Below are positions 1-64,000 of a stretch of 64,000 nt of DNA, piece by piece. Position 1 is the stretch's first letter. The number at the start of each line of letters is the position of its first letter. The stretch is from Leucobacter aridicollis. GTDB lineage: Bacteria > Actinomycetota > Actinomycetes > Actinomycetales > Microbacteriaceae. The translations under genes and the position numbers were made by a program. Under the pieces are notes generated by a model, which was given only the letters and a program-made list of their open reading frames with translations, made no database searches and was not told the origin of the DNA. The stretch lies in NCBI RefSeq assembly GCF_013409595.1, contig NZ_JACCBD010000001.1, positions 248,001-312,000 on the forward strand, written 5' to 3'.

Positions 1-423
1 CGTCCGCGGGACGCGTCGTTACGTGCTTCATATTGGTTAGTAAAGCTAATGAACTAAATAAACGCAAGTCCGCTGGCAAAGTTTTTTCGGCCCGACAATC
101 GGAGCGGCCGTCGTGGGGCGCGATTTTGGCGGAATGAACAGGGGGTGACGTCGCCCGTGGAGTGAGCAGCCGGTATAGACAAGTTGTGTCGACGCGTCCG
201 CGTGGAGCCAGCCTCATCGTCGCGCGCCGCACCGTGCGCCGCGGGGGGCTTCGGCCGCCCGCGGCGCCCGGGCAGCAACGTGGCCGTCACATGACCTTTG
301 GGTAACGGGTCTGGCGAGCCGGGCTCATGCCTGCCTAGGCTCCGGGTGGGGGCACAGCCGGGGGTACCTGACGTGCGCCCTGCCAATGCCACACGTCACA
401 CACGAACGAGGAGTGCAGTACGC
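1..423. other. Left-edge intergenic region, no gene supported
   Basis: I find no convincing coding sequence here; the reading frames present have poor composition and no ribosome binding site. The first 80 bases are clearly A/T-richer than the rest and hold an operator-like inverted repeat at 37-57, which probably belongs to a minus-strand gene starting left of the window. The last part is the leader of the nuclease gene, with GAGGAG at about 408-413 as its ribosome binding site. Confidence 0.6.
37..57. promoter_or_regulatory. Operator-like inverted repeat TTAGT-N11-ACTAA
   Basis: The sequence TTAGT, 11 bases, ACTAA forms an interrupted palindrome in an A/T-rich pocket of otherwise G/C-rich DNA. 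Its shape is reminiscent of ROK-family sugar-repressor operators in actinobacteria. Because the pocket lies 370 bases from the nuclease start, the likely target is a gene leaving the window to the left. The regulator is not identified. Confidence 0.35.
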
Positions 424-3400
424 ATGAAGTCAGGCTCAAGTAGTCGAACGGGAGACGCCTTCTTCCGCCGGAGAGAACGAGCGATGGCGCTCGGTCTCAC
501 CGCCGCCATTTCCCTGGGTATGGGGATCACGGGGACCGCGCCCGCGCTCGCCGCACCGGACGGCTCCGGGGTGGTGATCAACGAGGCCTACCTCTCGGGC
601 GGCAGTCGCGATGCCGCGTTCACCAAGAAGTTTGTCGAGCTCTTCAACCCGACCGGTGAAGCGATCACACTCGACGGCACCTCGCTGCAGTACCGTCCGG
701 CCACAGGCACCGGGGCGTTTGGCGGCGTGACGCCGCTCACCGGCACGATTCCCGCGGGCGGGCACTTCCTCGTCGCGGGCGGGTCCAATGGGACCGCGGG
801 CGGCGAACTCCCGGCACCGGACCTGTCCTCGACCCTTAACCCGGCCGGCACTGCCGGCACGATCGCTCTTGTTGATGGCACCGAGCCCCTCGCTATTCCC
901 GCGGGATCAGCAGCCGGCGCTCCGGGCGTGATCGACCTACTCGGGTACGGTACCTCGAACACGTTCGAGGGGACGGCCGCAGCCGCGCCCGCGGGAAACA
1001 CCGACGTCAAGTCGCTCAACCGCAACGAGGCGGCTGACACCGACAACAACGCCGCTGACTTCGCGCTCTCCGCCGACATCACCCCAACGAACGCGGCGGG
1101 AGCGACCGCGCCCGACCCCGGCACTGATCCTGATCCCGGCACCGATCCCGACCCCGGCACAGACGCCGGTACGGGCACGCGCACCATCGCGGAGGTGCAG
1201 GGCACCGGCGACACGTCGCCGCTCGTCGGCCAGACCGTTACCGTCGAGGGCGTCATCACCGCAGACCACCGCGTCGGCGGCTACGACGGCGTCGTCATCC
1301 AGACCGCCGGCTCCGGCGGCGAGCAGACGGAACCCCGCACCGCATCAGACGGCATCTTCGTCTACCTCAAGGGCAAGGACGTGCCTGGCGAGATCGGCGA
1401 CCTCATCAAGGTCACCGGCGCCGTGAGCGAATACTACGGCCAGACGCAGATCGCTCCGGCGCAGGTCGCAGACGTCGCACTCGTGAAGCAGGAGGCCGGG
1501 CTCCCCGCGCCGACCCCGCTGCCCGCGACCGTGGTCGGGGCCGAGCGCGAGGCATACGAGAACATGCTCGTGCGGCCCACCGGTGACTACTTCGTCGCGT
1601 CGAGCCACCAGCTCTTCAACTACGGGACGCTCTGGCTGAATCCGGGCGAGATGCAGGTGAAGAGCACGGAGACCGCGCGCCCCGGCGCCGAGGCCGACGC
1701 GATCGCCGCGGCAAATCGCGCGAGCCGGATCCTGCTCGACGACGGCTACTCGATCCAAACGACGAACAACGCCCACCCGGGCGAGCAGCCGTACTTCACG
1801 GCGGACACTGTCGTGCGCAACGGCGACGCCGTCGACTTCGCCGACCTGAGCTTCGTGCTGCAGTACGGCTTCGACGAGTGGCGGCTGCAGCCCGTCACCC
1901 CGCTCGACAGCACGTCGCCGGCGGCGCAGAAGGTGGCCTTCGACGCGAAGAACACCCGCCCCGAGGCACCGAAGGTCTCAGGCGACGCGACCGTCGCCGC
2001 CTTCAACGTCTACAACTACTTCACCACGCTGAAGAGCGAGAACAAGGACGCCCGCGGCGCGACGACGGCGAAGCAGTTCGAGACGCAGAAGTCGAAGATC
2101 GTCTCCGCGATCAACAGCCTCGACGCCGACATCGTCGGGCTCATGGAGATCGAGAACTCGGTGAAGCTCGGCAAGCCGGTCGATACCGCGCTCAAGGACC
2201 TCGTCGACGGCCTCAACGCCGTGACGGGCGACAAGACCTGGGACTACGTGCCGACGCCGAAGGCGCTGCACAACGCCGCAACGACCGACTTCATCACGAA
2301 CGCGATCATCTACAAGAAGGACGCGGTCACGCCGAAGGGCGAGGCGCAGACCATCGTTGATGAGAGCGCGTGGGGCAACGCCCGCGAGCCGATCGCGCAG
2401 GCATTCGACATCGACGGCCGCACCGTCACGGTCGTGTCGAACCACTTCAAGTCGAAGTCGGGCACGGGCGCGGAGCCCGCTGACGGGCAGGGACACTTCA
2501 ACGCCGACCGCGTGAAGCAGGCGAAGTCGCTCCTCGCGTTCACCAAGGAGCTCGAGCAGTCGACCGGCAGCGCAGACATGCTGCTCGTCGGCGACTTCAA
2601 CGCCTACGGCCAGGAGGACCCGGTGTTCGAGTTCACCTCGCAGGGGTGGATCGACACGGTGCCCGCGCTCGCCGCAGGCCAGTACAGCTACAGCTTCAAC
2701 GGCGAGCTCGGCTCGCTCGATCACGTCTTGGCCTCGCCGTCGCTCGCCGACTCGCTCGGCGGCGCCGCGATCTGGGCGGCGAACTCTGCCGAGTGGGGCG
2801 ACCGCGGCTACGGCTTCGGCGCCGCCGAGGCAGGCACGCCGTACCGCGCGAGCGACCACGATCCGATCCTCGTCGGGATCACCACGACGCCGCAGCCCGT
2901 CAGCATCGACATCGCGACGATCAACGACTTCCACGGCCGCATCGAGGCCGACGGGAAGGCAGCGGGGGCCGCGGTCATCGCGGGCGCCGTCGCCGAGTTC
3001 GAACGCCAGAACCCGAACTTCATCTTTGCGGGCGCTGGCGACCTCATCGGGGCATCGACGTTCACCTCGTTCATCCAGCAGGACGAGCCGACCATCGACG
3101 CGCTCAACCTCGCTGGCCTCGACGTGAGCGCCGCCGGCAACCACGAATTCGACGAGGGCTGGGAGGACCTGCGCGACCGCGTCCAGGCCCGCGCCGACTG
3201 GGAATACATCTCGGCGAACGTGTTCGTCACCGAGACCGGCGAGCCCGCGCTCGCGCCGTCGTGGGTGAAGGAGGTCGACGGCGTGAAGGTCGGCTTCGTC
3301 GGCGCCGTTACCGAGGACCTCGACACCCTCGTCTCGCCCGAAGGCATCAAGGACCTCGAAGTGCGCAGCGTTACCGACTCCGTGAACCAGGCGGCAGCGG

Positions 3401-5025
3401 CGCTCCGCGACGGCGACGCCGCAAACGGTGAGGCCGACGTGGTGATCCTGCTCGTCCACGAGGGCGCGGCGACCGCCGACCTCTCGAGCATCACGCCCGA
3501 GTCGCAGCTCGGCAAGATCGTGAACGGCGTCGGCGACGACGTCGACGCGATCGTCTCCGCGCACACGCACCTCGCCTACAACCACGTCATCGACGGCCGC
3601 CCGGTCGTCTCGGCAGGCCAGTACGGCGAGAACCTCGGGCTGATGAACCTGCAGGTCGACCGCGAATCGAAGGAGCTCATCTCGATCACGAACGAGATCA
3701 AGCCCCTCGTCGTCGACGGGAAGCCGCAGTACGAGGCGAACCCTGAGGTGCAGGCGATCGTCGACGCGGCGAAGGCCGCTGCCGACGAGTTCGGCAGCGT
3801 CTCGGTCGGCAGCATCACCGCCGACTTCAACCGCGCGCGCCAGAGCGACGGCAAGACCGAGAACCGCGGTGGCGAGTCGACGATCGGCAACTTCGTCGCC
3901 GACGTCCACCAGTGGTCGACCGACGCCGACATCGCGCTCATGAACCCGGGCGGCATCCGCGCGAACCTGAGCTACGCGTCGACCGGCGACAAGGACCCGG
4001 ATGGCAACGTCACCTACCGCGAGGCGGCGACAGTCCAGCCGTTCGCGAACACGCTCGTCACCCTGAAGCTCACGGGTGCGCAGGTGAAGGACATCCTTGA
4101 GGAGCAGTGGCAGCCAGAGGGATCGGCGCGTCCGTTCCTGAAGCTCGGGCTCTCGAAGGGACTCAGCTACACCTACGACCCCGAGGGCGAGCGCGGCGCA
4201 CACGTCACCTCGATCACGCTCGACGGCAAGCCGCTCGACCTCGGCGCGACGTACACCGTCGCGGCGAACGCGTTCCTCGCTGGCGGCGGCGACAACTTCG
4301 TGTCGTTCCGCAAGGGCACCGACGTGAAGGACACGGGGCGCGCTGACCTCCAGTCGATGGTCGAGTGGTTCGCGATCAACAAGGAAGCGACGCCGGACCT
4401 CGGCAAGCGCGCGGTCGGTGTGCAGCTCAGCCCGCCGCCGGCGGCCGCGGCCCAGCAGGTGGCGCGCGCGAGCGCGGCAAGCGCGGGCGACGGCGAGTAC
4501 AGTGCGGGCGACGAGGTCACCGTATCGCTCAGCTCGCTCGCGTTCTCTGGCGGCGAGGTCCCGGCCGAGTCCGTCTCCGCTGAGATCGACGGGAAGCAGG
4601 TCGCGACCGCGCCCGTCGACCCGACGGTCACCGACGCGTGGGATGCTGCGGGAAGCGCCACGCTCACGTTCGCCGTTCCGGCCGGCCTGAAGGGCAACCA
4701 GACGATCGAGGTCGCGACGAGCGACGGGGCAACCCGAGTATCGATCCCGATCACGGTGGCCGGCGGGGACACCGAGAATCCCGGCACCGAGGAGCCTGGC
4801 ACCGAGAACCCGGGAACTGAGAACCCGGGCACCGGCGGCCCCGGTGGCACCGACGGCGAGCAGCCCGGCACCGCCGGGCCTGGCGCCGGCGGCGGCTCGA
4901 CGGGCGGTGGCCTGTCGAACACCGGTGCTGAGCTCGGGTGGATTGGCGGCGCGACGCTGCTGCTGCTCGCCCTCGGCGGCGGACTGCTCGTCGCAGCTCG
5001 CCGCGGGACGCACGCGGCGCAGTAG
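424..5025 (+). CDS. Secreted ExeM/NucH-type nuclease fused to a 5'-nucleotidase, wall-anchored
   Basis: About 1533 residues. The start at 424 is chosen because GAGGAG lies about 10 bases upstream and a signal peptide follows (basic RRRER stretch, then hydrophobic core ending APALAA). Modules in order: a lamin-tail-like domain (about residues 50-210), a DPGTDPDPGTD linker, an OB-like segment, an endonuclease/exonuclease/phosphatase domain (motifs GLMEIENS, VSNHFKSKSG, VGDFNAYG, SDHDP), then a UshA-type 5'-nucleotidase with the metallophosphatase motifs NDFHGR and GNHEFDEG and the C-terminal nucleotidase motifs NPGGIR and GGGDNF. The end has Pro/Gly/Thr repeats, LSNTG, a membrane helix and RR, as in sortase substrates. 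Expected role: degrading extracellular DNA to nucleosides and phosphate. Domain identity is strong; surface attachment is inferred. Confidence 0.9.
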   Translation: MKSGSSSRTGDAFFRRRERAMALGLTAAISLGMGITGTAPALAAPDGSGVVINEAYLSGGSRDAAFTKKFVELFNPTGEAITLDGTSLQYRPATGTGAFGGVTPLTGTIPAGGHFLVAGGSNGTAGGELPAPDLSSTLNPAGTAGTIALVDGTEPLAIPAGSAAGAPGVIDLLGYGTSNTFEGTAAAAPAGNTDVKSLNRNEAADTDNNAADFALSADITPTNAAGATAPDPGTDPDPGTDPDPGTDAGTGTRTIAEVQGTGDTSPLVGQTVTVEGVITADHRVGGYDGVVIQTAGSGGEQTEPRTASDGIFVYLKGKDVPGEIGDLIKVTGAVSEYYGQTQIAPAQVADVALVKQEAGLPAPTPLPATVVGAEREAYENMLVRPTGDYFVASSHQLFNYGTLWLNPGEMQVKSTETARPGAEADAIAAANRASRILLDDGYSIQTTNNAHPGEQPYFTADTVVRNGDAVDFADLSFVLQYGFDEWRLQPVTPLDSTSPAAQKVAFDAKNTRPEAPKVSGDATVAAFNVYNYFTTLKSENKDARGATTAKQFETQKSKIVSAINSLDADIVGLMEIENSVKLGKPVDTALKDLVDGLNAVTGDKTWDYVPTPKALHNAATTDFITNAIIYKKDAVTPKGEAQTIVDESAWGNAREPIAQAFDIDGRTVTVVSNHFKSKSGTGAEPADGQGHFNADRVKQAKSLLAFTKELEQSTGSADMLLVGDFNAYGQEDPVFEFTSQGWIDTVPALAAGQYSYSFNGELGSLDHVLASPSLADSLGGAAIWAANSAEWGDRGYGFGAAEAGTPYRASDHDPILVGITTTPQPVSIDIATINDFHGRIEADGKAAGAAVIAGAVAEFERQNPNFIFAGAGDLIGASTFTSFIQQDEPTIDALNLAGLDVSAAGNHEFDEGWEDLRDRVQARADWEYISANVFVTETGEPALAPSWVKEVDGVKVGFVGAVTEDLDTLVSPEGIKDLEVRSVTDSVNQAAAALRDGDAANGEADVVILLVHEGAATADLSSITPESQLGKIVNGVGDDVDAIVSAHTHLAYNHVIDGRPVVSAGQYGENLGLMNLQVDRESKELISITNEIKPLVVDGKPQYEANPEVQAIVDAAKAAADEFGSVSVGSITADFNRARQSDGKTENRGGESTIGNFVADVHQWSTDADIALMNPGGIRANLSYASTGDKDPDGNVTYREAATVQPFANTLVTLKLTGAQVKDILEEQWQPEGSARPFLKLGLSKGLSYTYDPEGERGAHVTSITLDGKPLDLGATYTVAANAFLAGGGDNFVSFRKGTDVKDTGRADLQSMVEWFAINKEATPDLGKRAVGVQLSPPPAAAAQQVARASAASAGDGEYSAGDEVTVSLSSLAFSGGEVPAESVSAEIDGKQVATAPVDPTVTDAWDAAGSATLTFAVPAGLKGNQTIEVATSDGATRVSIPITVAGGDTENPGTEEPGTENPGTENPGTGGPGGTDGEQPGTAGPGAGGGSTGGGLSNTGAELGWIGGATLLLLALGGGLLVAARRGTHAAQ

Positions 5026-5063
5026 CACCGAGAGGCAGGGCCCCGGCGGTTCGCCGAGGCCGC

Positions 5064-5098
5064 ACGCCCGCCCCACCTCCTGTCGGTGGGGCGGGCGT
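5064..5098 (+). terminator. Rho-independent terminator of the nuclease gene
   Basis: A perfect 14-bp stem (ACGCCCGCCCCACC / GGTGGGGCGGGCGT) with a 7-base loop lies 39 bases after the nuclease stop codon and is followed by a short T-containing run. It separates this gene from the ATPase downstream. Confidence 0.8.
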
Positions 5099-5203
5099 TT
5101 GCCTGTGTTAGCCTGTCTGTGCCCAATGATGGGCAGCGGCGGAGGATTCTGCCGTCATTCCACTACGGATCGTCCGGCACGTACCTGCCGGTGGAGGAAA
5201 ACA

Positions 5204-6271
<1,068 letters not shown>

Positions 6272-6284
6272 TCGGGGCTGGGCG

Positions 6285-6318
6285 GCGCGGGGCGCTGCGC
6301 TGCGCGCGCTCCCCGCGC
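6285..6318 (+). terminator. GC-rich hairpin after the MalK-type gene
   Basis: GCGCGGGG at 6285-6292 can pair with CCCCGCGC at 6311-6318, just after the ATPase stop codon. There is no T-run, so this is a possible terminator only. Confidence 0.35.
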
Positions 6319-6449
6319 TCCCTGTGCTTTCCGGCCGCCCTGCCGCCGCACCACCCCGCCCCGCGAAAGAGTAGTGTTCCTGCACAAGAACCCGTTTCCA
6401 GCGGTAGGTTTCGGGCGCTTCTGCGGGAAATGTGCTCTTCGGCTGAGGT

Positions 6450-6487
6450 GGGCGGGGCTGGGCTTGGGTTGGCTTGGCTGGGCTGGG
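6450..6487 (+). other. G-run tract with G-quadruplex potential
   Basis: Four runs of at least three G separated by loops of one, two and three bases (GGG-C-GGGG-CT-GGG-CTT-GGG, 6450-6468) meet the usual intramolecular quadruplex pattern. More GG/GGG runs follow. The tract lies between two convergent genes, at the left edge of the F420 island. Confidence 0.5.
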
Positions 6488-6527
6488 GAATCGATTAGGG
6501 CGTGAACTCGCCGTCACCCGCGTTGGG

Positions 6528-7370
6528 CTAGAAGATGACCCGCTGGCTGGTGAAAGCATCCGCGGGAGTTGAGGGCTGGAGCTGCGCGGAAGCGGTGAGG
6601 AGCTTGGCGGTTTGGGCAGCAGCTTCAATTGCGAGCTGCCCCAGCCTGCGAACCGTGTCCGGGGTGATGCGGTAGGTGGGCCCACCAATCCAAATCGCAA
6701 ATCGGGGCAAATCACCAATGAGGACGGGTGCCGCTACGGACGCGGCGTCCCGTTCTAGGGCTCCATAGAGCCAGGCGTAGCCGTGGGTACGGGCTGGCTC
6801 GAGGGTGTCGATGAACATCTCAAGCGTCGAAGGGTTCTCCTTCGGGTAACTCGGTTCGAGAAGCTCGCGTACTACTTCGGGGTCGCGATATGACAACAAG
6901 GATTTGCCAGTGGAGGTGAGCCACGGAGGTTGCACTCGTGGCGTTGACTTGAGTGTCTGGCCAATAAGTGAGGGGCCCACGTTCTGCAGCAGGACCACGA
7001 TGTCGTTGTCCTGCAGCATGTCGAACCCTGTCGTCTCCCCTGAAGCGTTCGACAGATTGGTCAAGATCTCGCGGATCGCCCGCAGCGTGCCAGTTTCCGT
7101 GAGCAGACCGCCGATGACTGATAGCGAGCCGACCGAAATGCGCGTCTTCTTCGTTTCATCATCGGTCACCAACATGCCTTCTTCTTCCAGCGTGGTGATG
7201 ATGCGGAAGCAAGTTGCCTTAGGCACGCCTGACAGGCGAGTGAGTTCGCTGAGCCCGATCCCTTGCGGAAAAGTCGAGATTACTCGGAGCACGCGCATGG
7301 ATCTATTGAGAAGTCCGTCGCGGCCTTTGCCTGTGTCTTCTGCGGTGTCGGGGCTCGTTGTTGAGGTCAC
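6528..7370 (-). CDS. IclR-family transcriptional regulator of the island
   Basis: 280 residues. An N-terminal winged helix-turn-helix (about 25-75, including LSELTRLSGVPKATCFRII) is followed by an IclR effector-binding domain, as usual for the family. It lies 12 bases after cofD on the same strand, so it is probably co-transcribed with cofD and the importer. A degenerate copy of the island palindrome (7384-7398) sits just upstream of its start and could mediate autoregulation. IclR proteins commonly bind about 15-bp palindromes and control adjacent aromatic or heterocycle catabolic genes, so this is the best candidate regulator. The effector is unknown. Confidence 0.88.
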   Translation of the reverse strand: MTSTTSPDTAEDTGKGRDGLLNRSMRVLRVISTFPQGIGLSELTRLSGVPKATCFRIITTLEEEGMLVTDDETKKTRISVGSLSVIGGLLTETGTLRAIREILTNLSNASGETTGFDMLQDNDIVVLLQNVGPSLIGQTLKSTPRVQPPWLTSTGKSLLSYRDPEVVRELLEPSYPKENPSTLEMFIDTLEPARTHGYAWLYGALERDAASVAAPVLIGDLPRFAIWIGGPTYRITPDTVRRLGQLAIEAAAQTAKLLTASAQLQPSTPADAFTSQRVIF

Positions 7371-7382
7371 AATCGCACTATA

Positions 7383-8375
7383 TCAAACCGATAGTCCACT
7401 TTTGGAGGCGTTTGTGAGCGTCGTCACGGACTCCATGAGTGCGTCAATGATGCGGTTGTCGGCTTCGTCCTGGCTGAAGAGAAGCGGCACATGTGTAATG
7501 AGCCCAGCAAACGTGTTTGGCAGGTTCTCGTCAATGGGGTCTGCAAGCCAAGCATCGAGCAATCCACCGGTGGAGCGGTCACCGTACCGCGCCGCGACTG
7601 CAGGTGCAGTGCATTCGACGCCAACGACGGCAAGGCAGCGGTCGAGCCATCCCCGGACCGGGCGGCCACCGATAACCGGTGAGAGTCCTATCACCGGCGC
7701 CGCGGCCTCGGCGATAGCCGCACGAATGCCGGGTATTGCAAGAATCGGATCGATTGAGACGACTGGGTTGGAGGGGGCGATCACGATGATGTCGGCAGTG
7801 GCAAGTGATTCGAGCACGCCAGGCGCGGGCTTTGAATCCGTAGCGTGGGGAAATGCGAACGCGGTTGGTGAGGGATTCGCCTGGTTCCGCACCCACCACT
7901 CCTGAAACCACATGGGGGCTGAGGCAGTGTGCTCGACGATTGTTGGCGAGGGGTCATCCGTTGCTGGAAGTACTGTGAAGCTGACGCCGTAGCGAGAGTT
8001 TAGGAGGCGGGTCGCCTCGCTGAGCGAATGGCCGTTCTCGAGGAGCTGCGTGCGCATGAGATTGTGGGCGATATCTAAGTCACCGAGCTGGAACCAGCCC
8101 TCCTCGGGAAGAACGCGCGATATCTCGGACATGGTTCGGGTTGAATCGTTGGCCCTTCCCCACCCGCGTCCCTTGTCTCCCATGTCAGCAAGGTGATAAG
8201 CCACCGAATCTAGGTCGGGAGAGATGCGCAGGCCCATGTGAGTGAAATCGTCGCCCACATTCACAATCGCCGTGCAATTGAACGGACGACCGGAAGCTTC
8301 ATTCCACGAATGGAGCGCTCTGGCGAACCTTGCGCCCCCAACGCCTCCGCTAAGGAACGTAATATTTCGGGTCAT
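7383..8375 (-). CDS. cofD: 2-phospho-L-lactate (PEP) transferase of F420 synthesis, CofD/FbiA
   Basis: 330 residues, typical of CofD/FbiA. The N-terminal LSGGVGGAR motif (8-16), NVGDDF (39-44) and the segment LRISPDLDSVAYHLADM are characteristic. The enzyme transfers the phospholactyl or phosphoenolpyruvyl group from the guanylated intermediate made by CofC to the deazaflavin FO, giving (dehydro-)F420-0. Its start overlaps the stop of the upstream importer ATPase by four bases (ATGA), so it is translationally coupled to a FecBCD-type transporter. That is not its usual context: fbiA normally sits beside fbiB. Its partners cofE and cofC are 15 kb away in the same island. Confidence 0.93.
   Translation of the reverse strand: MTRNITFLSGGVGGARFARALHSWNEASGRPFNCTAIVNVGDDFTHMGLRISPDLDSVAYHLADMGDKGRGWGRANDSTRTMSEISRVLPEEGWFQLGDLDIAHNLMRTQLLENGHSLSEATRLLNSRYGVSFTVLPATDDPSPTIVEHTASAPMWFQEWWVRNQANPSPTAFAFPHATDSKPAPGVLESLATADIIVIAPSNPVVSIDPILAIPGIRAAIAEAAAPVIGLSPVIGGRPVRGWLDRCLAVVGVECTAPAVAARYGDRSTGGLLDAWLADPIDENLPNTFAGLITHVPLLFSQDEADNRIIDALMESVTTLTNASKSGLSV
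7384..7398. promoter_or_regulatory. Degenerate copy of the island palindrome before iclR
   Basis: CAAACCGATAGTCCA matches TGAACCGATGGTTCA at 11 of 15 positions and keeps the core ACCGAT. It overlaps the last codons of cofD and lies 14-28 bases upstream of the regulator start, a plausible place for autoregulation. It is the weakest of the five sites. Confidence 0.35.
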
Positions 8376-9247
8376 GTCAGTGCCTCCAAGGGTTCGATTG
8401 GCGCGCGCAAGGCGGCCGGGGGATCGTCGCGGGTCCCTGCGAGTTGTGCAGCCTCTGTGGCCTGCGAAATGCGAGGTGGGAAGTCGTGTCGAAGGAGGTA
8501 GCGGCTTCTGCTCCCGTCACTGGTGTGGATCATGTCCACGCCCCAATGGTTTTGAATCATCGCGGGCGTGACCACACTTGCCGTTGGCCCCACCGCGACA
8601 ATGCTGCCGCAGTTCACGATGGCGGCACGGTCGGTGAACACCGAGGCAAGGTCGAGGTCGTGCAGACTGACGATGAGTGCAACACTGGTGCTCGCGAGAG
8701 TGCGAAGAAGCTCGACTGTGTCGCGGATGGCCGCAAGATCGAGGTGATTCGTCGGCTCGTCAAGGAGGAGGGCGCGTGGTTCCTGCGCGAGCGCACGAGC
8801 AATCTTCGCCCGTTGATGCTGGCCGCCGGAGAGTCTGTCGATCGGTGTGTGCTGAACGGAGTCGAGCCCGCATCGTTCAAGCGCGTGATCGACGACATAC
8901 CTGTCCGTTCGGGTGGTCGGGCGGAGCCAACCAGTAAACGGGACGCGGCCAAGCTGTACGAACTGCCGAATCGAAAGATCCGAAGGGGCAGTGGAGTCCT
9001 GCGCGACGAACGCAACGCGCCTTGCCCACTCGCGTTGCCCGAGCTGGGCTCGAGAAACGCCATCCCACGAGACGGCCCGATGAGACTCCGGGAGGTGCCC
9101 TGCGAGGCTGTGGAGCAGTGTGCTTTTCCCGGCGCCGTTCGGGCCGAGGAGCCCGAAGATCTCGCCAGGGCGGAAATCGAGCGCGGGAACGGAGAGCTTA
9201 AAGTCGTGCCCTCGGCTTGCTGAGAAGGGGAGCGTGTGAAGAGTCAT
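8372..9247 (-). CDS. FecE/BtuD-type ABC importer ATPase
   Basis: 291 residues. Walker A GPNGAGKST at 35-43, signature LSGGQ at 139-143, and Walker B plus D-loop LLLDEPTNHLD at about 160-170. This class pairs with FecCD-type permeases that import iron-siderophores, haem, cobalamin and similar large cofactors. Four-base overlaps with both neighbours place it in the unit binding protein, permease, ATPase, cofD. No iron-box or B12-riboswitch-like sequence was noticed at the head of this unit; instead the island palindrome lies there. The substrate may therefore be linked to F420 rather than to iron. Confidence 0.9.
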   Translation of the reverse strand: MTLHTLPFSASRGHDFKLSVPALDFRPGEIFGLLGPNGAGKSTLLHSLAGHLPESHRAVSWDGVSRAQLGQREWARRVAFVAQDSTAPSDLSIRQFVQLGRVPFTGWLRPTTRTDRYVVDHALERCGLDSVQHTPIDRLSGGQHQRAKIARALAQEPRALLLDEPTNHLDLAAIRDTVELLRTLASTSVALIVSLHDLDLASVFTDRAAIVNCGSIVAVGPTASVVTPAMIQNHWGVDMIHTSDGSRSRYLLRHDFPPRISQATEAAQLAGTRDDPPAALRAPIEPLEALT

Positions 9248-10296
9248 GAGTGTCCTTTCTGCTGCCGAAACATGATGACTCCAAACGCGACAGCGCCGAG
9301 CACGGAAGTCGTGATCCCGACCGGAAGCTCTTGTGGTTGCGCCGCGATGCGTGAGAGCGTGTCAGCCCACGTGAGAAGCAACGCGCCAATGAGTGCAGAG
9401 GCCACAAGGTGCTTCGTGACGCTCCCAGAGGCAAACGGTCGAGCAAGGTGAGGGACGATAAGACCGACAAAGCCGATCGCGCCAGAGACCGAGACCATTC
9501 CTGCCGCGACAAGCGCCGCGAGGGAGAGAACCCACGCCCGTGAGACCCGCACATTGATTCCTAGCGACTCGATGTCGTTGTCACCGAGCTTGAATACTCC
9601 GAGCAAACGGGATGATGCCGCCAACGCCGACCCGAAGACAGCTAGTGTGACGGCCGCGATCAAGACGGTGCTCCAGTTTGAGCCGCCAAGCGACCCGAGT
9701 AGCCAGTGCAGTACCTGGCGGTAGCTATCGCTGTCGGGGGATTGGAAAATGATGAAAGAAGTGCATGCGCTGAACAGTGCCGTGGTGGCCACTCCGGCAA
9801 GAATCACTCTTTCCGACGATGATCGGCGTTGACTACCGCTGAGGAAGAGAGTGACGGTGAGCGCGAGTGTTCCGCCCACGAAGGCTGCAAATGGGAGCGC
9901 GAGTGTAAGCCCAAGCAGAATGACTGAGACCGCTCCAAGCGAGGCTCCCGAGGATACGCCGAGTAGATAGGGCTCAGCGAGCGGGTTGCGAAGCACCGTT
10001 TGTAATGCAACCCCGGAGACCGCGAGCCCCGCGCCAACACATGCCGCTGTGAGTACGCGCGGAAGCCTGACTTGCGTCAGGATGACTTCTTGGGTACTCC
10101 AAGAGGTGGGATCAGTGCTCATCGCCGAGGCAAGCGTTTGCCAGGGGATAGGGACTGCTCCGACAGAAGCGGCAAGAAAAAGCGAGGCAAGGAGCGCTGC
10201 GAGCAACAGGGCGGCGGCAACGGCGAAGCGTGACCTTGCGGACGTTGCCCGCGGTGAAGCTGCCTGCCCGCGTTGACGCACCTGCTCGCTTGTCAC
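9244..10296 (-). CDS. FecCD-family ABC importer permease
   Basis: 350 residues if translation starts at the GTG overlapping the stop of the binding-protein gene (GTGA, 10293-10296). A longer reading frame extends upstream inside that gene, but its sequence is Arg-rich and not family-like. About ten membrane segments are visible. Family motifs include RLPRVLTAACVGAGLAVSGV, LRNPLAEPYLLGVSSGASLGA and the cytoplasmic-loop region IGFVGLIVPHLAR. It should form the homodimeric channel of the FecBCD-type system whose ATPase is coupled to cofD. Confidence 0.9.
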   Translation of the reverse strand: MTSEQVRQRGQAASPRATSARSRFAVAAALLLAALLASLFLAASVGAVPIPWQTLASAMSTDPTSWSTQEVILTQVRLPRVLTAACVGAGLAVSGVALQTVLRNPLAEPYLLGVSSGASLGAVSVILLGLTLALPFAAFVGGTLALTVTLFLSGSQRRSSSERVILAGVATTALFSACTSFIIFQSPDSDSYRQVLHWLLGSLGGSNWSTVLIAAVTLAVFGSALAASSRLLGVFKLGDNDIESLGINVRVSRAWVLSLAALVAAGMVSVSGAIGFVGLIVPHLARPFASGSVTKHLVASALIGALLLTWADTLSRIAAQPQELPVGITTSVLGAVAFGVIMFRQQKGHS

Positions 10297-11282
10297 TGTG
10301 AGGCCGCTGCGTTTGCGATTGACTCGACGGCGTCGATGTTTCGCACGCCGGCCTCCGTGGTTGCGAAGTCGACAACGATAAAGCGCTCGTCTTTCACCGC
10401 GCGCATCGAGCTGGCTGCTGGGTGACCTTCGAGCAACGCACGCTTCTTCTCCGCGGAGTTCCATGGCGCGTCTACCAGCACGATGACATCGGGATCGCTT
10501 GCGACAAGGCTCTCCCAGGGCATGCTGAACCAGCTTTGCGCTTCCGACTCTGCAACATTCGTGAGACCGGCTGCCCGCATGATCATGCTGGGAGTTCCAG
10601 TGCCACCGCCGACGAACGGCACGTCCTCGCCAGAGCTAAACCAGAGGGCGGATAGGGCGCCGTCGTTCTTTGGAATAGCTTTCAGCCTGCTGCGCTGATC
10701 ACTGATGATTGACTCTGCTTCGGTGCTTGCATCGAACATCGCCCCGACCTCCGAGATCATGTCGAATACGTCATCGAACTCGAGTGGATCGGAGCTCTCG
10801 CTGCCAAACACGCAGGCGGGTGGAGCAACGTAGGTGTTGATGCCGAGACCCAGGAGCTCCGTTCGAGTACCCAGCCCGTCCTGGCCGAGGTTCGACTCCC
10901 AGCCAGCGAACACAAAGTCGGGCTCTGCGGCAAGGAGTACCTCACGACTGGGAAGCTGGTCTGCCAGCACATTCGGTTCCCACCCTGCTGGTGCGAGGCC
11001 CTGCGGCACGGGACCATCAAGCATCGCGGAGCCAACGATGCGGCTTGACTGCCCGAGGGCCAGCAGCAGTTCGAGCGGCGTTGATTTCACGGTGACCACG
11101 CGCTCAGGCGGGACGTCGAGTTCAACAGTGAACCCGCAGTTGTCTATGGCGGAAGCTGGCCCTGGAGTGACCTGTGCGGGGGCCTCCGGAGAGAGTGATG
11201 AGCACCCAGGGAGAAGCGCTAGAGCGCCGACAGTGAGAAGTGAGACCGTATATTTGAACCGACGGTTCGTTTCAATTTTCAT
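10293..11282 (-). CDS. FecB/BtuF-type substrate-binding lipoprotein
   Basis: 329 residues. A lipoprotein signal (hydrophobic core ending LLPGC, lipidated Cys about 27) precedes a periplasmic-binding fold of the FecB/BtuF type (ERVVTVKSTPLELLLALG; PDFVFAGWESN; PDVIVLVDAPWNS). The start at 11282 is chosen because the lipoprotein signal begins there; the upstream extension shows no signal features. It opens a four- or five-gene unit ending in cofD and iclR. A near-perfect copy of the island palindrome lies inside codons 5-9. The ligand is unknown: iron-siderophore or corrinoid is the default for the family, but the gene context points to a deazaflavin. Confidence 0.88.
   Translation of the reverse strand: MKIETNRRFKYTVSLLTVGALALLPGCSSLSPEAPAQVTPGPASAIDNCGFTVELDVPPERVVTVKSTPLELLLALGQSSRIVGSAMLDGPVPQGLAPAGWEPNVLADQLPSREVLLAAEPDFVFAGWESNLGQDGLGTRTELLGLGINTYVAPPACVFGSESSDPLEFDDVFDMISEVGAMFDASTEAESIISDQRSRLKAIPKNDGALSALWFSSGEDVPFVGGGTGTPSMIMRAAGLTNVAESEAQSWFSMPWESLVASDPDVIVLVDAPWNSAEKKRALLEGHPAASSMRAVKDERFIVVDFATTEAGVRNIDAVESIANAAASQ
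11255..11269. promoter_or_regulatory. Island palindrome copy at the start of the importer unit
   Basis: TGAACCGACGGTTCG matches TGAACCGATGGTTCA at 13 of 15 positions and retains the GAACC-N3-GGTTC dyad. It lies 13-27 bases inside the binding-protein gene, where a bound repressor could block early elongation or the promoter. It is oriented toward the divergent catabolic genes across a 206-base intergenic region. Confidence 0.6.
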
Positions 11283-11440
11283 CGTTGAAAACCAATGCCT
11301 TGAGTTGGCCGCTGGGTCGCGGGGGTTCGTTGGTGCCTCGTAGTCTGAGGAATTTAAAGGATAGCGCAAGGCACCCGTGGTGGATAGTGTGGATTGCTCG
11401 GGGCTCAAGGGTTTAGGAAAAATGAGCTTGCAAAAATTAT

Positions 11441-11455
11441 GAACCGATGGTTCAC
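11441..11455. promoter_or_regulatory. Perfect palindromic operator of the catabolic operon
   Basis: TGAACC-GAT-GGTTCA is a perfect 6-3-6 inverted repeat 33 bases before the first catabolic gene (start 11489). TTGCAA at 11429-11434 could be a -35 element, so a bound protein would cover the promoter. This is the best of the five island copies and the likely primary operator of the IclR-type protein. Confidence 0.7.
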
Positions 11456-11488
11456 TGTATTCACGTCGCTAATGTCAGGGAGGACATG

Positions 11489-12058
11489 ATGTCACCACAG
11501 ATCCGCAAACTCGTTCGTTTGGTCGAGGAAATCCATAGCGAGAACGGTCAGCAGCTCGCCAAACCACACCGTGTTGCAGTTGCAGCGGCCGTCATTGCGA
11601 ACCCGTATGGCGCGGGCTACGTTGAAGACGTCGTCACGCTCGCTGACGAGCTTGGTGAAGCGATCGGGGAACTACTTGGCCCCGAATGCGTTCGACTCTT
11701 GGACGATGAGATTGAGGCCTTTGGTAAGGCAGCGTTGGTGGGCGTCGACGGCGAAACCGAGCACGGATCTGCGTTGATCCACAACCTGCGGTTTGGCAAC
11801 GTATTCCGGCGTGCAGCCGGCGGAACGGAACTGTTGCCTGCAGCGGAAAAGATTGGCTTGCAGGGAGCTTCCATCGACGTTCCGTTGAAGCACAAGACTG
11901 ACGCCAAGACGCGTTCGCATCATCAGACGGTCACCTTCCGCATTGAAGATGCCCCGCGCGCTGACGAGATTGTTGTCGCCTGCATCGCAGCGAATTCGGG
12001 GCGGCCGCTTGCTCGTCTCGCGACCTTCGGGGCCGAGGCTCCCGTGAGCATCGCCTAA
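11489..12058 (+). CDS. AA_synth (amino acid synthesis)-family protein
   Basis: 189 residues. The sequence IRKLVRLVEEIHSENGQ followed by KPHRVAVAAAVIANPYGAGYVEDV is typical of the small AA_synth family (formerly DUF1185), whose biochemical role is poorly known despite the name. I chose the second of two adjacent ATG codons because it is five bases from GGGAGG (11478-11483); the first, at 11486, is too close. It is the first gene of the catabolic run, 32 bases before the aminotransferase. Members are often found with LLM monooxygenase-like and amidohydrolase genes, so a role in heterocycle catabolism is likely but unspecified. Confidence 0.75.
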   Translation: MSPQIRKLVRLVEEIHSENGQQLAKPHRVAVAAAVIANPYGAGYVEDVVTLADELGEAIGELLGPECVRLLDDEIEAFGKAALVGVDGETEHGSALIHNLRFGNVFRRAAGGTELLPAAEKIGLQGASIDVPLKHKTDAKTRSHHQTVTFRIEDAPRADEIVVACIAANSGRPLARLATFGAEAPVSIA

Positions 12059-12090
12059 CGGCGAAGGCACCGACGAAAAGAGTCAGAATT

Positions 12091-13455
12091 ATGAACGCAG
12101 TCGCATGGTCAAAAGAAGAGCTCGTCGCGGCAGACAGTGAGTTCGTCATCCACTCGTGGTCGAAGCAGGGTGGTCTCAACGCCCGCCCCATCAAAGGCGC
12201 CGAGGGATCCTGGTTCTGGGATTACGATGGCAATCGTTTCCTGGACTTTCAGTCGCAGTTGGTAAACAGCAATCTTGGACACCAGCACCCCAAGCTTGTG
12301 CAGGCGATCAAAGATCAGGCTGACACGATGTGCTACATCGGGCCGGGATTTGCCGAGGAACAGCGAGCCCGTCTGGCGCAGAAACTCGCAGAGATTACGC
12401 CAGGTGACCTGAAGATGAGTTTCTTCACCACAGGTGGTGCCGCTGCGAACGAGAACGCCATCAGACTCGCGCGCCATGTCACGGGGCGCAACAAGATTGT
12501 TGCGCGATATCGCTCCTACCACGGGGCGACCGCGGGCGCGATCGCCTTGACCGGGGACCCGCGTCGTTGGCACGCTGAGCCCTCGATGCCGGGCGTGGTC
12601 CGAATGCTTGATCCTTACACTTACAGGTGCCCGGCGGGCCACCCCTCCCCGTGTCCCGTCTGCTCTGGTGGACCGCACCTGGAAGAGATTTTGCAGTTCG
12701 AGGACCCGTACTCGGTTGCCGCCGTCATTCTCGAACCAGTCACTGGGACTAACGGCCTCATCTACCCTGGTGAGAACTACCTGAGATCGATTCGTGAGGT
12801 GTGCAACAAGTACGGCATCATCCTCATTTTCGACGAAGTGATGGCTGGTTTCGGTCGCACGGGTGAGCTGTTCGCCTGTGACCACTGGGGCGTTACCCCA
12901 GACATTCTGATCACCGCAAAGGGTCTCAACTCAGGGTATGTCCCTCTCGGAGCGATGACAGTTTCGTCGAAGATCTCTGACTGGCTTCAGGACAATAAAT
13001 TCTGGGGAGGGCTCACCTATGCGGGGCATCCTCTCGCGTGCGCCTCCGCTGTCGCGTCGCTCGAAATCATGGAAGAAGAAGGGGTTGTCGACAACGCGCG
13101 GCGCCAGGGCGAGCGACTTGGAGCCGGCCTCGCTGAACTTGCGAAACGCCACCCGTCTATTGGTGACATTCGTGGGCGTGGACTGTTCTACGGGCTCGAA
13201 CTAGTTCGGAACCGTGACACCCGCGAGCCGCTCGTGCCGTTCAACGCGGTTGGGGAAGCCGCCAAGCCGATGCAGGAGATCAACAAGGCTGCAATGGCGA
13301 AGGGGCTGTACCTGGCATCGAACTTCAATGTGCTTCGGCTTACGCCGCCCCTCGTGATCAACGACGAGGAGATTGACTTGGCGCTCGAGACCCTCGACGA
13401 GGTGCTCGACATCGCCGATGTGCACTACGACACTGCGGGAGGCCCCGCATCATGA
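12091..13455 (+). CDS. Class III PLP aminotransferase (beta-alanine/omega-amino acid type)
   Basis: 454 residues, fold type I class III. Visible features are the cofactor-region motif FFTTGGAAANENAIRLAR, the RSYHGATAGA segment, IFDEVMAGFGRTG (PLP-contacting Asp), and the Schiff-base lysine in ITAKGLNSGYVPLGA. A Cys-rich insertion (CPAGHPSPCPVC, about 184-196) is also present. It overlaps the hydantoinase gene by four bases. After a dihydropyrimidinase and a beta-ureidopropionase, the natural substrate would be beta-alanine or 3-aminoisobutyrate, giving a semialdehyde. The amino acceptor (pyruvate or 2-oxoglutarate) cannot be told from sequence. Confidence 0.88.
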   Translation: MNAVAWSKEELVAADSEFVIHSWSKQGGLNARPIKGAEGSWFWDYDGNRFLDFQSQLVNSNLGHQHPKLVQAIKDQADTMCYIGPGFAEEQRARLAQKLAEITPGDLKMSFFTTGGAAANENAIRLARHVTGRNKIVARYRSYHGATAGAIALTGDPRRWHAEPSMPGVVRMLDPYTYRCPAGHPSPCPVCSGGPHLEEILQFEDPYSVAAVILEPVTGTNGLIYPGENYLRSIREVCNKYGIILIFDEVMAGFGRTGELFACDHWGVTPDILITAKGLNSGYVPLGAMTVSSKISDWLQDNKFWGGLTYAGHPLACASAVASLEIMEEEGVVDNARRQGERLGAGLAELAKRHPSIGDIRGRGLFYGLELVRNRDTREPLVPFNAVGEAAKPMQEINKAAMAKGLYLASNFNVLRLTPPLVINDEEIDLALETLDEVLDIADVHYDTAGGPAS

Positions 13456-14903
13456 CGATGGAATCAGCGACAAACGCGGGGCACACTACACTCATCGCCG
13501 GTGGCACCGTGGTGAATGCGGAAGGCTTCGTCCGTGCTGATGTGCTGGTGCGCGGCGAACGGATCGTTGGCATCGGGGTTGAGCAAGCGTGGGATGCTGA
13601 CGAGACGATCGACGCAACCGGGAAGTACATTTTGCCTGGTGGAATCGACGTTCACACTCACCTTGAGTATCCAATTGACGGCTTTACGACGCGTACGGCT
13701 GATGACTTCGCGACAGGCTCGGTTGCCGCTGCGTTCGGTGGCACTACTACCTTTATCGACTTCGTCAAGAAGCGCCCAGACGCTTCGCTGTTCGACACTT
13801 TTGTTGAGCGGCGCTCGATCGCAGAATCCAAGAGTATTGTCGATTTTGGACTGCATGCGATCGTGCCGCCATTGGTTCAGCAGCCGGATGTCCACGACGA
13901 TCTTGTTCGGCTCTTCACCGAGCAAGGCGTGTCGAGCTGGAAGTTCTTTATGGCGTACCCGGGTACGCAGATGGTTGAAGACGACGAGCTTCTCGCTGGA
14001 ATGGATCTCGCTCTCAAGCTCGGTGCGTTCCCGATGGTGCACGCTGAAAACGGGCACATGGTGAACCGGGCCGCTCAGCAGCTTCTGGATGAAGGGAAGA
14101 CTGCCGAGATTCACCACGTCGATGCTCACGGCCATTCCCAGGAGGCTGAGGCGGTTCACCGGGCGATTGTGCTCGCTGCAGAAGTGGGCACGCCCCTGTA
14201 CGTTGTCCACGTCTCGAGCGAGCAGGCTGCGGCCGAAATTGCAGCTGCGCGCAGTGAGGGCCTGCCCGTTTGGGGTGAAACTTGCCCGCAGTATCTCGTC
14301 ACCGCGCTGGAAGATTATCAAGAGCTGGGGGAGCGGGCCGCTGGTTACATTTGCTCACCACCGATTCGTGAACGAGCAAATCAGGCCGCCCTCTGGAAAT
14401 ACCTTGGTGCTGACGGACTCTCGACGCTCGCGACGGACCATGCTGCGTTCTGTATGGAGCAGCCCGAGGACTTGCCTCCGCAGAAGCTTCGGTCTCCAGG
14501 GTATTTCCCGAAGACTCCGAATGGGGTGCCCGGACTCGAAGACCGCATGATGGTCGCCTGGGAAGCCGGCGTCGTAGGCGGAGCGCTCGACCTCTGCAGG
14601 TTTGTCGAGATCACGGCTGCTCGACCCGCCAAACTCTTTGGAATGTACCCCAACAAGGGAACGATCTCCGTCGGAGCAGACGCGGACATCGTGGTGTGGG
14701 ACCCTGAGGCAGACCACACGATCACCGCTGCGGGTGGACATTCCCGAACCGACTACAACCTCTATGAGGGTATGCGCGTAAGCGGCCTTCCCGTAACGGT
14801 CATGAGCCGTGGGCGGACGCTGATCCTTGACCGTGAGCTGCAGGAGGTGGCCCGGACAACCCGTGGCCGCTACCTCGCTCGCGGCGCAGCCCAACTTTTC
14901 TAA
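13452..14903 (+). CDS. Dihydropyrimidinase/hydantoinase-family cyclic amidohydrolase
   Basis: 483 residues, usual for the family. Metal ligands are visible as DVHTHLE (66-72), the carbamylated lysine in SWKFFMAYPG (Lys about 164), VHAENGH (His about 197), VVHVSS, and Asp in LATDHAAF. It hydrolyses the cyclic amide of 5,6-dihydrouracil, dihydrothymine or hydantoins to the N-carbamoyl amino acid. It is translationally coupled (ATGA) to the aminotransferase and followed by the F420 redox pair. The sequence does not distinguish dihydropyrimidine from hydantoin as substrate. Confidence 0.9.
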   Translation: MTMESATNAGHTTLIAGGTVVNAEGFVRADVLVRGERIVGIGVEQAWDADETIDATGKYILPGGIDVHTHLEYPIDGFTTRTADDFATGSVAAAFGGTTTFIDFVKKRPDASLFDTFVERRSIAESKSIVDFGLHAIVPPLVQQPDVHDDLVRLFTEQGVSSWKFFMAYPGTQMVEDDELLAGMDLALKLGAFPMVHAENGHMVNRAAQQLLDEGKTAEIHHVDAHGHSQEAEAVHRAIVLAAEVGTPLYVVHVSSEQAAAEIAAARSEGLPVWGETCPQYLVTALEDYQELGERAAGYICSPPIRERANQAALWKYLGADGLSTLATDHAAFCMEQPEDLPPQKLRSPGYFPKTPNGVPGLEDRMMVAWEAGVVGGALDLCRFVEITAARPAKLFGMYPNKGTISVGADADIVVWDPEADHTITAAGGHSRTDYNLYEGMRVSGLPVTVMSRGRTLILDRELQEVARTTRGRYLARGAAQLF

Positions 14904-14960
14904 CCCACCGCTTACTGCCGCCAACGCAGGTTGGCAGAGCACCCCACGAAAGGCATCACA

Positions 14961-15965
14961 ATGAAGTTTCCCATTGGAATCCATGTCGGCGACCGGATGA
15001 CGCTCCCCGAGACATACGAGGTCGCGCAGTACACCGATGAAAAGGGTTTCGACTCGTTCTGGGTTGCAGAGGGCCGAATGGCTCGCGACGGCATTGTGCC
15101 CGCCGCGATTGTTGCTTCACAGACCAAGCAGATTCGCATCGGTACCGGCGTCGTCAACAATAAGAGTCGTAACGTCGCGCTCATGGGTGTGACGTTCAAG
15201 ACGCTCGACGAAGTCGCACCCGGTCGCGCGATTCTCGGCATTGGTGCGTGGTGGGAACCGCTCGCCACGAAGCTTGGCGCGCCTATCCGCAAACCTGTCG
15301 CCTCGATGCGCGAATACATTACGATCCTCAAGCAGCTCTTCAACAACGACACTGTGACTTTCAATGGTGAGTTCTACACGATCGACGGTGTTCGCTTCGA
15401 CAGCATGTATCGCGAGAACACTGAGGTTCCAGTACCGATTTATGTCGGTGCCGTCGGCCCGCGCATGCTTGAACTATCGGGTGAGATCGCTGACGGCGTA
15501 CACATGGACTTCCTGCTGCCCCCCTCCTACCTCGAAGGCGCGAAGCAAGCGATTGATGCCGGCCTCGCGAAGCGAACAGACGGTAAGACAGAGATCGATC
15601 TGACACAGATCATCGCGTGCAGCGTGAACGATAAGGACCCGCAGGAAGCGATCGACCACTGCAAAGCCTTCTTGACCCTGTACCTGATGCAGCAGCCGCA
15701 TATTGCCGCGCACTCGGGCGTCGAACCGGAGCTTGTCGAAGAGATTCAAAAGATCGCTGGTTGGCCTGCAACGAAGGAGGATATCCGACGTGCGATGCAG
15801 CTCGTCCCCAACGAGCTCGTGCAGAACGTCACTGCCTGCGGGTCGACGGACACGGTCGTGCAGAAGCTCGAAGAATACCGTGAGGCAGGGGTGCGAGTGC
15901 CTGTCCTCTCGACTCACGGAGACCACCGTACGACGCTCGTCAACATCACCGAAGCGCTGCAGTAG
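14961..15965 (+). CDS. Mer-like LLM-class F420-dependent oxidoreductase
   Basis: 334 residues, luciferase-like (bacterial luciferase TIM barrel). The N-terminal half (GIHVGDRMTLPETYEVAQYT, IRIGTGVVNNKSRNVAL, LDEVAPGRAILGIGAWWEP) resembles F420-dependent methylene-tetrahydromethanopterin reductase-type members more than FMN monooxygenases. A start at 14961 has GAAAGG upstream. F420:NADP oxidoreductase follows after nine bases, and cofC, cofD and cofE are in the same island, so F420 use is well supported by context. In the pathway order it sits where dihydropyrimidine dehydrogenase would act. I infer hydride transfer from F420H2 to a C=C or C=N bond of an N-heterocycle; this is untested. Confidence 0.82.
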   Translation: MKFPIGIHVGDRMTLPETYEVAQYTDEKGFDSFWVAEGRMARDGIVPAAIVASQTKQIRIGTGVVNNKSRNVALMGVTFKTLDEVAPGRAILGIGAWWEPLATKLGAPIRKPVASMREYITILKQLFNNDTVTFNGEFYTIDGVRFDSMYRENTEVPVPIYVGAVGPRMLELSGEIADGVHMDFLLPPSYLEGAKQAIDAGLAKRTDGKTEIDLTQIIACSVNDKDPQEAIDHCKAFLTLYLMQQPHIAAHSGVEPELVEEIQKIAGWPATKEDIRRAMQLVPNELVQNVTACGSTDTVVQKLEEYREAGVRVPVLSTHGDHRTTLVNITEALQ

Positions 15966-15974
15966 GGAAGCGGC

Positions 15975-16646
15975 ATGACCATCGCAATTGTTGGGGGCAC
16001 TGGACCCCAGGGAAGCGGGATCGGGCTGCGACTCGCCCTTGCTGGTGAGACCGTGATCCTTGGATCACGCGACGGTGAGCGGGCAGCGAGCGAAGCTGCC
16101 AAACTCACCTCCGAGCACGCGCCGCTGGGAGTAATAACCGGAGCGAACAACCGGGACGCAGTGGCCTCCGCTGACACCGTTATTCTCGCTGTGCCCTATA
16201 AAGGACACGAAGAACTCGTAGGCGGACTTGCTGACGTCATCGGGCACAAGCTCGTGGTGAGCTGCGTGAACCCGCTCTCATTCGACAAACAAGGTCCGGT
16301 TGGTACACAAATCCCTGACCTGAGCGCAGCCGAGGAAGCCGCGAGGCTGCTTCCCGAAGCAAATGTGACGGGGGCGTTTCACCACCTCTCGGCAGTCAAC
16401 CTGCACAAGGTAGAGACTGACCTGAGCCACGAGGACGTGCTCGTTTGCGGCAACGACGAGTCGGGGAAGGCAGAGGTGATGCGCCTCGCATCGCTCGTGA
16501 CTGGCGGTCGTGGCATCGATGTTGGAGCGCTTCGGCTAGCGCGGCACCTTGAACCGTTCACTGCGGTGCTCATCTCGGTGAATAAGAAGTACCGCACCAA
16601 TTCGAGCGTGGCGCTCACCGGCGTCCCAGAGACTGGAGAGAAGTAA
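15975..16646 (+). CDS. NADPH-dependent F420 reductase (F420:NADP oxidoreductase)
   Basis: 223 residues, typical of Fno/NpdG. The N-terminal dinucleotide-binding motif IVGGTGPQGSGIGLRLA with GSRDGERA is diagnostic; TVILAVPYKGHEEL and VNPLSFDK follow, and the C-terminal GGRGIDVGALRLARHLEPFTAVLI is the usual F420-site end of the protein. It moves hydride between NADPH and F420 and would supply F420H2 to the LLM enzyme just upstream. Its stop codon overlaps the start of the next amidohydrolase by one base. The gene is called fno or npdG elsewhere. Confidence 0.92.
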   Translation: MTIAIVGGTGPQGSGIGLRLALAGETVILGSRDGERAASEAAKLTSEHAPLGVITGANNRDAVASADTVILAVPYKGHEELVGGLADVIGHKLVVSCVNPLSFDKQGPVGTQIPDLSAAEEAARLLPEANVTGAFHHLSAVNLHKVETDLSHEDVLVCGNDESGKAEVMRLASLVTGGRGIDVGALRLARHLEPFTAVLISVNKKYRTNSSVALTGVPETGEK

Positions 16647-17467
16647 TGAAACTGGCAGCACTTCAACTGCGTGCGACAGATGACCGCGAGGTGACGCTTA
16701 TGCGCGCCGGTGAGCTTATCGACGAGGCTGCCGCGCAAGGAGCGAAGGTCGTGCTCATGCCCGAGTTCTTCGCGATTCCCTTCGTGCAGCCTGAACCAGA
16801 CCCCACTTACATCAAGTGGGCCGAGGATTTTGACGGACCCTCGAATGAGCTCGTGCGCGTGAAATCAGCGCAGCACGGCATCACGATCGTGTCGTCCTTC
16901 TTCGAAGGAACTGACCTGCCAGGTGTGTTCCACAACACCGCTGTGACGTTTGTGAACGGCGAGGCGCGTCATACCTACCGTAAGTCGCATCTTCCGTTTT
17001 CGAATGGGTTCCCAGAGAAGTTTTACTTCAGGCCTGGTCAGGAAGCTCCTTCCGCTGTCGACACAGGTGAGGTGTCTGTTGGCACGATCATCTGCTACGA
17101 GAGGCACTTCCCCGAACTGTCTCGAGCCGTTGCGATGGCTGGTGGCGAGGTGCTCTGTGTGCCTGTTGCTTCCGCCTCTGCGCCAATGAAGGAGGTCTTC
17201 CAGCTCGAGCTCCGGGCGCACGCCGCCTTCAACCAGTTCTTTGTGATCTGCTCGAACCGGGTCGGTCTCGAAGGCACGAAGGATTACTTTGGCCTGAGCG
17301 CGGTTTACGGGCCTGACGGCACCGTGCTCGCGCAGGTCGCTGACGGTGAGGAAGGGGTCGCCGTCGCGGAAGTCGATCTCGATGAGATGCGTGCTTCGCG
17401 CATGCGACGTCCGTTCTTCCGCGACCGCCGGCCAGAACTCTACTCGGCCCTGACTGAGCAGTACTAG
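16646..17467 (+). CDS. Nitrilase-superfamily amidohydrolase, beta-ureidopropionase-like
   Basis: 273 residues. The Glu-Lys-Cys triad is visible: Glu40 in LMPEFF, Lys113 in YRKSHLPF, Cys150 in IICYERHFPEL. The segment around the Cys, the later CSNRVGLEG and the C-terminal MRRPFFRDRRPELYSAL recall N-carbamoyl-beta-alanine amidohydrolases. It would open the carbamoyl product of the preceding amidohydrolase, releasing ammonia, carbon dioxide and an amino acid. Start and stop overlap with the F420 reductase (TAATG) implies coupled expression. N-carbamoyl alpha-amino acid hydrolysis is the main alternative. Confidence 0.85.
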   Translation: MKLAALQLRATDDREVTLMRAGELIDEAAAQGAKVVLMPEFFAIPFVQPEPDPTYIKWAEDFDGPSNELVRVKSAQHGITIVSSFFEGTDLPGVFHNTAVTFVNGEARHTYRKSHLPFSNGFPEKFYFRPGQEAPSAVDTGEVSVGTIICYERHFPELSRAVAMAGGEVLCVPVASASAPMKEVFQLELRAHAAFNQFFVICSNRVGLEGTKDYFGLSAVYGPDGTVLAQVADGEEGVAVAEVDLDEMRASRMRRPFFRDRRPELYSALTEQY

Positions 17468-17575
17468 CCGAGCTGGGCGACACGCGTTTTCATGCGCGCG
17501 TCGTCCGACTCGGGTTGGCGGCGTCACCGAAGACGGCCGACCCACACACAACAGACTTTCACCTCAGAGGTTTTC

Positions 17576-19204
17576 ATGACAATCAACGAAGATTCAACCG
17601 GGCGCATTGAGCTCGTATCGACCCAAAACATTGAGACGAGCCGCCTTTACAACGATGACCTTGCGCCCGTCCCGTTGGCAGGCCGCACCTGGCACACCTA
17701 TAACTATGCTGCGCTGTGGATGAGTATCGCCCACGGCATCCCGACCTATTACCTTGCATCCGGGCTCATTGACATGGGAATGAGTTGGGTGCAGGCCGTT
17801 GGCACTATCGGGCTTGGCAACCTGATCGTGATGATCCCCCTACTTCTTAACAGCCATGCTGGTGCGAAGTACGGGATTCCGTTTCCCATCATCGCGCGGG
17901 CCGCATTTGGAATTCGCGGAGCCAACGTCCCTGCGATCATTCGGGCTCTGTCTGCCTGCGGATGGTTCGGGATCCAGACCTGGGTCGGTGGACAAGCCAT
18001 CTTTACCTTGAGCTCGGTATTCTTTGGCAGTTGGTGGTCAGAGGCCACGCCGATCGGAGGCCACCCCTGGACGATGTGGGTGTCGTTCGGCATCTTTTGG
18101 CTCATTCAGATGGGCCTCGTTCTTCGAGGTATTGAGTCGATTCGAACACTTGAGAACTGGGCCGCGCCGCTCATCCTTGTAGTCGCGTTCATCCTGATGA
18201 TCTGGGTGATGAACCTCGCGGGAGATCTCGGAACCGTGCTGACCCCACACTCCACACTCGGCTGGGGGCCGGAGTTCTGGAAGATTTTCCCCGGCGCGCT
18301 TATGGGCATGATCGCCTTCTACGCCACGATGTCAGTGAACATCTCGGACTTCACTCGTTTTGCACGCTCGCAGAAGGCACATATTGTTGGCCAGTCTGTT
18401 GGACTTACTCCCACTGTCGTCGTCTTCACAACCATTGGCGCTCTGACCACGGCTGCGACGGTTGAGGTCTGGGGTCGTCCAATTTGGGACCCTGTTGAGC
18501 TCGTCGGGATGATTCCGAACGCGATCGTTGTCTTCTTTAGCCTGCTGTGTGTCATCGTTGCGACGGTCGCCGTCAACGTGGCTGCGAACACGGTCGGCCC
18601 GGCGTACGATTTCTCGAATGCATTTCCGCGCTTCGTCAGTTTCAAGATGGGCGGACTCATCACTGGTGTGATCGCGATTCTCATGCAGCCCTGGAATCTT
18701 ATGGCGAGCTCCAACCTCTACATTTTTGTGTGGCTCGGCCTTACGGGTGCGTTCCTCGGGTCTGTCGGCGGGATTCTTGTAACTGAGTATTGGATCAACC
18801 GTAAGCGTTACCTCAATGTCGAAGAGCTCTACCAGTACGGGGGGCGATATACCTACACCCGCGGCTTCAACTGGCGCGCCCTCACCGCTATGGCCGTTGC
18901 GCTCGTCTTATCGATAGGCGGTGCGTACTCCGACCCGGCGACCGGCGGACCTTTCCCGGAAGACGGACTGATTCCCGCACTCAAGCCATTGTTCGACCTC
19001 AACTGGGCAGTCGCTTTCCTTGCCGGACTGCTCGTGCACCTGTTGCTCTCAAAGGCATTCCCGCCCGCTTCGTTCGCGCTCGATGAGGCTGATCGAGCAA
19101 CGGGACAGCCTGGTACGGGAGCAATCCAGGTGCCGGGGATGCAGGAACCGGCTGCCAGGTACAGCGCCACCAGCAGCACCAAGTCTGCAGAAACCGAAGT
19201 CTGA
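17576..19204 (+). CDS. NCS1-family nucleobase/hydantoin:cation symporter
   Basis: 542 residues with about twelve hydrophobic segments. The family N-terminus (NDDLAPVPLAGRTWHTYNYAALW) and the first-helix segments with GNLIVMIPLLLNSHAGAKYGIPFPIIARAAFGIRGAN are characteristic of Mhp1/PucI/CodB-like carriers. The start at 17576 is preceded by AGAGG. Known members import hydantoins, allantoin, uracil, cytosine or thiamine, which fits the hydantoinase-type enzyme upstream. A 108-base spacer separates it from the amidohydrolase, without a recognisable promoter. Confidence 0.92.
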   Translation: MTINEDSTGRIELVSTQNIETSRLYNDDLAPVPLAGRTWHTYNYAALWMSIAHGIPTYYLASGLIDMGMSWVQAVGTIGLGNLIVMIPLLLNSHAGAKYGIPFPIIARAAFGIRGANVPAIIRALSACGWFGIQTWVGGQAIFTLSSVFFGSWWSEATPIGGHPWTMWVSFGIFWLIQMGLVLRGIESIRTLENWAAPLILVVAFILMIWVMNLAGDLGTVLTPHSTLGWGPEFWKIFPGALMGMIAFYATMSVNISDFTRFARSQKAHIVGQSVGLTPTVVVFTTIGALTTAATVEVWGRPIWDPVELVGMIPNAIVVFFSLLCVIVATVAVNVAANTVGPAYDFSNAFPRFVSFKMGGLITGVIAILMQPWNLMASSNLYIFVWLGLTGAFLGSVGGILVTEYWINRKRYLNVEELYQYGGRYTYTRGFNWRALTAMAVALVLSIGGAYSDPATGGPFPEDGLIPALKPLFDLNWAVAFLAGLLVHLLLSKAFPPASFALDEADRATGQPGTGAIQVPGMQEPAARYSATSSTKSAETEV

Positions 19205-19246
19205 CACAGGCCTCCGATCTACGACATCACACAAAGGACAGCAGCA

Positions 19247-20356
19247 ATGAAAACACCAGCAGCGGCCGTGCTCAACGCAGGCGAGGATTGGACGGTTGCC
19301 GAGATCAATCTCGCAGAACCGCAGGCGGGGGAGGTGCTCGTCGAGTTTACTCATGCGGGTCTGTGCTTTTCAGACGAGCATCTCAGGCACGGCGGGCTCG
19401 GCGAGCTCCCTGCCGTCGGCGGACACGAGGGGGCGGGAATCGTGCGTGCACTCGGTCCGGGAGTCACGAGTCTGGCTGTCGGAGATCACGTTGCGGCCGC
19501 GTTTGTGCCCACCTGTGGTCAATGCGATTGGTGCGTCACCGGCCATTCGAACCTCTGTACACAATCCGCAAATGCCCCCGGCGCGGCAGACCGGAGTCTG
19601 TACCGCTTCTCAACAGGCGGTGTAGCGATTGCAGCCAACTGTGGGCTCGGTACGTTTGCACAGTTCTCTGTCGTATCAGAACGCTCACTTATTGCAGTCG
19701 ATCCCTCGATCCCGCTATCCGTCGTCGCGGTTGCGAGCTGCGGGGTGCTGACTGGATGGGGCGCCGCAGTGCATGCCGCAGAGGTCTCTGTTGGCGACGT
19801 CGTAGTCGTTCTCGGCGGCGGCGGCGTTGGAGTGAACGCCGTGCAGGGAGCCCGTCTGTCTGGTGCGCGAGAAGTCATCATGGTGGATACGAACCCGGCG
19901 AAGCTCGAAACTGCCACGCTTTTTGGCGCGAGTCGGACCTTCCAGTCGATGGATGACGCGGCTGAGTACGTTCGCGAGATCAACGGTGTCGTTGGTGGCG
20001 CGGACGCCGTAATTGTCTGTACCGGCAACACGATCGAAGCAATCGTGACGGCGGCCTATGGAGCGCTCGGAACCCGGGGGCGACTCGTCCTCGCCGGTAT
20101 GTCGCAGGACGTTATGGAGAAGAATGTGCAACTGCCAGGCACACAGATCATCTTCAGAGAGCAGACGATTCGCGGAACGATCTATGGCTCGTGCAACCCG
20201 CGGCGAGACGTGCCGTTGCTGCTTGATCTCTATAAGCGGGGGCTTTTGAAGCTTGATGAGCTTGTTTCGCGGGAGTACTCGCTGTCGGATATCAATGAGG
20301 GTTTCGAGGATCTCCGAAAGGGCCGGAACCTGAGGGGAGTGGTCGCACATGGCTAG
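19247..20356 (+). CDS. Zinc MDR alcohol dehydrogenase, NDMA-dependent type
   Basis: 369 residues, medium-chain dehydrogenase fold. Catalytic zinc ligands Cys40 and GHE at 59-61 are present, as is the structural-zinc set Cys90, Cys93, Cys96, Cys104. The coenzyme motif is VVVLGGGGVGVNAVQGARLSGA. The N-terminus (MKTPAAAV, GEDWTVAEI) and the GLCFSDEH and C-terminal RREYSL-like regions resemble NDMA-dependent nicotinoprotein alcohol dehydrogenases, a group with bound NAD often tied to mycofactocin. It may interconvert a semialdehyde and hydroxyacid, or oxidise a hydroxymethyl side chain. The subfamily call is my recognition, not a search result. Confidence 0.82.
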   Translation: MKTPAAAVLNAGEDWTVAEINLAEPQAGEVLVEFTHAGLCFSDEHLRHGGLGELPAVGGHEGAGIVRALGPGVTSLAVGDHVAAAFVPTCGQCDWCVTGHSNLCTQSANAPGAADRSLYRFSTGGVAIAANCGLGTFAQFSVVSERSLIAVDPSIPLSVVAVASCGVLTGWGAAVHAAEVSVGDVVVVLGGGGVGVNAVQGARLSGAREVIMVDTNPAKLETATLFGASRTFQSMDDAAEYVREINGVVGGADAVIVCTGNTIEAIVTAAYGALGTRGRLVLAGMSQDVMEKNVQLPGTQIIFREQTIRGTIYGSCNPRRDVPLLLDLYKRGLLKLDELVSREYSLSDINEGFEDLRKGRNLRGVVAHG

Positions 20357-21638
20357 TGCAACGTTGTCGGCCGCCGCGGTGGACGAGGCTCGTACTGGGC
20401 CCCACGAGGCGGCGCTCCGCACCCTGCGACAGGCTACTGAACACCTAGGACTGAGTGATGTGGTGCGGCAAGCGTATGCCCATTGCAAACGAGAGGTCGC
20501 CGTGTCGTTCCCGGTGCGCATGGATGATGGCAGCAGCCGCATCGTTACGGGCTACCGAGTGCATCACAATACTGCGCTTGGCCCGGCAAAGGGCGGCATT
20601 AGGTTCTCCCAGAACGTCGACATTGATGAGGTCCGGGCGCTCTCCATGTGGATGACCTGGAAGTGCGCGTTGCTCGGAATTCCCTACGGCGGAGCAAAGG
20701 GCGGGTTAGCGATTAACCCCCGCGATTTCAGCAAAGCAGAGCTGGAGCGTGTGACACGTCGTTATACACGCGAGCTTGCAGATGTCTTTGGGCCGGACAA
20801 AGACATCCCCGCGCCCGACATCGGCACAGATCAACAGGTCATGGCTTGGATTCTTGACGAGTATTCGGTGGTCGCGGGGCACCTTGCTCACGGTGTTGTC
20901 ACTGGGAAGCCGCTCGAGCTAGGCGGATCGCTAGGCCGGGCACTCGCTACCTCGCGTGGCGTGACTGAGATCGCCTTAGCCGCGGTCCGCGAGGAACTCG
21001 GTGAGCCGGTTGGTGCGACCGCGATCGTGCAGGGTTTTGGCAAGGTCGGAGAGGGAGTTGCGCAGCTCCTGCACGAGGCAGGAGTGCGGGTCGTTGCGGT
21101 CAGTGATGAGTTTGCAGCTCTGAGCAATGTGGACGGCCTCGACATTCCCGCACTGCAGCTTCACGTTGGAGAGCATGGTCGCCTCGAGGGCTTCGCTGGT
21201 GCGACAGCCCGAGAGCGGGACTCGGTCTTGTTTGATGAGGCAGACCTGCTCGTTCCCGCTGCGGTCGAAGGCGTGTTGCACGAGGGCAACGCTCATCTTG
21301 TTCGGGCACGCATCGTTGTGGAAGGCGCGAATGGGCCAACCACGCCAGAGGGAGACCGAGTTCTCGGCGAACGAGGGATTATCGTTGTCCCCGATATCCT
21401 CGCCAATGCAGGCGGTGTTGTGGTGTCGTACTTCGAATGGGCACAGGCCAACCAGGGATACCGTTGGAGTGAGCAGGTTGTTGAGGAGCGTCTGCAGCAG
21501 CGAATGCTTTCTGCCTGGAATCGGGTGAAAGCATTCGCCGACAACGAGGATCTAGATCTCCGCGCGGCTGCGACAGTGCTTGCTGTCTCTGAAGTGCACC
21601 GAGCCCAACAGCTGCGCGAAGAACTTGTCGCCGGCTAG
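20349..21638 (+). CDS. Glu/Leu/Phe/Val dehydrogenase
   Basis: 429 residues. The glutamate-dehydrogenase motifs are visible: GGIRFSQNVDIDEVRALSMWMTWK, the catalytic-lysine region IPYGGAKGG, PAPDIGTDQQVMAWI, and the nucleotide-binding VQGFGKVGEGVAQLL. It overlaps the alcohol dehydrogenase by eight bases. Within this operon it may assimilate ammonia released by the amidohydrolases or regenerate 2-oxoglutarate for the aminotransferase. Length and motifs fit hexameric glutamate dehydrogenase, but leucine or valine dehydrogenase activity is not excluded. Confidence 0.9.
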   Translation: MASATLSAAAVDEARTGPHEAALRTLRQATEHLGLSDVVRQAYAHCKREVAVSFPVRMDDGSSRIVTGYRVHHNTALGPAKGGIRFSQNVDIDEVRALSMWMTWKCALLGIPYGGAKGGLAINPRDFSKAELERVTRRYTRELADVFGPDKDIPAPDIGTDQQVMAWILDEYSVVAGHLAHGVVTGKPLELGGSLGRALATSRGVTEIALAAVREELGEPVGATAIVQGFGKVGEGVAQLLHEAGVRVVAVSDEFAALSNVDGLDIPALQLHVGEHGRLEGFAGATARERDSVLFDEADLLVPAAVEGVLHEGNAHLVRARIVVEGANGPTTPEGDRVLGERGIIVVPDILANAGGVVVSYFEWAQANQGYRWSEQVVEERLQQRMLSAWNRVKAFADNEDLDLRAAATVLAVSEVHRAQQLREELVAG

Positions 21639-21696
21639 CAACTGACAGATTTGGGTGGCAGCAGAGACCGTTCGCCACCAGAACACGGAGAAAACA

Positions 21697-23145
21697 ATGG
21701 AACGGAATGAACTCTATGTTGGAGGGTCGTGGGTCACGCCAAGCACTTCCAGCCGCGGGGAGAACGTCGACTCGAATACCGAGGAACACCTAGGGAGCTA
21801 CGCTCTGGCGGGCCCAGAAGAGGTCGATCGTGCGGTGGCAGCGGCGCGCGCGACGCTCAACGATCGCAATGGATGGGCGGGGTATTCGCCCCAGCAGCGA
21901 GCCGCCGTAATGCGTCGGTTCGCCGACGCGATTGAACGACAACGGGACGCGATTGGCGGTCTCATCTCGCGAGAGGTCGGAACTCCATTCGAGCGTTCGC
22001 GGTTCAGCAATGCCGACACTGCTTCGTCGCTTCTGCGGTTCTACGCCGACATCATCGCGTCAACTGAGCTGGAGGATCTGCGGCCGGCCGGCCGAGGACA
22101 TTCGCTTGTGCGCCGCGAGGCCATCGGTGTCGTCGGGATGATCGCGCCCTGGAACTTTCCGCTCAGCACGTTGTTCTTCAAGCTTGCTCCTGCGCTCGCC
22201 GCTGGATGCACCGCCGTGATCAAGCCAGCATCGCTCACCGCACTGAACTCGTTTCTGATTGCTGATGCGGCGGCCGAAGCGGGCATTCCGGCAGGCGTGA
22301 TCAACATCCTGCCGTGTGACCGTGCGACGGGTGACCACCTCATCGGACATCCCGGGATCGACAAGATCGCGTTCACTGGCTCGACGCCCGTCGGTCGCAA
22401 GATTGGGCGTATGTGTGGCGAGAACCTGAAGCCAGTCACGCTCGAACTTGGTGGAAAATCGGCAGCGCTGCTGCTTGAGGACGCTTCCGTCGATACGCTC
22501 ATTTCCGAGTTGCACGACTTGAGCTTCTCGAACAACGGACAGGCCTGCACGAACAACTCACGCCTTATCGTGCCCGATGTGCTGTACGACGATGTCGTCG
22601 ATGCTGTCGCGGCCGAGGTGAACCGATGGAAAGTAGGGAACTCGTTTGACCCGGAGACAGTCATTGGGCCGGTCGTGAGCGCAGGGCACCGCGAATCCAT
22701 TGAACGCTACTACCGGATCGCGCGCGAGGAAGGCGGCCGGGCTGTTGCGGGCGGGAACGCAGTGACCGGCAGAGGGTTCTTCGTCGAGCCGACCGTGTTC
22801 GCAGATGTAACACCCGACATGACGATCTTCCGCGAAGAGGTGTTCGGCCCGGCTGTATCGATCACGCGCTACAGCGGGGACCTCGAGGAGGGAATCGATC
22901 TCGCCAACGACTCGGAGTACGGGCTGTCGGGCGCCGTCTACACCGCCGACGAGACCCTAGGCATCGAAACCGCGCGGCGCATTGAGACTGGGACCGTTGC
23001 GTACAACATGTCGAACTTCGACATTGGTGCACCGTTCGGGGGTAGGAAGAACTCAGGGGTGGGCTTCGAGCTCGGTGCGGAAGCAATCATCCCGTACCTG
23101 CACTACAAGACGATCTTCACGCCGCAGGTTCCCGCGGGGTTCTGA
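21697..23145 (+). CDS. NAD(P)-dependent aldehyde dehydrogenase
   Basis: 482 residues. The start at 21697 has GGAG upstream. The class motifs are present: APWNFPLS, IKPASLT, FTGSTPVGR, the general base Glu250 in LELGGKS, and the catalytic Cys284 in NNGQACTN; EEVFGPAVSITRY and the C-terminal PFGGRKNSGVGFELG follow. It would oxidise the semialdehyde made by the aminotransferase or the alcohol dehydrogenase. It has no obvious CoA-acylating (methylmalonate-semialdehyde type) features, so a free acid product is more likely. Confidence 0.9.
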   Translation: MERNELYVGGSWVTPSTSSRGENVDSNTEEHLGSYALAGPEEVDRAVAAARATLNDRNGWAGYSPQQRAAVMRRFADAIERQRDAIGGLISREVGTPFERSRFSNADTASSLLRFYADIIASTELEDLRPAGRGHSLVRREAIGVVGMIAPWNFPLSTLFFKLAPALAAGCTAVIKPASLTALNSFLIADAAAEAGIPAGVINILPCDRATGDHLIGHPGIDKIAFTGSTPVGRKIGRMCGENLKPVTLELGGKSAALLLEDASVDTLISELHDLSFSNNGQACTNNSRLIVPDVLYDDVVDAVAAEVNRWKVGNSFDPETVIGPVVSAGHRESIERYYRIAREEGGRAVAGGNAVTGRGFFVEPTVFADVTPDMTIFREEVFGPAVSITRYSGDLEEGIDLANDSEYGLSGAVYTADETLGIETARRIETGTVAYNMSNFDIGAPFGGRKNSGVGFELGAEAIIPYLHYKTIFTPQVPAGF

Positions 23146-23152
23146 TCGCCCG

Positions 23153-23184
23153 CGCGGGGAGCCGGAACCCCCAGGCTCCCCGCG
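23153..23184 (+). other. Strong stem-loop between aldehyde dehydrogenase and cofE
   Basis: CGCGGGGAGCC at 23153-23163 pairs perfectly with GGCTCCCCGCG at 23174-23184 around a ten-base loop. It starts eight bases after the aldehyde dehydrogenase stop and is not followed by a T-run. It may be a partial terminator, attenuator or mRNA-stabilising element that lowers cofE-cofC expression relative to the catabolic genes. Confidence 0.65.
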
Positions 23185-23221
23185 ATCTCCACAACTCACG
23201 TATCGCAAAGGAGCGAGGCGC

Positions 23222-24022
23222 ATGCAACGAACACCTGGGTTAGAGATTATTCCGCTTATTGGTCTGCCCGAATTCACGCCGGACCACTCACTCGCGACGG
23301 AGATTGTTCGTTCTCTCGTTGGAATTGCGGTTGATGACGGTGACGTGCTTGCTGTCACAAGCAAGGTTGTTTCAAAGGTTGAGGGCTGTTTCGTCCCTGC
23401 CTCGGAACGCGCCGAACTCATCGAACGAGACACGGTCCGCGTTGTTGCGCGTATGCGCGGTCCCAACGCGTCTGCAATCGTCGAAAACCGTCTCGGGGTG
23501 GTTGCCGCAGCCGCGGGCGTGGACGCGAGCAATGTCGCTGGAGACTGGGTGCTCGCGCTCCCCGAGGATCCTGATGCGTCTGCTCGAAGGCTCGCGAACG
23601 AACTTCGAGACGCACTCGGCATTGATCTTGGGATCGTGATCACGGACACTGTCGGTCGGCCGTGGCGCTACGGGCAAACTGACATTGCGATCGGAAGTGC
23701 GAATGTTGCCCTCTACGCAGATGAGCGGGGAGGCAAGGACACCGCAGGGAAACCGCTTACGGTCACACAACGCTGCGTCGCTGATGAGATCGCAGCTGCT
23801 TCAGACCTCGTGAAAGGAAAGACAGCCGGAATCCCCGTAGCCCTCGTGCGGGGGTTGGGCGAGTATGTTGTTCCTGGGACTGATCAGCGCGCCCGGCACA
23901 TCAACCGAGACCTCGAGTTGGATCTTTTCTCCCTCGGAACGCAAGAGGCTTTCGAAGAAGGGTACCGGTCCGCACTCGCCGCAGTTGCGGCGGGCAAGGT
24001 GCTGGACCCTCGGGCGGAGTAG
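23222..24022 (+). CDS. cofE: Coenzyme F420-0:L-glutamate ligase, stand-alone CofE
   Basis: 266 residues. IIPLIGLPEFTPDHSL, the DVLAVTSKVVSKVEG segment, VITDTVGRPWRYGQTDIAIG and VRGLGEYVVPGTD are typical of CofE. It adds glutamate residues to F420-0 with GTP. The ATG at 23222 follows AAAGGAG at good spacing. Most actinobacteria carry FbiB, a CofE domain fused to a nitroreductase-like FMN domain that reduces dehydro-F420-0; here only the ligase domain is present and the reading frame stops where CofE ends. Either that reduction is done elsewhere or the cofactor is made from phospholactate. cofC follows after four bases. Confidence 0.92.
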   Translation: MQRTPGLEIIPLIGLPEFTPDHSLATEIVRSLVGIAVDDGDVLAVTSKVVSKVEGCFVPASERAELIERDTVRVVARMRGPNASAIVENRLGVVAAAAGVDASNVAGDWVLALPEDPDASARRLANELRDALGIDLGIVITDTVGRPWRYGQTDIAIGSANVALYADERGGKDTAGKPLTVTQRCVADEIAAASDLVKGKTAGIPVALVRGLGEYVVPGTDQRARHINRDLELDLFSLGTQEAFEEGYRSALAAVAAGKVLDPRAE

Positions 24023-24026
24023 GCCG

Positions 24027-24659
24027 ATGGACGCTGCGACTGGGTGGACCGCTATCGTTCCTGTTCGCGGGTTTGGCACTGCGAAATCACGGTTGCGACC
24101 CGACCTGCCCGCTTCAACTGTGTCGGATATTGCGCGGCGTCTTGCCCAGGGATGCGTGAGAACCCTGAAACGTGCGGCGCAAGTCGACGAGGTTATCGTC
24201 GTGTCTGACGTTGCAGTTCAGGAGCACTTTCCAGATGCTCAAGTGACCTTCCTTGTGCAGCAGGTTGGGGGCGGGCTCAACGGGGCCGTCCGCGAGGGGC
24301 TCGCGCTAGCTGCCAGGCGCAGTCCCCACGCCCCACGTCTGGTGATCCATGCTGACCTTCCCGGGATCAACCCTCAGGCCGTGGACTCGCTCCTTGCCGA
24401 CCTGCCAACCGGGGGCAAAGACGTTTACATTCCGGATCGTGCCGGAACAGGAACGACTGCTCTTACTTTGCGTGCAGGCAGCCGACGCCCGGTTGGGTTT
24501 GGGGTGGGTTCTGCCGCGCGCCACCTGGCCCTCGGGTACGCACCGGTCAGGCTGCCGGCCGACAGCGTGCTGCGCAATGACCTCGACACACTCGAGAACT
24601 TGCGGGCACTTCGGTGGGGGTCAACCATCGACCTTTTCTCCGAGAACCCCGCGGCCTGA
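24027..24659 (+). CDS. cofC: 2-phospho-L-lactate (PEP) guanylyltransferase CofC/FbiD
   Basis: 210 residues. The nucleotidyltransferase start WTAIVPVRGFGTAKSRL, the VIHADLPGI metal motif, and DRAGTGTTALTLR are typical of CofC/FbiD. It activates phospholactate or phosphoenolpyruvate with GTP for transfer to FO by CofD. It starts four bases after cofE and ends the 13-kb divergent run, 130 bases before the next transcription unit. Confidence 0.9.
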   Translation: MDAATGWTAIVPVRGFGTAKSRLRPDLPASTVSDIARRLAQGCVRTLKRAAQVDEVIVVSDVAVQEHFPDAQVTFLVQQVGGGLNGAVREGLALAARRSPHAPRLVIHADLPGINPQAVDSLLADLPTGGKDVYIPDRAGTGTTALTLRAGSRRPVGFGVGSAARHLALGYAPVRLPADSVLRNDLDTLENLRALRWGSTIDLFSENPAA

Positions 24660-24756
24660 GCGCAAGAATCGAACCCCGTTCGGCGCACAAAGCTGTGTGA
24701 TCGAAATGTGATGAGATTCGTAGCTGCGGATTCCGGAGCCGTCGGCTACCATAAAT

Positions 24757-24771
24757 AGAACCAATGGTTCA
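24757..24771. promoter_or_regulatory. Island palindrome before the ThiXYZ-like transporter
   Basis: AGAACC-AAT-GGTTCA keeps the GAACC-N3-GGTTC dyad and matches the perfect site at 13 of 15 positions. It lies 18 bases before the permease start (24789), directly after a TACCAT/CATAAA -10-like sequence, so it would overlap the transcription start. It indicates that the transporter unit has its own promoter under the same regulator. Confidence 0.65.
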
Positions 24772-24788
24772 CTTTTGAAAGGGATGCA

Positions 24789-25727
24789 ATGGCGCAGACC
24801 ACATTGGCTCGGCCTTTAGCCAGTCAAAATAAGGAATTTAGGGAAAAGCCGCGAGGGCCTTCCCGTCAAGGTATTCAAGCGGTCTATCGATTCATAATTA
24901 CCGTTCTCGTTGCGATCCTGTCAGTTGTGCTGCTATGGGAAGGGTATAAGGCTCTTGGAACGCTCACCGGAGACAAGGTTCCGTTCACGCAGATTCCGCT
25001 GCCAATCTCAAGCTCTGACTACGCCATGCCCCATGTCGGAGTCATTCTTGGGGCGCTGGCTGAGCCCACAAGCGGAGGGGGCGGACAGACGCTGTTTGGG
25101 TATCTACTTACCCAGCTCTCTGTCACTCTCCGCGAGGCCGGAATTGGGCTCGTCATAGGCGCGTTTATCGGCTGTGTCCTGGCAGTTGCTCTTCGCGAGG
25201 TCGTAGTTCTGAGTCGCGGGCTGCTTCCGTGGCTCGTAATGTCACAAACCATCCCGCTTGTCGCATTGGCACCGATCATTGTTGTCTGGGCGGGTGCTGC
25301 TGGGCTCCCGAGCTGGGTCGCCGTCACCATCATTGCCGCGTACCTCTCATTCTTTCCCGTTGTGATCAATATGCTTACTGGGCTGAACAGCCCTGACCCT
25401 GTGCAAGTGGAATTGATGCAGAGCGTCTCGGCCTCGCGCTGGCAGATCTTGTGGTGGCTGCGTTTCCCCTCCGCGGTGCCAAGCCTGTTCACTGGTTTGC
25501 GGCTGGCTGCGACCGCGTCGGTGATTGGTGCAATCGTTGGTGAGCTGTCCGCGGGAACGGGGCTGGGGATTGGCCGGGCCATCCTTACAGCCGCGTATTA
25601 CTACAGCAACTCTCCGGAGACACTTTTCGCCGCGGTACTCGTGGCCTCTCTCGGTGGGGTTGTCTTCGTGCAAATCATTACTCTCGTAGAACTCTTCGTA
25701 CTGAGAAAGAGGAACGTCAATGGCTAA
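24789..25727 (+). CDS. ABC importer permease, SsuC/ThiX type
   Basis: 312 residues with about six membrane segments and a hydrophilic N-terminus. The BPD_transp_1 loop is seen in VQVELMQSVSASRWQILWWLRFPSAVPSLFTGLRLAAT. It overlaps the ATPase gene by eight bases. With the second permease (26508-27326) it forms a heterodimeric channel, as in ThiXYZ-like and RutG-independent pyrimidine importers. The binding protein encoded downstream defines the substrate class. Confidence 0.88.
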   Translation: MAQTTLARPLASQNKEFREKPRGPSRQGIQAVYRFIITVLVAILSVVLLWEGYKALGTLTGDKVPFTQIPLPISSSDYAMPHVGVILGALAEPTSGGGGQTLFGYLLTQLSVTLREAGIGLVIGAFIGCVLAVALREVVVLSRGLLPWLVMSQTIPLVALAPIIVVWAGAAGLPSWVAVTIIAAYLSFFPVVINMLTGLNSPDPVQVELMQSVSASRWQILWWLRFPSAVPSLFTGLRLAATASVIGAIVGELSAGTGLGIGRAILTAAYYYSNSPETLFAAVLVASLGGVVFVQIITLVELFVLRKRNVNG

Positions 25728-26508
25728 CGCAATTTCCATCACAAACGCCAGTAAGACCTTTCACGTGTCTGGCCAGGCAATCCCGGCACTCGCAGATATC
25801 AACCTTGATATCGAGGAGGGGGCCTTTGTCTCGCTACTCGGCCCTTCCGGATGCGGTAAGAGCACCCTGTTGCGGCTCATTGGTGACCTGCTTGACCCTG
25901 ACGAGGGAGCGGTTGAAATCTTTGGCAAGAGTGCAAAGACGAGCCGTCGCGACCGTGATTACGGCATGGTCTTTCAGCAGCCGGGACTCATGGACTGGCG
26001 CACCATTCAACAAAACGTAGAGCTCCCGCTGCAAGTTGCAGGCGTGAGTGCGCAAAAGCGCGCGTCAAAGGCTCGTGAGCTGCTCGAGCTCGTGCGGTTG
26101 GACGGATTCGAGAACCACAGGCCACGTCAGCTCTCGGGCGGAATGCAGCAGCGAGCCGCAATCGCCCGTGCTCTTTCTTTCGAGCCCAAGATCTTGTTGA
26201 TGGACGAGCCGCTGGGGGCCCTCGACGAGATGAACCGTGAGTATCTGCAGAGAGAATTGTTGCGAATCTGGCGTGAGACTGGCACGACGATCGTGTTCGT
26301 TACGCACAGCGTTTCTGAGGCCACGTTCCTCTCCACCGAGGTAGTCGTGATGTCCCCACGCCCAGGGCGTATCGCAACGCGCATCCCCATTGACCTGCCG
26401 TACCCGCGGGTCGATGACACTCGTTCGAGCGAGGCGTTTCATGACGCCGAGACTCATGTTCGCGAGGCGCTGCATTCCGTACTCGAACCGACTGTGGCGG
26501 GTGTCTGA
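25720..26508 (+). CDS. ABC importer ATPase, SsuB/TauB/ThiZ type
   Basis: 262 residues. Walker A GPSGCGKST at about 40-48, Q-loop GMVFQQPGLMDWRTI, signature LSGGMQQR, Walker B ILLMDEPLGALDEMNR and the H-loop VFVTHSVSEA are all present. It overlaps both neighbouring permease genes (eight bases and one base). This ATPase class drives import of sulfonates, taurine, nitrate and pyrimidine precursors. Confidence 0.9.
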   Translation: MANAISITNASKTFHVSGQAIPALADINLDIEEGAFVSLLGPSGCGKSTLLRLIGDLLDPDEGAVEIFGKSAKTSRRDRDYGMVFQQPGLMDWRTIQQNVELPLQVAGVSAQKRASKARELLELVRLDGFENHRPRQLSGGMQQRAAIARALSFEPKILLMDEPLGALDEMNREYLQRELLRIWRETGTTIVFVTHSVSEATFLSTEVVVMSPRPGRIATRIPIDLPYPRVDDTRSSEAFHDAETHVREALHSVLEPTVAGV

Positions 26509-27326
26509 TGACCGCAACACAGGCAATCGGGATCGGGAGACAGCCAACGGTCCGACTCGGGCAACTCCCTAAGCTCAAAGCCGCCGTTCCCGCTCTCGTT
26601 GTTGGCCTCATCGTGCTGGTGGGGTGGGAATTGATCGTGCGAGGCGCAAACGTGCCAACGTACATTCTGCCGGCACCATCAGGGATCGTTGCCCGGTTCT
26701 TCTCTGACTTCGGTGCGCTCGTGTCAGCAGCTCGTGTTACCACCGTGGGCGTCTTTGGCGGGATCCTGCTTGGGGCCGGCCTGGCGATTGTCGCTTCCCT
26801 CGTTGTGAGTCTGTTCGAACGATTCGCGAAGACGGCGCTTGTTCTCGTTGCGATACTCAGCTGCGCCCCCGTGGTTGCTCTCGCACCGATCTTTAACGCG
26901 TGGTTTGGCAGCACAAACATTTTCTCCAAGATTGCCGTTGCGGCGATCATGGTGTTCTTCCCAGTGATGGTGAACACCACAAGAGGGCTGCTGGCGGTGA
27001 ATCCGTTGCACCGGGAGCTCCTTGACTCTCTTGGCGCCTCGCGTCGCCAACTTCTGCTCTACGTTCGGATCCCAGGTGCGCTCCCCTCGCTCATCGACGG
27101 TCTGAAGGTCGGCGCGACGCTCTCGGTGATCGGCATCATTGTTGCCGAGTACTTTGGCGGCACAGCGAACGCCCTCGGTGTGATGATTGCGAACTCCGCA
27201 GCGCTCTCACAGTTCACTCTCACTTGGGCCGCTGTATTCGCAGCGAGCATTCTTGGCCTGGTCGCCTACGGAGTCGTGCTGCTGGTGGGCCGTGTGCTTG
27301 TGCCATGGCAGCAGACAGTTTTGTAA
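26508..27326 (+). CDS. Second ABC importer permease, SsuC/ThiX type
   Basis: 272 residues, about six membrane segments. The loop motif NPLHRELLDSLGASRRQLLLYVRIPGALPSLIDGLKVGATL marks the ATPase-contact helix. It starts within the stop codon of the ATPase (TGATG). Having two different permease subunits flank the ATPase is less common in this family than one homodimeric permease; both look intact. Confidence 0.88.
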   Translation: MTATQAIGIGRQPTVRLGQLPKLKAAVPALVVGLIVLVGWELIVRGANVPTYILPAPSGIVARFFSDFGALVSAARVTTVGVFGGILLGAGLAIVASLVVSLFERFAKTALVLVAILSCAPVVALAPIFNAWFGSTNIFSKIAVAAIMVFFPVMVNTTRGLLAVNPLHRELLDSLGASRRQLLLYVRIPGALPSLIDGLKVGATLSVIGIIVAEYFGGTANALGVMIANSAALSQFTLTWAAVFAASILGLVAYGVVLLVGRVLVPWQQTVL

Positions 27327-27369
27327 ATACCTATACCGAAGTTCTGTACCTCAATTAAAGGAGACATCA

Positions 27370-28521
27370 ATGAAGATGCAACACCTCTCTAGCCGGACTC
27401 TGCTCGCGCTTGGGGCAACGTCAGCCCTCGTTGTCGGGCTTGCTGGCTGCTCGGGTATGTCGGACCCGGGAAGCTCGAGTCAGCCCGCAAATGAGAATTG
27501 CGAAAAGGTCGACAACGTCACCGTTGTGCTGCAGTGGGTCGCGCAGGCGCAGTTCGCCGGGTACTTTGCCGCTGCCGAGGAGGGATTTTATGCGGATCAA
27601 TGCCTGAACGTGACGATTCAGGAGGGAGGCACGAATGTCGTGCCCCAACAGGTTCTCGCGTCAGGCAACGCGCAGTTTGCGGTGAGTCACGTGGTGAAGA
27701 GCATGGCCTCTCGGGAAGAGGGCGCGGACATTGTGAACATTTCGCAGATCTTTCAGCACGGAGCGTATCTCGAAGTGGCATGGGCCGACTCCGGGATCGA
27801 AAAGCTCCAGGACTTTGTGGGGAAGAAGGTTGGTTCCTGGGGCGGCGGCAACGACCTGACCTTGAGATCGGCTCTCGAAGGCGAGGGTGTCGACTTCGAG
27901 AAGGACTTTGACGTCGTCCAGCAGCCGTTCGATATGTCACTGCTGTTGAACCGCGAAGCTGACGTCGTTCAGGCGAAGACGTACAACGAGTATGCACAGC
28001 TGCTCGCCACGAAGAACCCAGACACGGGCGACCTCTACCAGCCCGAGGACTTCTCTGTCATTAACCTCCAGGAGCTCGGCTACCAGACACTGGAGGACGG
28101 GATCTACGCGGGAGGAAAGTGGCTCAACGAAGGCGACAACGCTGACATCGCGGCCCGATTCCTCGCCGCAACTTATCAGGGGTGGGCTTCGTGCCGCGAC
28201 GACGCCAAGCAGTGCGTTGGCTACGTTCTCGAACGGGGCAGCGCGCTCGGAGAGAGCCACCAGATGTGGATGATGAATGAGATCAACAAGCTCATCTGGG
28301 ATGGGGCAACGGCAGAGATCGGAACGCTCAAGCAGGCTGATTGGGACCAGACGATCGACATAGCCTTGGCTGGTGGAGTGATTTCGGAGAAGCCTGATGC
28401 GGACGCCTTCCGGACCGATGTTCACACAGCAGCACTCGGTCTGCTCGAGGAAAGTGACGTCGACTTGATCGGTGCTGACTTCGAACCGATGACGGTTACT
28501 CTCACCGAGGGTGGGAAGTAA
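27370..28521 (+). CDS. NMT1/THI5-like (ThiY-type) substrate-binding lipoprotein
   Basis: 383 residues. The start at 27370 has AAAGGAG upstream; the signal ends GLAGC with lipidated Cys27. The mature part begins VTVVLQWVAQAQFAGYFAAAEEGFYADQCLNV, characteristic of the NMT1/THI5-like family that binds pyrimidine-type ligands such as thiamine precursors. Further motifs are GGTNVVPQQVLASGNAQFAV and KKVGSWGGGNDLTLRSAL. It is the fourth gene of the importer operon and its stop overlaps an island palindrome. A pyrimidine or related N-heterocycle is the best ligand guess. Confidence 0.88.
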   Translation: MKMQHLSSRTLLALGATSALVVGLAGCSGMSDPGSSSQPANENCEKVDNVTVVLQWVAQAQFAGYFAAAEEGFYADQCLNVTIQEGGTNVVPQQVLASGNAQFAVSHVVKSMASREEGADIVNISQIFQHGAYLEVAWADSGIEKLQDFVGKKVGSWGGGNDLTLRSALEGEGVDFEKDFDVVQQPFDMSLLLNREADVVQAKTYNEYAQLLATKNPDTGDLYQPEDFSVINLQELGYQTLEDGIYAGGKWLNEGDNADIAARFLAATYQGWASCRDDAKQCVGYVLERGSALGESHQMWMMNEINKLIWDGATAEIGTLKQADWDQTIDIALAGGVISEKPDADAFRTDVHTAALGLLEESDVDLIGADFEPMTVTLTEGGK

Positions 28522-28533
28522 ACCGATGGTTGA
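28519..28533. promoter_or_regulatory. Island palindrome variant at the amidase start
   Basis: TAAACCGATGGTTGA matches the perfect site at 13 of 15 positions. It includes the stop codon of the binding-protein gene and the start codon of the following amidase. It may tune expression of the last gene, or the resemblance could be partly chance because coding constraints apply on both sides. Confidence 0.4.
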
Positions 28534-29389
28534 CCCGGGCGAACGCTCGAGTACCAGCATCGTCGTAGCGTGCGCGCAAACGGACCCAATTCTGGGCGAC
28601 ATTGAAGCAAACACCGACATGACTGTGGAAGCTATCCGGGGCGCGGTAGCGCTCGGAGCGGACGTTATTGTCCTTCCGGAGTGTGCGAGTGGGGGCTGGG
28701 CGTTCGCCGACCGGGCAGAGTCTGCGGCTGCTGCGCAACCGCTCACCGGCTCGACAATTCGCGCCTGGGAACAGGTGGCCATGGAGCACAACGTCTGGGT
28801 CAGCGGCGGCTTCGGCGAGAAGGCAGACGGGGGCGCGCTGTACAACAGCGCGGTGCTCGTCGGTCCAAACGGGGTCGAATCGCTCTACCGCAAGGTCCAT
28901 CTTTGGAACTCGGAGAACCTGGCGTTTGATCCAGGCAACCTTGGGTACCCCGTTACCGAAACCCCGTTTGGACGGGTGGGGATGTTGATCTGCTACGACG
29001 CGTGGGTACCTGAGAGCTTTCGATCGCTGGCCGTGGCGGGCGCCGACCTGGTTCTCGCTCCGAGCGACTGGGTACCCAACCCACACCAACCCGCAGACAT
29101 GCCGCCCCTTGCGCACCTCATGGTCACCGCAGGCGCGCACAGCAATCAAATGTATGTCGCAGCTGCAAGTAGGTACGGCATCGAGCGCGGGCAGCAGTTC
29201 ATCGGAAGCAGCATGATCGCCGATCACACCGGATGGCCGTTGGCACGGGCCGGAGGGGGCGAAGAGATCATCGTCGCGCAGATTGACCCCATAGGCTCTC
29301 GTAGCGCACGTCGAAACGACCCCTTCAACAGGCCGCTATGGGACCGGCGTGTAAGCCAGTACGAGATGGGTGAGGTCAGAGCACATTGA
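28526..29389 (+). CDS. Second nitrilase-superfamily amidase
   Basis: 287 residues from the ATG at 28526; an upstream GTG at 28511 is possible but lies in the previous gene without a ribosome binding site. The triad is Glu52 (LPECASGG), Lys123 (YRKVHLW) and Cys156 (ICYDAWVPES). It differs clearly from the amidohydrolase at 16646-17467, so it is not a recent duplicate. It ends the ABC-importer unit and may act on an amide or N-carbamoyl compound brought in by that importer. Its family branch (carbamoylase, omega-amidase or aliphatic amidase) is not clear to me. Confidence 0.82.
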   Translation: MVDPGERSSTSIVVACAQTDPILGDIEANTDMTVEAIRGAVALGADVIVLPECASGGWAFADRAESAAAAQPLTGSTIRAWEQVAMEHNVWVSGGFGEKADGGALYNSAVLVGPNGVESLYRKVHLWNSENLAFDPGNLGYPVTETPFGRVGMLICYDAWVPESFRSLAVAGADLVLAPSDWVPNPHQPADMPPLAHLMVTAGAHSNQMYVAAASRYGIERGQQFIGSSMIADHTGWPLARAGGGEEIIVAQIDPIGSRSARRNDPFNRPLWDRRVSQYEMGEVRAH

Positions 29390-29398
29390 CACGAATAC

Positions 29399-29446
29399 GG
29401 CGGCCTGGGGCCGGTTCCGCGAACGCGGGATCAGCCCCAGGCCGCC
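29399..29446. terminator. Hairpin between convergent genes at the right island edge
   Basis: GGCGGCCTGGGGC at 29399-29411 pairs perfectly with GCCCCAGGCCGCC at 29434-29446, enclosing a 22-base loop. It lies between the convergent amidase and LCP genes and probably ends transcription from both sides. Confidence 0.75.
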
Positions 29447-29463
29447 ATCGTTGTTTCCGTTTC

Positions 29464-30531
29464 CTAGCCCGCCTGGCGCGTGCTCGCGTAGTGGTCGAGC
29501 GTGCCGTCGCGCATCGCTGCCCGAAGCACCTCGATCTCTGTCCAGTCGGGCAGTACGATCGACTGGCCGTCGCCGGAGGTACCGGTGCCGAGCGTCGGGC
29601 TCGTGAAGAACGAGATGTCGCCCTTGCGGATGTTGCGCATGTCGTAGCCGAGGCCGGCTGCCGTCGTCAGCGTGAGATCTTGATCCACGATGAGGTACGG
29701 GCTCAGCGCGTCGAACGTCCCCGTGATCTTGCCCGGGTTTGTGAGCGTCTCCTTGCTGAGCATCTGCGACAGCAGGCCCTTGAGGTAGATCTGCTGGTTG
29801 CGAGCGCGCTGGTAGTCGCCGTCGGTGAAGGCGTAGCGTTCGCGCACGAAGCCGAGCGCCTCTTCGCCGCTCAGGGTGATTTTACCCTGCGGGAAGTCGA
29901 AGCTGCCGTGGTGTGAGGTGAACGCGATCGGGTTGTCGACGGTGACGCCGCCGACGGCGTCGGTGAGGCCCTTGAACGAGTCGAAGTCGATCAGCGCGAC
30001 GTGATCGATGCGGGCGTCGATGAAGTTCTCGACGGTGTTCACGGCGAGCGGGATGCCGCCGAAGGCAACCGCGGCGTTGATCTTTGCCTCGCCGTGACCC
30101 TGGATCTGTACCCAGTTGTCGCGCATGATCGACATGATGGTGACGTGGTCGCGGTTCGGCGAGATCTGGGCGACCATGATCGCGTCGCTGCGGAAGCCCT
30201 TCAAGTCTTCAGCCTTCGCGTTCGGGTCGGTGGTGTCGCGGGAGTCTGAGCCGAGCAGCAGCACGTTGATCGGCGCGTTCTTCCCCGCGGGCGGTTCGAC
30301 AGCGGCCGGCCGTTCAAGGGCCGGGTCGACGGTCTCAACGCGCTCGATCTTGTTGTACGCGCTGTTGAGCATCGCGTAGGCGACGCCGGCGCCGATGCCG
30401 ATGAGCGCGAGGATCGAGCCGATCACGATAAAGGTGTTGCGCAGGCCGTGGCGCTTCTTCGGGGGCGCGTTCTTGGCGTCTTCTGACGCCTCAGACAGCA
30501 TCTTCTCGAACTCGGTCAGGTTGTCACCCAT
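29464..30531 (-). CDS. LytR-CpsA-Psr (LCP) family cell-wall ligase
   Basis: 355 residues. The start at 30531 follows GAGGGAG; the longer upstream frame is Arg-rich and unlikely. A cytoplasmic N-terminus is followed by one membrane helix (about 33-55) and an extracytoplasmic LCP domain with NVLLLGSDSRD, FRSDAIMVAQISPNRDHVTIMSIMRD, KINAAVAFGG and FVRERYAFTDGDYQRARNQQ. Such enzymes attach polysaccharide or teichoic polymers to peptidoglycan. The nearby surface-polymer locus (31456-46581) offers an obvious substrate. Confidence 0.92.
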   Translation of the reverse strand: MGDNLTEFEKMLSEASEDAKNAPPKKRHGLRNTFIVIGSILALIGIGAGVAYAMLNSAYNKIERVETVDPALERPAAVEPPAGKNAPINVLLLGSDSRDTTDPNAKAEDLKGFRSDAIMVAQISPNRDHVTIMSIMRDNWVQIQGHGEAKINAAVAFGGIPLAVNTVENFIDARIDHVALIDFDSFKGLTDAVGGVTVDNPIAFTSHHGSFDFPQGKITLSGEEALGFVRERYAFTDGDYQRARNQQIYLKGLLSQMLSKETLTNPGKITGTFDALSPYLIVDQDLTLTTAAGLGYDMRNIRKGDISFFTSPTLGTGTSGDGQSIVLPDWTEIEVLRAAMRDGTLDHYASTRQAG

Positions 30532-30712
30532 ACGGGGCTCCCTCGGTGTAGGCGTGGCGCGACGGCGCTCGGCTGACAGCAGAGGCACCGCAGATTCGGC
30601 AGCTTTCAGGGTAACCGAGGCTCATAGCAATCGCCAATCACCGAGAGGATTGCCAGCCGGTGCCCGGATAAACTGCGGGTTGCTTGTTTTCCGTGATTGT
30701 TGGGAGCCCGAT

Positions 30713-31222
30713 GTGACTGAGCCGCAGCCTAAGGCGCAGGCTGGGCCCGCCGCGCTCCGCCGACGCCTGTCGCGGCGGCAGTGGGTCGGGGCGGTCGGTC
30801 TCGGGGCTGTGCTCTGCGTCGCGCTTGCGATCACGCTCAACCCGACCCCAGTTGACCGCGGGCGGGGCGACGACACTCGCGCGTTCCTCAGCGTGCTGCA
30901 CGGGATGGGCCTGCCCGAGTCGTTTGGGTACCTCGAGCTCGAGTTCACCGCCAACATCATCATGTTCGTGCCGCTCGGGTTCTTCTTCGCGCTGCTCGGG
31001 TCGGGGCGGTGGCTGTGGGCCGCGATCCTCTTCCCGCTCGCGCTTTCCACCGGCATCGAGCTGGTGCAGCTGCTCTTCCTGCCCGAGCGCTTCGCCGATG
31101 TCTCGGACATCGTGGCGAATACGCTGGGCGGGTGGATCGGTGTCGCGCTCGCGGCGCTCGTGCCGCGGCGGCCGCGCCGACCGCGCTCAGGCAGTGCGCA
31201 GGAGTCGTTCAGGCGCCCGTAG
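30713..31222 (+). CDS. VanZ-family membrane protein
   Basis: 169 residues. The GTG at 30713 follows TGGGAG; an ATG two bases earlier is out of frame. Four membrane segments are visible, and the motifs LNPTPVDRG, NIIMFVPLGFFFALLG and ELVQLLFLPERFADVSDIVANTLGGWIG match the VanZ-like family, whose molecular function is not established outside low-level teicoplanin resistance. It is divergent from the LCP gene. Confidence 0.85.
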   Translation: MTEPQPKAQAGPAALRRRLSRRQWVGAVGLGAVLCVALAITLNPTPVDRGRGDDTRAFLSVLHGMGLPESFGYLELEFTANIIMFVPLGFFFALLGSGRWLWAAILFPLALSTGIELVQLLFLPERFADVSDIVANTLGGWIGVALAALVPRRPRRPRSGSAQESFRRP

Positions 31223-31256
31223 GGTTCTCGTAACCTGACTCTGACGTAATGGAGGC

Positions 31257-31379
31257 ATGAGAAAGCTGCTGCACCGCCTCCTTGACCTCGGGTCGGACGA
31301 TGCCGCGTACCGCACGCTCGACTGCCGCAACGGTTTGCACGGCGGATGCTCGGTGTGCTCTTGTGCCTGCCACGGGTAG
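31257..31379 (+). CDS. Small Cys-rich protein, 40 residues
   Basis: An ATG three bases after GGAGG-type Shine-Dalgarno sequence (31251-31256, GGAGGC) opens a 40-codon frame ending in TAG. The product is basic and amphipathic at the N-terminus (MRKLLHRLLDLG) and has five cysteines in the last 18 residues (DC, GC, CSCAC region). It lies 34 bases after the VanZ-like gene. I do not recognise a family. A metal-binding or secreted redox peptide would fit the cysteines, but no function can be assigned. Confidence 0.5.
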   Translation: MRKLLHRLLDLGSDDAAYRTLDCRNGLHGGCSVCSCACHG

Positions 31380-31455
31380 GTGAATCGCGCGCTAGGCTCT
31401 CTGCATATGGGGGAGTGCCTCATTCACTCGTGAGGCTGCGGCAGGGGAGAGCAAC

Positions 31456-33672
31456 GTGGACCAAGGAAGAACTGCGCCTAGCAAAACCCCGCTTGCTACC
31501 GTGATCATTCCGGTGTTCAACGGCGAGAAGTACTTGGAACGCTGCCTTGACTCCGTTCTGGGGCAGACGATGCCTGATTTCGAGGTGATCATCGTCGACG
31601 ACGGATCAACGGACGCAAGTCCGCAGATCCTTCACGATTACGCCTCGCGCTTCCCAGTGATTCGTGTCATTCGCCAGGAGAACGCAGGGCAGGGTGCGGC
31701 ACGCAATACCGCACTGGCTCAAGCCCGGGGTGTGTACATTCTGTTCGTTGATGCGGACGATCTAATTGAGCGCGTCACCCTTCAGGTGACTACTGAGCGG
31801 GCTGAGCTCGATCAGTCGGATCTTGTGCACTTTGATTGGAAGTTCATTAAGACGAAACCCGATCATCTTGGCAAATACGATTACTACAACATTGAGCCGT
31901 TCTGGCACCAACGGATGCTGGAGGGTGCCGAGTGTGAGCAGCTCTTCCGCATGCACAGCTACTTCAGCGTCACAAACCTTTACCGGCGAAGCTTTCTTGA
32001 AGAGCACGGTCTCCGATACGAAGAGGGGCAGATCTACGAGGATAACCCGTTCCTCGCTCAGGTATTCTCCCTGGCTCAGAGCGTTTCGCTGGTTCACTCG
32101 CCGCTCTACGCAATCCAGGCCAACCCGCAATCCTCGACAAAGGTCGGGGCTGATACTCCGCGACACATGCGTGACCATCTTTCCGCAGTGCGAAAGAGCT
32201 TCGAACGGCTCTCTCCGCGATTCGAGACGACGTTGGGGGATCTTGCGGAGTACCATCTCGAGAAGTTCTCGATCTACTACGGTCGCCGAGTCCCGCCGGC
32301 GCTGCGCGAGGAGTACGCCCGCGAATTCGTTGCGCTACTCGGGGCCCAGGAACTGCGGTTCGGGGTATTTGGCAGGAAGACAAGCTGGCTGACAAAGCTC
32401 TGCCTCAAGCTGGGTGTCTTCGAGCGCCAGAGGTATGCCGTGCTGCAACGGCTCGTTGAGAGTAAAGACCGGCTCGCTCCACCGGCAAAGAAGACCATCT
32501 CCGCTGCGAGAAAGATCAAGCGTCGCCTTCGGCACCCAGTTCGCACGATGAATACGGTTATCTCGGGGAAGACGCCCAAGGTGAGACCGGGCACCATCCT
32601 TTTTCTAGGATTCGACTACAGGTACACGGGGAATTCCAGGGCACTGTTCGAAGAGCTTCGGGCAGACGAAAGGTTCGCGGAGCGGAAGATTCTCTTTGCG
32701 ACGGTTGACACCCGGGTCCCCGCTGAGTTCCGGGTGCGGCCTGAATCGATTGCGTTCACCCGAGCCGCGCAGCATTCTGAGTTCGTCATTGCTGAAACCT
32801 GGGTACCTGCATCGATCCAGAAGAATCCTGGATCCAAGTGGATCCAGCTGTGGCACGGAACGCCGATCAAACGGATGCTCTTTGACTCGCATGAGCGCGA
32901 AATCACCAAGGCTCGCCCCGCTCACAAGGTCAATAAGTACAAGGACATTCAGCGTTGGGACTACTTTGTCGTTGACGGAGATCTCGCTGCGGAGAGATTC
33001 TCGACGGCCTTTCTGCTTGAAGAGAAAGCGATGCTTCGTGCTCAGTACCCAAGGGTGTCTCGATTAAGCCGCTATCGGAAGTCTCGTTCGGAAGCCGCTT
33101 TGCCTCTGCGGGAGACAGCACAAGGGCTAAATCATGGGCTTAGTTTCGTAGCCCTTTACGCGCCGACTTGGCGGGACCGAAACTATCGAGCCTCCCAGGA
33201 AAACCATGACTCTAGCTATCTCCTTGACCTTCAAGAGCTTTCAGCGAAGCTGGGGGAACGCTGGCAGATCATCTTTAAAGACCACGACTATCTGGCCGCG
33301 CAGAGAGAAAATGAGGTCGAGCAAAACATACATGTCTCTAGTGATGATATTGAGGATCTGCTCGCGGTAGCAGACGTTCTGATCACAGACTATTCGTCGG
33401 TCGAGTTTGACGCAGTGTCTGTCGGCCTGCCCGTGCTGCACCACGTGGTCGACAGAGATGACTTCGTTGGTGAGAGGGGGCTGTACTCAGTGCCCGTTAC
33501 CGATGGCTCGCTGGTTGCGTCGAATCACGTCTCCGCGCTTGCGTTGGCATGCTCGCAGTCTGTCAATCCGAGACCAGGTGATGCTGAACCAAAGCCCGAG
33601 AACAAGGAGCATCTGGGCAAGTTGTTGCTCTGCTGGGGGCACGGTCTTGCTGATGAACGGGGACCGAACTAG
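31456..33672 (+). CDS. GT2 glycosyltransferase fused to CDP-glycerol glycerophosphotransferase (TagF-like)
   Basis: 738 residues, GTG start. Residues 1-250 form a GT-A glycosyltransferase (TVIIPVFNGEKYLERCLDSV, IIVDDGSTDAS, DxD-like LFVDADD). From about 375 a TagB/TagF-type domain follows (ILFLGFDYRYTGNSRALFEEL, IQLWHGTPIKRML, LYAPTWRDRNY, LITDYSSVEFDAVSVGLPVL). Such fusions prime and polymerise polyol-phosphate or glycosyl-polyol-phosphate wall polymers at the inner face of the membrane. It opens the left half of the surface-polymer locus, whose A/T-richer codons suggest acquisition. Confidence 0.9.
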   Translation: MDQGRTAPSKTPLATVIIPVFNGEKYLERCLDSVLGQTMPDFEVIIVDDGSTDASPQILHDYASRFPVIRVIRQENAGQGAARNTALAQARGVYILFVDADDLIERVTLQVTTERAELDQSDLVHFDWKFIKTKPDHLGKYDYYNIEPFWHQRMLEGAECEQLFRMHSYFSVTNLYRRSFLEEHGLRYEEGQIYEDNPFLAQVFSLAQSVSLVHSPLYAIQANPQSSTKVGADTPRHMRDHLSAVRKSFERLSPRFETTLGDLAEYHLEKFSIYYGRRVPPALREEYAREFVALLGAQELRFGVFGRKTSWLTKLCLKLGVFERQRYAVLQRLVESKDRLAPPAKKTISAARKIKRRLRHPVRTMNTVISGKTPKVRPGTILFLGFDYRYTGNSRALFEELRADERFAERKILFATVDTRVPAEFRVRPESIAFTRAAQHSEFVIAETWVPASIQKNPGSKWIQLWHGTPIKRMLFDSHEREITKARPAHKVNKYKDIQRWDYFVVDGDLAAERFSTAFLLEEKAMLRAQYPRVSRLSRYRKSRSEAALPLRETAQGLNHGLSFVALYAPTWRDRNYRASQENHDSSYLLDLQELSAKLGERWQIIFKDHDYLAAQRENEVEQNIHVSSDDIEDLLAVADVLITDYSSVEFDAVSVGLPVLHHVVDRDDFVGERGLYSVPVTDGSLVASNHVSALALACSQSVNPRPGDAEPKPENKEHLGKLLLCWGHGLADERGPN

Positions 33673-33818
33673 TAACGCCTTGCCAGTGGCTGTTCCGCCT
33701 TCAATTGCCGGTGAATGTGAATGGCATCTTGAAGCCATACGTCAGGAAGGTGGCTCCGCTTTCCGGCGTTTCATCTGGCCCCAGGAGCCCGCTCGCGCTA
33801 AGTGCTAGCCTAAAGCAT

Positions 33819-35285
33819 ATGCATAGATTCGACAGCATGGCTGGCTTGCCGACGGCTCTACTTCAGGCGGCTGGCAATAGATGTCTCACCGTAGTGATCA
33901 CCATGTTTAATGTTGAACGCTATCTCGAGGACCTTCTGGAGAGCCTTGATCGTCAAGCTGACATCCGTGCAGGGTACATTCCAATTGTGCTGGTGGATGA
34001 CGGATCGACGGACCGGACGATCTCAATTGCCAGATCCTGGGAACAGCGAACTAAGTTCCCAGTAACCATCCTTGAACAAGAGAACTCTGGCCCGGGAGCG
34101 GCGCGGAACGCTGGTTTGGATGTTTGCGAAACTCCTTGGGTCACATTTGTAGACGGGGACGACGTTCTGTCGGATTGTTATCTGTCGGAGATTCTCGATG
34201 AGGTGGAAAGTGCTCGTCAATCGCCAGAGCTCTTGGTCACAAACATCATTCGTTTCCTCGAGGGGTCCAGGGAACTGAAGAACGACCACCCACTCAGGTA
34301 CAAGTTCCGTGATGGAACTCGGACCGTTCGTCTGGAACACGCACCACACTTTTTCCAGCTTTCATCCTCTACTGCCGTTTTCCGGATGGAGCCCATACGT
34401 GCCAGCGGGCTGAGGTTCGACGTTGAACTCATGGTATTTGAAGACGCTAAGTTTATTGGAGAGTATCTTCTTCTCTTTTCGTCTCCTTCTGTTCGAGTGC
34501 TTCATCGGGCGCAGTATCTCTACCGGAGACGGGGCGACGCCTCCTCGCTTGTTCCTTCGGCCGAGCGGTCAACGGCGAGATACTTGGACGTGCCTGAGCG
34601 CGCCTACTTGCCTCTTATCGAGATTTCCAAAGCAGGATTGGGAAGGGTTCCTGCTTGGCTGCAGGCAATGATTGTCTATGACTTGTACTGGACTGCAAAG
34701 CTCGATATAGGCATGGATGGACCGGCCAGGACCCAATCTCCAACTGTCAGAAAGAAGTTCTTAGAACTCCTCCGACAGGTATTGACGGATATTTCTGTCG
34801 AGCAGATCGAATTCGCCCGCGCACAGTACTTGCCATCCAACATCAGGAGTTTCTTCCTTGCGCTGAAGGGAGAGCTGGACGTTCCCTCCACGGTGCTCAT
34901 CGATAGGTTGGACCCATCCCGAAGCCTTTTGCGCGCGAGATACTCGTACCCTGTTGGGCAGGAGCCTGGAGAGGAGTTCACCTGGGGAGGGGAACTCATC
35001 GAGCCCACATTTGGAAAAAGAAGAGCAGTGTGTTTCTTTGATGAGATGGTCTATATGGAACGCATTGTTTGGCTGCCGGCTGCGAGGGAAATCTCGGCTC
35101 GGATCAACGGTGATCGAGTCACATTTGTCAGAGGCGAACTCCAAGAACCCCTCCCGGTGATGCACGAGTGGGTGAGCTGGAGCTACTTCGTCCCAAAGTG
35201 GGAACGGCCATCGGTGGTCGAAGGAAATCATGACGTCGGTCCAAATTTGCTGTCGGACAGAAAGGTCTCCCTGCGTTATCCATAA
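33819..35285 (+). CDS. GT2-family glycosyltransferase
   Basis: 488 residues from the ATG at 33819; another ATG at 33837 and an upstream frame to 33705 exist, and none has a clear ribosome binding site. The GT-A core occupies about 18-230 (TVVITMFNVERYLEDLLESL, IVLVDDGSTDRT, FVDGDD). The C-terminal half has no motif I recognise. It lies between two TagF-like genes and probably decorates or extends the same polymer. The donor sugar is unknown. Confidence 0.85.
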   Translation: MHRFDSMAGLPTALLQAAGNRCLTVVITMFNVERYLEDLLESLDRQADIRAGYIPIVLVDDGSTDRTISIARSWEQRTKFPVTILEQENSGPGAARNAGLDVCETPWVTFVDGDDVLSDCYLSEILDEVESARQSPELLVTNIIRFLEGSRELKNDHPLRYKFRDGTRTVRLEHAPHFFQLSSSTAVFRMEPIRASGLRFDVELMVFEDAKFIGEYLLLFSSPSVRVLHRAQYLYRRRGDASSLVPSAERSTARYLDVPERAYLPLIEISKAGLGRVPAWLQAMIVYDLYWTAKLDIGMDGPARTQSPTVRKKFLELLRQVLTDISVEQIEFARAQYLPSNIRSFFLALKGELDVPSTVLIDRLDPSRSLLRARYSYPVGQEPGEEFTWGGELIEPTFGKRRAVCFFDEMVYMERIVWLPAAREISARINGDRVTFVRGELQEPLPVMHEWVSWSYFVPKWERPSVVEGNHDVGPNLLSDRKVSLRYP

Positions 35286-35342
35286 CGGAAGCTCGCCAAA
35301 CACGGGCCAACAAACTAGATACAGCTATCGGGGAAGCAAGGC

Positions 35343-36830
35343 ATGGAAAAGCAATTGGGGAACGACAAAAACTTGAAGTCTGGGAGCGAAGCCTTCTACC
35401 TGCGGCTACGGAATCGAGTGCCCAAAGAGACTCGAATGCGTTTGCCGAGACCATTGATTCAAATTGCAAAACGTTTGTTCCGGGTATCTGAGACGCTGGA
35501 CCACACTGAGTATGGGGGTGGAGGTGTTCGGCGGGCCGGGTTTGTGCGAACTGCGACAGCGAAAGTGACCCGTGGGTTGGGCTCAAATCCGCGAGGTGAT
35601 GCCTATCGCCACCGTTGGCTGCTGATGGACCGGGAGACAGGCGCCAACGACAACGCCGAGCACCTCTACCGATACGCTATGCAGCATTGCGAGGATGTCG
35701 AGCTTTGGTTTGTTTTGAGCCCACAATCGTCTGATTGGGAGAGGCTGAAAAATGAAGGATTTCGTCTTGTAGCTCCCCGAAGTGATGAACACAGGGTACT
35801 CCTGGAAAATACGGACCTGATCGCTAGTTCCCACGCCGATCACACTGTTATTAGTCAGTGGGGGTCAAAATACTACAGGGAACGCCGCTGGAGATTCGTG
35901 TTCCTACAGCACGGAGTTACCAAAGACGACCTGTCTCGGTGGCTCAACGGGAAATTCATTGATCTTATGGTCACGAGCTCAACAGCTGAATACGAGTCAA
36001 TTGTGGGCGATGATACGGGGTACGACCTGACGGGGCGGGAAGTAGTACTCACCGGGTTCCCGAGGCACGACAGGCTGATGCGCTTGGGGAATGGTCGGCC
36101 CGATAAGACGATTCTGCTTATTGCGCCGACTTGGCGTCGAGAGGTAATTATTCCGCTTCGAGAGGGAACTGGGGCATTGGGGGAGACCAGCTACTGGCAG
36201 CACTGGGACCAACTTCTTCGCTCCGAAGCCGTTCGGCTTTATCTTGAGAGCGACGAGTTTGAGGTTGTCTTCCTGCCTCACCCCGACGTGGCGCCCTTCA
36301 TAAGTTCGATCGCTGAGTATGAACAACTCGGGATTCGAGTAGCAAGTTATGAAGAGGATGTGCAGGAGCTGCTTGCCAACACAGTTCTCGGGCTAACCGA
36401 CTATTCCTCTCTTGTGTTTGACCTCGCAGTGCTCGGCACTCCGACTCTGTACTTTCAGTTCGATCGGGACCAGTTCTTCAATGGAAATCATGTTTACGAC
36501 CCCGGATACTTTGACTACGAGAGGGACGGGTTTGGCCCCGTTGCGGTAGGGCTGCTTGAGGCCGAGCATGCGTTGGCTAGCTTCTACCGCGGGGATACCT
36601 CGTTAATGAAAGCTGGAACTGAACGAGCACTTGCGAGTACGCCCTGGAGGGATGGGATGAACTGTTCTCGAACGGTCGCTGCGATTCGTGAAGCTTTGGC
36701 AGTGTCGCCAGTTCGACTAATCAATACGAGCCACCCTTCGCTTGAAATTGAATCGCGCGGTCTGTATGAGATTGATTCCGGAGGTAGTGGCTCGAAAGCG
36801 CTGGACGCCGCTGCACAGGTAGAAGGCTAG
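35343..36830 (+). CDS. CDP-glycerol:polyglycerophosphate glycerophosphotransferase-family protein
   Basis: 495 residues, preceded by AAGGC and GGGGAAG. Conserved TagF-type motifs are seen: FVFLQHGVTKDDLS, LLIAPTWRRE, FLPHPD and LGLTDYSSLVFDLAVLGTPTLYFQ. It would transfer polyol-phosphate units onto a lipid-linked acceptor in teichoic-acid-like synthesis. It follows the glycosyltransferase by 57 bases. Confidence 0.88.
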   Translation: MEKQLGNDKNLKSGSEAFYLRLRNRVPKETRMRLPRPLIQIAKRLFRVSETLDHTEYGGGGVRRAGFVRTATAKVTRGLGSNPRGDAYRHRWLLMDRETGANDNAEHLYRYAMQHCEDVELWFVLSPQSSDWERLKNEGFRLVAPRSDEHRVLLENTDLIASSHADHTVISQWGSKYYRERRWRFVFLQHGVTKDDLSRWLNGKFIDLMVTSSTAEYESIVGDDTGYDLTGREVVLTGFPRHDRLMRLGNGRPDKTILLIAPTWRREVIIPLREGTGALGETSYWQHWDQLLRSEAVRLYLESDEFEVVFLPHPDVAPFISSIAEYEQLGIRVASYEEDVQELLANTVLGLTDYSSLVFDLAVLGTPTLYFQFDRDQFFNGNHVYDPGYFDYERDGFGPVAVGLLEAEHALASFYRGDTSLMKAGTERALASTPWRDGMNCSRTVAAIREALAVSPVRLINTSHPSLEIESRGLYEIDSGGSGSKALDAAAQVEG

Positions 36831-37203
36831 GCCCTCATCGAGCTGGCTGGAGCTGGGTAGTGCTATAGCCGTGGGCAGATCCAGCCCGCGATCTCTGGGC
36901 TCTACGTGCTGACGCCGACGGTCGAGCGGGCGTGACAAATACGGAATTGATATCTGCCGATCCTGCATAGTCCAGAACCTGAAAGGCAATGGAATGCAAC
37001 TGGTGGGTCTGATGTCTCCGAGCGAGCGTGTGGCATAGAAGCCGGGGCGTGTCCTTAGCTAGACTAGAGATAGAAAGTTAATGCAAAATACATAGCTAAA
37101 TATTTGCAGGGGAACCCTGAGTCTAGTTCGCCGTGTCGCGAATGGCCTCGTTAGATGCGCTTTGGTGTGGGAGTGCTCCTCTGCGCAATCTGGAGAAAAG
37201 ATC
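36831..37203. other. A/T-rich intergenic region of the surface-polymer locus
   Basis: I see no gene, tRNA or clear terminator. A G/C-rich first part gives way to an A/T-rich stretch around 37065-37110, containing AGAAAGTTAATGCAAAATACATAGCTAAAT, split here only as a landmark, which may hold the promoter of the next gene. CTGGAGAAAAG just before 37204 is its ribosome binding site. Confidence 0.5.
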
Positions 37204-38874
37204 ATGAAAACGCCGTCGTCTCGGATGCTTCTGACGCGCATTGATCGGGTTTCGCTAGTCGGTGGGGTTCTGGACTTTGAAGGTTACGCCGTCTTTGAAG
37301 GCGTGGCTGTCACTGGCTATGGGCAGATAAAAACATCTATAGTTTTTCACTCCATTGAAACGCAAGTGGAGACTGCGCTCGGGGGCTTTCCGAACGAGGC
37401 CTTAAATGGTTTGATGCCAAGTCACGATCACGAAGTGGACTATTCATTCGGTGGTATCACGTCTAGCGGCAGATTTGGGATACCGCTTTTCTCGCTACCA
37501 GTTGGTCGGTATCAAGTCTTGGTGAAAGCCGAGCAAGGAGGCTTTGAGGCTCGCGTCGACACTCTTGCCGTTCCCGACCACGAAGAATGGGTCCTTGAAG
37601 GGACGCGTCACTATTGCACGCGAGCAGTCGGCGGGAAGTGGGAGATTTTAGTTTTATCAGCGGTGGGCCGCCCGGCCTCCGATGCATACCATGAGCTAGC
37701 CGAAATCTCACTGGAGGGCGGCATCCTCTACCTTGAAGGGTATTTCGCTCCCCGCGGAAGAGAGATTTCCTCGTACGAATCGATCGAATTCACATTGTCC
37801 GTGGCTCCAGTTTCCGCGACAGGTCCGAACTTAAACATCTCAGCGACAATTCCGCTTGCCATTGGCAGCCGCGAGGACGTCTCAACTAGGAGCGGGGAGC
37901 CCTGGCGCAACCAGAGCAAGGGCTACTATGCCACCCCTGCCTACGAGGGGATCGAGCTGCCGACACTGGCCACTGGCGAATATCAGTTGCTTGTGACCGC
38001 GCGAATTGGTGATGATCTGCAGACGGTTGTGCTGACGCCGGTATTGAAGGTCGAGGGCACCTACTCCGGCCAAGCTGGTAAGCCCTCAATCGGGGTTATA
38101 GGTTCTTGTCTAATTCGTGACAATTTTAGATCGGACCTCGCTCCGGGGTGGCGTGATTTTTACTCTGTTCATGGAACACACTTTCAGATGTCCCTCGTTA
38201 GCTTGATGTCCCCAGCTGTAGCCACTTCAGAACATCAGTTTTACGACCTCCATGCACACTCAGCAGAGTGCACGCGGCGTGATTTCACAAAGGAATACCT
38301 GGAAGAGATCGCGCAGGGCAAACCTGACATACTGTTGATTGATGCTCGGGCGGATGCTAGACATGGTGTTATTCGGTGTGGTGCTAGCTGGGTGACGAAC
38401 CACTTACTAATGCTTCGCAAGAGCGAGTATTATTCCTCGATCCGGGCGAATCACTCTATCCACATGCTCGATGATCCTCTCGAGTATTCCGCAGCTTTCC
38501 GCCAGGCTTGCGAATTGCTGCGTAGCTTCCTAGCCCGCCGTTCCCCGAAGACTCGAGTAATCTGGGTGAGCGCAAAGGGCGTTGGCCAGTACCGTGGTTT
38601 GAGTGGTGCCGGTAGATTCGTGGGCTCAAAGAACCCTGAGATCCTAAATCGCGTCTGGGCAGAGTTAGACAGTATCGCCGTTTCGGTGTTTGGCTGCGAT
38701 CTAATCGATGCGATGCGCCCAAGCCTTTTCGCTTCGAGCGACTACCCGTTTGGCACAGGGCCAATTCACTACGAAAAGTTCTATTATTCAGTTTTTCGAG
38801 AGCGCTTGTTGGCAGCCCTTGACTATGAACAAAGCTGCCAGCTGGTTGTACTCCCGCCTGTGGTAGCTGCTTGA
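37204..38874 (+). CDS. Surface-locus protein with a C-terminal DUF6270-like domain
   Basis: 556 residues. The N-terminal 290 residues look like two repeated beta-rich domains (compare DRVSLVGGVLDFEGYAVFEG with LAEISLEGGILYLEGYFAPRG). The C-terminal part begins IGVIGSCLIRDNFRS and includes HAHSAECTRRDFTKEYLEEI and DILLIDARADAR, resembling the SGNH-hydrolase-like DUF6270 proteins found in polysaccharide loci. It has no signal peptide. GGAGAAAAG precedes the ATG. A role in modifying a surface polymer is likely from context; the reaction is not known. Confidence 0.65.
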   Translation: MKTPSSRMLLTRIDRVSLVGGVLDFEGYAVFEGVAVTGYGQIKTSIVFHSIETQVETALGGFPNEALNGLMPSHDHEVDYSFGGITSSGRFGIPLFSLPVGRYQVLVKAEQGGFEARVDTLAVPDHEEWVLEGTRHYCTRAVGGKWEILVLSAVGRPASDAYHELAEISLEGGILYLEGYFAPRGREISSYESIEFTLSVAPVSATGPNLNISATIPLAIGSREDVSTRSGEPWRNQSKGYYATPAYEGIELPTLATGEYQLLVTARIGDDLQTVVLTPVLKVEGTYSGQAGKPSIGVIGSCLIRDNFRSDLAPGWRDFYSVHGTHFQMSLVSLMSPAVATSEHQFYDLHAHSAECTRRDFTKEYLEEIAQGKPDILLIDARADARHGVIRCGASWVTNHLLMLRKSEYYSSIRANHSIHMLDDPLEYSAAFRQACELLRSFLARRSPKTRVIWVSAKGVGQYRGLSGAGRFVGSKNPEILNRVWAELDSIAVSVFGCDLIDAMRPSLFASSDYPFGTGPIHYEKFYYSVFRERLLAALDYEQSCQLVVLPPVVAA

Positions 38875-39017
38875 AGCTCTGTGCTAACGGAGCTCTCTTG
38901 GGTGGCGCTCGTCTGGTGTGATCTCTGGGGAAACCTGCCTCTAGCTACACGGTCTTCAAGAGTTTGGGCTTGACGCAAAGTGCGCTGAAGGTCTATCGAG
39001 AGGTCGAGCGGCGGCTC

Positions 39018-40040
39018 TCAACCCCGTAAGCCGCGATAGCTGCCTTCGAACGCAGCATAGTCGGGCCGAAAGAGCAGGTACTCAAGTCCAACGTGCTCGC
39101 GTTCGAGGTAGATGCTTGAGTAATCGGTGACGACTTGGGCGGCCACGCCGAAGAGTTCGTACGAAGTTATTTCCAGTGTACGTAATGACGAGCTATCGAA
39201 GACTTGGGGGCCAAAGCTGGAATAGGAATCGGCATCTTGCGGATGAACTTTCACGACGAGTGCCGCTCCAGTGGTCGACATCAACTCGAATAACTTCGCT
39301 GAAACTGTTGAGTGTATGATGCCGAGAGGCACCCCGCTCACCCGCACCTCGCGCCCGCGCCGAGTCACCCGATACGTCGGGGCCCAAACCACGAGAGGCT
39401 TCGTCGGGTCGAGCCCAAGCTTCTCAAGTATCGACGTGTCGCCCACGGACCGCCGCATGATCTCGAGGCGCGGCATGTACTCGATGACCTCGGTGTCGGG
39501 CGGCAGCTTGTACTCCTTGAGCTGCTGTTCGACCCACTGCGGCGTGATCGAGGCGAGCACGTTTGTCGGTGCGCGAAAAGTTGTGTCTGGTTTGGGGCCG
39601 CTGCCGTGCGTGAGATGGACGTGGCGCCGCTTCCTTGAGAAGTCGCGCCCGGGCAGCAGCACGTGCGTGGAGTACGTTTCGCGGCTGCGGCGGTACTCGC
39701 CGAGCAGCGCCCGGTAGCTGAGCTCACGGTATTCCAGCTGCGGCGGCACCTCGAGTTCAAGCCGCCGTGCTGCCATGCCAACGGCAATACGCGAGATCTC
39801 AGGCGACGGGGTAACGAGTACGATGCGGTCGAACTCCCCACTGTCGCCGAGGAACACTGCCTGCGCCGTCGCGTTCTCTTCGTCAGCGTTCAGCGTGACG
39901 ATCGCCGCGTGACGGGGGCGCGGCCGAGTCGTGGAGAGCGTGGCCGTCGTAATGAGCGAGCGAACCTCGCGAACAGCACGGCCCCAGCCCCGCGAGACGA
40001 GGTGCCCCCGGCGCAGTCGTGCAAGCAAAGTCTCGGCCAC
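39018..40040 (-). CDS. TagB/TagF-like glycerophosphotransferase, apparently C-terminally shortened
   Basis: 340 residues. Motifs HLTHGSGPKPD, VVWAPTYRVTR, VVKVHPQD and VTDYSSIYLEREHVGLEYL identify the CDP-glycerol glycerophosphotransferase-like family. Relatives usually continue about 50-80 residues beyond the TDYSS region; here the protein ends soon after FRPDYAAFEGSYRGL. I found no obvious continuation in another frame in the 140 bases downstream. It may be a short variant or a gene trimmed when the left half of the locus was acquired. It ends the minus-strand export/synthesis operon. Confidence 0.75.
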   Translation of the reverse strand: MAETLLARLRRGHLVSRGWGRAVREVRSLITTATLSTTRPRPRHAAIVTLNADEENATAQAVFLGDSGEFDRIVLVTPSPEISRIAVGMAARRLELEVPPQLEYRELSYRALLGEYRRSRETYSTHVLLPGRDFSRKRRHVHLTHGSGPKPDTTFRAPTNVLASITPQWVEQQLKEYKLPPDTEVIEYMPRLEIMRRSVGDTSILEKLGLDPTKPLVVWAPTYRVTRRGREVRVSGVPLGIIHSTVSAKLFELMSTTGAALVVKVHPQDADSYSSFGPQVFDSSSLRTLEITSYELFGVAAQVVTDYSSIYLEREHVGLEYLLFRPDYAAFEGSYRGLRG

Positions 40041-40046
40041 GACCGG

Positions 40047-40766
40047 TTACTTCTTCTTAGGGGCGATGAGTTTGAGTGCCTCGTCGAGCGAGCCGTCGTG
40101 GATCATGCGGCCACGCTCGAGCACAATGCCTCGGTCACAGAGCTGCTTGAGCTGACCGGCGCTGTGACTCACGATGAACATCGTCTTGCCCTGCGCCTTG
40201 AGCTCCTTGAGTTTCAAGTCGCACTTGGCGCGGAACTCCGCGTCGCCTACCGAGAGTACCTCGTCCACGAGCAGCACGTCGAGCTCCGTGTGAATGGCGA
40301 CAGAGAAGCCCAGCCGTGCGTACATGCCCGAGGAGTAACGCTTCACCTCGGTATCGATGAAACCGGCGAGCTCCGAGAACTCGACGATCTGGTCGAAGCG
40401 CTCGTCGGTCTCCTTCTTCGTCATGCCCAGGATCGATGCGTTCATGTAGATGTTCTCGCGCCCGGTGAGCTCGGGGTGGAAGCCAGCCCCGACCTCGAGC
40501 AGGCCCGCGATGCGCCCCCGCACACGGATCCACCCGTCGCTCGGGCGGAGTACGCCCGACAGCAGCTTCAGCGTCGTCGACTTGCCTGAGCCGTTCTTGC
40601 CCATGAGCGCGACGGCTTCGCCCGGCCGCACCTCGAAGCTCAGCCCATTGACGGCGGTGAACTCCTCGGCGATCGTGCGGCTCTGCACAGCGTCCATCAC
40701 CGTTCGTTTGAGCGAGCGCGCGTGACGCAACTTGAACCGCTTCGAGACGTCCTCGAAGACGATCAT
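40047..40766 (-). CDS. Polysaccharide/teichoic acid ABC exporter ATPase (TagH/Wzt type)
   Basis: 239 residues from the ATG at 40766, 13 bases after the permease stop; a longer frame overlapping the permease is not family-like. Walker A GKNGSGKST is at 56-64, the exporter-specific signature YSSGMYARLGFS replaces LSGGQ, and Walker B is VLLVDEVLSVGD. There is no C-terminal carbohydrate-binding extension, so it resembles the short TagH core rather than Wzt with a recognition domain. It works with the permease upstream to move the lipid-linked polymer across the membrane. Confidence 0.9.
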   Translation of the reverse strand: MIVFEDVSKRFKLRHARSLKRTVMDAVQSRTIAEEFTAVNGLSFEVRPGEAVALMGKNGSGKSTTLKLLSGVLRPSDGWIRVRGRIAGLLEVGAGFHPELTGRENIYMNASILGMTKKETDERFDQIVEFSELAGFIDTEVKRYSSGMYARLGFSVAIHTELDVLLVDEVLSVGDAEFRAKCDLKLKELKAQGKTMFIVSHSAGQLKQLCDRGIVLERGRMIHDGSLDEALKLIAPKKK

Positions 40767-40779
40767 CGGGTCTTGGTCG

Positions 40780-41712
40780 TCAGAGATTCTGGGCAAAATC
40801 ACCCTCCAGTTTGCGGAACACGACCTGGCCGAGCAGCAGCGTGCCGAGGGCGATGCCCACGCCACCGATCGTGTTGGTGAGCGCGAAGTCAGGGATCTGC
40901 GGCTCGGAGACAATTGGCGCCCAGAACACCTCGTGGAAGAGCTCGACCGCAACAGTCACGGGGTTCACCATGTAGACCTGATAAACCCACGCGGGAACGA
41001 CGTTGCGCAGCATCTCGTGCGAGTAGATCACGGGCGACATCCACACGGCGAACATGAGAAACACGTCGATGATGTTCTTCGCGTCGCGGTACGCGACGTT
41101 CAGGGCGCCGAACAGCAGCCCGAGGCCGAGCGTGAAGGCGAGCAGGATCGCAAGGGCAACGATGACCTTGACGATCGCAAGCCAGGAGAACGCGAAATTG
41201 CCGTACATCATGCTGACAGCCAGCAGCACGACGAGCTGCGGGAGGAAGTGGATGAACGCCGAGCCGACAGAGGAAACCGGGAAGAGCTCGCGCGGCAGGT
41301 AGATCTTCTTGATGAGCGCCGCGTTGCCCGTAATCGAGTTTGTCGCTGCCCTCGTCGCCTCGGAGTAGAAGTTGATGAGCACGATTCCGGAGAGCAGGTA
41401 CAGCGGGAAAAGCTCGAGGCCGCGCGTGAGGCCGAGCACGACGCCCATGATGAAGAAGTACATGAAGAACTGCATCGCGGGCTTCACGTACGACCAGCCC
41501 CAGCCCATCACCGAGCCGTAGTAGCGCGTGGAGGTGCCCTTTTTGAGCAGCATCGCCAGTAGATGCGGGTAGCGGAATGTGTCGAGCAGCCAGCGGCTGT
41601 CGCCCGGTGCCCGATAGCGCGCGTCGTCGAGCGGCGAGAGCTTCGGGCGCGAAGCAGCGCGCCGCTCACCGCCCTGCACCACGCGCACGGGCTGGGTGTC
41701 GTCAAGCGTCAT
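40780..41712 (-). CDS. ABC-2 type polysaccharide/teichoic acid export permease
   Basis: 310 residues with about six membrane segments and a cytoplasmic N-terminus of roughly 60 residues. Family features include GWGWSYVKPAMQFFMYFFIMGVV, INFYSEATRAATNSI, LIKKIYLPRELFPVSSVGS and NVAYRDAKNIIDVFLMFAVWMSPVIY. It directly abuts the UDP-sugar dehydrogenase gene upstream. TagG or Wzm are the best-known relatives. Confidence 0.9.
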   Translation of the reverse strand: MTLDDTQPVRVVQGGERRAASRPKLSPLDDARYRAPGDSRWLLDTFRYPHLLAMLLKKGTSTRYYGSVMGWGWSYVKPAMQFFMYFFIMGVVLGLTRGLELFPLYLLSGIVLINFYSEATRAATNSITGNAALIKKIYLPRELFPVSSVGSAFIHFLPQLVVLLAVSMMYGNFAFSWLAIVKVIVALAILLAFTLGLGLLFGALNVAYRDAKNIIDVFLMFAVWMSPVIYSHEMLRNVVPAWVYQVYMVNPVTVAVELFHEVFWAPIVSEPQIPDFALTNTIGGVGIALGTLLLGQVVFRKLEGDFAQNL

Positions 41713-43065
41713 TCAGCGTCTCCCAATTCCACGGTACTTCCATCCGGCGGCTGACCATGCTTCCCGGTCAAGGCAGTTGCGCCCGTCAAACACTGTGCGA
41801 CTCGCGACGAGCGTTGCCGCGCGGGCGGGGTCGAGCTGTCGGTACTCGGCCCACTCGGTAGCGAGGATGAGGCAGTCCGCGTCGCGGAGCGCGTCGTCGA
41901 GGCTCGCCTCAAGGCCCAGCTCAGGATACCGGCCGGCCACGTTCGGCAGCGCTGCCGGGTCGGTCAGGGTCAATATTGAACCAAGTCTGTGCAGCTCGCG
42001 GGCGATATCGATCGCGGGTGAGTCACGAATGTCGTCAGACTCTGGCTTGAACGCGGCGCCGAGCACGGTGACGCGGCGGCCTACGACGCTGCCGCCGAAG
42101 TGCTCAGCGACAGCCTCAACAATGCGCGCGCGCTGCCCGAGGTTGATCTCGTCGACCTGGGCGAGCAGCGCCGCCGGGGCAGCAGCGCCGAGCTCGGTCG
42201 CGCGGGCCGCGAACGCACGGATGTCCTTCGGCAGGCAGCCACCCCCGAAGCCGATGCCGGCGCGAAGGTAGTGCGGGCCGATCCGCTCGTCGTGACCGAG
42301 CGCCTCGGCGAGACCAACAACGTCGGCGCCGGCCCGCTCGGCGACATCGGCCATCGCGTTCATGAACGAGATGCGGGTGGCAAGGTACGCGTTCGCGGCA
42401 CCCTTGACGAGCTCTGCGGTTGGGAGATCAGTCACGACGAGGGGCGTTCCGAGCTCGAGCATCGTGGCGTATGCCTGACGGAGTATGTCGAGGGTGCCAG
42501 AAGACTCAGCGGATGCGGGCCGCCCGCTCCCCTCAGCTGCAGACACCCCGATGACGATGCGGTCGGGCGAGAGGCTGTCGGCGATCGCGCGCCCCTCACG
42601 AAGAAACTCGGGGTTCCACACGAGCGTCGCGCCCGCGCCCTCAACGAGGCCCGAGAGCCGCGCTGCCGTGCCGACGGGAACCGTCGATTTGCCGGCAACG
42701 ACCGACCCAGGCTTGAGATGGGGGATGAGTGCCTCGGTCGCGCTGAACAGCGCGCGAAGGTCTGCCGCATCGCTGCCCACGGACTGGGGCGTGCCAACGC
42801 ACACGAAGTGCAGGTCAGCAGTGGCCGCCGCCCCGATGTCCGTCGAGAACCGCAGCCGGCCTGACGCGAGACCCGCGGCGAGCCGCTCGGGCAGGCTCGG
42901 TTCAAAGAAGGGTGCCTCGCCTGAAGCGAGCTGCGCGATGCGCTCGCCAGAAACGTCGATGCCGACGACGTCGTGCCCGAGCGCGGCCATCGCTACCGCG
43001 TGCACGGTGCCGAGGTAGCCGCAGCCGATCACCGAGATCCTCAGCGGCGTCGTGGGGCCGCTCAT
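41713..43065 (-). CDS. UDP-glucose/UDP-ManNAc 6-dehydrogenase family protein
   Basis: 450 residues from the ATG at 43065, which overlaps the previous gene's stop (ATGA). The Rossmann motif ISVIGCGYLGTVHAVAMA, the SGEAPFFEPSLPE segment, FVCVGTPQ and the active-site cysteine in GFGGGCLPKDIRAF are typical. It oxidises a UDP-hexose to the uronic acid, a precursor for an acidic polysaccharide. This suggests the polymer of the right half contains uronic acid (teichuronic-like). Distinguishing UDP-glucose from UDP-ManNAc specificity is not possible here. Confidence 0.88.
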   Translation of the reverse strand: MSGPTTPLRISVIGCGYLGTVHAVAMAALGHDVVGIDVSGERIAQLASGEAPFFEPSLPERLAAGLASGRLRFSTDIGAAATADLHFVCVGTPQSVGSDAADLRALFSATEALIPHLKPGSVVAGKSTVPVGTAARLSGLVEGAGATLVWNPEFLREGRAIADSLSPDRIVIGVSAAEGSGRPASAESSGTLDILRQAYATMLELGTPLVVTDLPTAELVKGAANAYLATRISFMNAMADVAERAGADVVGLAEALGHDERIGPHYLRAGIGFGGGCLPKDIRAFAARATELGAAAPAALLAQVDEINLGQRARIVEAVAEHFGGSVVGRRVTVLGAAFKPESDDIRDSPAIDIARELHRLGSILTLTDPAALPNVAGRYPELGLEASLDDALRDADCLILATEWAEYRQLDPARAATLVASRTVFDGRNCLDREAWSAAGWKYRGIGRR

Positions 43066-44120
43066 GATGCGCCTCCGTCCGGCAACGTCGCGGCACCGGG
43101 CGCCGCGACCTCGGCAGCGGCGCCGAACACATCGGCCCCGACCGGCCCGGCCGCCCCAAGCGCCTTCCGCACCGCCTGAAGTCCCGCCAGCTGCTCCCGC
43201 GCGCGGCCCGCCCGCACCGCGCCCATCGCGGCGACGAGATCCTCCCGCCGCGCTGCGAGCTCGCGCACACCGGCCGCGATCTGATCGGCCTCGGGCGCCG
43301 TGTAAAGCGCGCTGTCGCCGTAGAAGCCGCGCAGCTCGGGGAAGTCGCTCGTGAGTTGCGGGACGCCGGCGCCAAACGCCTCGTACCCGGCCCGCTGCAT
43401 CGTGTGCGCGCGGGTTGTGAGCGCGACGACGCCGAGTGCGCCCCGAACGAGCGCGGCGTACTCCGCCTCGCTCACGAATCCGGTGAACGTGACGTTCGGG
43501 GGAGCGGCAGAAACGACGTGCGCGGGCGCCTTGCCCGTCAGCTTCCACTCTGTCTCGGGCGTGAGCGCCGCCGCGGTGAGGATCGCGGCCACCGGCTCGT
43601 CATTCGCGTAGCTCAGCGGGCACAGCACATAGGCGCCGGGGTGCGCAACCGCCGCAACGGCAGAAGCCCCAGCCGCCGCCGCAACAACCGCGGGCCCCTT
43701 AATCACGTCGTGCAGCACGATCGCGGGCACCCCGGCCCGCTCGCACACCTGCCGCAGGTGCGATCCGGTGACGATCGCGGTGCCGCCGATCCTGCGCATG
43801 AACCACAGCGATGGGCGTAGCGCCCACGCCCACTTCGGGTCGAGGAAGAAGCCCGTGTGGAGATCGAAGACGAGGCGCTCGGGGTGCCTCCTCCCGCCGA
43901 CAAGCGCGAGCAGCGCGGGCGCGGGCGGCAGCATGAGCGCGGCGCTCGGGGGCCGCTCTTCGCGCAGGATCCTGCGGGTCGCCCGCACCTGCCTGACGTA
44001 CCTGCCGAGTAGCCCGAGCCGCGAGGGCAGATAGATGTAACGCGGCTCGAGGCCGAGCGCCGGAGCGAGGTCGGCGGTGCGGCCGTTCTGCCTCGTCCAA
44101 CTGATGAAGACGCCGGTCAC
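43062..44120 (-). CDS. Glycosyltransferase of the surface-polymer operon (GT4-like)
   Basis: 352 residues from a GTG that overlaps the upstream stop codon (GTGA). The protein has the two-domain GT-B look: FISWTRQNGRTADLAPALG at the start, LVFDLHTGFFLDPKW, then VTFTGFVSEAEYAALVRGALGVVALTTRAHTMQRAGYEAFGAGVPQL, with the acidic residue region expected in GT4-like enzymes. It is less clearly assigned than its neighbours. Donor and acceptor are unknown. Confidence 0.72.
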   Translation of the reverse strand: MTGVFISWTRQNGRTADLAPALGLEPRYIYLPSRLGLLGRYVRQVRATRRILREERPPSAALMLPPAPALLALVGGRRHPERLVFDLHTGFFLDPKWAWALRPSLWFMRRIGGTAIVTGSHLRQVCERAGVPAIVLHDVIKGPAVVAAAAGASAVAAVAHPGAYVLCPLSYANDEPVAAILTAAALTPETEWKLTGKAPAHVVSAAPPNVTFTGFVSEAEYAALVRGALGVVALTTRAHTMQRAGYEAFGAGVPQLTSDFPELRGFYGDSALYTAPEADQIAAGVRELAARREDLVAAMGAVRAGRAREQLAGLQAVRKALGAAGPVGADVFGAAAEVAAPGAATLPDGGAS

Positions 44121-45118
44121 CCGATTGCCCCCGCGAGCTGCGTGCGGTGCGCCGCGGCGGCGAGCAGGTGCTCGCGCGAGAGCTCCTCGACCGCGTGCGG
44201 GTCCCCGACCCTTGAGTCCCTGAGTAGCTGCCAGATCTGCAGCTGGTGGTCGTCGACGTGTTCCCCGTGCTGCTTGCGGCGCGGCACGACGACGGGGGAG
44301 ATGCCCTCGCCGAGCAGTTGCAAGATCGTGCCGACGCCCGAGTGCGTGATCACGACGTCGGCGGCGCGCGCCTCGGCGAGGAGGTCGGCGGTGTCCATGA
44401 GCGCGTGCGTATCCCCGGGGAGGCCCGTGCGGGCCGTCTCGCCGAGCTGCCACGTGATGGTGTCGTTCTCGCCGGTGATCTCGAGGACCCTGTCGACGAG
44501 CCTGTCGAACCGGTAGGGGCGGATCGTGCCGAGCGTGACGAGGATGCGGAGCGGCCGATCCTCGTGCGGCGCCTCGATCGCGGGCTCCCGCGTGAACCCG
44601 CGCATCACCGAGTCCGTCTGCGGCCAGGCCTTCGACGCCCACGCCGCGTGCTGCGTGTAGGTCTCCGCGAGCCGCAGGCCCCGCACGAGCCGCCCGGTGA
44701 GCGAGGGCCCATTCGTGCGCGAGACGCTCTCGATGTAGCGGCGAGGGATCCCGTGGGCCTTTGCCCAGAGGAACGCCGACGCGGCGAGTGCGGCCCCCGT
44801 TGAGACGACGCCGTCAAAGGACGCCGGATCGAGCGAGTCTGCGAGCACGCGGCGGGCCCGCAGCGTGCCGGCGACGTCGCGGGGCGCGATGTAGTCGACC
44901 CAGATGACACGCTCGCCCGCGAGCATGCTGCGGCTCTGCGGTGAGTCGAACGTGACCCACGTAGCCTCAGCGCCGACGCCGGCGGCCCGAGCGAAGGTAC
45001 TGAGCTGCGTGAGGTGGCCGCCGGTTGAGGCGGCGAGCAGCAGGCGCGGGGCGTCGACGTTGGCGCCTGGAGCGGTGCCGCCGAAGCCGCCGAGTGGGGA
45101 GAGAAGTCGCTGTGTCAT
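44117..45118 (-). CDS. Alg14/Alg13-like fused glycosyltransferase (EpsF/PssDE type)
   Basis: 333 residues. The N-terminal half (LLLAASTGGHLTQL, VSTGAALAASAFLWAKAHGIPRRYIESVSR) is Alg14-like, and the C-terminal half (RILVTLGTIRPYRFDRLVD, ADVVITHSGVGTILQLLGEGISPVVVPRRKQHGEHVDDHQ) is Alg13-like. In bacteria these halves are often separate genes (PssD and PssE); here they are fused. The enzyme adds the second sugar to the lipid-linked sugar formed by the priming transferase encoded just upstream. Confidence 0.87.
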   Translation of the reverse strand: MTQRLLSPLGGFGGTAPGANVDAPRLLLAASTGGHLTQLSTFARAAGVGAEATWVTFDSPQSRSMLAGERVIWVDYIAPRDVAGTLRARRVLADSLDPASFDGVVSTGAALAASAFLWAKAHGIPRRYIESVSRTNGPSLTGRLVRGLRLAETYTQHAAWASKAWPQTDSVMRGFTREPAIEAPHEDRPLRILVTLGTIRPYRFDRLVDRVLEITGENDTITWQLGETARTGLPGDTHALMDTADLLAEARAADVVITHSGVGTILQLLGEGISPVVVPRRKQHGEHVDDHQLQIWQLLRDSRVGDPHAVEELSREHLLAAAAHRTQLAGAIG

Positions 45119-46581
45119 CAGTACGCACCATCGCCCTTCGCGACCGCCCGGATCGTCCGCCAGAGGATGAGCAGGTCACCGACCAGCGACCAGTTCTCAA
45201 CGTAGTAGAGGTCGAGACGCACGCTCTCGTCCCAATCGAGGTTTGAACGGCCGCTCACCTGCCAGAGCCCGCTCACGCCGGGGCGCACGAACATGCGCCG
45301 GTGCATCCATTCCTCATATCCATCGGCCTCCTGCGGCAGCGGCGGGCGCGGGCCAACGAGCGACATGTCGCCCCTCAGCACGTTGAATAGCTGGGGCAGC
45401 TCGTCGAGGCTGTGGCGCCTGATGAACTTGCCGAACTTCGTCACCCGCGGGTCGTCGCGCATCTTGAAAAGCACGCCGTTACCGTCACTCTGGTCAAGGA
45501 GTCCGACGAGCTGATGCTCGGCATCGATATGCATGGAGCGGAACTTGTACATTGTGAATGGCCTGCCGCGCAGGCCGAGGCGCTGTTGCGGAAACAACAC
45601 TGGCCCGGGGCTGTCGACGCGGATGAGTATCAGGATGAGAATGAGGATCGGGCTCGTGATGATGATCCCGATGATCGCTCCGGCGATATCGAGTGCACGC
45701 TTCGCGAGGTAGCGCCAGCCCTGGAACTGCGGTGATTCGACGTGAATGAGGGGCAGGCCGGCGACGGGGCGGGTGTGGATGCGCGGACCCGCGACGTCCA
45801 TAAGCGCTGTCGCGACGATGAGTCGTACGCCCATCGGTTCGAGCTCCCAGCCGAGCCGCTTGAGCCGGCGCGGCGTGAGCGCGTCGGCACTTGTGACGAT
45901 GAGCGTGTCGGTCTGGAACCGCTCGATCGTGCCGAGCAAATTCTTGTAGGTATCGACGACGGTCACCCCGGGGAGCAGGTCGGACGCCTCCGCGTCGGTC
46001 GTGACAACGCCGACGATATCGAAGCCAGCGAGGGTGTTCGACCGGAGCAGCCGTGCGACGTCGCTCGACTTGCGTCGCTCTCCGACGAGCAGGGTGCGGT
46101 AGGAGTTCCGCTTGCGCCTGCGCTGCTGGTGGAGCCGCTTGCGCCAGGCCCAGCGGCCGAGGAGTAGAAGCACGATACCTGAACCGCCGGCGACGAGGAG
46201 AAAGGAGCGCTGCGGTGCGAAGTCGACGAGGTATAAGCAGAGCGTGAGAAGCCCGAGCGTCGAGAGGCTCGCGGTGAGTACGCTGTTGTACTCCTCTGGC
46301 CCAGTGCCGAAGACGGCGGGTCTACGAGAATCGTGCACCCCGAGGGCAAGGATCCAGACCAGCCAGTAGGCGAGGGTGATCGCAGCGCTGCCGAGTGCAT
46401 AGGCCTCTCCTGTGAAGGGGGCGCCGACGGGGTTGCGGTGGAACATGTGCGATGCAACTACCGCGCCAGTTGCAACTGCGACGGTGACTACCGCGGCGTC
46501 AGTCCACACGAGCTTGCGTGAATATCGGAGCTCCCATGAGGGCACCGTTGAGCGGAAACGGGTGCTCGCGGTCGCGCTCAA
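45118..46581 (-). CDS. Polyprenyl-phosphate sugar-1-phosphate transferase (WbaP/CpsE type)
   Basis: 487 residues. About five membrane segments and a CoA-binding-like cytosolic part precede the catalytic bacterial sugar transferase domain (about 285-487): PGPVLFPQQRLGLRGRPFTMYKFRSM, RHSLDELPQLFNVLRGDMSLVGPRPPLP and FVRPGVSGLWQVSGRSNL. It starts the polymer repeat by putting a sugar-1-phosphate on undecaprenyl or decaprenyl phosphate. It is the first gene of the minus-strand operon and shares one base with the next gene. Confidence 0.93.
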   Translation of the reverse strand: MSATASTRFRSTVPSWELRYSRKLVWTDAAVVTVAVATGAVVASHMFHRNPVGAPFTGEAYALGSAAITLAYWLVWILALGVHDSRRPAVFGTGPEEYNSVLTASLSTLGLLTLCLYLVDFAPQRSFLLVAGGSGIVLLLLGRWAWRKRLHQQRRRKRNSYRTLLVGERRKSSDVARLLRSNTLAGFDIVGVVTTDAEASDLLPGVTVVDTYKNLLGTIERFQTDTLIVTSADALTPRRLKRLGWELEPMGVRLIVATALMDVAGPRIHTRPVAGLPLIHVESPQFQGWRYLAKRALDIAGAIIGIIITSPILILILILIRVDSPGPVLFPQQRLGLRGRPFTMYKFRSMHIDAEHQLVGLLDQSDGNGVLFKMRDDPRVTKFGKFIRRHSLDELPQLFNVLRGDMSLVGPRPPLPQEADGYEEWMHRRMFVRPGVSGLWQVSGRSNLDWDESVRLDLYYVENWSLVGDLLILWRTIRAVAKGDGAY

Positions 46582-46751
46582 CGATTAACTCCCCCCGCTG
46601 AATTACGGGAGGCCCCCAGCCTGCAACCGTCATCGTCCGGTAATAGATGATTCATAATCATATCGAGGGCATGTCGGTATAGTAAAGTTGCTTTTCTCTT
46701 TGCCTACGCACTGGCGCTCGGGGGAAAGCTAATTCATATTCTCATCTGGAG

Positions 46752-48059
46752 GTGAGGGAACTGGCGCTTCGACGCAGCATGCGCGCTCATGCAAGTGATG
46801 GCGAAATCGCCGAATCGCCGCGGGTTGTCGCCCGCCGCCGCCGGATGACGTCGAAGGCGCTCACGACCTCCCTCGCTGTCGTGGCGGTGCTGCTCACTAC
46901 CGGCGGGATCGCCGCGCCACAGGTGCTCTATGCGCGGGAGGCAGCGAACTTCCACGAGCTCGCCGAGCAGGTGAACGCGGAGGCGGAGAATCTCACGCAG
47001 CTCGAAATGCAGGCGGGCTCCGAGGAGCTGCTGCTTGAGCTGCGGTCCGCCGAGGTGCACGGACTTCCCGCGAAGCTTACCGCGTTAGTTAAGGGTGAGA
47101 GCGGCCCCCTGAGCCCCGAGTTCAAACGCTCGATGACGGAGGCGTCGGCTGCGCTTACCGCCGCCATCGCCGTCGACGCAGTGCCGAAGGAGCACTCGGG
47201 GGCCGCGAAGAAGGCCCTCAAGGCCCGCGAAGCCGAGGAGCCTGACCCACAGAACTGGTTCGACGTCGACTCCGAGCTGCTCGCGTTCTACGCGGACATC
47301 ACCCCCGAGGGCGTCGAACGCGTCGATACGTCCGGGACAGTGACGCTCGAGCGCGTCCAGCAGACGAAACGGCTGCACGCCGAGAACCAGAAGCTCGCCG
47401 AGCAGTACGCGGCGACCGTCGACGAGGTCTCGAGTGACAACGCGGCGCTGAAAGGCGCGCTGACTGAGATCCAGGAACTCGCAACTGCTGAGGCGCAACG
47501 CGTGGCGAAGCAGATCACCGACGAACTCGCTGCCCGCGACGCTGAGGCTGAGGCTGCGGGGATCGACCCTGAAGTCGAAAAGCTTGAGGAAACGAAGCAG
47601 CTGCTCGCGGATGCGACCGAGCTGCAGGCGCGTGCGCAGGCTGCCTTCTTCGTGCTCGACGCTGATGGCAAGGTGACCGGGCTCCCTGACGGGGCGCAGG
47701 CGCCCGAGGGCACCATGCGGATTCCTGGCGGACCGGTCGTGCAGCTGCGCTACATCATGCCAAAGCTCCAGAAGGTTATCGGCTCCTATGAGGCCGAGCG
47801 GAAGGCCGTCGAGGAGGCTGCAACGGAAGCCGCCCAGGCTGAGGCGACGCAGCCGGAAGACCCGGCGATGCCCGAGCCCGAGACCCCCGCCGAGCCCGGC
47901 ACGAGTAACCCGCAGCCGCAGCCAGGCACGGGCGGCCAGCCCAGCCCGCCCGTGACTTCGCCGCCCGTCACCGAAACGCCAGATCCGGGCGCCGGTGGAG
48001 GCGATACCGGCGGCGGAGATGCTGGCGGAGGCGACAACGCCGACCCGGCCGGCGCCTAG
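46752..48059 (+). CDS. Secreted or membrane-anchored coiled-coil protein of unknown function
   Basis: About 435 residues from GTG at 46752. A hydrophobic segment (KALTTSLAVVAVLLTTGGIAAPQ, beginning about residue 34) follows a basic Arg cluster, then Ala/Glu/Leu-rich helix with coiled-coil character to about 360, and a Pro/Gly/Asp-rich tail. The start is unclear: the perfect Shine-Dalgarno GGAGGTGA (46748-46755) overlaps the GTG, and the best-spaced in-frame codon is a CTG at 46761; an ATG lies at 46779. It is divergent from the sugar transferase gene. No family recognised. Confidence 0.6.
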   Translation: MRELALRRSMRAHASDGEIAESPRVVARRRRMTSKALTTSLAVVAVLLTTGGIAAPQVLYAREAANFHELAEQVNAEAENLTQLEMQAGSEELLLELRSAEVHGLPAKLTALVKGESGPLSPEFKRSMTEASAALTAAIAVDAVPKEHSGAAKKALKAREAEEPDPQNWFDVDSELLAFYADITPEGVERVDTSGTVTLERVQQTKRLHAENQKLAEQYAATVDEVSSDNAALKGALTEIQELATAEAQRVAKQITDELAARDAEAEAAGIDPEVEKLEETKQLLADATELQARAQAAFFVLDADGKVTGLPDGAQAPEGTMRIPGGPVVQLRYIMPKLQKVIGSYEAERKAVEEAATEAAQAEATQPEDPAMPEPETPAEPGTSNPQPQPGTGGQPSPPVTSPPVTETPDPGAGGGDTGGGDAGGGDNADPAGA

Positions 48060-48107
48060 GTTCACCCCTCTCGCACAGCGATCTCGGAGTTCGATCGCCC
48101 CAGTATC

Positions 48108-48145
48108 TTGACGTCGAGATAAATCTAGGCGGCATCGGCTAGACT
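48108..48145 (+). promoter_or_regulatory. Possible promoter of the isocitrate dehydrogenase gene
   Basis: TTGACG (48108-48113) and TAGACT (48140-48145) resemble -35 and -10 elements but are 26 bases apart, too far to form one promoter. TAGACT alone, 39 bases before the start codon, is the more credible element. Confidence 0.3.
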
Positions 48146-48183
48146 GGAACGCGGAAATTTGATCGTTGAAACAGGGAGTTACG

Positions 48184-49398
48184 TTGGCGAAGATCAAGGT
48201 TGAAGGCACCGTCGTTGAGCTCGACGGCGACGAGATGACGCGAATCATCTGGCAGTTCATCAAGGATCGGCTGATCCACCCGTACCTCGACGTCACGCTC
48301 GAGTACTACGACCTCGGCATGGAGCACCGGGACGCCACCGACGATCAGGTGACGATCGACGCCGCGCACGCCATCCAGAAGCACGGCGTCGGCGTGAAGT
48401 GCGCAACGATCACGCCCGACGAGGCGCGCGTTGAAGAGTTCGGCCTGAAGAAGATGTGGAAGAGCCCGAACGGCACCATCCGCAACATCCTCGGCGGCGT
48501 CATCTTCCGTGAGCCGATCATCATCTCGAACATTCCCCGCCTCGTGCCGGGCTGGAACAAGCCGATCATCATCGGCCGCCACGCGTTCGGCGACCAGTAC
48601 CGCGCGACCGACTTCCGCTTCGCCGGCGAGGGCACCCTCACCGTCGAGTTCGCCCCCACCGACGGCGGCGAGCCCCAGAAGTTCGAGGTCTACCAGGCGC
48701 CGGGCGACGGCATCGCGCAGGTGCAGTACAACCTCGACGCGTCGATCATCGACTTCGCGCGCGCCTCGCTGAACTACGGCCTCTCGCGCAACTACCCGGT
48801 CTACCTCTCGACGAAGAACACCATCCTGAAGGCGTACGACGGCCGCTTCAAGGACATCTTCCAGGAGATCTTCGACACCGAGTTCAAGGAGCAGTTCGAG
48901 GCCGCGGGCCTCACCTACGAGCACCGCCTCATCGACGACATGGTCGCGTCGGCCATGAAGTGGGAGGGCGGCTACGTCTGGGCGTGCAAGAACTACGACG
49001 GCGACGTGCAGTCGGACACCGTCGCGCAGGGCTTCGGCTCGCTCGGCCTTATGACTTCCGTGCTCGCGACGCCGGACGGGAAGGTCGTTGAGGCGGAAGC
49101 GGCTCACGGCACCGTCACCCGTCACTACCGCCAGCACCAGCAGGGCAAGCCGACCTCGACGAACCCGATCGCGTCGATCTTTGCCTGGACCCGTGGGCTC
49201 GCGCACCGTGGCAAGCTCGACAACAACCAGGAGCTCATCGACTTCTCGCACACGCTCGAGGACGTCGTCATCAAGACCGTTGAGTCGGGCAAGATGACCA
49301 AGGATCTCGCGCTCCTCGTCGGCCCCGAGCAGGGTTACCAGACGACCGAGGAGTTCCTCGCGTCGATCGACGAGAATCTGCAGGCGCGCCTGGGTTAA
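48184..49398 (+). CDS. icd: NADP-dependent isocitrate dehydrogenase
   Basis: 404 residues from the TTG at 48184, eight bases after AGGGAG; a TTG at 48166 in the same frame lacks a ribosome binding site. The sequence [22 protein letters not shown] is typical of the dimeric, eukaryote-like NADP-IDH group, as are [30 protein letters not shown], and the Asp-rich metal region YDGDVQSD with [11 protein letters not shown]. It converts isocitrate to 2-oxoglutarate in the TCA cycle, giving NADPH. A strong terminator follows. Confidence 0.96.
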
Positions 49399-49430
49399 TC
49401 CGACAGCCCGCCGATGGCGGTGCGCGGCCG

Positions 49431-49466
49431 AGGGCCGGTGGAAGGTTTACGCCTTCCACCGGCCCT
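49431..49466 (+). terminator. Terminator of icd
   Basis: AGGGCCGGTGGAAGG at 49431-49445 pairs perfectly with CCTTCCACCGGCCCT at 49452-49466 around a six-base loop, 32 bases after the icd stop codon. T-containing sequence follows. Confidence 0.85.
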
Positions 49467-49655
49467 TAGTCGTTGTGGGGTTAGGCCCCAACGACGTAGT
49501 ACCCGCCGGTAATCGCGTCGACGAGGATCTGCAGCCTCCTGCCCCCGCCAAACTTTTCAAACCGGCCCAATTTCCCCAGCTATTTGGGGCCTGCAAGAAA
49601 AAATGGCGCGAAGGGGATGGACCCGCCGCGCCAGCTTCCGGGCTACCATCGGGGC

Positions 49656-50531
49656 ATGTCAGCGACGACGGACGGGCCCATCACGCCCACGGGCCACAGC
49701 GAGCGCGAGCGCGCGCACCGCACCGAGCAGACCACCCGACCGGACGGCGTCGAAGGAGCCAGCGTCGGCAGGCGTACCGCCCTCATTACCGGCGCGAGCT
49801 CCGGGCTCGGGGCAGAGTACGCGACCCAGCTCGCCGCCCGAGGCGAGCATCTCGTGCTCGTCGCGCGAGATGGCGAGGCGCTCGAGGCGCTCGCCGCCGA
49901 CCTGCGGGCGAAATACGGCGTCGACGTCGAGGTGCTCGCGGTCGATCTGCTCGACGCCGACGGGCTCGGCAGGGTCGTCGCCCGGCTCGAAGCCCGGAGC
50001 AACCCCGTCGGCACCCTCGTCAACAATGCGGGGTTCGGGTTGCCCCTCGAATTCGAGACGAACGACGTTGAGGCAGAGGCCCGCCACCTCCGGCTCCACA
50101 ACGAGGTGCCGATGCGGCTCATGCACGCGGCGCTGCAGGGCATGCTCGCGCGTGGGAGCGGCCGGATCCTGAACGTCGCCTCGGTTGCTGCGTTCATTCC
50201 GCGGAGCACCTATTCGGCGGTGAAGCAGTGGCTCGTCACGTTCTCGCGGTGGGCGAATGGACGCTACCGATCGCGCGGCGTCACGGTGACGGCCGTGTGC
50301 CCCGGCTACACGCACACGAACTTCCACGAGCGACTCGGCCTCCCGCCAGGCGAGGAAGGCATCCCCGGCTGGATGTGGCTGAGCGCGCCCCGCGTGGTGG
50401 CGGACTCGCTACGGGATCTCGAGCGCGGAAAAGCCATCTCGATCCCGTCCGCGAAGTACAAACTGCTCGTCGCGGCGGCCCGCGTCGCCCCGCCGGCGCT
50501 CGCGGCCCGCATGGGCGAGCGCGGACGATAG
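49656..50531 (+). CDS. Short-chain dehydrogenase/reductase
   Basis: 291 residues. A hydrophilic extension of about 38 residues precedes the classical SDR core: TGASSGLG at 45-52, NNAGFG, the catalytic Ser in VASVAAFIPR and YSAVK. The extended C-terminus suggests a classical ketone/alcohol dehydrogenase. I see no good ribosome binding site before the ATG at 49656; TACCAT 12 bases upstream could be a -10 of a near-leaderless message. Substrate unknown. Confidence 0.86.
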   Translation: MSATTDGPITPTGHSERERAHRTEQTTRPDGVEGASVGRRTALITGASSGLGAEYATQLAARGEHLVLVARDGEALEALAADLRAKYGVDVEVLAVDLLDADGLGRVVARLEARSNPVGTLVNNAGFGLPLEFETNDVEAEARHLRLHNEVPMRLMHAALQGMLARGSGRILNVASVAAFIPRSTYSAVKQWLVTFSRWANGRYRSRGVTVTAVCPGYTHTNFHERLGLPPGEEGIPGWMWLSAPRVVADSLRDLERGKAISIPSAKYKLLVAAARVAPPALAARMGERGR

Positions 50532-50579
50532 CAGCGGTCCCAGGCGGGCGGCCCAAGCGGTCAATTCGGGCCGCGCGCG

Positions 50580-50598
50580 CTCACTATAGTTGAGTGAG
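50580..50598. promoter_or_regulatory. Palindrome overlapping a -10-like TATAGT before the acetamidase
   Basis: CTCACT-N7-AGTGAG is a perfect 6-bp dyad, and the -10-like hexamer TATAGT (50585-50590) lies in its centre. It is 60 bases before the GTG of the acetamidase gene. A regulator bound here would cover the promoter. Confidence 0.4.
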
Positions 50599-50657
50599 CA
50601 CTGCGACACGGCGGCCCGTTTCCGCCCGCGGTCGAAACGTACACAAAGGAGCTTCGG

Positions 50658-51587
50658 GTGAGCTATTTCATCGGCAAGGATCAGGCGCATTCGGGATTCT
50701 CAGCGGAGGACGAGCCGGCCCTGCGGATCGATCCCGGCACCGGGGAGCACATCCAGTTCGAGACCTCCGACTACTCGTACGCCGAGACGGCCGCGAAGGG
50801 CAGCAGCGACGACCTGACCTCGCTCTTGAACCCGATCACTGGCCCGGTCTACGTGAACGGCGCGGAGCCAGGCGACACCCTCATCGTTGAAATTGTCGAC
50901 ATTGAGCTCGGCGACCTCGGGTGGTCCGGCTACTTCCACGGCGCGGGCGCCCTCGCCGGCGTCATGGGCGACGAGCCGTACATGCGCCAGGTGCCGATCT
51001 CGGATGGGATAGTGCACCTCACGGAAACCATCTCGGTGCCCGCCCGCCCGATGGTCGGCTGCTTCGGGACCGCGCCCGCGACGGGCCGAAACTCGTCGAT
51101 GGCTCCGGTCTATTCGGAGGGCGGAAACCTCGACCTGACGTATGCAGGCATCGGCAGCCGGCTCTACCTCCCGGTGCGGGTCGCAGGGGCGTACCTCGGC
51201 CTCGGCGACATCCACGCGGTGATGGCCGAGGGTGAAGCGTCCGACGTCGCCATCGAGGCTGCAGGCACCATCACCGCAACGGTCGCCCTGACGAAGGAGT
51301 TCTCGGTCTCCGGCCCCGCGATCGAGACCGCAACCGAGGTCATCTTCGTTGGGCTCGGCGACACGATCCAGGAGTCGCTCGCGAACGGCTACCAGCGCGC
51401 CTTCCGGTTCCTCACGACCCAGCACGGCTTCAGCCGCGGCGACGCGTTCACCGTGATGAGCGCGATGGTGAACTCGGCGCTCGGTGGACCCGCGGGGTCG
51501 GCCGAGGTTCCGGCAGGATCTCCGCTCGCGGCCGGGTCGATCACGACCCACCACGTGCCGAAGTCGATCCTCACGCCCCGCGGCTAG
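50658..51587 (+). CDS. Acetamidase/formamidase-family protein
   Basis: 309 residues from a GTG preceded by AAAGGA. The features of the FmdA/AmdA family are present: NPITGPVYVNGAEPGDTLIVEIVDIE, the GTAPATGRNSSM segment, YSEGGNLDLTYAGIGSRLYLPVRVAGAYLGLGDIHAVMAEGE. It hydrolyses formamide, acetamide or small amides to ammonia and acid. No transporter or nitrilase gene is adjacent. Confidence 0.9.
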   Translation: MSYFIGKDQAHSGFSAEDEPALRIDPGTGEHIQFETSDYSYAETAAKGSSDDLTSLLNPITGPVYVNGAEPGDTLIVEIVDIELGDLGWSGYFHGAGALAGVMGDEPYMRQVPISDGIVHLTETISVPARPMVGCFGTAPATGRNSSMAPVYSEGGNLDLTYAGIGSRLYLPVRVAGAYLGLGDIHAVMAEGEASDVAIEAAGTITATVALTKEFSVSGPAIETATEVIFVGLGDTIQESLANGYQRAFRFLTTQHGFSRGDAFTVMSAMVNSALGGPAGSAEVPAGSPLAAGSITTHHVPKSILTPRG

Positions 51588-51658
51588 TCCCGGCCACTTG
51601 ACCGGCCGGCTCCGTGCACCCCGACGCTAGGCTCCGGCCGAACCCGCATCGATCCTCC

Positions 51659-51715
51659 GAGACCGCACGTGGCCCTGCGACAGGGAGTGCGGTTTCGGAG
51701 GTCGCGTGCGGTCTC
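51659..51715. repeat. Palindromic element with 11-bp arms
   Basis: GAGACCGCACG at 51659-51669 is repeated inverted as CGTGCGGTCTC at 51705-51715, with CCTG-CGA-CAGG as a smaller hairpin between them and a degenerate third arm (AGTGCGGTTTC). The 57-bp unit lies between the convergent acetamidase and siderophore-interacting-protein genes. It could be a REP-like element or an unusual terminator. Confidence 0.5.
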
Positions 51716-51819
51716 AGCCGAAACCTAGGCCACTGGACAAGCCCACGCCGCCTACGAGGGCGGCCTGGCCGGGGCCGGTGGCGCTGCGTCCAGCGGCCCG
51801 ACCCGCCGCCGGTGAGCGG

Positions 51820-52734
51820 CTAGCCCTCCGCCCGACCGATCCGCCAGTAGCCCATGAACGCGACGGCCTTGCGGTCGATTCCGAGGTCGCGCACGAGATG
51901 GCGGCGCATGCGGGTGACGACGCCCGCCTCGCCAGCGAGCCAGGCGTAGTCCTCGCCGACGACGTGCTCGGGGACGTCCCACAGCACCTCGTCTGGGTCG
52001 GCCGCCTCAGCGTCCTCGAGCGCGTCGGTCTGCGCGACAGCCCCGGCGAGCCGCCTGGCCCCCCACTCGGCGATGGCCGGTTCGAGGAAGGTGCCGTGCG
52101 GGGCGCCGTCACGGCCCAGCCAGGTCACGGTGACTCCGCTCGGGTGTGAGATGTTGAGTCGGTCGCCGGCCTCGGGCACCTCGATGAACGCCTCGCCCGA
52201 GAAGTCGTCGGGGAGCGATTCGAGGATCGCGCAGATCGCCGGAGCCGCGGTCTCGTCGCCTGCGAGGAGCACGCGCCTGGCCGGGCCCGGGTTCCATTCG
52301 ATCCCGCCCGCGGGTGAGGCCGCCCGCGAGTCGGGGCCGACGATGATGAGCTCGTCGCCGGGAGCGGCGGCCTGCGCCCACGCCGACGCGGGACCCTCGG
52401 TGCCGTGCAGCACGAAGTCGACGTCGATCTCCGCGAGCTCGGGGCGAACCGCGCGGATCGTGTAGGTGCGGATCGGGTTGCGCTCCTCGTCCGGCAACTC
52501 CCGCCACCGGCGGTACCAATCGAGCATCGCGGGGCTCGGGCCGTCGAAGAGCCCGAGCTCCGGGAACGTGCCGTCGGCGCGGGGGAGCAGCAGCTTGATG
52601 CGTTGGTCGAGCCCGTCGATACCGAAGTGCTGGAGGTCGTCGCCGCCGAACGTGATCCGCGTGAAATGCGGGGTGAGCTGCGTGATTCGCAGCACCCTGG
52701 TGAGGAAGGCGTCGTAGGGCTGGCGATCGGTCAT
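51820..52734 (-). CDS. Siderophore-interacting protein (ferric-siderophore reductase, ViuB-like)
   Basis: 304 residues. The N-terminal FAD-binding barrel (ITQLTPHFTRITFGGDDLQHF, IRTYTIRAVRPELAEIDVDFVLHG, GPASAWAQAAAPGDELIIVGPDS) and the C-terminal SIP domain (VLLAGDETAAPAICAILESL, and GEAGVVTRMRRHLVRDLGID, YWRIGRAEG) are clear. It releases iron from imported ferric siderophores using FAD and NAD(P)H. It is divergent from the siderophore ABC operon, with an iron-box-like site between. Confidence 0.92.
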   Translation of the reverse strand: MTDRQPYDAFLTRVLRITQLTPHFTRITFGGDDLQHFGIDGLDQRIKLLLPRADGTFPELGLFDGPSPAMLDWYRRWRELPDEERNPIRTYTIRAVRPELAEIDVDFVLHGTEGPASAWAQAAAPGDELIIVGPDSRAASPAGGIEWNPGPARRVLLAGDETAAPAICAILESLPDDFSGEAFIEVPEAGDRLNISHPSGVTVTWLGRDGAPHGTFLEPAIAEWGARRLAGAVAQTDALEDAEAADPDEVLWDVPEHVVGEDYAWLAGEAGVVTRMRRHLVRDLGIDRKAVAFMGYWRIGRAEG

Positions 52735-52902
52735 GCGGGTGGGCTCCTTGATGGTGGCGGGTGAGCTGCTGGTGGGGTGCGGTGGGTGGTGGGTCGGTCG
52801 GTCCGATCTGGCTCCTGACGGGGGCGGGGATCGGTGTTGCGCGCCTGGCGTGACCTGAAAGAACGACGCGAATCCCCACCCACTCTATTCATCAGATCAT
52901 AC

Positions 52903-52921
52903 TTAGGCTAGGCTTACTCAA
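52903..52921. promoter_or_regulatory. DtxR/IdeR-like iron box
   Basis: TTAGGCTAGGCTTACTCAA matches the consensus TTAGGTTAGGCTAACCTAA at 15 of 19 positions. It sits immediately before the GTG of the importer ATPase (52924) and after the -10-like CATACT (52897-52902), so bound repressor would cover the transcription start. It could also control the divergent SIP gene. Confidence 0.7.
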
Positions 52922-52923
52922 CT

Positions 52924-53766
52924 GTGAAAGCATCAATTCTTTGCGGCACAGATCTGTGCCTCGGCTACCGCGGTACCGAGGTCGTGCACTGCGCGAACCT
53001 GACGCTTCGACCCGGCAGGGTGACGGCCCTCGTCGGCCCGAACGGCAGCGGCAAGTCCACGCTATTGCGCGCGATCGCGCGGCTGCACGACACGAACTCC
53101 GGCGATGTGACGCTCGCCGCGTCGGACGCCGAGCCCCGGCGGGCGAGCGCGCTGAGCGCGAAAGAGTTCGCTCGCGAGGTCGCGATGCTCTCCCAGTCGC
53201 GCCCCCACCCGTCCGGGCTCTCGGTGCGCGACATCGTCACTTACGGTCGCCACCCGCATCGCGGGCGGTTCGCGGGCCTCCGCGATCAGGATCGCGCCGC
53301 CGTCGACACCGCCCTCGAGCTCACCGGGCTCACCCAGATGGCCGACCGCTCCGCCGATCAGCTCTCCGGCGGCGAACTGCAGCGCGTCTGGCTCGGCACC
53401 GCGCTCGCGCAGGACACCGGGGTGTTGCTCCTGGATGAGCCGACGAACCACCTCGACCTCAAGCACCAGATGGACACTCTCGATCTCATCTGCGACCTCG
53501 CCGCCCGGGGCACGGCCGTCGGCGTCGTGCTCCATGACCTCGACCAGGCCGCGGGCGTCGCGGACGAGGTCGTGCTGCTGGCCGGCGGGACCGTGCTCGC
53601 CGCCGGCGCCCCCGAAGACGTGCTCACCGGCGAGCACCTCTCCGCGGTGTACGGACTTCCCATCGACACGACAGTCGACGAGGAAACGAAACGCGTTCGG
53701 GTGTTCCCGCGCGCACGCCACCGGCAGCGCCCGCGCCGCCTTGAACCGGAAGTCTGCACCGCATGA
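52924..53766 (+). CDS. Ferric-siderophore ABC importer ATPase (FecE/FepC type)
   Basis: 280 residues from a GTG three bases after the iron box; there is no ribosome binding site, so a leaderless or near-leaderless message is likely. Walker A GPNGSGKST at 38-46, the signature LSGGELQRVWLG, and LLLDEPTNHLDLKHQM are present. It overlaps the binding-protein gene by four bases. With its neighbours it forms a complete siderophore importer. Confidence 0.9.
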   Translation: MKASILCGTDLCLGYRGTEVVHCANLTLRPGRVTALVGPNGSGKSTLLRAIARLHDTNSGDVTLAASDAEPRRASALSAKEFAREVAMLSQSRPHPSGLSVRDIVTYGRHPHRGRFAGLRDQDRAAVDTALELTGLTQMADRSADQLSGGELQRVWLGTALAQDTGVLLLDEPTNHLDLKHQMDTLDLICDLAARGTAVGVVLHDLDQAAGVADEVVLLAGGTVLAAGAPEDVLTGEHLSAVYGLPIDTTVDEETKRVRVFPRARHRQRPRRLEPEVCTA

Positions 53767-54839
53767 GCACCACCCCCTCGACCACCCGCCGACGCGCGTC
53801 CCGCCTCGCGGCGATCGCCGCACCCGCCGCCGCACTCGCGCTCGCGCTTTCGGGGTGCGGCACGACCGCCGCTCCGACGGGCGAAGCGGAGACCGCCCCA
53901 GCCTCGGCGATCGCCGGTTGCGAGAACGATTCGACCGCGACGAGCACTGGCGCCGTCGAACTCACGGACTCGTTTGGCCGCACCGTGAGCCTTGACGCGC
54001 CCGCGAAGCGCGTCGCCGTGCTCGAGTGGCAGCAGATCGAAGACGTGATCACTCTGTGCGTCGCGCCCGTCGCAGTCGCCGACGCGGAGGGCTTCACCAC
54101 GTGGGACACCGCGGTCGAACTCCCCGAGGGCGCGACCGACGTCGGCTCCAGGCAGGAACCAAACCTCGACGCGCTGTTCGGCACGAACCCCGATCTCGTG
54201 ATCGTCGAGGCCTACACCGCCGACGACGAGATCATCGGCAAGCTCGAAAAGTACGGCGTTCCGGTGCTCGCAACCAAGGGCGCCGACGCCGCGGATCCGA
54301 TCGGGAACATGAAGGACACGTTCTCGCTCATCGCCGACGCGACCGGCCGCGAGGCGCGCGCCGCAGAGGTCCTCGACGAGTTCGACGCGCACCTCGCCGA
54401 CGCGAAGGGGAGCCTCGCCGACGCCGGCCTGAAGACGACCGACTTTGTCTACTTCGACGGCTGGATCGACGGCGGCAACGTCTCGCTGCGCCCGTTCGGT
54501 CAGGGATCGCTCATCGGCGAGATCGGCGAGGAACTCGGGCTCACGAACGCGTGGACCGGCGAGGTCGACCCCGCCTACGGGCTCGGCCAGACCGACATCG
54601 AGGGCATGAACGCCGTCGGCGATGCGACGCTGCTGCACACTGCGACCGAGGAGAAGTCCGAGGACGAGTTCGCGACTGCGCTTGAGACGAACCCGGTCTG
54701 GGCCGCGCTGCCCGCCGTCGCCGACGGCCGCCTCTACGCGTTCCCGACGGGCATCTGGACCTTCGGCGGCCCACGCTCAGCGCAGCAGATCATCGACGCG
54801 TACGTGTCTGTGCTCGCTGAGCCCGGCGCGGGCGAGTGA
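53763..54839 (+). CDS. Ferric-siderophore-binding lipoprotein (FecB/FepB type)
   Basis: 358 residues. The N-terminal signal ends LALSGC (lipidated Cys about 32). The periplasmic-binding fold is evident in VELTDSFGRTVSLDAPAKRVAVLEWQ, NLDALFGTNPDLVIVEAYT and the C-terminal WAALPAVADGRLYAFPTGIWTFGGPRSAQQIIDAYV. It captures ferric siderophores outside the membrane and delivers them to the fused permease encoded next. Confidence 0.92.
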   Translation: MSTTPSTTRRRASRLAAIAAPAAALALALSGCGTTAAPTGEAETAPASAIAGCENDSTATSTGAVELTDSFGRTVSLDAPAKRVAVLEWQQIEDVITLCVAPVAVADAEGFTTWDTAVELPEGATDVGSRQEPNLDALFGTNPDLVIVEAYTADDEIIGKLEKYGVPVLATKGADAADPIGNMKDTFSLIADATGREARAAEVLDEFDAHLADAKGSLADAGLKTTDFVYFDGWIDGGNVSLRPFGQGSLIGEIGEELGLTNAWTGEVDPAYGLGQTDIEGMNAVGDATLLHTATEEKSEDEFATALETNPVWAALPAVADGRLYAFPTGIWTFGGPRSAQQIIDAYVSVLAEPGAGE

Positions 54840-56908
54840 TCCGCACCGCCCCCGAGCCCGTCGTCGCGGTCGCAGGTGGCCGCTCCCGTGCGCTCGGGGG
54901 CGGCGCCGCGATCGCGCTCACGGCGGTCGTGCTCGCGCTTGTCGCGGCCTGGCACCTCTCGCAGGGGACGTCGGGCGTCGGCGCTGGCGAGCTGCTGCAG
55001 GTGCTCACCGGCGGCGGCACCGACGACGCCCGCAACGTGCTGTGGGGGTCTCGGCTCCCGCGCCTCGCGGCCGGCGTTGCGGTCGGGGTCGCGCTCGGCG
55101 TCGCCGGCGTGCTCATGCAGACGCTGGCCCGCAACCCGCTCGCGTCGCCCGACACCCTGGGTGTCACGGCGGGGTCGTACCTCGCGGTCACCGCGGTCGC
55201 CGCGTTCGGGATCGCCGTGCCACTGTGGGCCTCCGGGCTCCTTGCGTTCGCCGGGGGGCTGGCCGCCGCCGGCATCGTGCTCGGCCTCGCGGGTGGCGCG
55301 GGCACCTCGAGCACGCGGCTCGTCCTCGCTGGCTCCGCGCTCGCCCTCGCCTTTCAGGCGCTCACCTCCGCGCTCCTGATCCTCTTCCAAGAGGAGACGA
55401 AGGGGCTGCTCGCGTGGGGGAGCGGGAGCCTGGCGCAACTGAACCTCGACGCGGCGCTCCGGGCTCTGCCGCTCATCGCGGTCGCCGTCGCGGCGGCCCT
55501 CCTGCTGTCGCACCGCCTCGACGTGTTCAGCCTTGGTGACGACCTCGCGAAGAGCCTCGGCGTTCCGCTCGGGTCGACGCGGGTCTCCGGGATCCTGCTC
55601 GCCGTCGCGCTCTCGGCGACCGCGGTGACACTCGCCGGCCCGATCGGCTTCGTCGGTCTGTGCGCGCCGGTGCTGGCGCGCCTCCTCGCCCGCTGGGTGC
55701 CAGCGCTCGAGCGGCACGCGTTCAGGCTGCCCGCGGCCGGGCTCATCGGCGCGGTGCTCGTGCTCGGCGCCGACGCTGTGCTGCGCGCCGTGCTCGGTGC
55801 GGCAGAGGCGGTCTCGGTGCCGACCGGAGTCGCGACGACGCTCGCCGGAGCGATCGTGCTCGTCGTCCTCGCGCGGGGCCTCCGCGGCGGTTCGACGCAG
55901 GCCGCTCGCGTGCGGGCGGCCGCGCGGAGCGCACGCAGGTTCTGGATCACGCTCGCCGTGCTCACCGCGGCGCTCGTCGCGGTCGTGGTCATCGGCGCGC
56001 TCGCAGGCAACACGCTGCTGCGCACGGGCGACGTTGCGCTGTGGCTGCAGGGCGCCGCGCCGCCGCAGATTGCGCTCGCCCTCGACGAGCGGGCGCCGCG
56101 CGTGCTCGCGGCGGTCCTCGCGGGCGCTGCGCTCGCGCTCGCTGGCGGCATCACGCAATCGATCAGCCGCAACCCGCTCGCCGATCCTGGACTGCTGGGC
56201 ATCACGGGCGGCGCCGGCCTCGGCGCGGTGCTCGTCGTGACGGGCGGGCTCGCGGGCACGGTCGGGATCACGCTGGCGGCGACCGTGGGATCCCTCCTCG
56301 CGTTCGCCCTCGTCTACGGCCTGAGCTGGCGCGGGGGTCTGAGCGCCGACAGGCTGGTGCTCATCGGCATCGGAGTCTCGGCCGGCGCGACCGCGCTCAC
56401 GACGTTCTTCCTGCTGCGTGCGGACCCGTGGAATACCCCGGCGATCTACACCTGGCTTTCCGGCACCACGTACGGGCGCAGCTTCGGGCAGGTGCTGCCC
56501 GTGCTCATTGTGCTCGCGGTCGCGCTGCCGCTCGTGCTCGCCGCACGCCGCGAGGTCGACCTCATTGCGCTCGACGAAGACACGCCGCGCGCGCTCGGTG
56601 TGCGGCTCGAGCGCACCCGCCTCGGCCTGCTCGCGCTCGCCGCAGTGCTCGCTGCGGCCAGCGTCACGGCGGTTGGCGTCGTCGGCTTCGTCGGGCTTCT
56701 CGCCCCGCACGCGGCACGGGCGCTCGTCGGGGCACGGACGGCCCGGTTCCTGCCGACGGCTGCGGTGCTCGGCGCCGTGCTCGTTGGGTTTGCCGACGCC
56801 GTCGGTCGCACGGTGATTGCGCCAGCGCAGCTCCCGGCCGGGCTCATGGTCGCGCTCCTGGGAGCGCCGTACTTCGTGTGGCTACTCTGGCGCACGCGGG
56901 ACGCGTGA
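54836..56908 (+). CDS. Fused double FecCD-type siderophore permease (FhuB-like)
   Basis: 690 residues, GTG start overlapping the binding-protein stop (GTGA). Two FecCD domains are joined head to tail: the first (about 1-335) has LWGSRLPRLAAGVAVGVALGVAGVLMQ, RNPLASPDTLGVTAGS and IGFVGLCAPVLAR; the second (about 360-690) has LDERAPRVLAAVLAGAALALAGGITQ, RNPLADPGLLGITGGAGLGA and VGFVGLLAPHAARAL. Together they give about 18-20 helices, so one polypeptide supplies the whole channel, as in FhuB. Confidence 0.93.
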   Translation: MIRTAPEPVVAVAGGRSRALGGGAAIALTAVVLALVAAWHLSQGTSGVGAGELLQVLTGGGTDDARNVLWGSRLPRLAAGVAVGVALGVAGVLMQTLARNPLASPDTLGVTAGSYLAVTAVAAFGIAVPLWASGLLAFAGGLAAAGIVLGLAGGAGTSSTRLVLAGSALALAFQALTSALLILFQEETKGLLAWGSGSLAQLNLDAALRALPLIAVAVAAALLLSHRLDVFSLGDDLAKSLGVPLGSTRVSGILLAVALSATAVTLAGPIGFVGLCAPVLARLLARWVPALERHAFRLPAAGLIGAVLVLGADAVLRAVLGAAEAVSVPTGVATTLAGAIVLVVLARGLRGGSTQAARVRAAARSARRFWITLAVLTAALVAVVVIGALAGNTLLRTGDVALWLQGAAPPQIALALDERAPRVLAAVLAGAALALAGGITQSISRNPLADPGLLGITGGAGLGAVLVVTGGLAGTVGITLAATVGSLLAFALVYGLSWRGGLSADRLVLIGIGVSAGATALTTFFLLRADPWNTPAIYTWLSGTTYGRSFGQVLPVLIVLAVALPLVLAARREVDLIALDEDTPRALGVRLERTRLGLLALAAVLAAASVTAVGVVGFVGLLAPHAARALVGARTARFLPTAAVLGAVLVGFADAVGRTVIAPAQLPAGLMVALLGAPYFVWLLWRTRDA

Positions 56909-57049
56909 GTGGGCCCGGCCGAGGGGACGCTTGCAGGGGTGCAGTATGGGCTTCGATTGTTGCGTAATTGTTGACGGGTGTCGTTCGCTCACGTAGCCTG
57001 GCCGGGTGTCTTCGCGGCAGAGTGGCCGCGTGAAAGGGAGTGCTGATTC

Positions 57050-57841
57050 ATGACCGACCTGCCCGTGTTTGAGACCATCCGGCTCGAGCTTGACGCTGAC
57101 CTGCTGACGGCGACGCTGTCGCGGCCGAGCCGAGCGAACGCGGTGAGCCGGCAGATGCTTCGGGAGCTCATCGCGCTGGCTGACTGGCTCGACGGTAATG
57201 AGGCGGTGCGGTTCCTGATCCTCACCGGCGAGGGCCCGGTGTTCGCTGCCGGGCAGGATCTGCGCGAGATGCGCGAGCCGCTGGCCGACGAGTCGCAGAC
57301 CCGGGCGGCGATGCGGGCGCTGCAACGCCTGGCCCAGGAGATGATGCACAAGCTCGAGGGCCTCGAGCAGATCGCGTTTGCCGTGATTCAGGGGTCGGCG
57401 TACGGTGCCGGGATTGCGATCGCCATGACCGCCGACTTCCGGCTCATGGCCGACGATGCGGTGCTGAACCTCCCCGAGACGAACCTCGGAATGTTCCTTA
57501 CCTACGGCGCGACCCCGAGACTCGTATCGGTGATGGGGGCGAGCGCCGCAAAGGAGTTTGTGATGTTTGCGCGTGACATGCCCGCGAGCGACGCCCTGCG
57601 ACACGGCCTCGTGAGCGCGGTCGCCCCGCGGGGTGAACTCATGGACGCGGCGCTGGCTCAGGTGAACGAACTCCGCGAGAAGGACTTCCGCTCGCTGCGC
57701 ATCACGAAGCGGATCGCACAGGCCGCCGCGGCCGTGAACGTCGGCGACATTCTCGTCAGTGAGCCCGAACTCTGTGAGGGAGCGCTCTCTGACGGCACGA
57801 CGCTCGAGCTCGTCGACAGGTTCTTCGCGAACAAACAGTAG
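57050..57841 (+). CDS. Enoyl-CoA hydratase/isomerase family protein
   Basis: 263 residues, crotonase fold. The CoA/oxyanion segment VFAAGQDLREM and the second oxyanion-hole region GSAYGAGIAIAMTADFRLM are present, followed by LPETNLGMFLTYGATPRLVSVMG, which carries the usual catalytic-acid position. A/T-poor GGGAG lies before the ATG. No beta-oxidation genes are adjacent, so its substrate is unknown. Confidence 0.88.
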   Translation: MTDLPVFETIRLELDADLLTATLSRPSRANAVSRQMLRELIALADWLDGNEAVRFLILTGEGPVFAAGQDLREMREPLADESQTRAAMRALQRLAQEMMHKLEGLEQIAFAVIQGSAYGAGIAIAMTADFRLMADDAVLNLPETNLGMFLTYGATPRLVSVMGASAAKEFVMFARDMPASDALRHGLVSAVAPRGELMDAALAQVNELREKDFRSLRITKRIAQAAAAVNVGDILVSEPELCEGALSDGTTLELVDRFFANKQ

Positions 57842-57889
57842 ACCGTGCCTCCCTCGATGTCGTGTCGCGCGGAGGCTCTTGCAACAGCC

Positions 57890-57929
57890 GCCGTGGCCTC
57901 CCCGCCCGCGAGCCCGGGGAGGCCACGGC
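57890..57929. terminator. Hairpin between convergent hydratase and LLM genes
   Basis: GCCGTGGCCTCCCC at 57890-57903 pairs with GGGGAGGCCACGGC at 57916-57929 around a 12-base loop. It separates two convergent genes and can act in both directions. Confidence 0.8.
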
Positions 57930-57954
57930 TTCGCCGTGCGTCGAGGCGTCCGCG

Positions 57955-59022
57955 CTACTCGCCGAGGAGCTCCCGCACGCGCGGAATGACGTCTCGCCCG
58001 TAGAGCTCGATACTCGTCATGAGCTGCTCGTGCGGCATCGTGCCGTTCGCGTACTTCAGGTCAAAACGGTCGGCGTCGAGCGTGCGCACGGTGTTCGCGA
58101 TCTTCCGCGCGACGGTCTCGGGTGAGCCGACGTAGAGCGATCCGGACTCGACCTCGGCGTCGAACTCGGCTCGGGACGCCTCGGGCCAGCCGCGCTCGCG
58201 GCCAATCCGGTTGCGGTTCGCCGCAAAGTGCTCCCACAGCTCCTCACGCGCGAGCTCGTCGGTCGCGGCGACGTGGCCGGGCGAGTGCACGCCGAGCGGC
58301 ATCGGGTCGCGCTCGAGCTCCTGCTGGGCGCTGCGGTAGAGATCCGCGAACGGGAGGAACCGGGCCGGGTCGCCGCCGATGATCGCGAGCATCATCGGGA
58401 TGCCAACCTGGACCGTGCGCACGACAGACTGCGGGCTGCCGCCGACGCCGATCCAAGCGGGTACACCACCGGGGTGCTCGGTCTTCGGGTGCACCTCCTG
58501 ATTCACCAGTGGGGTGCGGTGCTTCCCCGCCCAGGTGACTGGCCCCTCGCTCCGAAGCTTCGCGAACAGGTCGAGCTTCTCGGCAAAGAGGGTGTCGTAA
58601 TCGTTGAGGTCGTAGCCGAAGAGCGGGAACGATTCAGTGAAGGATCCGCGCCCGAGGATCACCTCGGCGCGGCCACCGCTCACGCCGTCGAGCGTTGCAA
58701 ATCGTTCGTAGACGCGGACGGGGTCGTCGCTCGAGAGCACTGTGACGCCCGTGCCCAGCAGGATTCGCTCGGTCGCGCCCGCGATCGCGCCGAGCACGAT
58801 CTCTGGGGAGGAGATCGCGAAGTCGTCGCGGTGATGCTCCCCGAGCGTGATCGCGTCGACGCCGAGGGAGTCTGCGAGCTTCGCCTGCTCGACAACGTCG
58901 CGGAGCACCTGCGCGGGGTGGGTGCGGCTGCCGTCAGGCTGCTGGGTAATGTCGCCGAACGTGTCGAGCCCCAGGGCAACCTTGCGTACCGCTGTGCCCT
59001 CGCTGTGCTGTGATGTGGTCAT
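57955..59022 (-). CDS. LLM-class flavin-dependent oxidoreductase
   Basis: 355 residues from the ATG at 59022; the longer frame would start in the tandem repeats. The luciferase-like barrel is seen in LGLDTFGDITQQPDG, LGVDAITLGEHHRDDFAISSPEIVLGAIAGATERILLGTGVTVLSSDDPVRVYERFATLDGVSGGRAEVILGRGS (read in pieces), and GVPAWIGVGGSPQSV. It resembles the general FMN-type LLM oxidoreductases, not the Mer-like enzyme of the island. Substrate unknown. Four 11-bp repeats lie upstream. Confidence 0.86.
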   Translation of the reverse strand: MTTSQHSEGTAVRKVALGLDTFGDITQQPDGSRTHPAQVLRDVVEQAKLADSLGVDAITLGEHHRDDFAISSPEIVLGAIAGATERILLGTGVTVLSSDDPVRVYERFATLDGVSGGRAEVILGRGSFTESFPLFGYDLNDYDTLFAEKLDLFAKLRSEGPVTWAGKHRTPLVNQEVHPKTEHPGGVPAWIGVGGSPQSVVRTVQVGIPMMLAIIGGDPARFLPFADLYRSAQQELERDPMPLGVHSPGHVAATDELAREELWEHFAANRNRIGRERGWPEASRAEFDAEVESGSLYVGSPETVARKIANTVRTLDADRFDLKYANGTMPHEQLMTSIELYGRDVIPRVRELLGE

Positions 59023-59071
59023 GCCCGATACAACAGCCGTGTTGAGGCGAGTATTCCGGGGCACTGGCGCG

Positions 59072-59115
59072 ACCTCGGTCGCACCTCGGCCGCACCTCGG
59101 TCGCACCTCGGCCGC
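59072..59115. repeat. Four tandem 11-bp repeats upstream of the LLM gene
   Basis: ACCTCGGTCGC and ACCTCGGCCGC alternate to give four copies in 44 bases, differing only at one T/C position. The unit length is about one helical turn, so protein binding along one face is possible. The array lies 50-93 bases upstream of the LLM start at 59022. Confidence 0.75.
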
Positions 59116-59280
59116 ACCGTATGTGATCTGCTCAAGGTCTGCTCCGCCGGCTCATTCGGCTGCATGCGGAACGCAGATCCCAGATCCTGTGAGTGGAGGT
59201 GATGGGGAGGAGAAAGCGGAGGTGAGCCTCCCAAGGCGCTCCCTGGGAGTGAAGGTCGGCGGGAGAGGCGGCCGCCCGCG

Positions 59281-59649
59281 CTACTTGGTGCGGATCGAGG
59301 TGACGAAGCCGAGGGTCGCGCCAGCGATGCCGAAGACCACCGCGACGATCCAGTTGACGCCGAGCCCGAGCAGGGCGCCGACGCCAGCCGCGAGCAGCAG
59401 CAGCTCGATGAGCGCACGTCCGAAGCGGTCGGTCGCGAGCACAGGCTTGGGCGAGAGGAAGAGCGCCCAGAGCAGCAGGCTCAGCGCGAGCAGTCCGAGG
59501 CCCGTGAAGATGCCGGGGAACGGCATCTCCCAGCTCATGAAGCCCCACACCGTGATCGCGACGATCGCGATGAGGTGGAAGAGTCCGCGCACCGCCTGCT
59601 GAATCGTGTGCGAGCGGGCCTGCGAAGCTGAGGGAGTAGGGCTAGTCAC
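59281..59649 (-). CDS. Small membrane protein, YrdB/DUF2568-like
   Basis: 122 residues from a GTG at 59649. Four hydrophobic segments are visible: LFHLIAIVAITVWGFMSW, IFTGLGLLALSLLLWALFL, ALIELLLLAAGVGALLGL and WIVAVVFGIAGATLGFV. This pattern and length fit the YrdB (DUF2568) family, whose function is not known. It stands alone between the LLM gene and the peptide-type importer. Confidence 0.7.
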   Translation of the reverse strand: MTSPTPSASQARSHTIQQAVRGLFHLIAIVAITVWGFMSWEMPFPGIFTGLGLLALSLLLWALFLSPKPVLATDRFGRALIELLLLAAGVGALLGLGVNWIVAVVFGIAGATLGFVTSIRTK

Positions 59650-59846
59650 TCGGTCAAGTCTACCCGGCCCTCTCCGAGTGCGAGCGCGCGGTCGGAACGT
59701 CCGAAAAAGCGCCAGCATGCACCTGCCTGTGGTTCACCCGAGCCCCGGCAATGTGGTCCACCGGTCAGGCGAATCGTAGCCTGGTGAAATAGACCAGCTC
59801 GGGGGTGTGCGGCACGTGCCGCTCCACCGGCTGCCGAGAGGAACCA

Positions 59847-61415
59847 ATGACCACGACTTCACGGCGCGCAGTCGTCGCGCTCGCGCTCGCCGCAACACTG
59901 GGGCTCGCTGGCTGCGCCCCGGCCGCACAGGGTGACGGCGCCGAGCCCAACCCGACCGCGGGCGGCACGCTCACGTACGGCCGGCTCGCGAGCGCGAACG
60001 ATCTCGACCTGCACACGCAGATCACCGCGAACAACGCCTTCGCGATCGACAAGATCTTCGAATCGCTCGTCTCGTTCGACGAGCACGGCAAGATCGTCGA
60101 CTGGCTCGCGAAGAGCCACGAGATCTCGGAGGACGGCCTGACCTACACGTTCACGCTGCGCGACGGCCTCAAGTACTCGGATGGTACCGACGTGAATGCC
60201 ACGGACGTGAAGTTCTCGCTCGAGCGCAACCTCGCGAAGGAGGGGCCGCTGATGCTCACCGCCCCGATCTCGGAGATCGCGGCGGACGACGACGCCGGCA
60301 CCGTCGTGATCACCCTCAGCGAGGCGTACACGCCGTTCCTCTCCGAGCTCACGAGCTTCTCCGCCGGCGTCATGCCCAAGGATTTCGGCGGCAAGACCGA
60401 GGACGACTTCTTCACGGCACCGATCGGCACCGGCCCGTTCGCGATCGGCGAATGGGATCCGGCCGGTGACCTGAACCTCGTGAAGAACGAGCATTACTGG
60501 CAGGACGGCAAGCCGCTCCTTGACGGCCTCGACTACGTCTTCGTGGCAGACGACAACCAGCTGCTGCAGCGCCTGAACGCCGGCCAGATCGATGCCATCG
60601 AGCAGGTGCCGGCGGCGAACGCCGAGTCCGTGGAGAAGGGCGACACGACCAAGCTGCTGAAGAGCGACTCGTGGGCGATCGAGCAGATCTTCTTCAACAC
60701 CCAGAAGCCCGAGTTCGCGGACGCGCACGTGCGCCGCGCGATCGCGCAGGCGCTCGACCTGCCCGGCATCACGCAGGCGACGACGTTCGGCACCGCCCGC
60801 GCGGCGTCCTCGCTCATTCCGCCGGCGATCGAATACAGCGCGGCCGATGCATTCGACGCGGAGCCGGTGCTCGCGTACGACGTCGACTCAGCCAGGCAGG
60901 AGCTCGCCAAGTCAGCCTTCACGGACGGCTTCGAGGCGACCATGCTCATTCCGAGCGGCAATTCCGCCCGCGCGCAAATTGCCCAGGTCGTCCAGGAATC
61001 GCTTGCTCCGCTCGGCATCGACGTGCAGATCGAGGCCATCGACCTTGCCTCGTTCCGCGAGCGCTTCAAGGCGTTCGACTACGACTTCATGATCAACTCG
61101 GGTCAGTCTGACGCGCCCGACCCCAACGGGCTCGTCACTTTCCAGGCCGACCCCGAGGGCTTCAGCAACTCGTTCTGGACGCACTACACGAACCCCGAGG
61201 TCACGAAGCTCATGCACGAGGGCCGCACTACAGCCGACGGCCCCGAGCGCGAGCAGATCTACACCGGCATCCAGCGGATCCTCGCGAGTGACGTCCCGTA
61301 CATCCCCGTCTACTACTCGCCGAACCTGCACGGCACCACGGCGAAGGTGCACGGCCTCGAGTCGCTGCCGAACGGGAGCGTCAGGTTCCAGGACGCGTGG
61401 GTCGAGGCGAAGTAG
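59847..61415 (+). CDS. Peptide/nickel-type (DppA/OppA) ABC substrate-binding lipoprotein
   Basis: 522 residues. The signal ends LGLAGC (lipidated Cys23); GAGAGGAA precedes the ATG. SBP_bac_5 motifs include GGTLTYGRLASANDLDLHTQ, WLAKSHEISEDGLTYTFTLRDGLKYSDGTDVNATDVKFSLER and VRRAIAQALDLPGI. It delivers peptides or similar ligands to the permeases encoded next. Ligand specificity is not predictable. Confidence 0.92.
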   Translation: MTTTSRRAVVALALAATLGLAGCAPAAQGDGAEPNPTAGGTLTYGRLASANDLDLHTQITANNAFAIDKIFESLVSFDEHGKIVDWLAKSHEISEDGLTYTFTLRDGLKYSDGTDVNATDVKFSLERNLAKEGPLMLTAPISEIAADDDAGTVVITLSEAYTPFLSELTSFSAGVMPKDFGGKTEDDFFTAPIGTGPFAIGEWDPAGDLNLVKNEHYWQDGKPLLDGLDYVFVADDNQLLQRLNAGQIDAIEQVPAANAESVEKGDTTKLLKSDSWAIEQIFFNTQKPEFADAHVRRAIAQALDLPGITQATTFGTARAASSLIPPAIEYSAADAFDAEPVLAYDVDSARQELAKSAFTDGFEATMLIPSGNSARAQIAQVVQESLAPLGIDVQIEAIDLASFRERFKAFDYDFMINSGQSDAPDPNGLVTFQADPEGFSNSFWTHYTNPEVTKLMHEGRTTADGPEREQIYTGIQRILASDVPYIPVYYSPNLHGTTAKVHGLESLPNGSVRFQDAWVEAK

Positions 61416-61466
61416 CGAAGAGGGACGCCACCCAGCGCGCCGTCGCCCAGCGGGTAGAGTAATCGC

Positions 61467-62450
61467 GTGTCAGCGGCTCCGCGATCCCTCATCCGCCCGG
61501 TGGTGCGTGTGGTCTTGCGGGTGGGCGGAACGGTGCTGCCTGTCATGCTCGGCGTGGTGACGGCCGTGTTCTTCCTGCTCCGCCTGGTGCCGGGAGATCC
61601 GGCCGTGATGATCCTTGGCGACCGTGCGACGCCCCAGGCGCTCGCCGAGCTCCGGGCAGAGCTCGGGCTCGACGCCCCGCTGTGGCGACAGTACGCCGAC
61701 TTCGTTGGCGGCGTGCTCACGCGCGGCGACACGGGAGATTCGCTCGTGACGGGGGTGCCGACCGCCGAGCTCGTGCTGTCGCGCGCGCCAGTGAGCCTCG
61801 GCATCGTCGCGCTCGCGCTCGTGCTTGTGCTCGCGATCGCCGTGCCGCTCGCGCTTGCGGCGGCGAACCGGCCAGGCGGCTGGGTGGATCAGGTCGTGCG
61901 CATCGTGCCGACGATCACGCTCGGAATGCCGCTGTTCTGGATCGGCCTCCTGCTCATCATCGTCTTCGCCGTGGGCCTGGGCTGGTTTCCCGTCGGCGGC
62001 GTCGGCTCGCCGGGGTCGGCCCCGCTGGAGCCGCTGCGCTCGCTGGTGCTCCCCGCCCTCGCGGTCGCGCTCGGTATGGCGCCGCCGCTCATCCGGTCGC
62101 TCCGCGCGCAGCTGCTCGAGGTGACCGAGGCCGAGTTCGTGACGACGCTGCGGGCCGCGCGTATCCCGGAGCGTCAGATCCGGTGGCGCCACGTGCTGCG
62201 CGGCGCGGCCCTCCCCACACTGAACCTCCTGAGCGTGAACCTCGCCTATCTCATCGGCGGGACGCTCGTCGTCGAGAAGGTGTTCGGCATCAACGGCCTC
62301 GGGACGCTCCTGTTTCAGTCAATCTCGAGCCGGGACTTCCCTGTCGTGCAGGCCGTCGCGTTGTACTGCGCGATCCTCGTCGTGCTCGTGACGCTGGTGG
62401 CGCGGCTCGCGTCTGCGCTCATCGATCCGCGGCTGCGGGGTGCACGATGA
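61467..62450 (+). CDS. DppB-type ABC importer permease
   Basis: 327 residues, GTG start, about six membrane segments. The DppB/OppB features are MLGVVTAVFFLLRLVPGDPAVMILGD near the start and the loop LLEVTEAEFVTTLRAARIPERQIRWRHVLRGAALPTLNLL. It overlaps the next gene by four bases (ATGA). Confidence 0.92.
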   Translation: MSAAPRSLIRPVVRVVLRVGGTVLPVMLGVVTAVFFLLRLVPGDPAVMILGDRATPQALAELRAELGLDAPLWRQYADFVGGVLTRGDTGDSLVTGVPTAELVLSRAPVSLGIVALALVLVLAIAVPLALAAANRPGGWVDQVVRIVPTITLGMPLFWIGLLLIIVFAVGLGWFPVGGVGSPGSAPLEPLRSLVLPALAVALGMAPPLIRSLRAQLLEVTEAEFVTTLRAARIPERQIRWRHVLRGAALPTLNLLSVNLAYLIGGTLVVEKVFGINGLGTLLFQSISSRDFPVVQAVALYCAILVVLVTLVARLASALIDPRLRGAR

Positions 62451-64000
62451 ACGGGGTGCGGCGCGCGCTCGGGTCGCCGACGCTCGTCGCCGGCGCGCTG
62501 CTCCTCGCCGCGATCGCGCTCGTCGCAGTGTTCGCCCCCGCGCTCGCGCCGTACTCGCCGACGGCTCAGGATCTGTCGGCCGGACTGCTGCCCCCGTCGG
62601 CCGCGCACCCGTTCGGTACGGACCAGCTCGGCCGCGACGTGTTCTCCCGGGTGCTCTTCGCCGCCCGCACCGACCTCGGAATCGCCGCCCTCGCCGCCGT
62701 CGCCCCGTTCATCGTTGGTGTCACGCTCGGCCTCGTCTCCGGTTACTTCGGGCGCACCACCGACTGGGTGATCTCGCGCGTCACCGACACCGTGATCGCG
62801 TTCCCGTTCTACGTCCTCGTCATCGCGATCGTCTTCGCGGTCGGGGCGGGCGCCCCTGGCATCGTCGCCGCCTTCGCCCTCGTCGGCTGGGTCGGGTACG
62901 CACGGGTGATCCGCGCGCTGACCGCGTCGATGCGCGACCTCGGCTGGGTGCGCGCGGCTCGCGGCGCCGGGCTCTCGCACACCCGGATCCTCGTGAAACA
63001 TCTGCTGCCGAACGTGCTGCCGCAGGCCATCGTGCTCCTTGCGACGGAGATCGTGCTCATCATGGTTGCGATCGTCACCCTTGGCTTCCTCGGGCTTGGC
63101 ATCCAGCCGCCGACCCCCGACTGGGGCACCATGATCGCCGACGGGCAGGCGTTCGTGACGAGCCACTGGTGGCTCTCCGCGCTGCCGGGACTCGCCGTTG
63201 TAGTGACGGGCATCGCGTTGTCGCTCCTCGGTGACGGCATCGGCGACGCCCTCCGGGTGACGTCGGACCGGCCGCGGCGCGGGATATCCAGGGTCTCTCG
63301 GGCCTCCCGCGGGCCACGCCCCGCAGACCCAGCTCTGAAGCCTGGCGCGCTGACGGTCCACGGCCTCACCCTCGAGTTGGCAGCTGTTGTCGCTTCGCGG
63401 CCCGCAGACCGGCACCAACTGCCAACTCGCGCGCTTGTTGGCGGGGATGGCGGGGCCGAGGCTGGGGCCGGGGGCCGGGCCGGGGCCGGGGATGGCGGGG
63501 CTGGGGAAGCCGGGGCCGGGGGGATCAGCTTCGAACTCGCGCCGGGCGAGGCCCTCGGCATCGTCGGCGAATCAGGATCGGGCAAGAGCCTCACCCTCCG
63601 CGCCATCGCCGGCCTCCTCCCGAACGGAGTAGCGCAGACCGCGGGCGAGATCGCGTTCGGGGGCGCCATCGGAATGGTGTTCCAGGACCCGCTCAGCGCG
63701 CTCGACCCGCTCACCCGCGTCGGCACTCAGCTGCGCGAGGCCTGCGTCGCCGCGGGCGAGCCCGATGCCGCGGCGCGGGTGCGCGAGCTGCTCACCGAGG
63801 TCCGGCTCGACGAGCCCGAGCGCATCGCCCGCGCGTACCCGCACGAGCTCTCCGGTGGCCAGCGCCAGCGCATCGTGATCGCGATGGCGCTCGCGGGCCG
63901 GCCAGCCGTGCTGCTTGCCGACGAGCCGACCACGGCGCTCGACGCGACCGTGCAGCGCGAGGTGCTTGCCCTCCTCGCCACGCTCCGCCGAGAGCGCGGC
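62447..64000 (+). CDS. DppC permease fused to DppD-type ATPase, incomplete at the right edge
   Basis: The frame is open from the ATG at 62447 to the end of the window (at least 518 codons). The first 280 residues are a DppC-type permease (LLPPSAAHPFGTDQLGRDVFSRVLF; SMRDLGWVRAARGAGLSHTRILVKH). An ATPase domain follows in the same frame: LTVHGLTLEL, then an unusual Pro/Gly/Ala-rich insertion of about 45 residues (near 305-355), GISFELAPGEALGIVGESGSGKS (Walker A about 374-381), LSGGQRQRI and VLLADEPTTALD. DppC-DppD fusions occur in actinobacteria, but the insertion between the first two beta strands is odd. A further DppF-type domain may lie beyond the window. Confidence 0.88.
   Translation, partial: MNGVRRALGSPTLVAGALLLAAIALVAVFAPALAPYSPTAQDLSAGLLPPSAAHPFGTDQLGRDVFSRVLFAARTDLGIAALAAVAPFIVGVTLGLVSGYFGRTTDWVISRVTDTVIAFPFYVLVIAIVFAVGAGAPGIVAAFALVGWVGYARVIRALTASMRDLGWVRAARGAGLSHTRILVKHLLPNVLPQAIVLLATEIVLIMVAIVTLGFLGLGIQPPTPDWGTMIADGQAFVTSHWWLSALPGLAVVVTGIALSLLGDGIGDALRVTSDRPRRGISRVSRASRGPRPADPALKPGALTVHGLTLELAAVVASRPADRHQLPTRALVGGDGGAEAGAGGRAGAGDGGAGEAGAGGISFELAPGEALGIVGESGSGKSLTLRAIAGLLPNGVAQTAGEIAFGGAIGMVFQDPLSALDPLTRVGTQLREACVAAGEPDAAARVRELLTEVRLDEPERIARAYPHELSGGQRQRIVIAMALAGRPAVLLADEPTTALDATVQREVLALLATLRRERG
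63373..63429. repeat. Inverted repeat inside the ATPase insertion
   Basis: CGAGTTGGCAG at 63373-63383 recurs inverted as CTGCCAACTCG at 63419-63429, 35 bases apart. Element length and arm length (57 and 11) equal those of the palindrome at 51659-51715, although the arm sequences differ. It sits in frame in the ABC domain exactly where extra residues begin. Confidence 0.6.
63440..63525 (+). repeat. Low-complexity GGGGCC-type tract in coding sequence
   Basis: Imperfect repeats of GGGGCCG and GGGGCTG encode a Gly/Ala/Glu stretch within the fused ATPase. The tract contains many G-runs and could arise by slippage. It directly precedes the conserved strand before Walker A. Confidence 0.75.

Follow-up and report, generated by a model that had tools for sequence, protein, structure and literature searches.

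Why does Leucobacter aridicollis keep genes for cofactor F420 among those of a dihydropyrimidinase-type catabolic cluster, and which enzyme would carry out the first reduction there? Reductive pyrimidine degradation is described, in the consulted parts of PMC7332683, with PydA-type flavoproteins working on NAD(P)H or ferredoxin. The window analyzed here is a stretch of 64,000 nucleotides (contig NZ_JACCBD010000001.1, positions 248,001 to 312,000), in which an island at 6528-29389 holds an IclR regulator, cofD, cofE and cofC, an importer, an LLM enzyme, FNO, a dihydropyrimidinase (DHPase), an amidase, a class III aminotransferase, dehydrogenases and two uptake systems. Families were assigned by NCBIfam cut-offs for the island proteins and by a Pfam scan of 20 of them. 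All genes named by an earlier note on this DNA were located by these matches; the F420-0-type importer, the PF06684 protein, the glutamate dehydrogenase and CN_hydrolase 2 were absent from that note.

6528..7370, minus strand: IclR-family regulator, candidate regulator of the island (PF09339/PF01614)
7383..8375, minus strand: cofD, 2-phospho-L-lactate transferase of F420 biosynthesis (TIGR01819, 270.6 bits, cut-off 257.45)
8372..9247, minus strand: F420-0-type importer ATPase, predicted FO import (best NCBIfam TIGR03873, 213.9 bits, below cut-off 372.4)
9244..10296, minus strand: F420-0-type importer permease (best NCBIfam TIGR03869, 304.7 bits, below cut-off 437.35)
10293..11282, minus strand: F420-0-type importer substrate-binding protein (best NCBIfam TIGR03868, 369.3 bits, below cut-off 392.4)
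11255..11269: operator-like palindrome TGAACC-N3-GGTTCA with 1 mismatch, just inside the 5' end of the gene for the importer's substrate-binding protein; a like site in locus L011
11440..11454: exact copy of the operator-like palindrome, located between the importer/cofD operon and the catabolic one
11486..12058, plus strand: PF06684 (AA_synth/DUF1185) protein (191.6 bits)
12091..13455, plus strand: class III aminotransferase, predicted omega/beta-amino acid:2-oxoglutarate transaminase (PF00202)
13452..14903, plus strand: dihydropyrimidinase/hydantoinase (TIGR02033, 494.3 bits, cut-off 393.25)
14961..15965, plus strand: Mer-like LLM enzyme, predicted F420H2-dependent ring reductase (PF00296)
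15975..16646, plus strand: NADPH:F420 oxidoreductase, npdG/FNO (TIGR01915, 190.5 bits, cut-off 149.8)
16646..17467, plus strand: CN_hydrolase 1, predicted N-carbamoyl-amino acid (ureidopropionase-like) amidase (PF00795)
17576..19204, plus strand: NCS1 nucleobase/allantoin-type permease (TIGR00800, 382 bits, cut-off 353.1)
19247..20356, plus strand: zinc alcohol dehydrogenase, NDMA-dependent type (TIGR03989, 398.8 bits, below cut-off 440)
20349..21638, plus strand: glutamate dehydrogenase (PF00208/PF02812)
21697..23145, plus strand: aldehyde dehydrogenase (PF00171, 475.2 bits)
23222..24022, plus strand: cofE, F420-0:L-glutamate ligase, single domain (TIGR01916, 205.3 bits, cut-off 180.65)
24027..24659, plus strand: cofC, 2-phospho-L-lactate guanylyltransferase (TIGR03552, 95.4 bits, below cut-off 105; PF01983, 35.8 bits, cut-off 22)
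24757..24771: copy of the operator-like palindrome with 1 mismatch, within the gap 5' of the Tau/Ssu-type ABC importer operon
24789-25727, 25720-26508 and 26508-27326, plus strand: Tau/Ssu-type ABC importer permease, ATPase and permease (PF00528, PF00005, PF00528)
27370..28521, plus strand: NMT1/THI5-like substrate-binding protein (PF09084, 117.2 bits)
28526..29389, plus strand: CN_hydrolase 2, nitrilase-like amidase (PF00795, 173.6 bits)

The catabolic half resembles the Pyd system (PydA-PydE) in that genes for a dihydropyrimidinase, a predicted ureidopropionase-type amidase, an aminotransferase and enzymes of semialdehyde conversion are clustered, with the same expected order of steps (consulted parts of PMC7332683), and differs from it in lacking PydA, in the presence of an LLM, presumably F420-dependent, in its place and in the cofactor genes inside the cluster. 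Locus counts rest on tblastn, and the group to which the island LLM belongs comprises 46 loci (35 actinobacterial and 11 deep-branching, nine of the latter from Chloroflexota). Among the actinobacterial loci, the aminotransferase and CN_hydrolase 1 are each present in 34/35, the DHPase in 30/35, the PF06684 protein in 29/35 and IclR relatives in 30/35, while 10 of the 11 deep-branching loci contain aminotransferase, CN_hydrolase 1 and DHPase together. The LLM has two or more of the three enzymes aminotransferase, dihydropyrimidinase and amidase as neighbors in 44/46 loci, beyond chance. This comparison of genomes supports the earlier note. Residues H68, H70, K164, H197, H253 and D329 of the dihydropyrimidinase are invariant in 40 aligned proteins, as are E40, K113, C150 and R153 of CN_hydrolase 1 in 45. 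The nearest solved structure of the aminotransferase is taurine:2-oxoglutarate aminotransferase (6jix, E-value = 5.7e-112). Two findings of this half count against the explanation that we favor below: the best named match of CN_hydrolase 1 is N-carbamoylputrescine amidase, at 185.6 bits under a cut-off of 410, and in four Nocardioides loci a ThDP enzyme occupies the position where the DHPase normally lies.

Concerning the LLM itself, a profile search against the PDB gave Mer, FGD or F420 alcohol dehydrogenase in nine of ten matches, and all eight PDB matches at E<=1e-10 were Mer or FGD. Mer is the nearest solved structure (1z69, E-value = 1.2e-35), but Mer orthology was rejected, as the LLM scores 160.9 bits, far under the TIGR03555 equivalog cut-off of 348.7. 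For the seven further LLMs in the genome, the best matches are LLM families not labelled F420 (two over cut-off, five below). In the LLM tree the island group forms 47 rows (the 46 loci and the window) with an SH-aLRT of 100; in 45 of these rows two or more of the dihydropyrimidinase, the amidase and the aminotransferase are present, the remaining two rows being on short or cut contigs. The pathway label changes three times on the tree versus 23.9 times in shuffles, with none of 500 shuffles as low. A second LLM group, separated from the first by fixed residue differences, with N/Y where the island enzyme has D183/F184, has XDH-family or SsnA-like neighbors in 23/33 loci versus 0/46 in the island group. 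The split between the groups is not perfect, since L084 and L087, two loci of the second group that share one LLM sequence, possess, besides SsnA-like and XDH genes, a DHPase and a CN_hydrolase within 8 kb. We infer that the LLM binds F420, as well as the direction of its reaction and its substrate. A search of the genome for FDOR-A enzymes (PF04075) gave no match, and its control matched nowhere either, which deprives this negative of weight.

Alternatively, the same protein could be a monooxygenase that depends on FMN and cleaves the ring oxidatively, in the manner of RutA. RutA itself belongs to the PF00296 family, which also includes FMN enzymes. Some F420-dependent reductases bind FMN as well (consulted parts of PMC6279831). 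We regard this alternative as very improbable given the uniform Mer and FGD matches, the F420 genes in the same loci and the 20 island proteins scanned with Pfam, in which there was no isochorismatase (RutB) and no flavin reductase. RutA is not among the best 25 of 28 families matching the island LLM and is not matched by the seven other genomic LLMs at E<=1e-30; a RutA-type oxidative opening was rejected in view of the family assignment and the missing partner genes.

Is there a conventional reductase elsewhere? The earlier note had named a PydA/PreTA-type enzyme outside the island that accounts for growth among the findings that would refute its reading; such an enzyme was looked for and not found, the only PF01180 (DHO_dh) match of the host genome being the quinone-dependent PyrD, so the genome shows no PydA/PreA. 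A second long DHO_dh match occurs in 4/44 genomes of the island LLM group, which weighs against the favored explanation. That explanation, to which we assign a probability of roughly two in three, is that the island serves an F420-dependent reductive catabolism of the pyrimidine type, with the LLM replacing PydA/PreTA, FO imported and the IclR regulator co-controlling both halves. FNO would reduce F420 with NADPH, and the LLM, standing in for the PydA/PreTA flavoprotein, would use F420H2 as hydride donor to an oxo-pyrimidine-type ring, namely that of uracil, thymine or a near analogue. The dihydropyrimidinase would then open the dihydro ring and CN_hydrolase 1 would decarbamoylate the product to a beta-amino acid, which the class III aminotransferase would convert to the semialdehyde, with glutamate dehydrogenase recycling 2-oxoglutarate and the aldehyde and alcohol dehydrogenases performing the final steps. 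Uracil and thymine are the first substrate candidates.

The substrate could also differ while the F420 ring reductase stays the same, namely a pyrimidine with a modification or an N-substituent, or else a ureide derived from a purine. This is a possibility with the odds leaning somewhat against it; it overlaps the favored explanation, and the two estimates are not additive. It draws on the related LLMs in purine-type loci with XDH-family/SsnA-like genes, on uptake genes of the island that are not uracil-specific, on the two CN_hydrolases within one island and on the Nocardioides ThDP enzyme, whereas the single cyclic amidohydrolase of the island, which implies that one ring is opened, and the complete lack of XDH-family/SsnA-like genes from the 46 loci of the group speak against it. 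Membership of the uricolytic XDH/SsnA type was rejected, as neither gene is among the 20 island proteins scanned.

Another reading is hydantoin or dihydropyrimidine use, in which the DHPase would take an imported compound directly, the F420 enzyme would act elsewhere or oxidatively and FNO would return electrons to NADPH. The FNO reaction is reversible, the DHPase is closest to D-hydantoinases among solved structures, and allantoin permease is a further match of the NCS1 protein, though below cut-off. We consider this reading unlikely, because the LLM and the DHPase are kept together across two phyla and the other LLM group occupies the reductase position in a proposed uricolytic locus.

The favored explanation needs F420. 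CofC, CofD, CofE and FNO are encoded by the host (FNO being the sole TIGR01915 match over cut-off in the genome, with two weaker ones below it), but CofH has no match in the host genome, and the F420 supply would depend on import. Although all three importer genes score below cut-off, TIGR03868, TIGR03869 and TIGR03873 are still the best-scoring family for each, and FO would be taken up through this F420-0-type ABC system by a host that does not make its own, after which CofC, CofD and CofE would convert it to F420. CofE is without the C-terminal FbiB part, which bears on dehydro-F420 reduction and was counted as adverse evidence. Within the genus Leucobacter, the LLM is found in 5/54 genomes, all of them within the 6/54 with CofD at E<=0.001 (five of those six CofD matches exceed the cut-off), and none of the five LLM-bearing genomes has a CofH match. 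Across the genomes searched for the island LLM group, CofD is over cut-off in 42/44 and present in 43/44 at E<=0.001, a frequency that is partly background since CofD is common in the host's family (111/249 genomes); in Agrococcus L038 CofD was not found, which counts against the favored explanation, although even the PyrD of that genome is a fragment. The involvement of F420 claimed by the earlier note is supported by linked F420 genes, CofD frequency, genus-level co-occurrence and the nearest structures, and the reductive role that it assigned to the LLM gains support from the neighboring LLM group beside XDH-family/SsnA-like genes, where an F420-dependent enzyme has been put forward in place of a PydA-like reductase (consulted parts of PMC12507026).

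FNO, cofC or FbiC lies near the LLM in 18/46 loci of the island group, FbiC in 8/46 versus 0/33 of the other group. FNO adjoins in 16/35 actinobacterial loci and 0/11 deep-branching loci, a distribution also held against the favored explanation. The 28/46 loci with no F420-related gene nearby, many on short contigs, would suit a chance neighborhood of F420 and catabolic genes with no common function. Such a coincidence is hardly credible beside FbiC in the Streptomyces, Microbacterium and Aeromicrobium loci, cofC/D/E with the importer in Leucobacter, a recurring palindrome and the genus-level association of LLM and CofD.

Picrate reductase Fht, an F420H2-dependent enzyme, has NpdG and an IclR-type regulator as partners, and we know of no dihydropyrimidinase/ureidopropionase arm in its system. 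It is an LLM-type hydride transferase on an electron-poor ring, as proposed here, and differs in its nitroaromatic substrate (consulted parts of PMC8498797). By role, the LLM can also be likened to SSGG-03002/NpsU of mureidomycin/napsamycin biosynthesis, a putative F420/FMN-dependent protein needed for uracil C5-C6 reduction according to knock-out and NMR, although its in vitro assay failed (consulted parts of PMC10714638); it acts in antibiotic biosynthesis, not catabolism. A precedent is a bioinformatic proposal of 2025 for an F420-dependent 'yanthine reductase' in an F420-variant uric acid pathway of Chloroflexota (consulted parts of PMC12507026). Its locus likewise has an F420-type LLM instead of the PydA-like UacX or YgfK. 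Homologues of SsnA and XDH are the hallmark of that locus, which, matched by neighbor genes, is probably that of our second LLM group; in the 46 loci here their place is taken by DHPase, CN_hydrolase and a class III aminotransferase. The earlier note's statement that no such pathway is described may stand for a pyrimidine/dihydropyrimidinase version linked to F420, of which no description was found in the open-licence literature, and falls for the swap of a PydA-like enzyme for an F420 LLM, which that proposal already makes for uric acid.

More widely, an F420H2-dependent LLM superclade may replace PydA-like flavoproteins in pyrimidine- and purine-type reductive catabolism of Actinomycetota and Chloroflexota, with the whole F420 economy of this Leucobacter serving this one pathway on imported FO, a tentative generalization to which we give slightly less than an even chance. 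If true, ring degradation in this Leucobacter would hang on a cofactor precursor scavenged from neighbors, a further case of F420 precursor salvage, and a third, low-potential donor acting via an unrelated fold would account for dihydropyrimidinase clusters without PydA, giving an F420-type enzyme clade a physiological role in actinobacteria and Chloroflexota. The residue differences between the LLM groups and the palindrome make the proposal directly testable.

The function of the PF06684 protein is hinted at neither by its own homologue list nor by that of the DHPase, and the consulted parts of its structure paper (PMC2954203) give a fold and a guess at amino-acid metabolism, with no reaction. 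Its gene follows the exact palindrome. The motif TGAACC-N3-GGTTCA recurs 5' of cluster operons, with 36 sites in 26/35 loci, 34 of them at cluster genes, versus 0-2 in ten Markov controls; 19 of the 36 precede the same gene as the 11440..11454 site and seven the same gene as the 24757..24771 site. The palindrome at 11255..11269 lies within a gene start and is weaker evidence than that at 11440..11454. We infer the pairing of the IclR regulator with this motif, through which both halves would be controlled jointly. The palindrome sites were first detected as 'terminator-like', and single ones may be hairpins.

The window spans positions 248001-312000 of a single-contig genome of 3.57 Mb (completeness 99.71%), and every gene named in the earlier note was found in its island. 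The features, with gene starts refined after the first calling, are:

Island genes and palindromes of the window
6528-29389, both strands, the island
Minus-strand genes: IclR regulator, cofD, three importer genes
Plus-strand genes, in order: PF06684, class III aminotransferase (AT3), dihydropyrimidinase (DHPase), LLM, FNO, CN_hydrolase 1 (CNH1), NCS1, ADH, glutamate dehydrogenase, ALDH, cofE, cofC
Plus-strand genes after cofC: Tau/Ssu-type ABC importer, then CN_hydrolase 2
11255-11269, TGAACC-N3-GGTTCA (≤1 mismatch), just within the substrate-binding protein gene by its refined start
11440-11454, the same palindrome (exact), in the intergenic space that separates the importer/cofD operon from the catabolic one
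24757-24771, the same palindrome (≤1 mismatch), in the gap ahead of the ABC importer

Just ahead of the island, 298-5025 encodes a large protein that combines lamin-tail, Exo_endo_phos, Metallophos and 5'-nucleotidase domains and could release nucleosides. Downstream, the LytR-CpsA-Psr, VanZ-like and CDP-glycerol glycerophosphotransferase/glycosyltransferase genes at 29464-33672 are ordinary cell-envelope genes.

The proposed lack of a dihydropyrimidine dehydrogenase holds for the host, whose whole genome has a single PF01180 match, assigned by NCBIfam to quinone-dependent dihydroorotate dehydrogenase (473.1 bits vs. a cut-off of 433). Among the 44 LLM-group genomes searched, a second long PF01180 match occurs in four (G309, G312, G314, G315), the domain is absent from one (G303) and it is present as a fragment only in another (G325). 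H68, H70, K164, H197, H253 and D329 of DHPase, which we take to be the metal ligands, are invariant in 40 aligned proteins (rows below 41% identity left out), as are E40, K113, C150 and R153 of CNH1 in 45 (rows below 36% left out); the first three of these are presumably the triad, and the Arg next after the Cys is, we assume, a mark of carboxylate substrates. AT3 is nearest to taurine:2-oxoglutarate aminotransferase (378 bits; next 272.7), a likeness consistent with a beta-amino acid substrate and with the adjoining glutamate dehydrogenase. For the LLM itself, F420 binding, reaction direction and substrate are predicted.

The earlier note had also called for a search of genomes for co-occurrence of these genes. 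Scanning of the best 80 of 312 LLM relatives (79 loci), among which the nearest named ones are in L. luti and L. chironomi, showed by tblastn that the catabolic genes do recur beside the LLM. Of the actinobacterial loci, 35 have an LLM of at least 58% identity (L010-L043, L064); among them AT3 and CNH1 were each detected in 34, DHPase in 30, IclR in 30, PF06684 in 29, FNO in 16 and FbiC in 7. The deep-branching set of 11 loci (nine Chloroflexota, Aeromicrobium L044 and the short contig L050) has AT3, DHPase and CNH1 in 10 each and FNO in none. A full FbiC (1469 bits vs. a cut-off of 1018) lies inside the catabolic locus L019, while FbiC and cofC of L044 were seen by tblastn only. The arrangements seen in Leucobacter, Streptomyces, Microbacterium and Aeromicrobium appear to be differing ways to tie F420 supply to one catabolic set. 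Four Nocardioides loci (L026, L029, L030, L064) bear a ThDP enzyme at the DHPase position, between aminotransferase and LLM; that of L064 has 5-guanidino-2-oxopentanoate decarboxylase and acetolactate synthase as nearest named families, with scores far under cut-off. L064 also carries, 8-10 kb upstream, a gene resembling allantoinase/DHPase together with another CN_hydrolase, and weak DHPase-type matches occupy a position like that of the former in L026 and L030. A small carboxymuconolactone decarboxylase-family gene is present in 10 of the 11 deep-branching loci (L044, L047, L060, L061, L065, L068, L070, L072, L079, L086), located in L061 between aminotransferase and LLM.

Concerning F420 supply, cofC, cofD, cofE (a single-domain protein) and FNO all lie inside the island, while CofH has no match anywhere in the host genome. 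The three minus-strand importer genes best match families termed putative F420-0 ABC transporter by NCBI, every one below cut-off. Since CofC and CofD are retained, FO rather than F420-0 would be the logical cargo, and this F420-0-type system would import FO. Within the genus, CofD was found in 6 of 54 genomes (five over cut-off) and the LLM in five, all among those six and all lacking a CofH match; the chance of such an overlap is about 2e-6, computed by hand and taking no account of shared ancestry. The sixth CofD genome, G296, has no LLM and shows CofH-type matches below cut-off; it may make its own F420 for another use. These matches lie about 12 kb from CofD (contig C20, 222330-237232). 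In one further genome of the genus, G285, CofD is missing and CofH is represented by a fragment. In a family-level draw of 249 genomes, CofD was present in 111 (108 over cut-off) and the LLM in two, with up to 8 candidates scored per genome; both also carry CofD. CofD was over cut-off in 42 of 44 LLM-group genomes and detected at E ≤ 0.001 in 43 (L015 not included), the former count being safer as the model matches E. coli too at the latter threshold. The exception is Agrococcus L038, where PyrD is also fragmentary. The host's other seven PF00296 proteins best match TIGR04036, TIGR03858, TIGR04027 or TIGR03558 (two over cut-off, five below), families without an F420 label. The window's second LLM protein, at 58081-58935 on the minus strand, is nearest to TIGR03858 (412.4 bits vs. 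a cut-off of 462.25).

The palindrome TGAACC-N3-GGTTCA possibly represents the operator of the IclR regulon; IclR would bind it and control both operons. At ≤2 mismatches the window holds 6 matches vs. 1.72 expected (0 of 100 shuffles reach 6), three of them elsewhere (28519, 44593, 47110). At ≤1 mismatch, 36 sites are spread over 26 of the 35 actinobacterial loci, 34 of them between -60 and +330 bases relative to where a cluster-gene match starts (PF06684 for 19 sites, the first ABC permease for 7), against 0 to 2 in ten first-order Markov controls. The second LLM group has one site in 33 loci, and the deep-branching loci none at ≤1 mismatch.

A quick maximum-likelihood tree of 80 LLM rows (SH-aLRT, no bootstrap, midpoint root; L044 and L050 flagged as long branches) has two sides, each with an SH-aLRT of 100. 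The first comprises 47 rows, 45 with the pathway label (at least two of DHPase, CNH1 and AT3 beside the LLM); the unlabelled rows are L015, on a contig that begins 60 bases ahead of the LLM, and L050, on a contig of 4.9 kb. Two of the 33 rows on the second side, L084 and L087 (identical LLMs), also qualify for the label, having DHPase and CNH1 on the opposite strand at up to 8 kb. Across the tree, the label requires 3 changes; shuffles average 23.9, and none of 500 was as low. XDH-family or SsnA-like genes (E ≤ 1e-10, 40% of query length) neighbor the LLM in 23 of 33 second-group loci vs. 0 of 46 in the first, neither being found near it in the remaining 10; SsnA-like matches occur in 14 of the 33, four of them at ≤30% identity. 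NCBIfam confirmed SsnA in L053, with 504.6 and 521.5 bits (both over cut-off), and placed that of L077 narrowly under cut-off (413.7 and 420.9 bits). One report proposes that reductive uric acid breakdown in Chloroflexota relies on a luciferase-family enzyme dependent on F420 in place of YgfK or UacX, and describes UacX as a PydA homologue (PMC12507026). In its gene setting, the second group is consistent with that proposal. On this reading, the two groups would occupy matching steps in two pathways that reduce a ring, and L053 (4826-13619), ordered XdhA, serine dehydratase, LLM, SsnA and threonine synthase-like, is a possible F420-type reductive uric acid locus. Residues fixed differently between the groups (first/second) include V165/T, D183/N and F184/Y (36/36 and 11/11 vs. 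33/33). GAWWEP, a shared motif, and the EGR start served as search patterns, so their distribution is biased, while QQPH (244-247) and WPA (268-270) did not.
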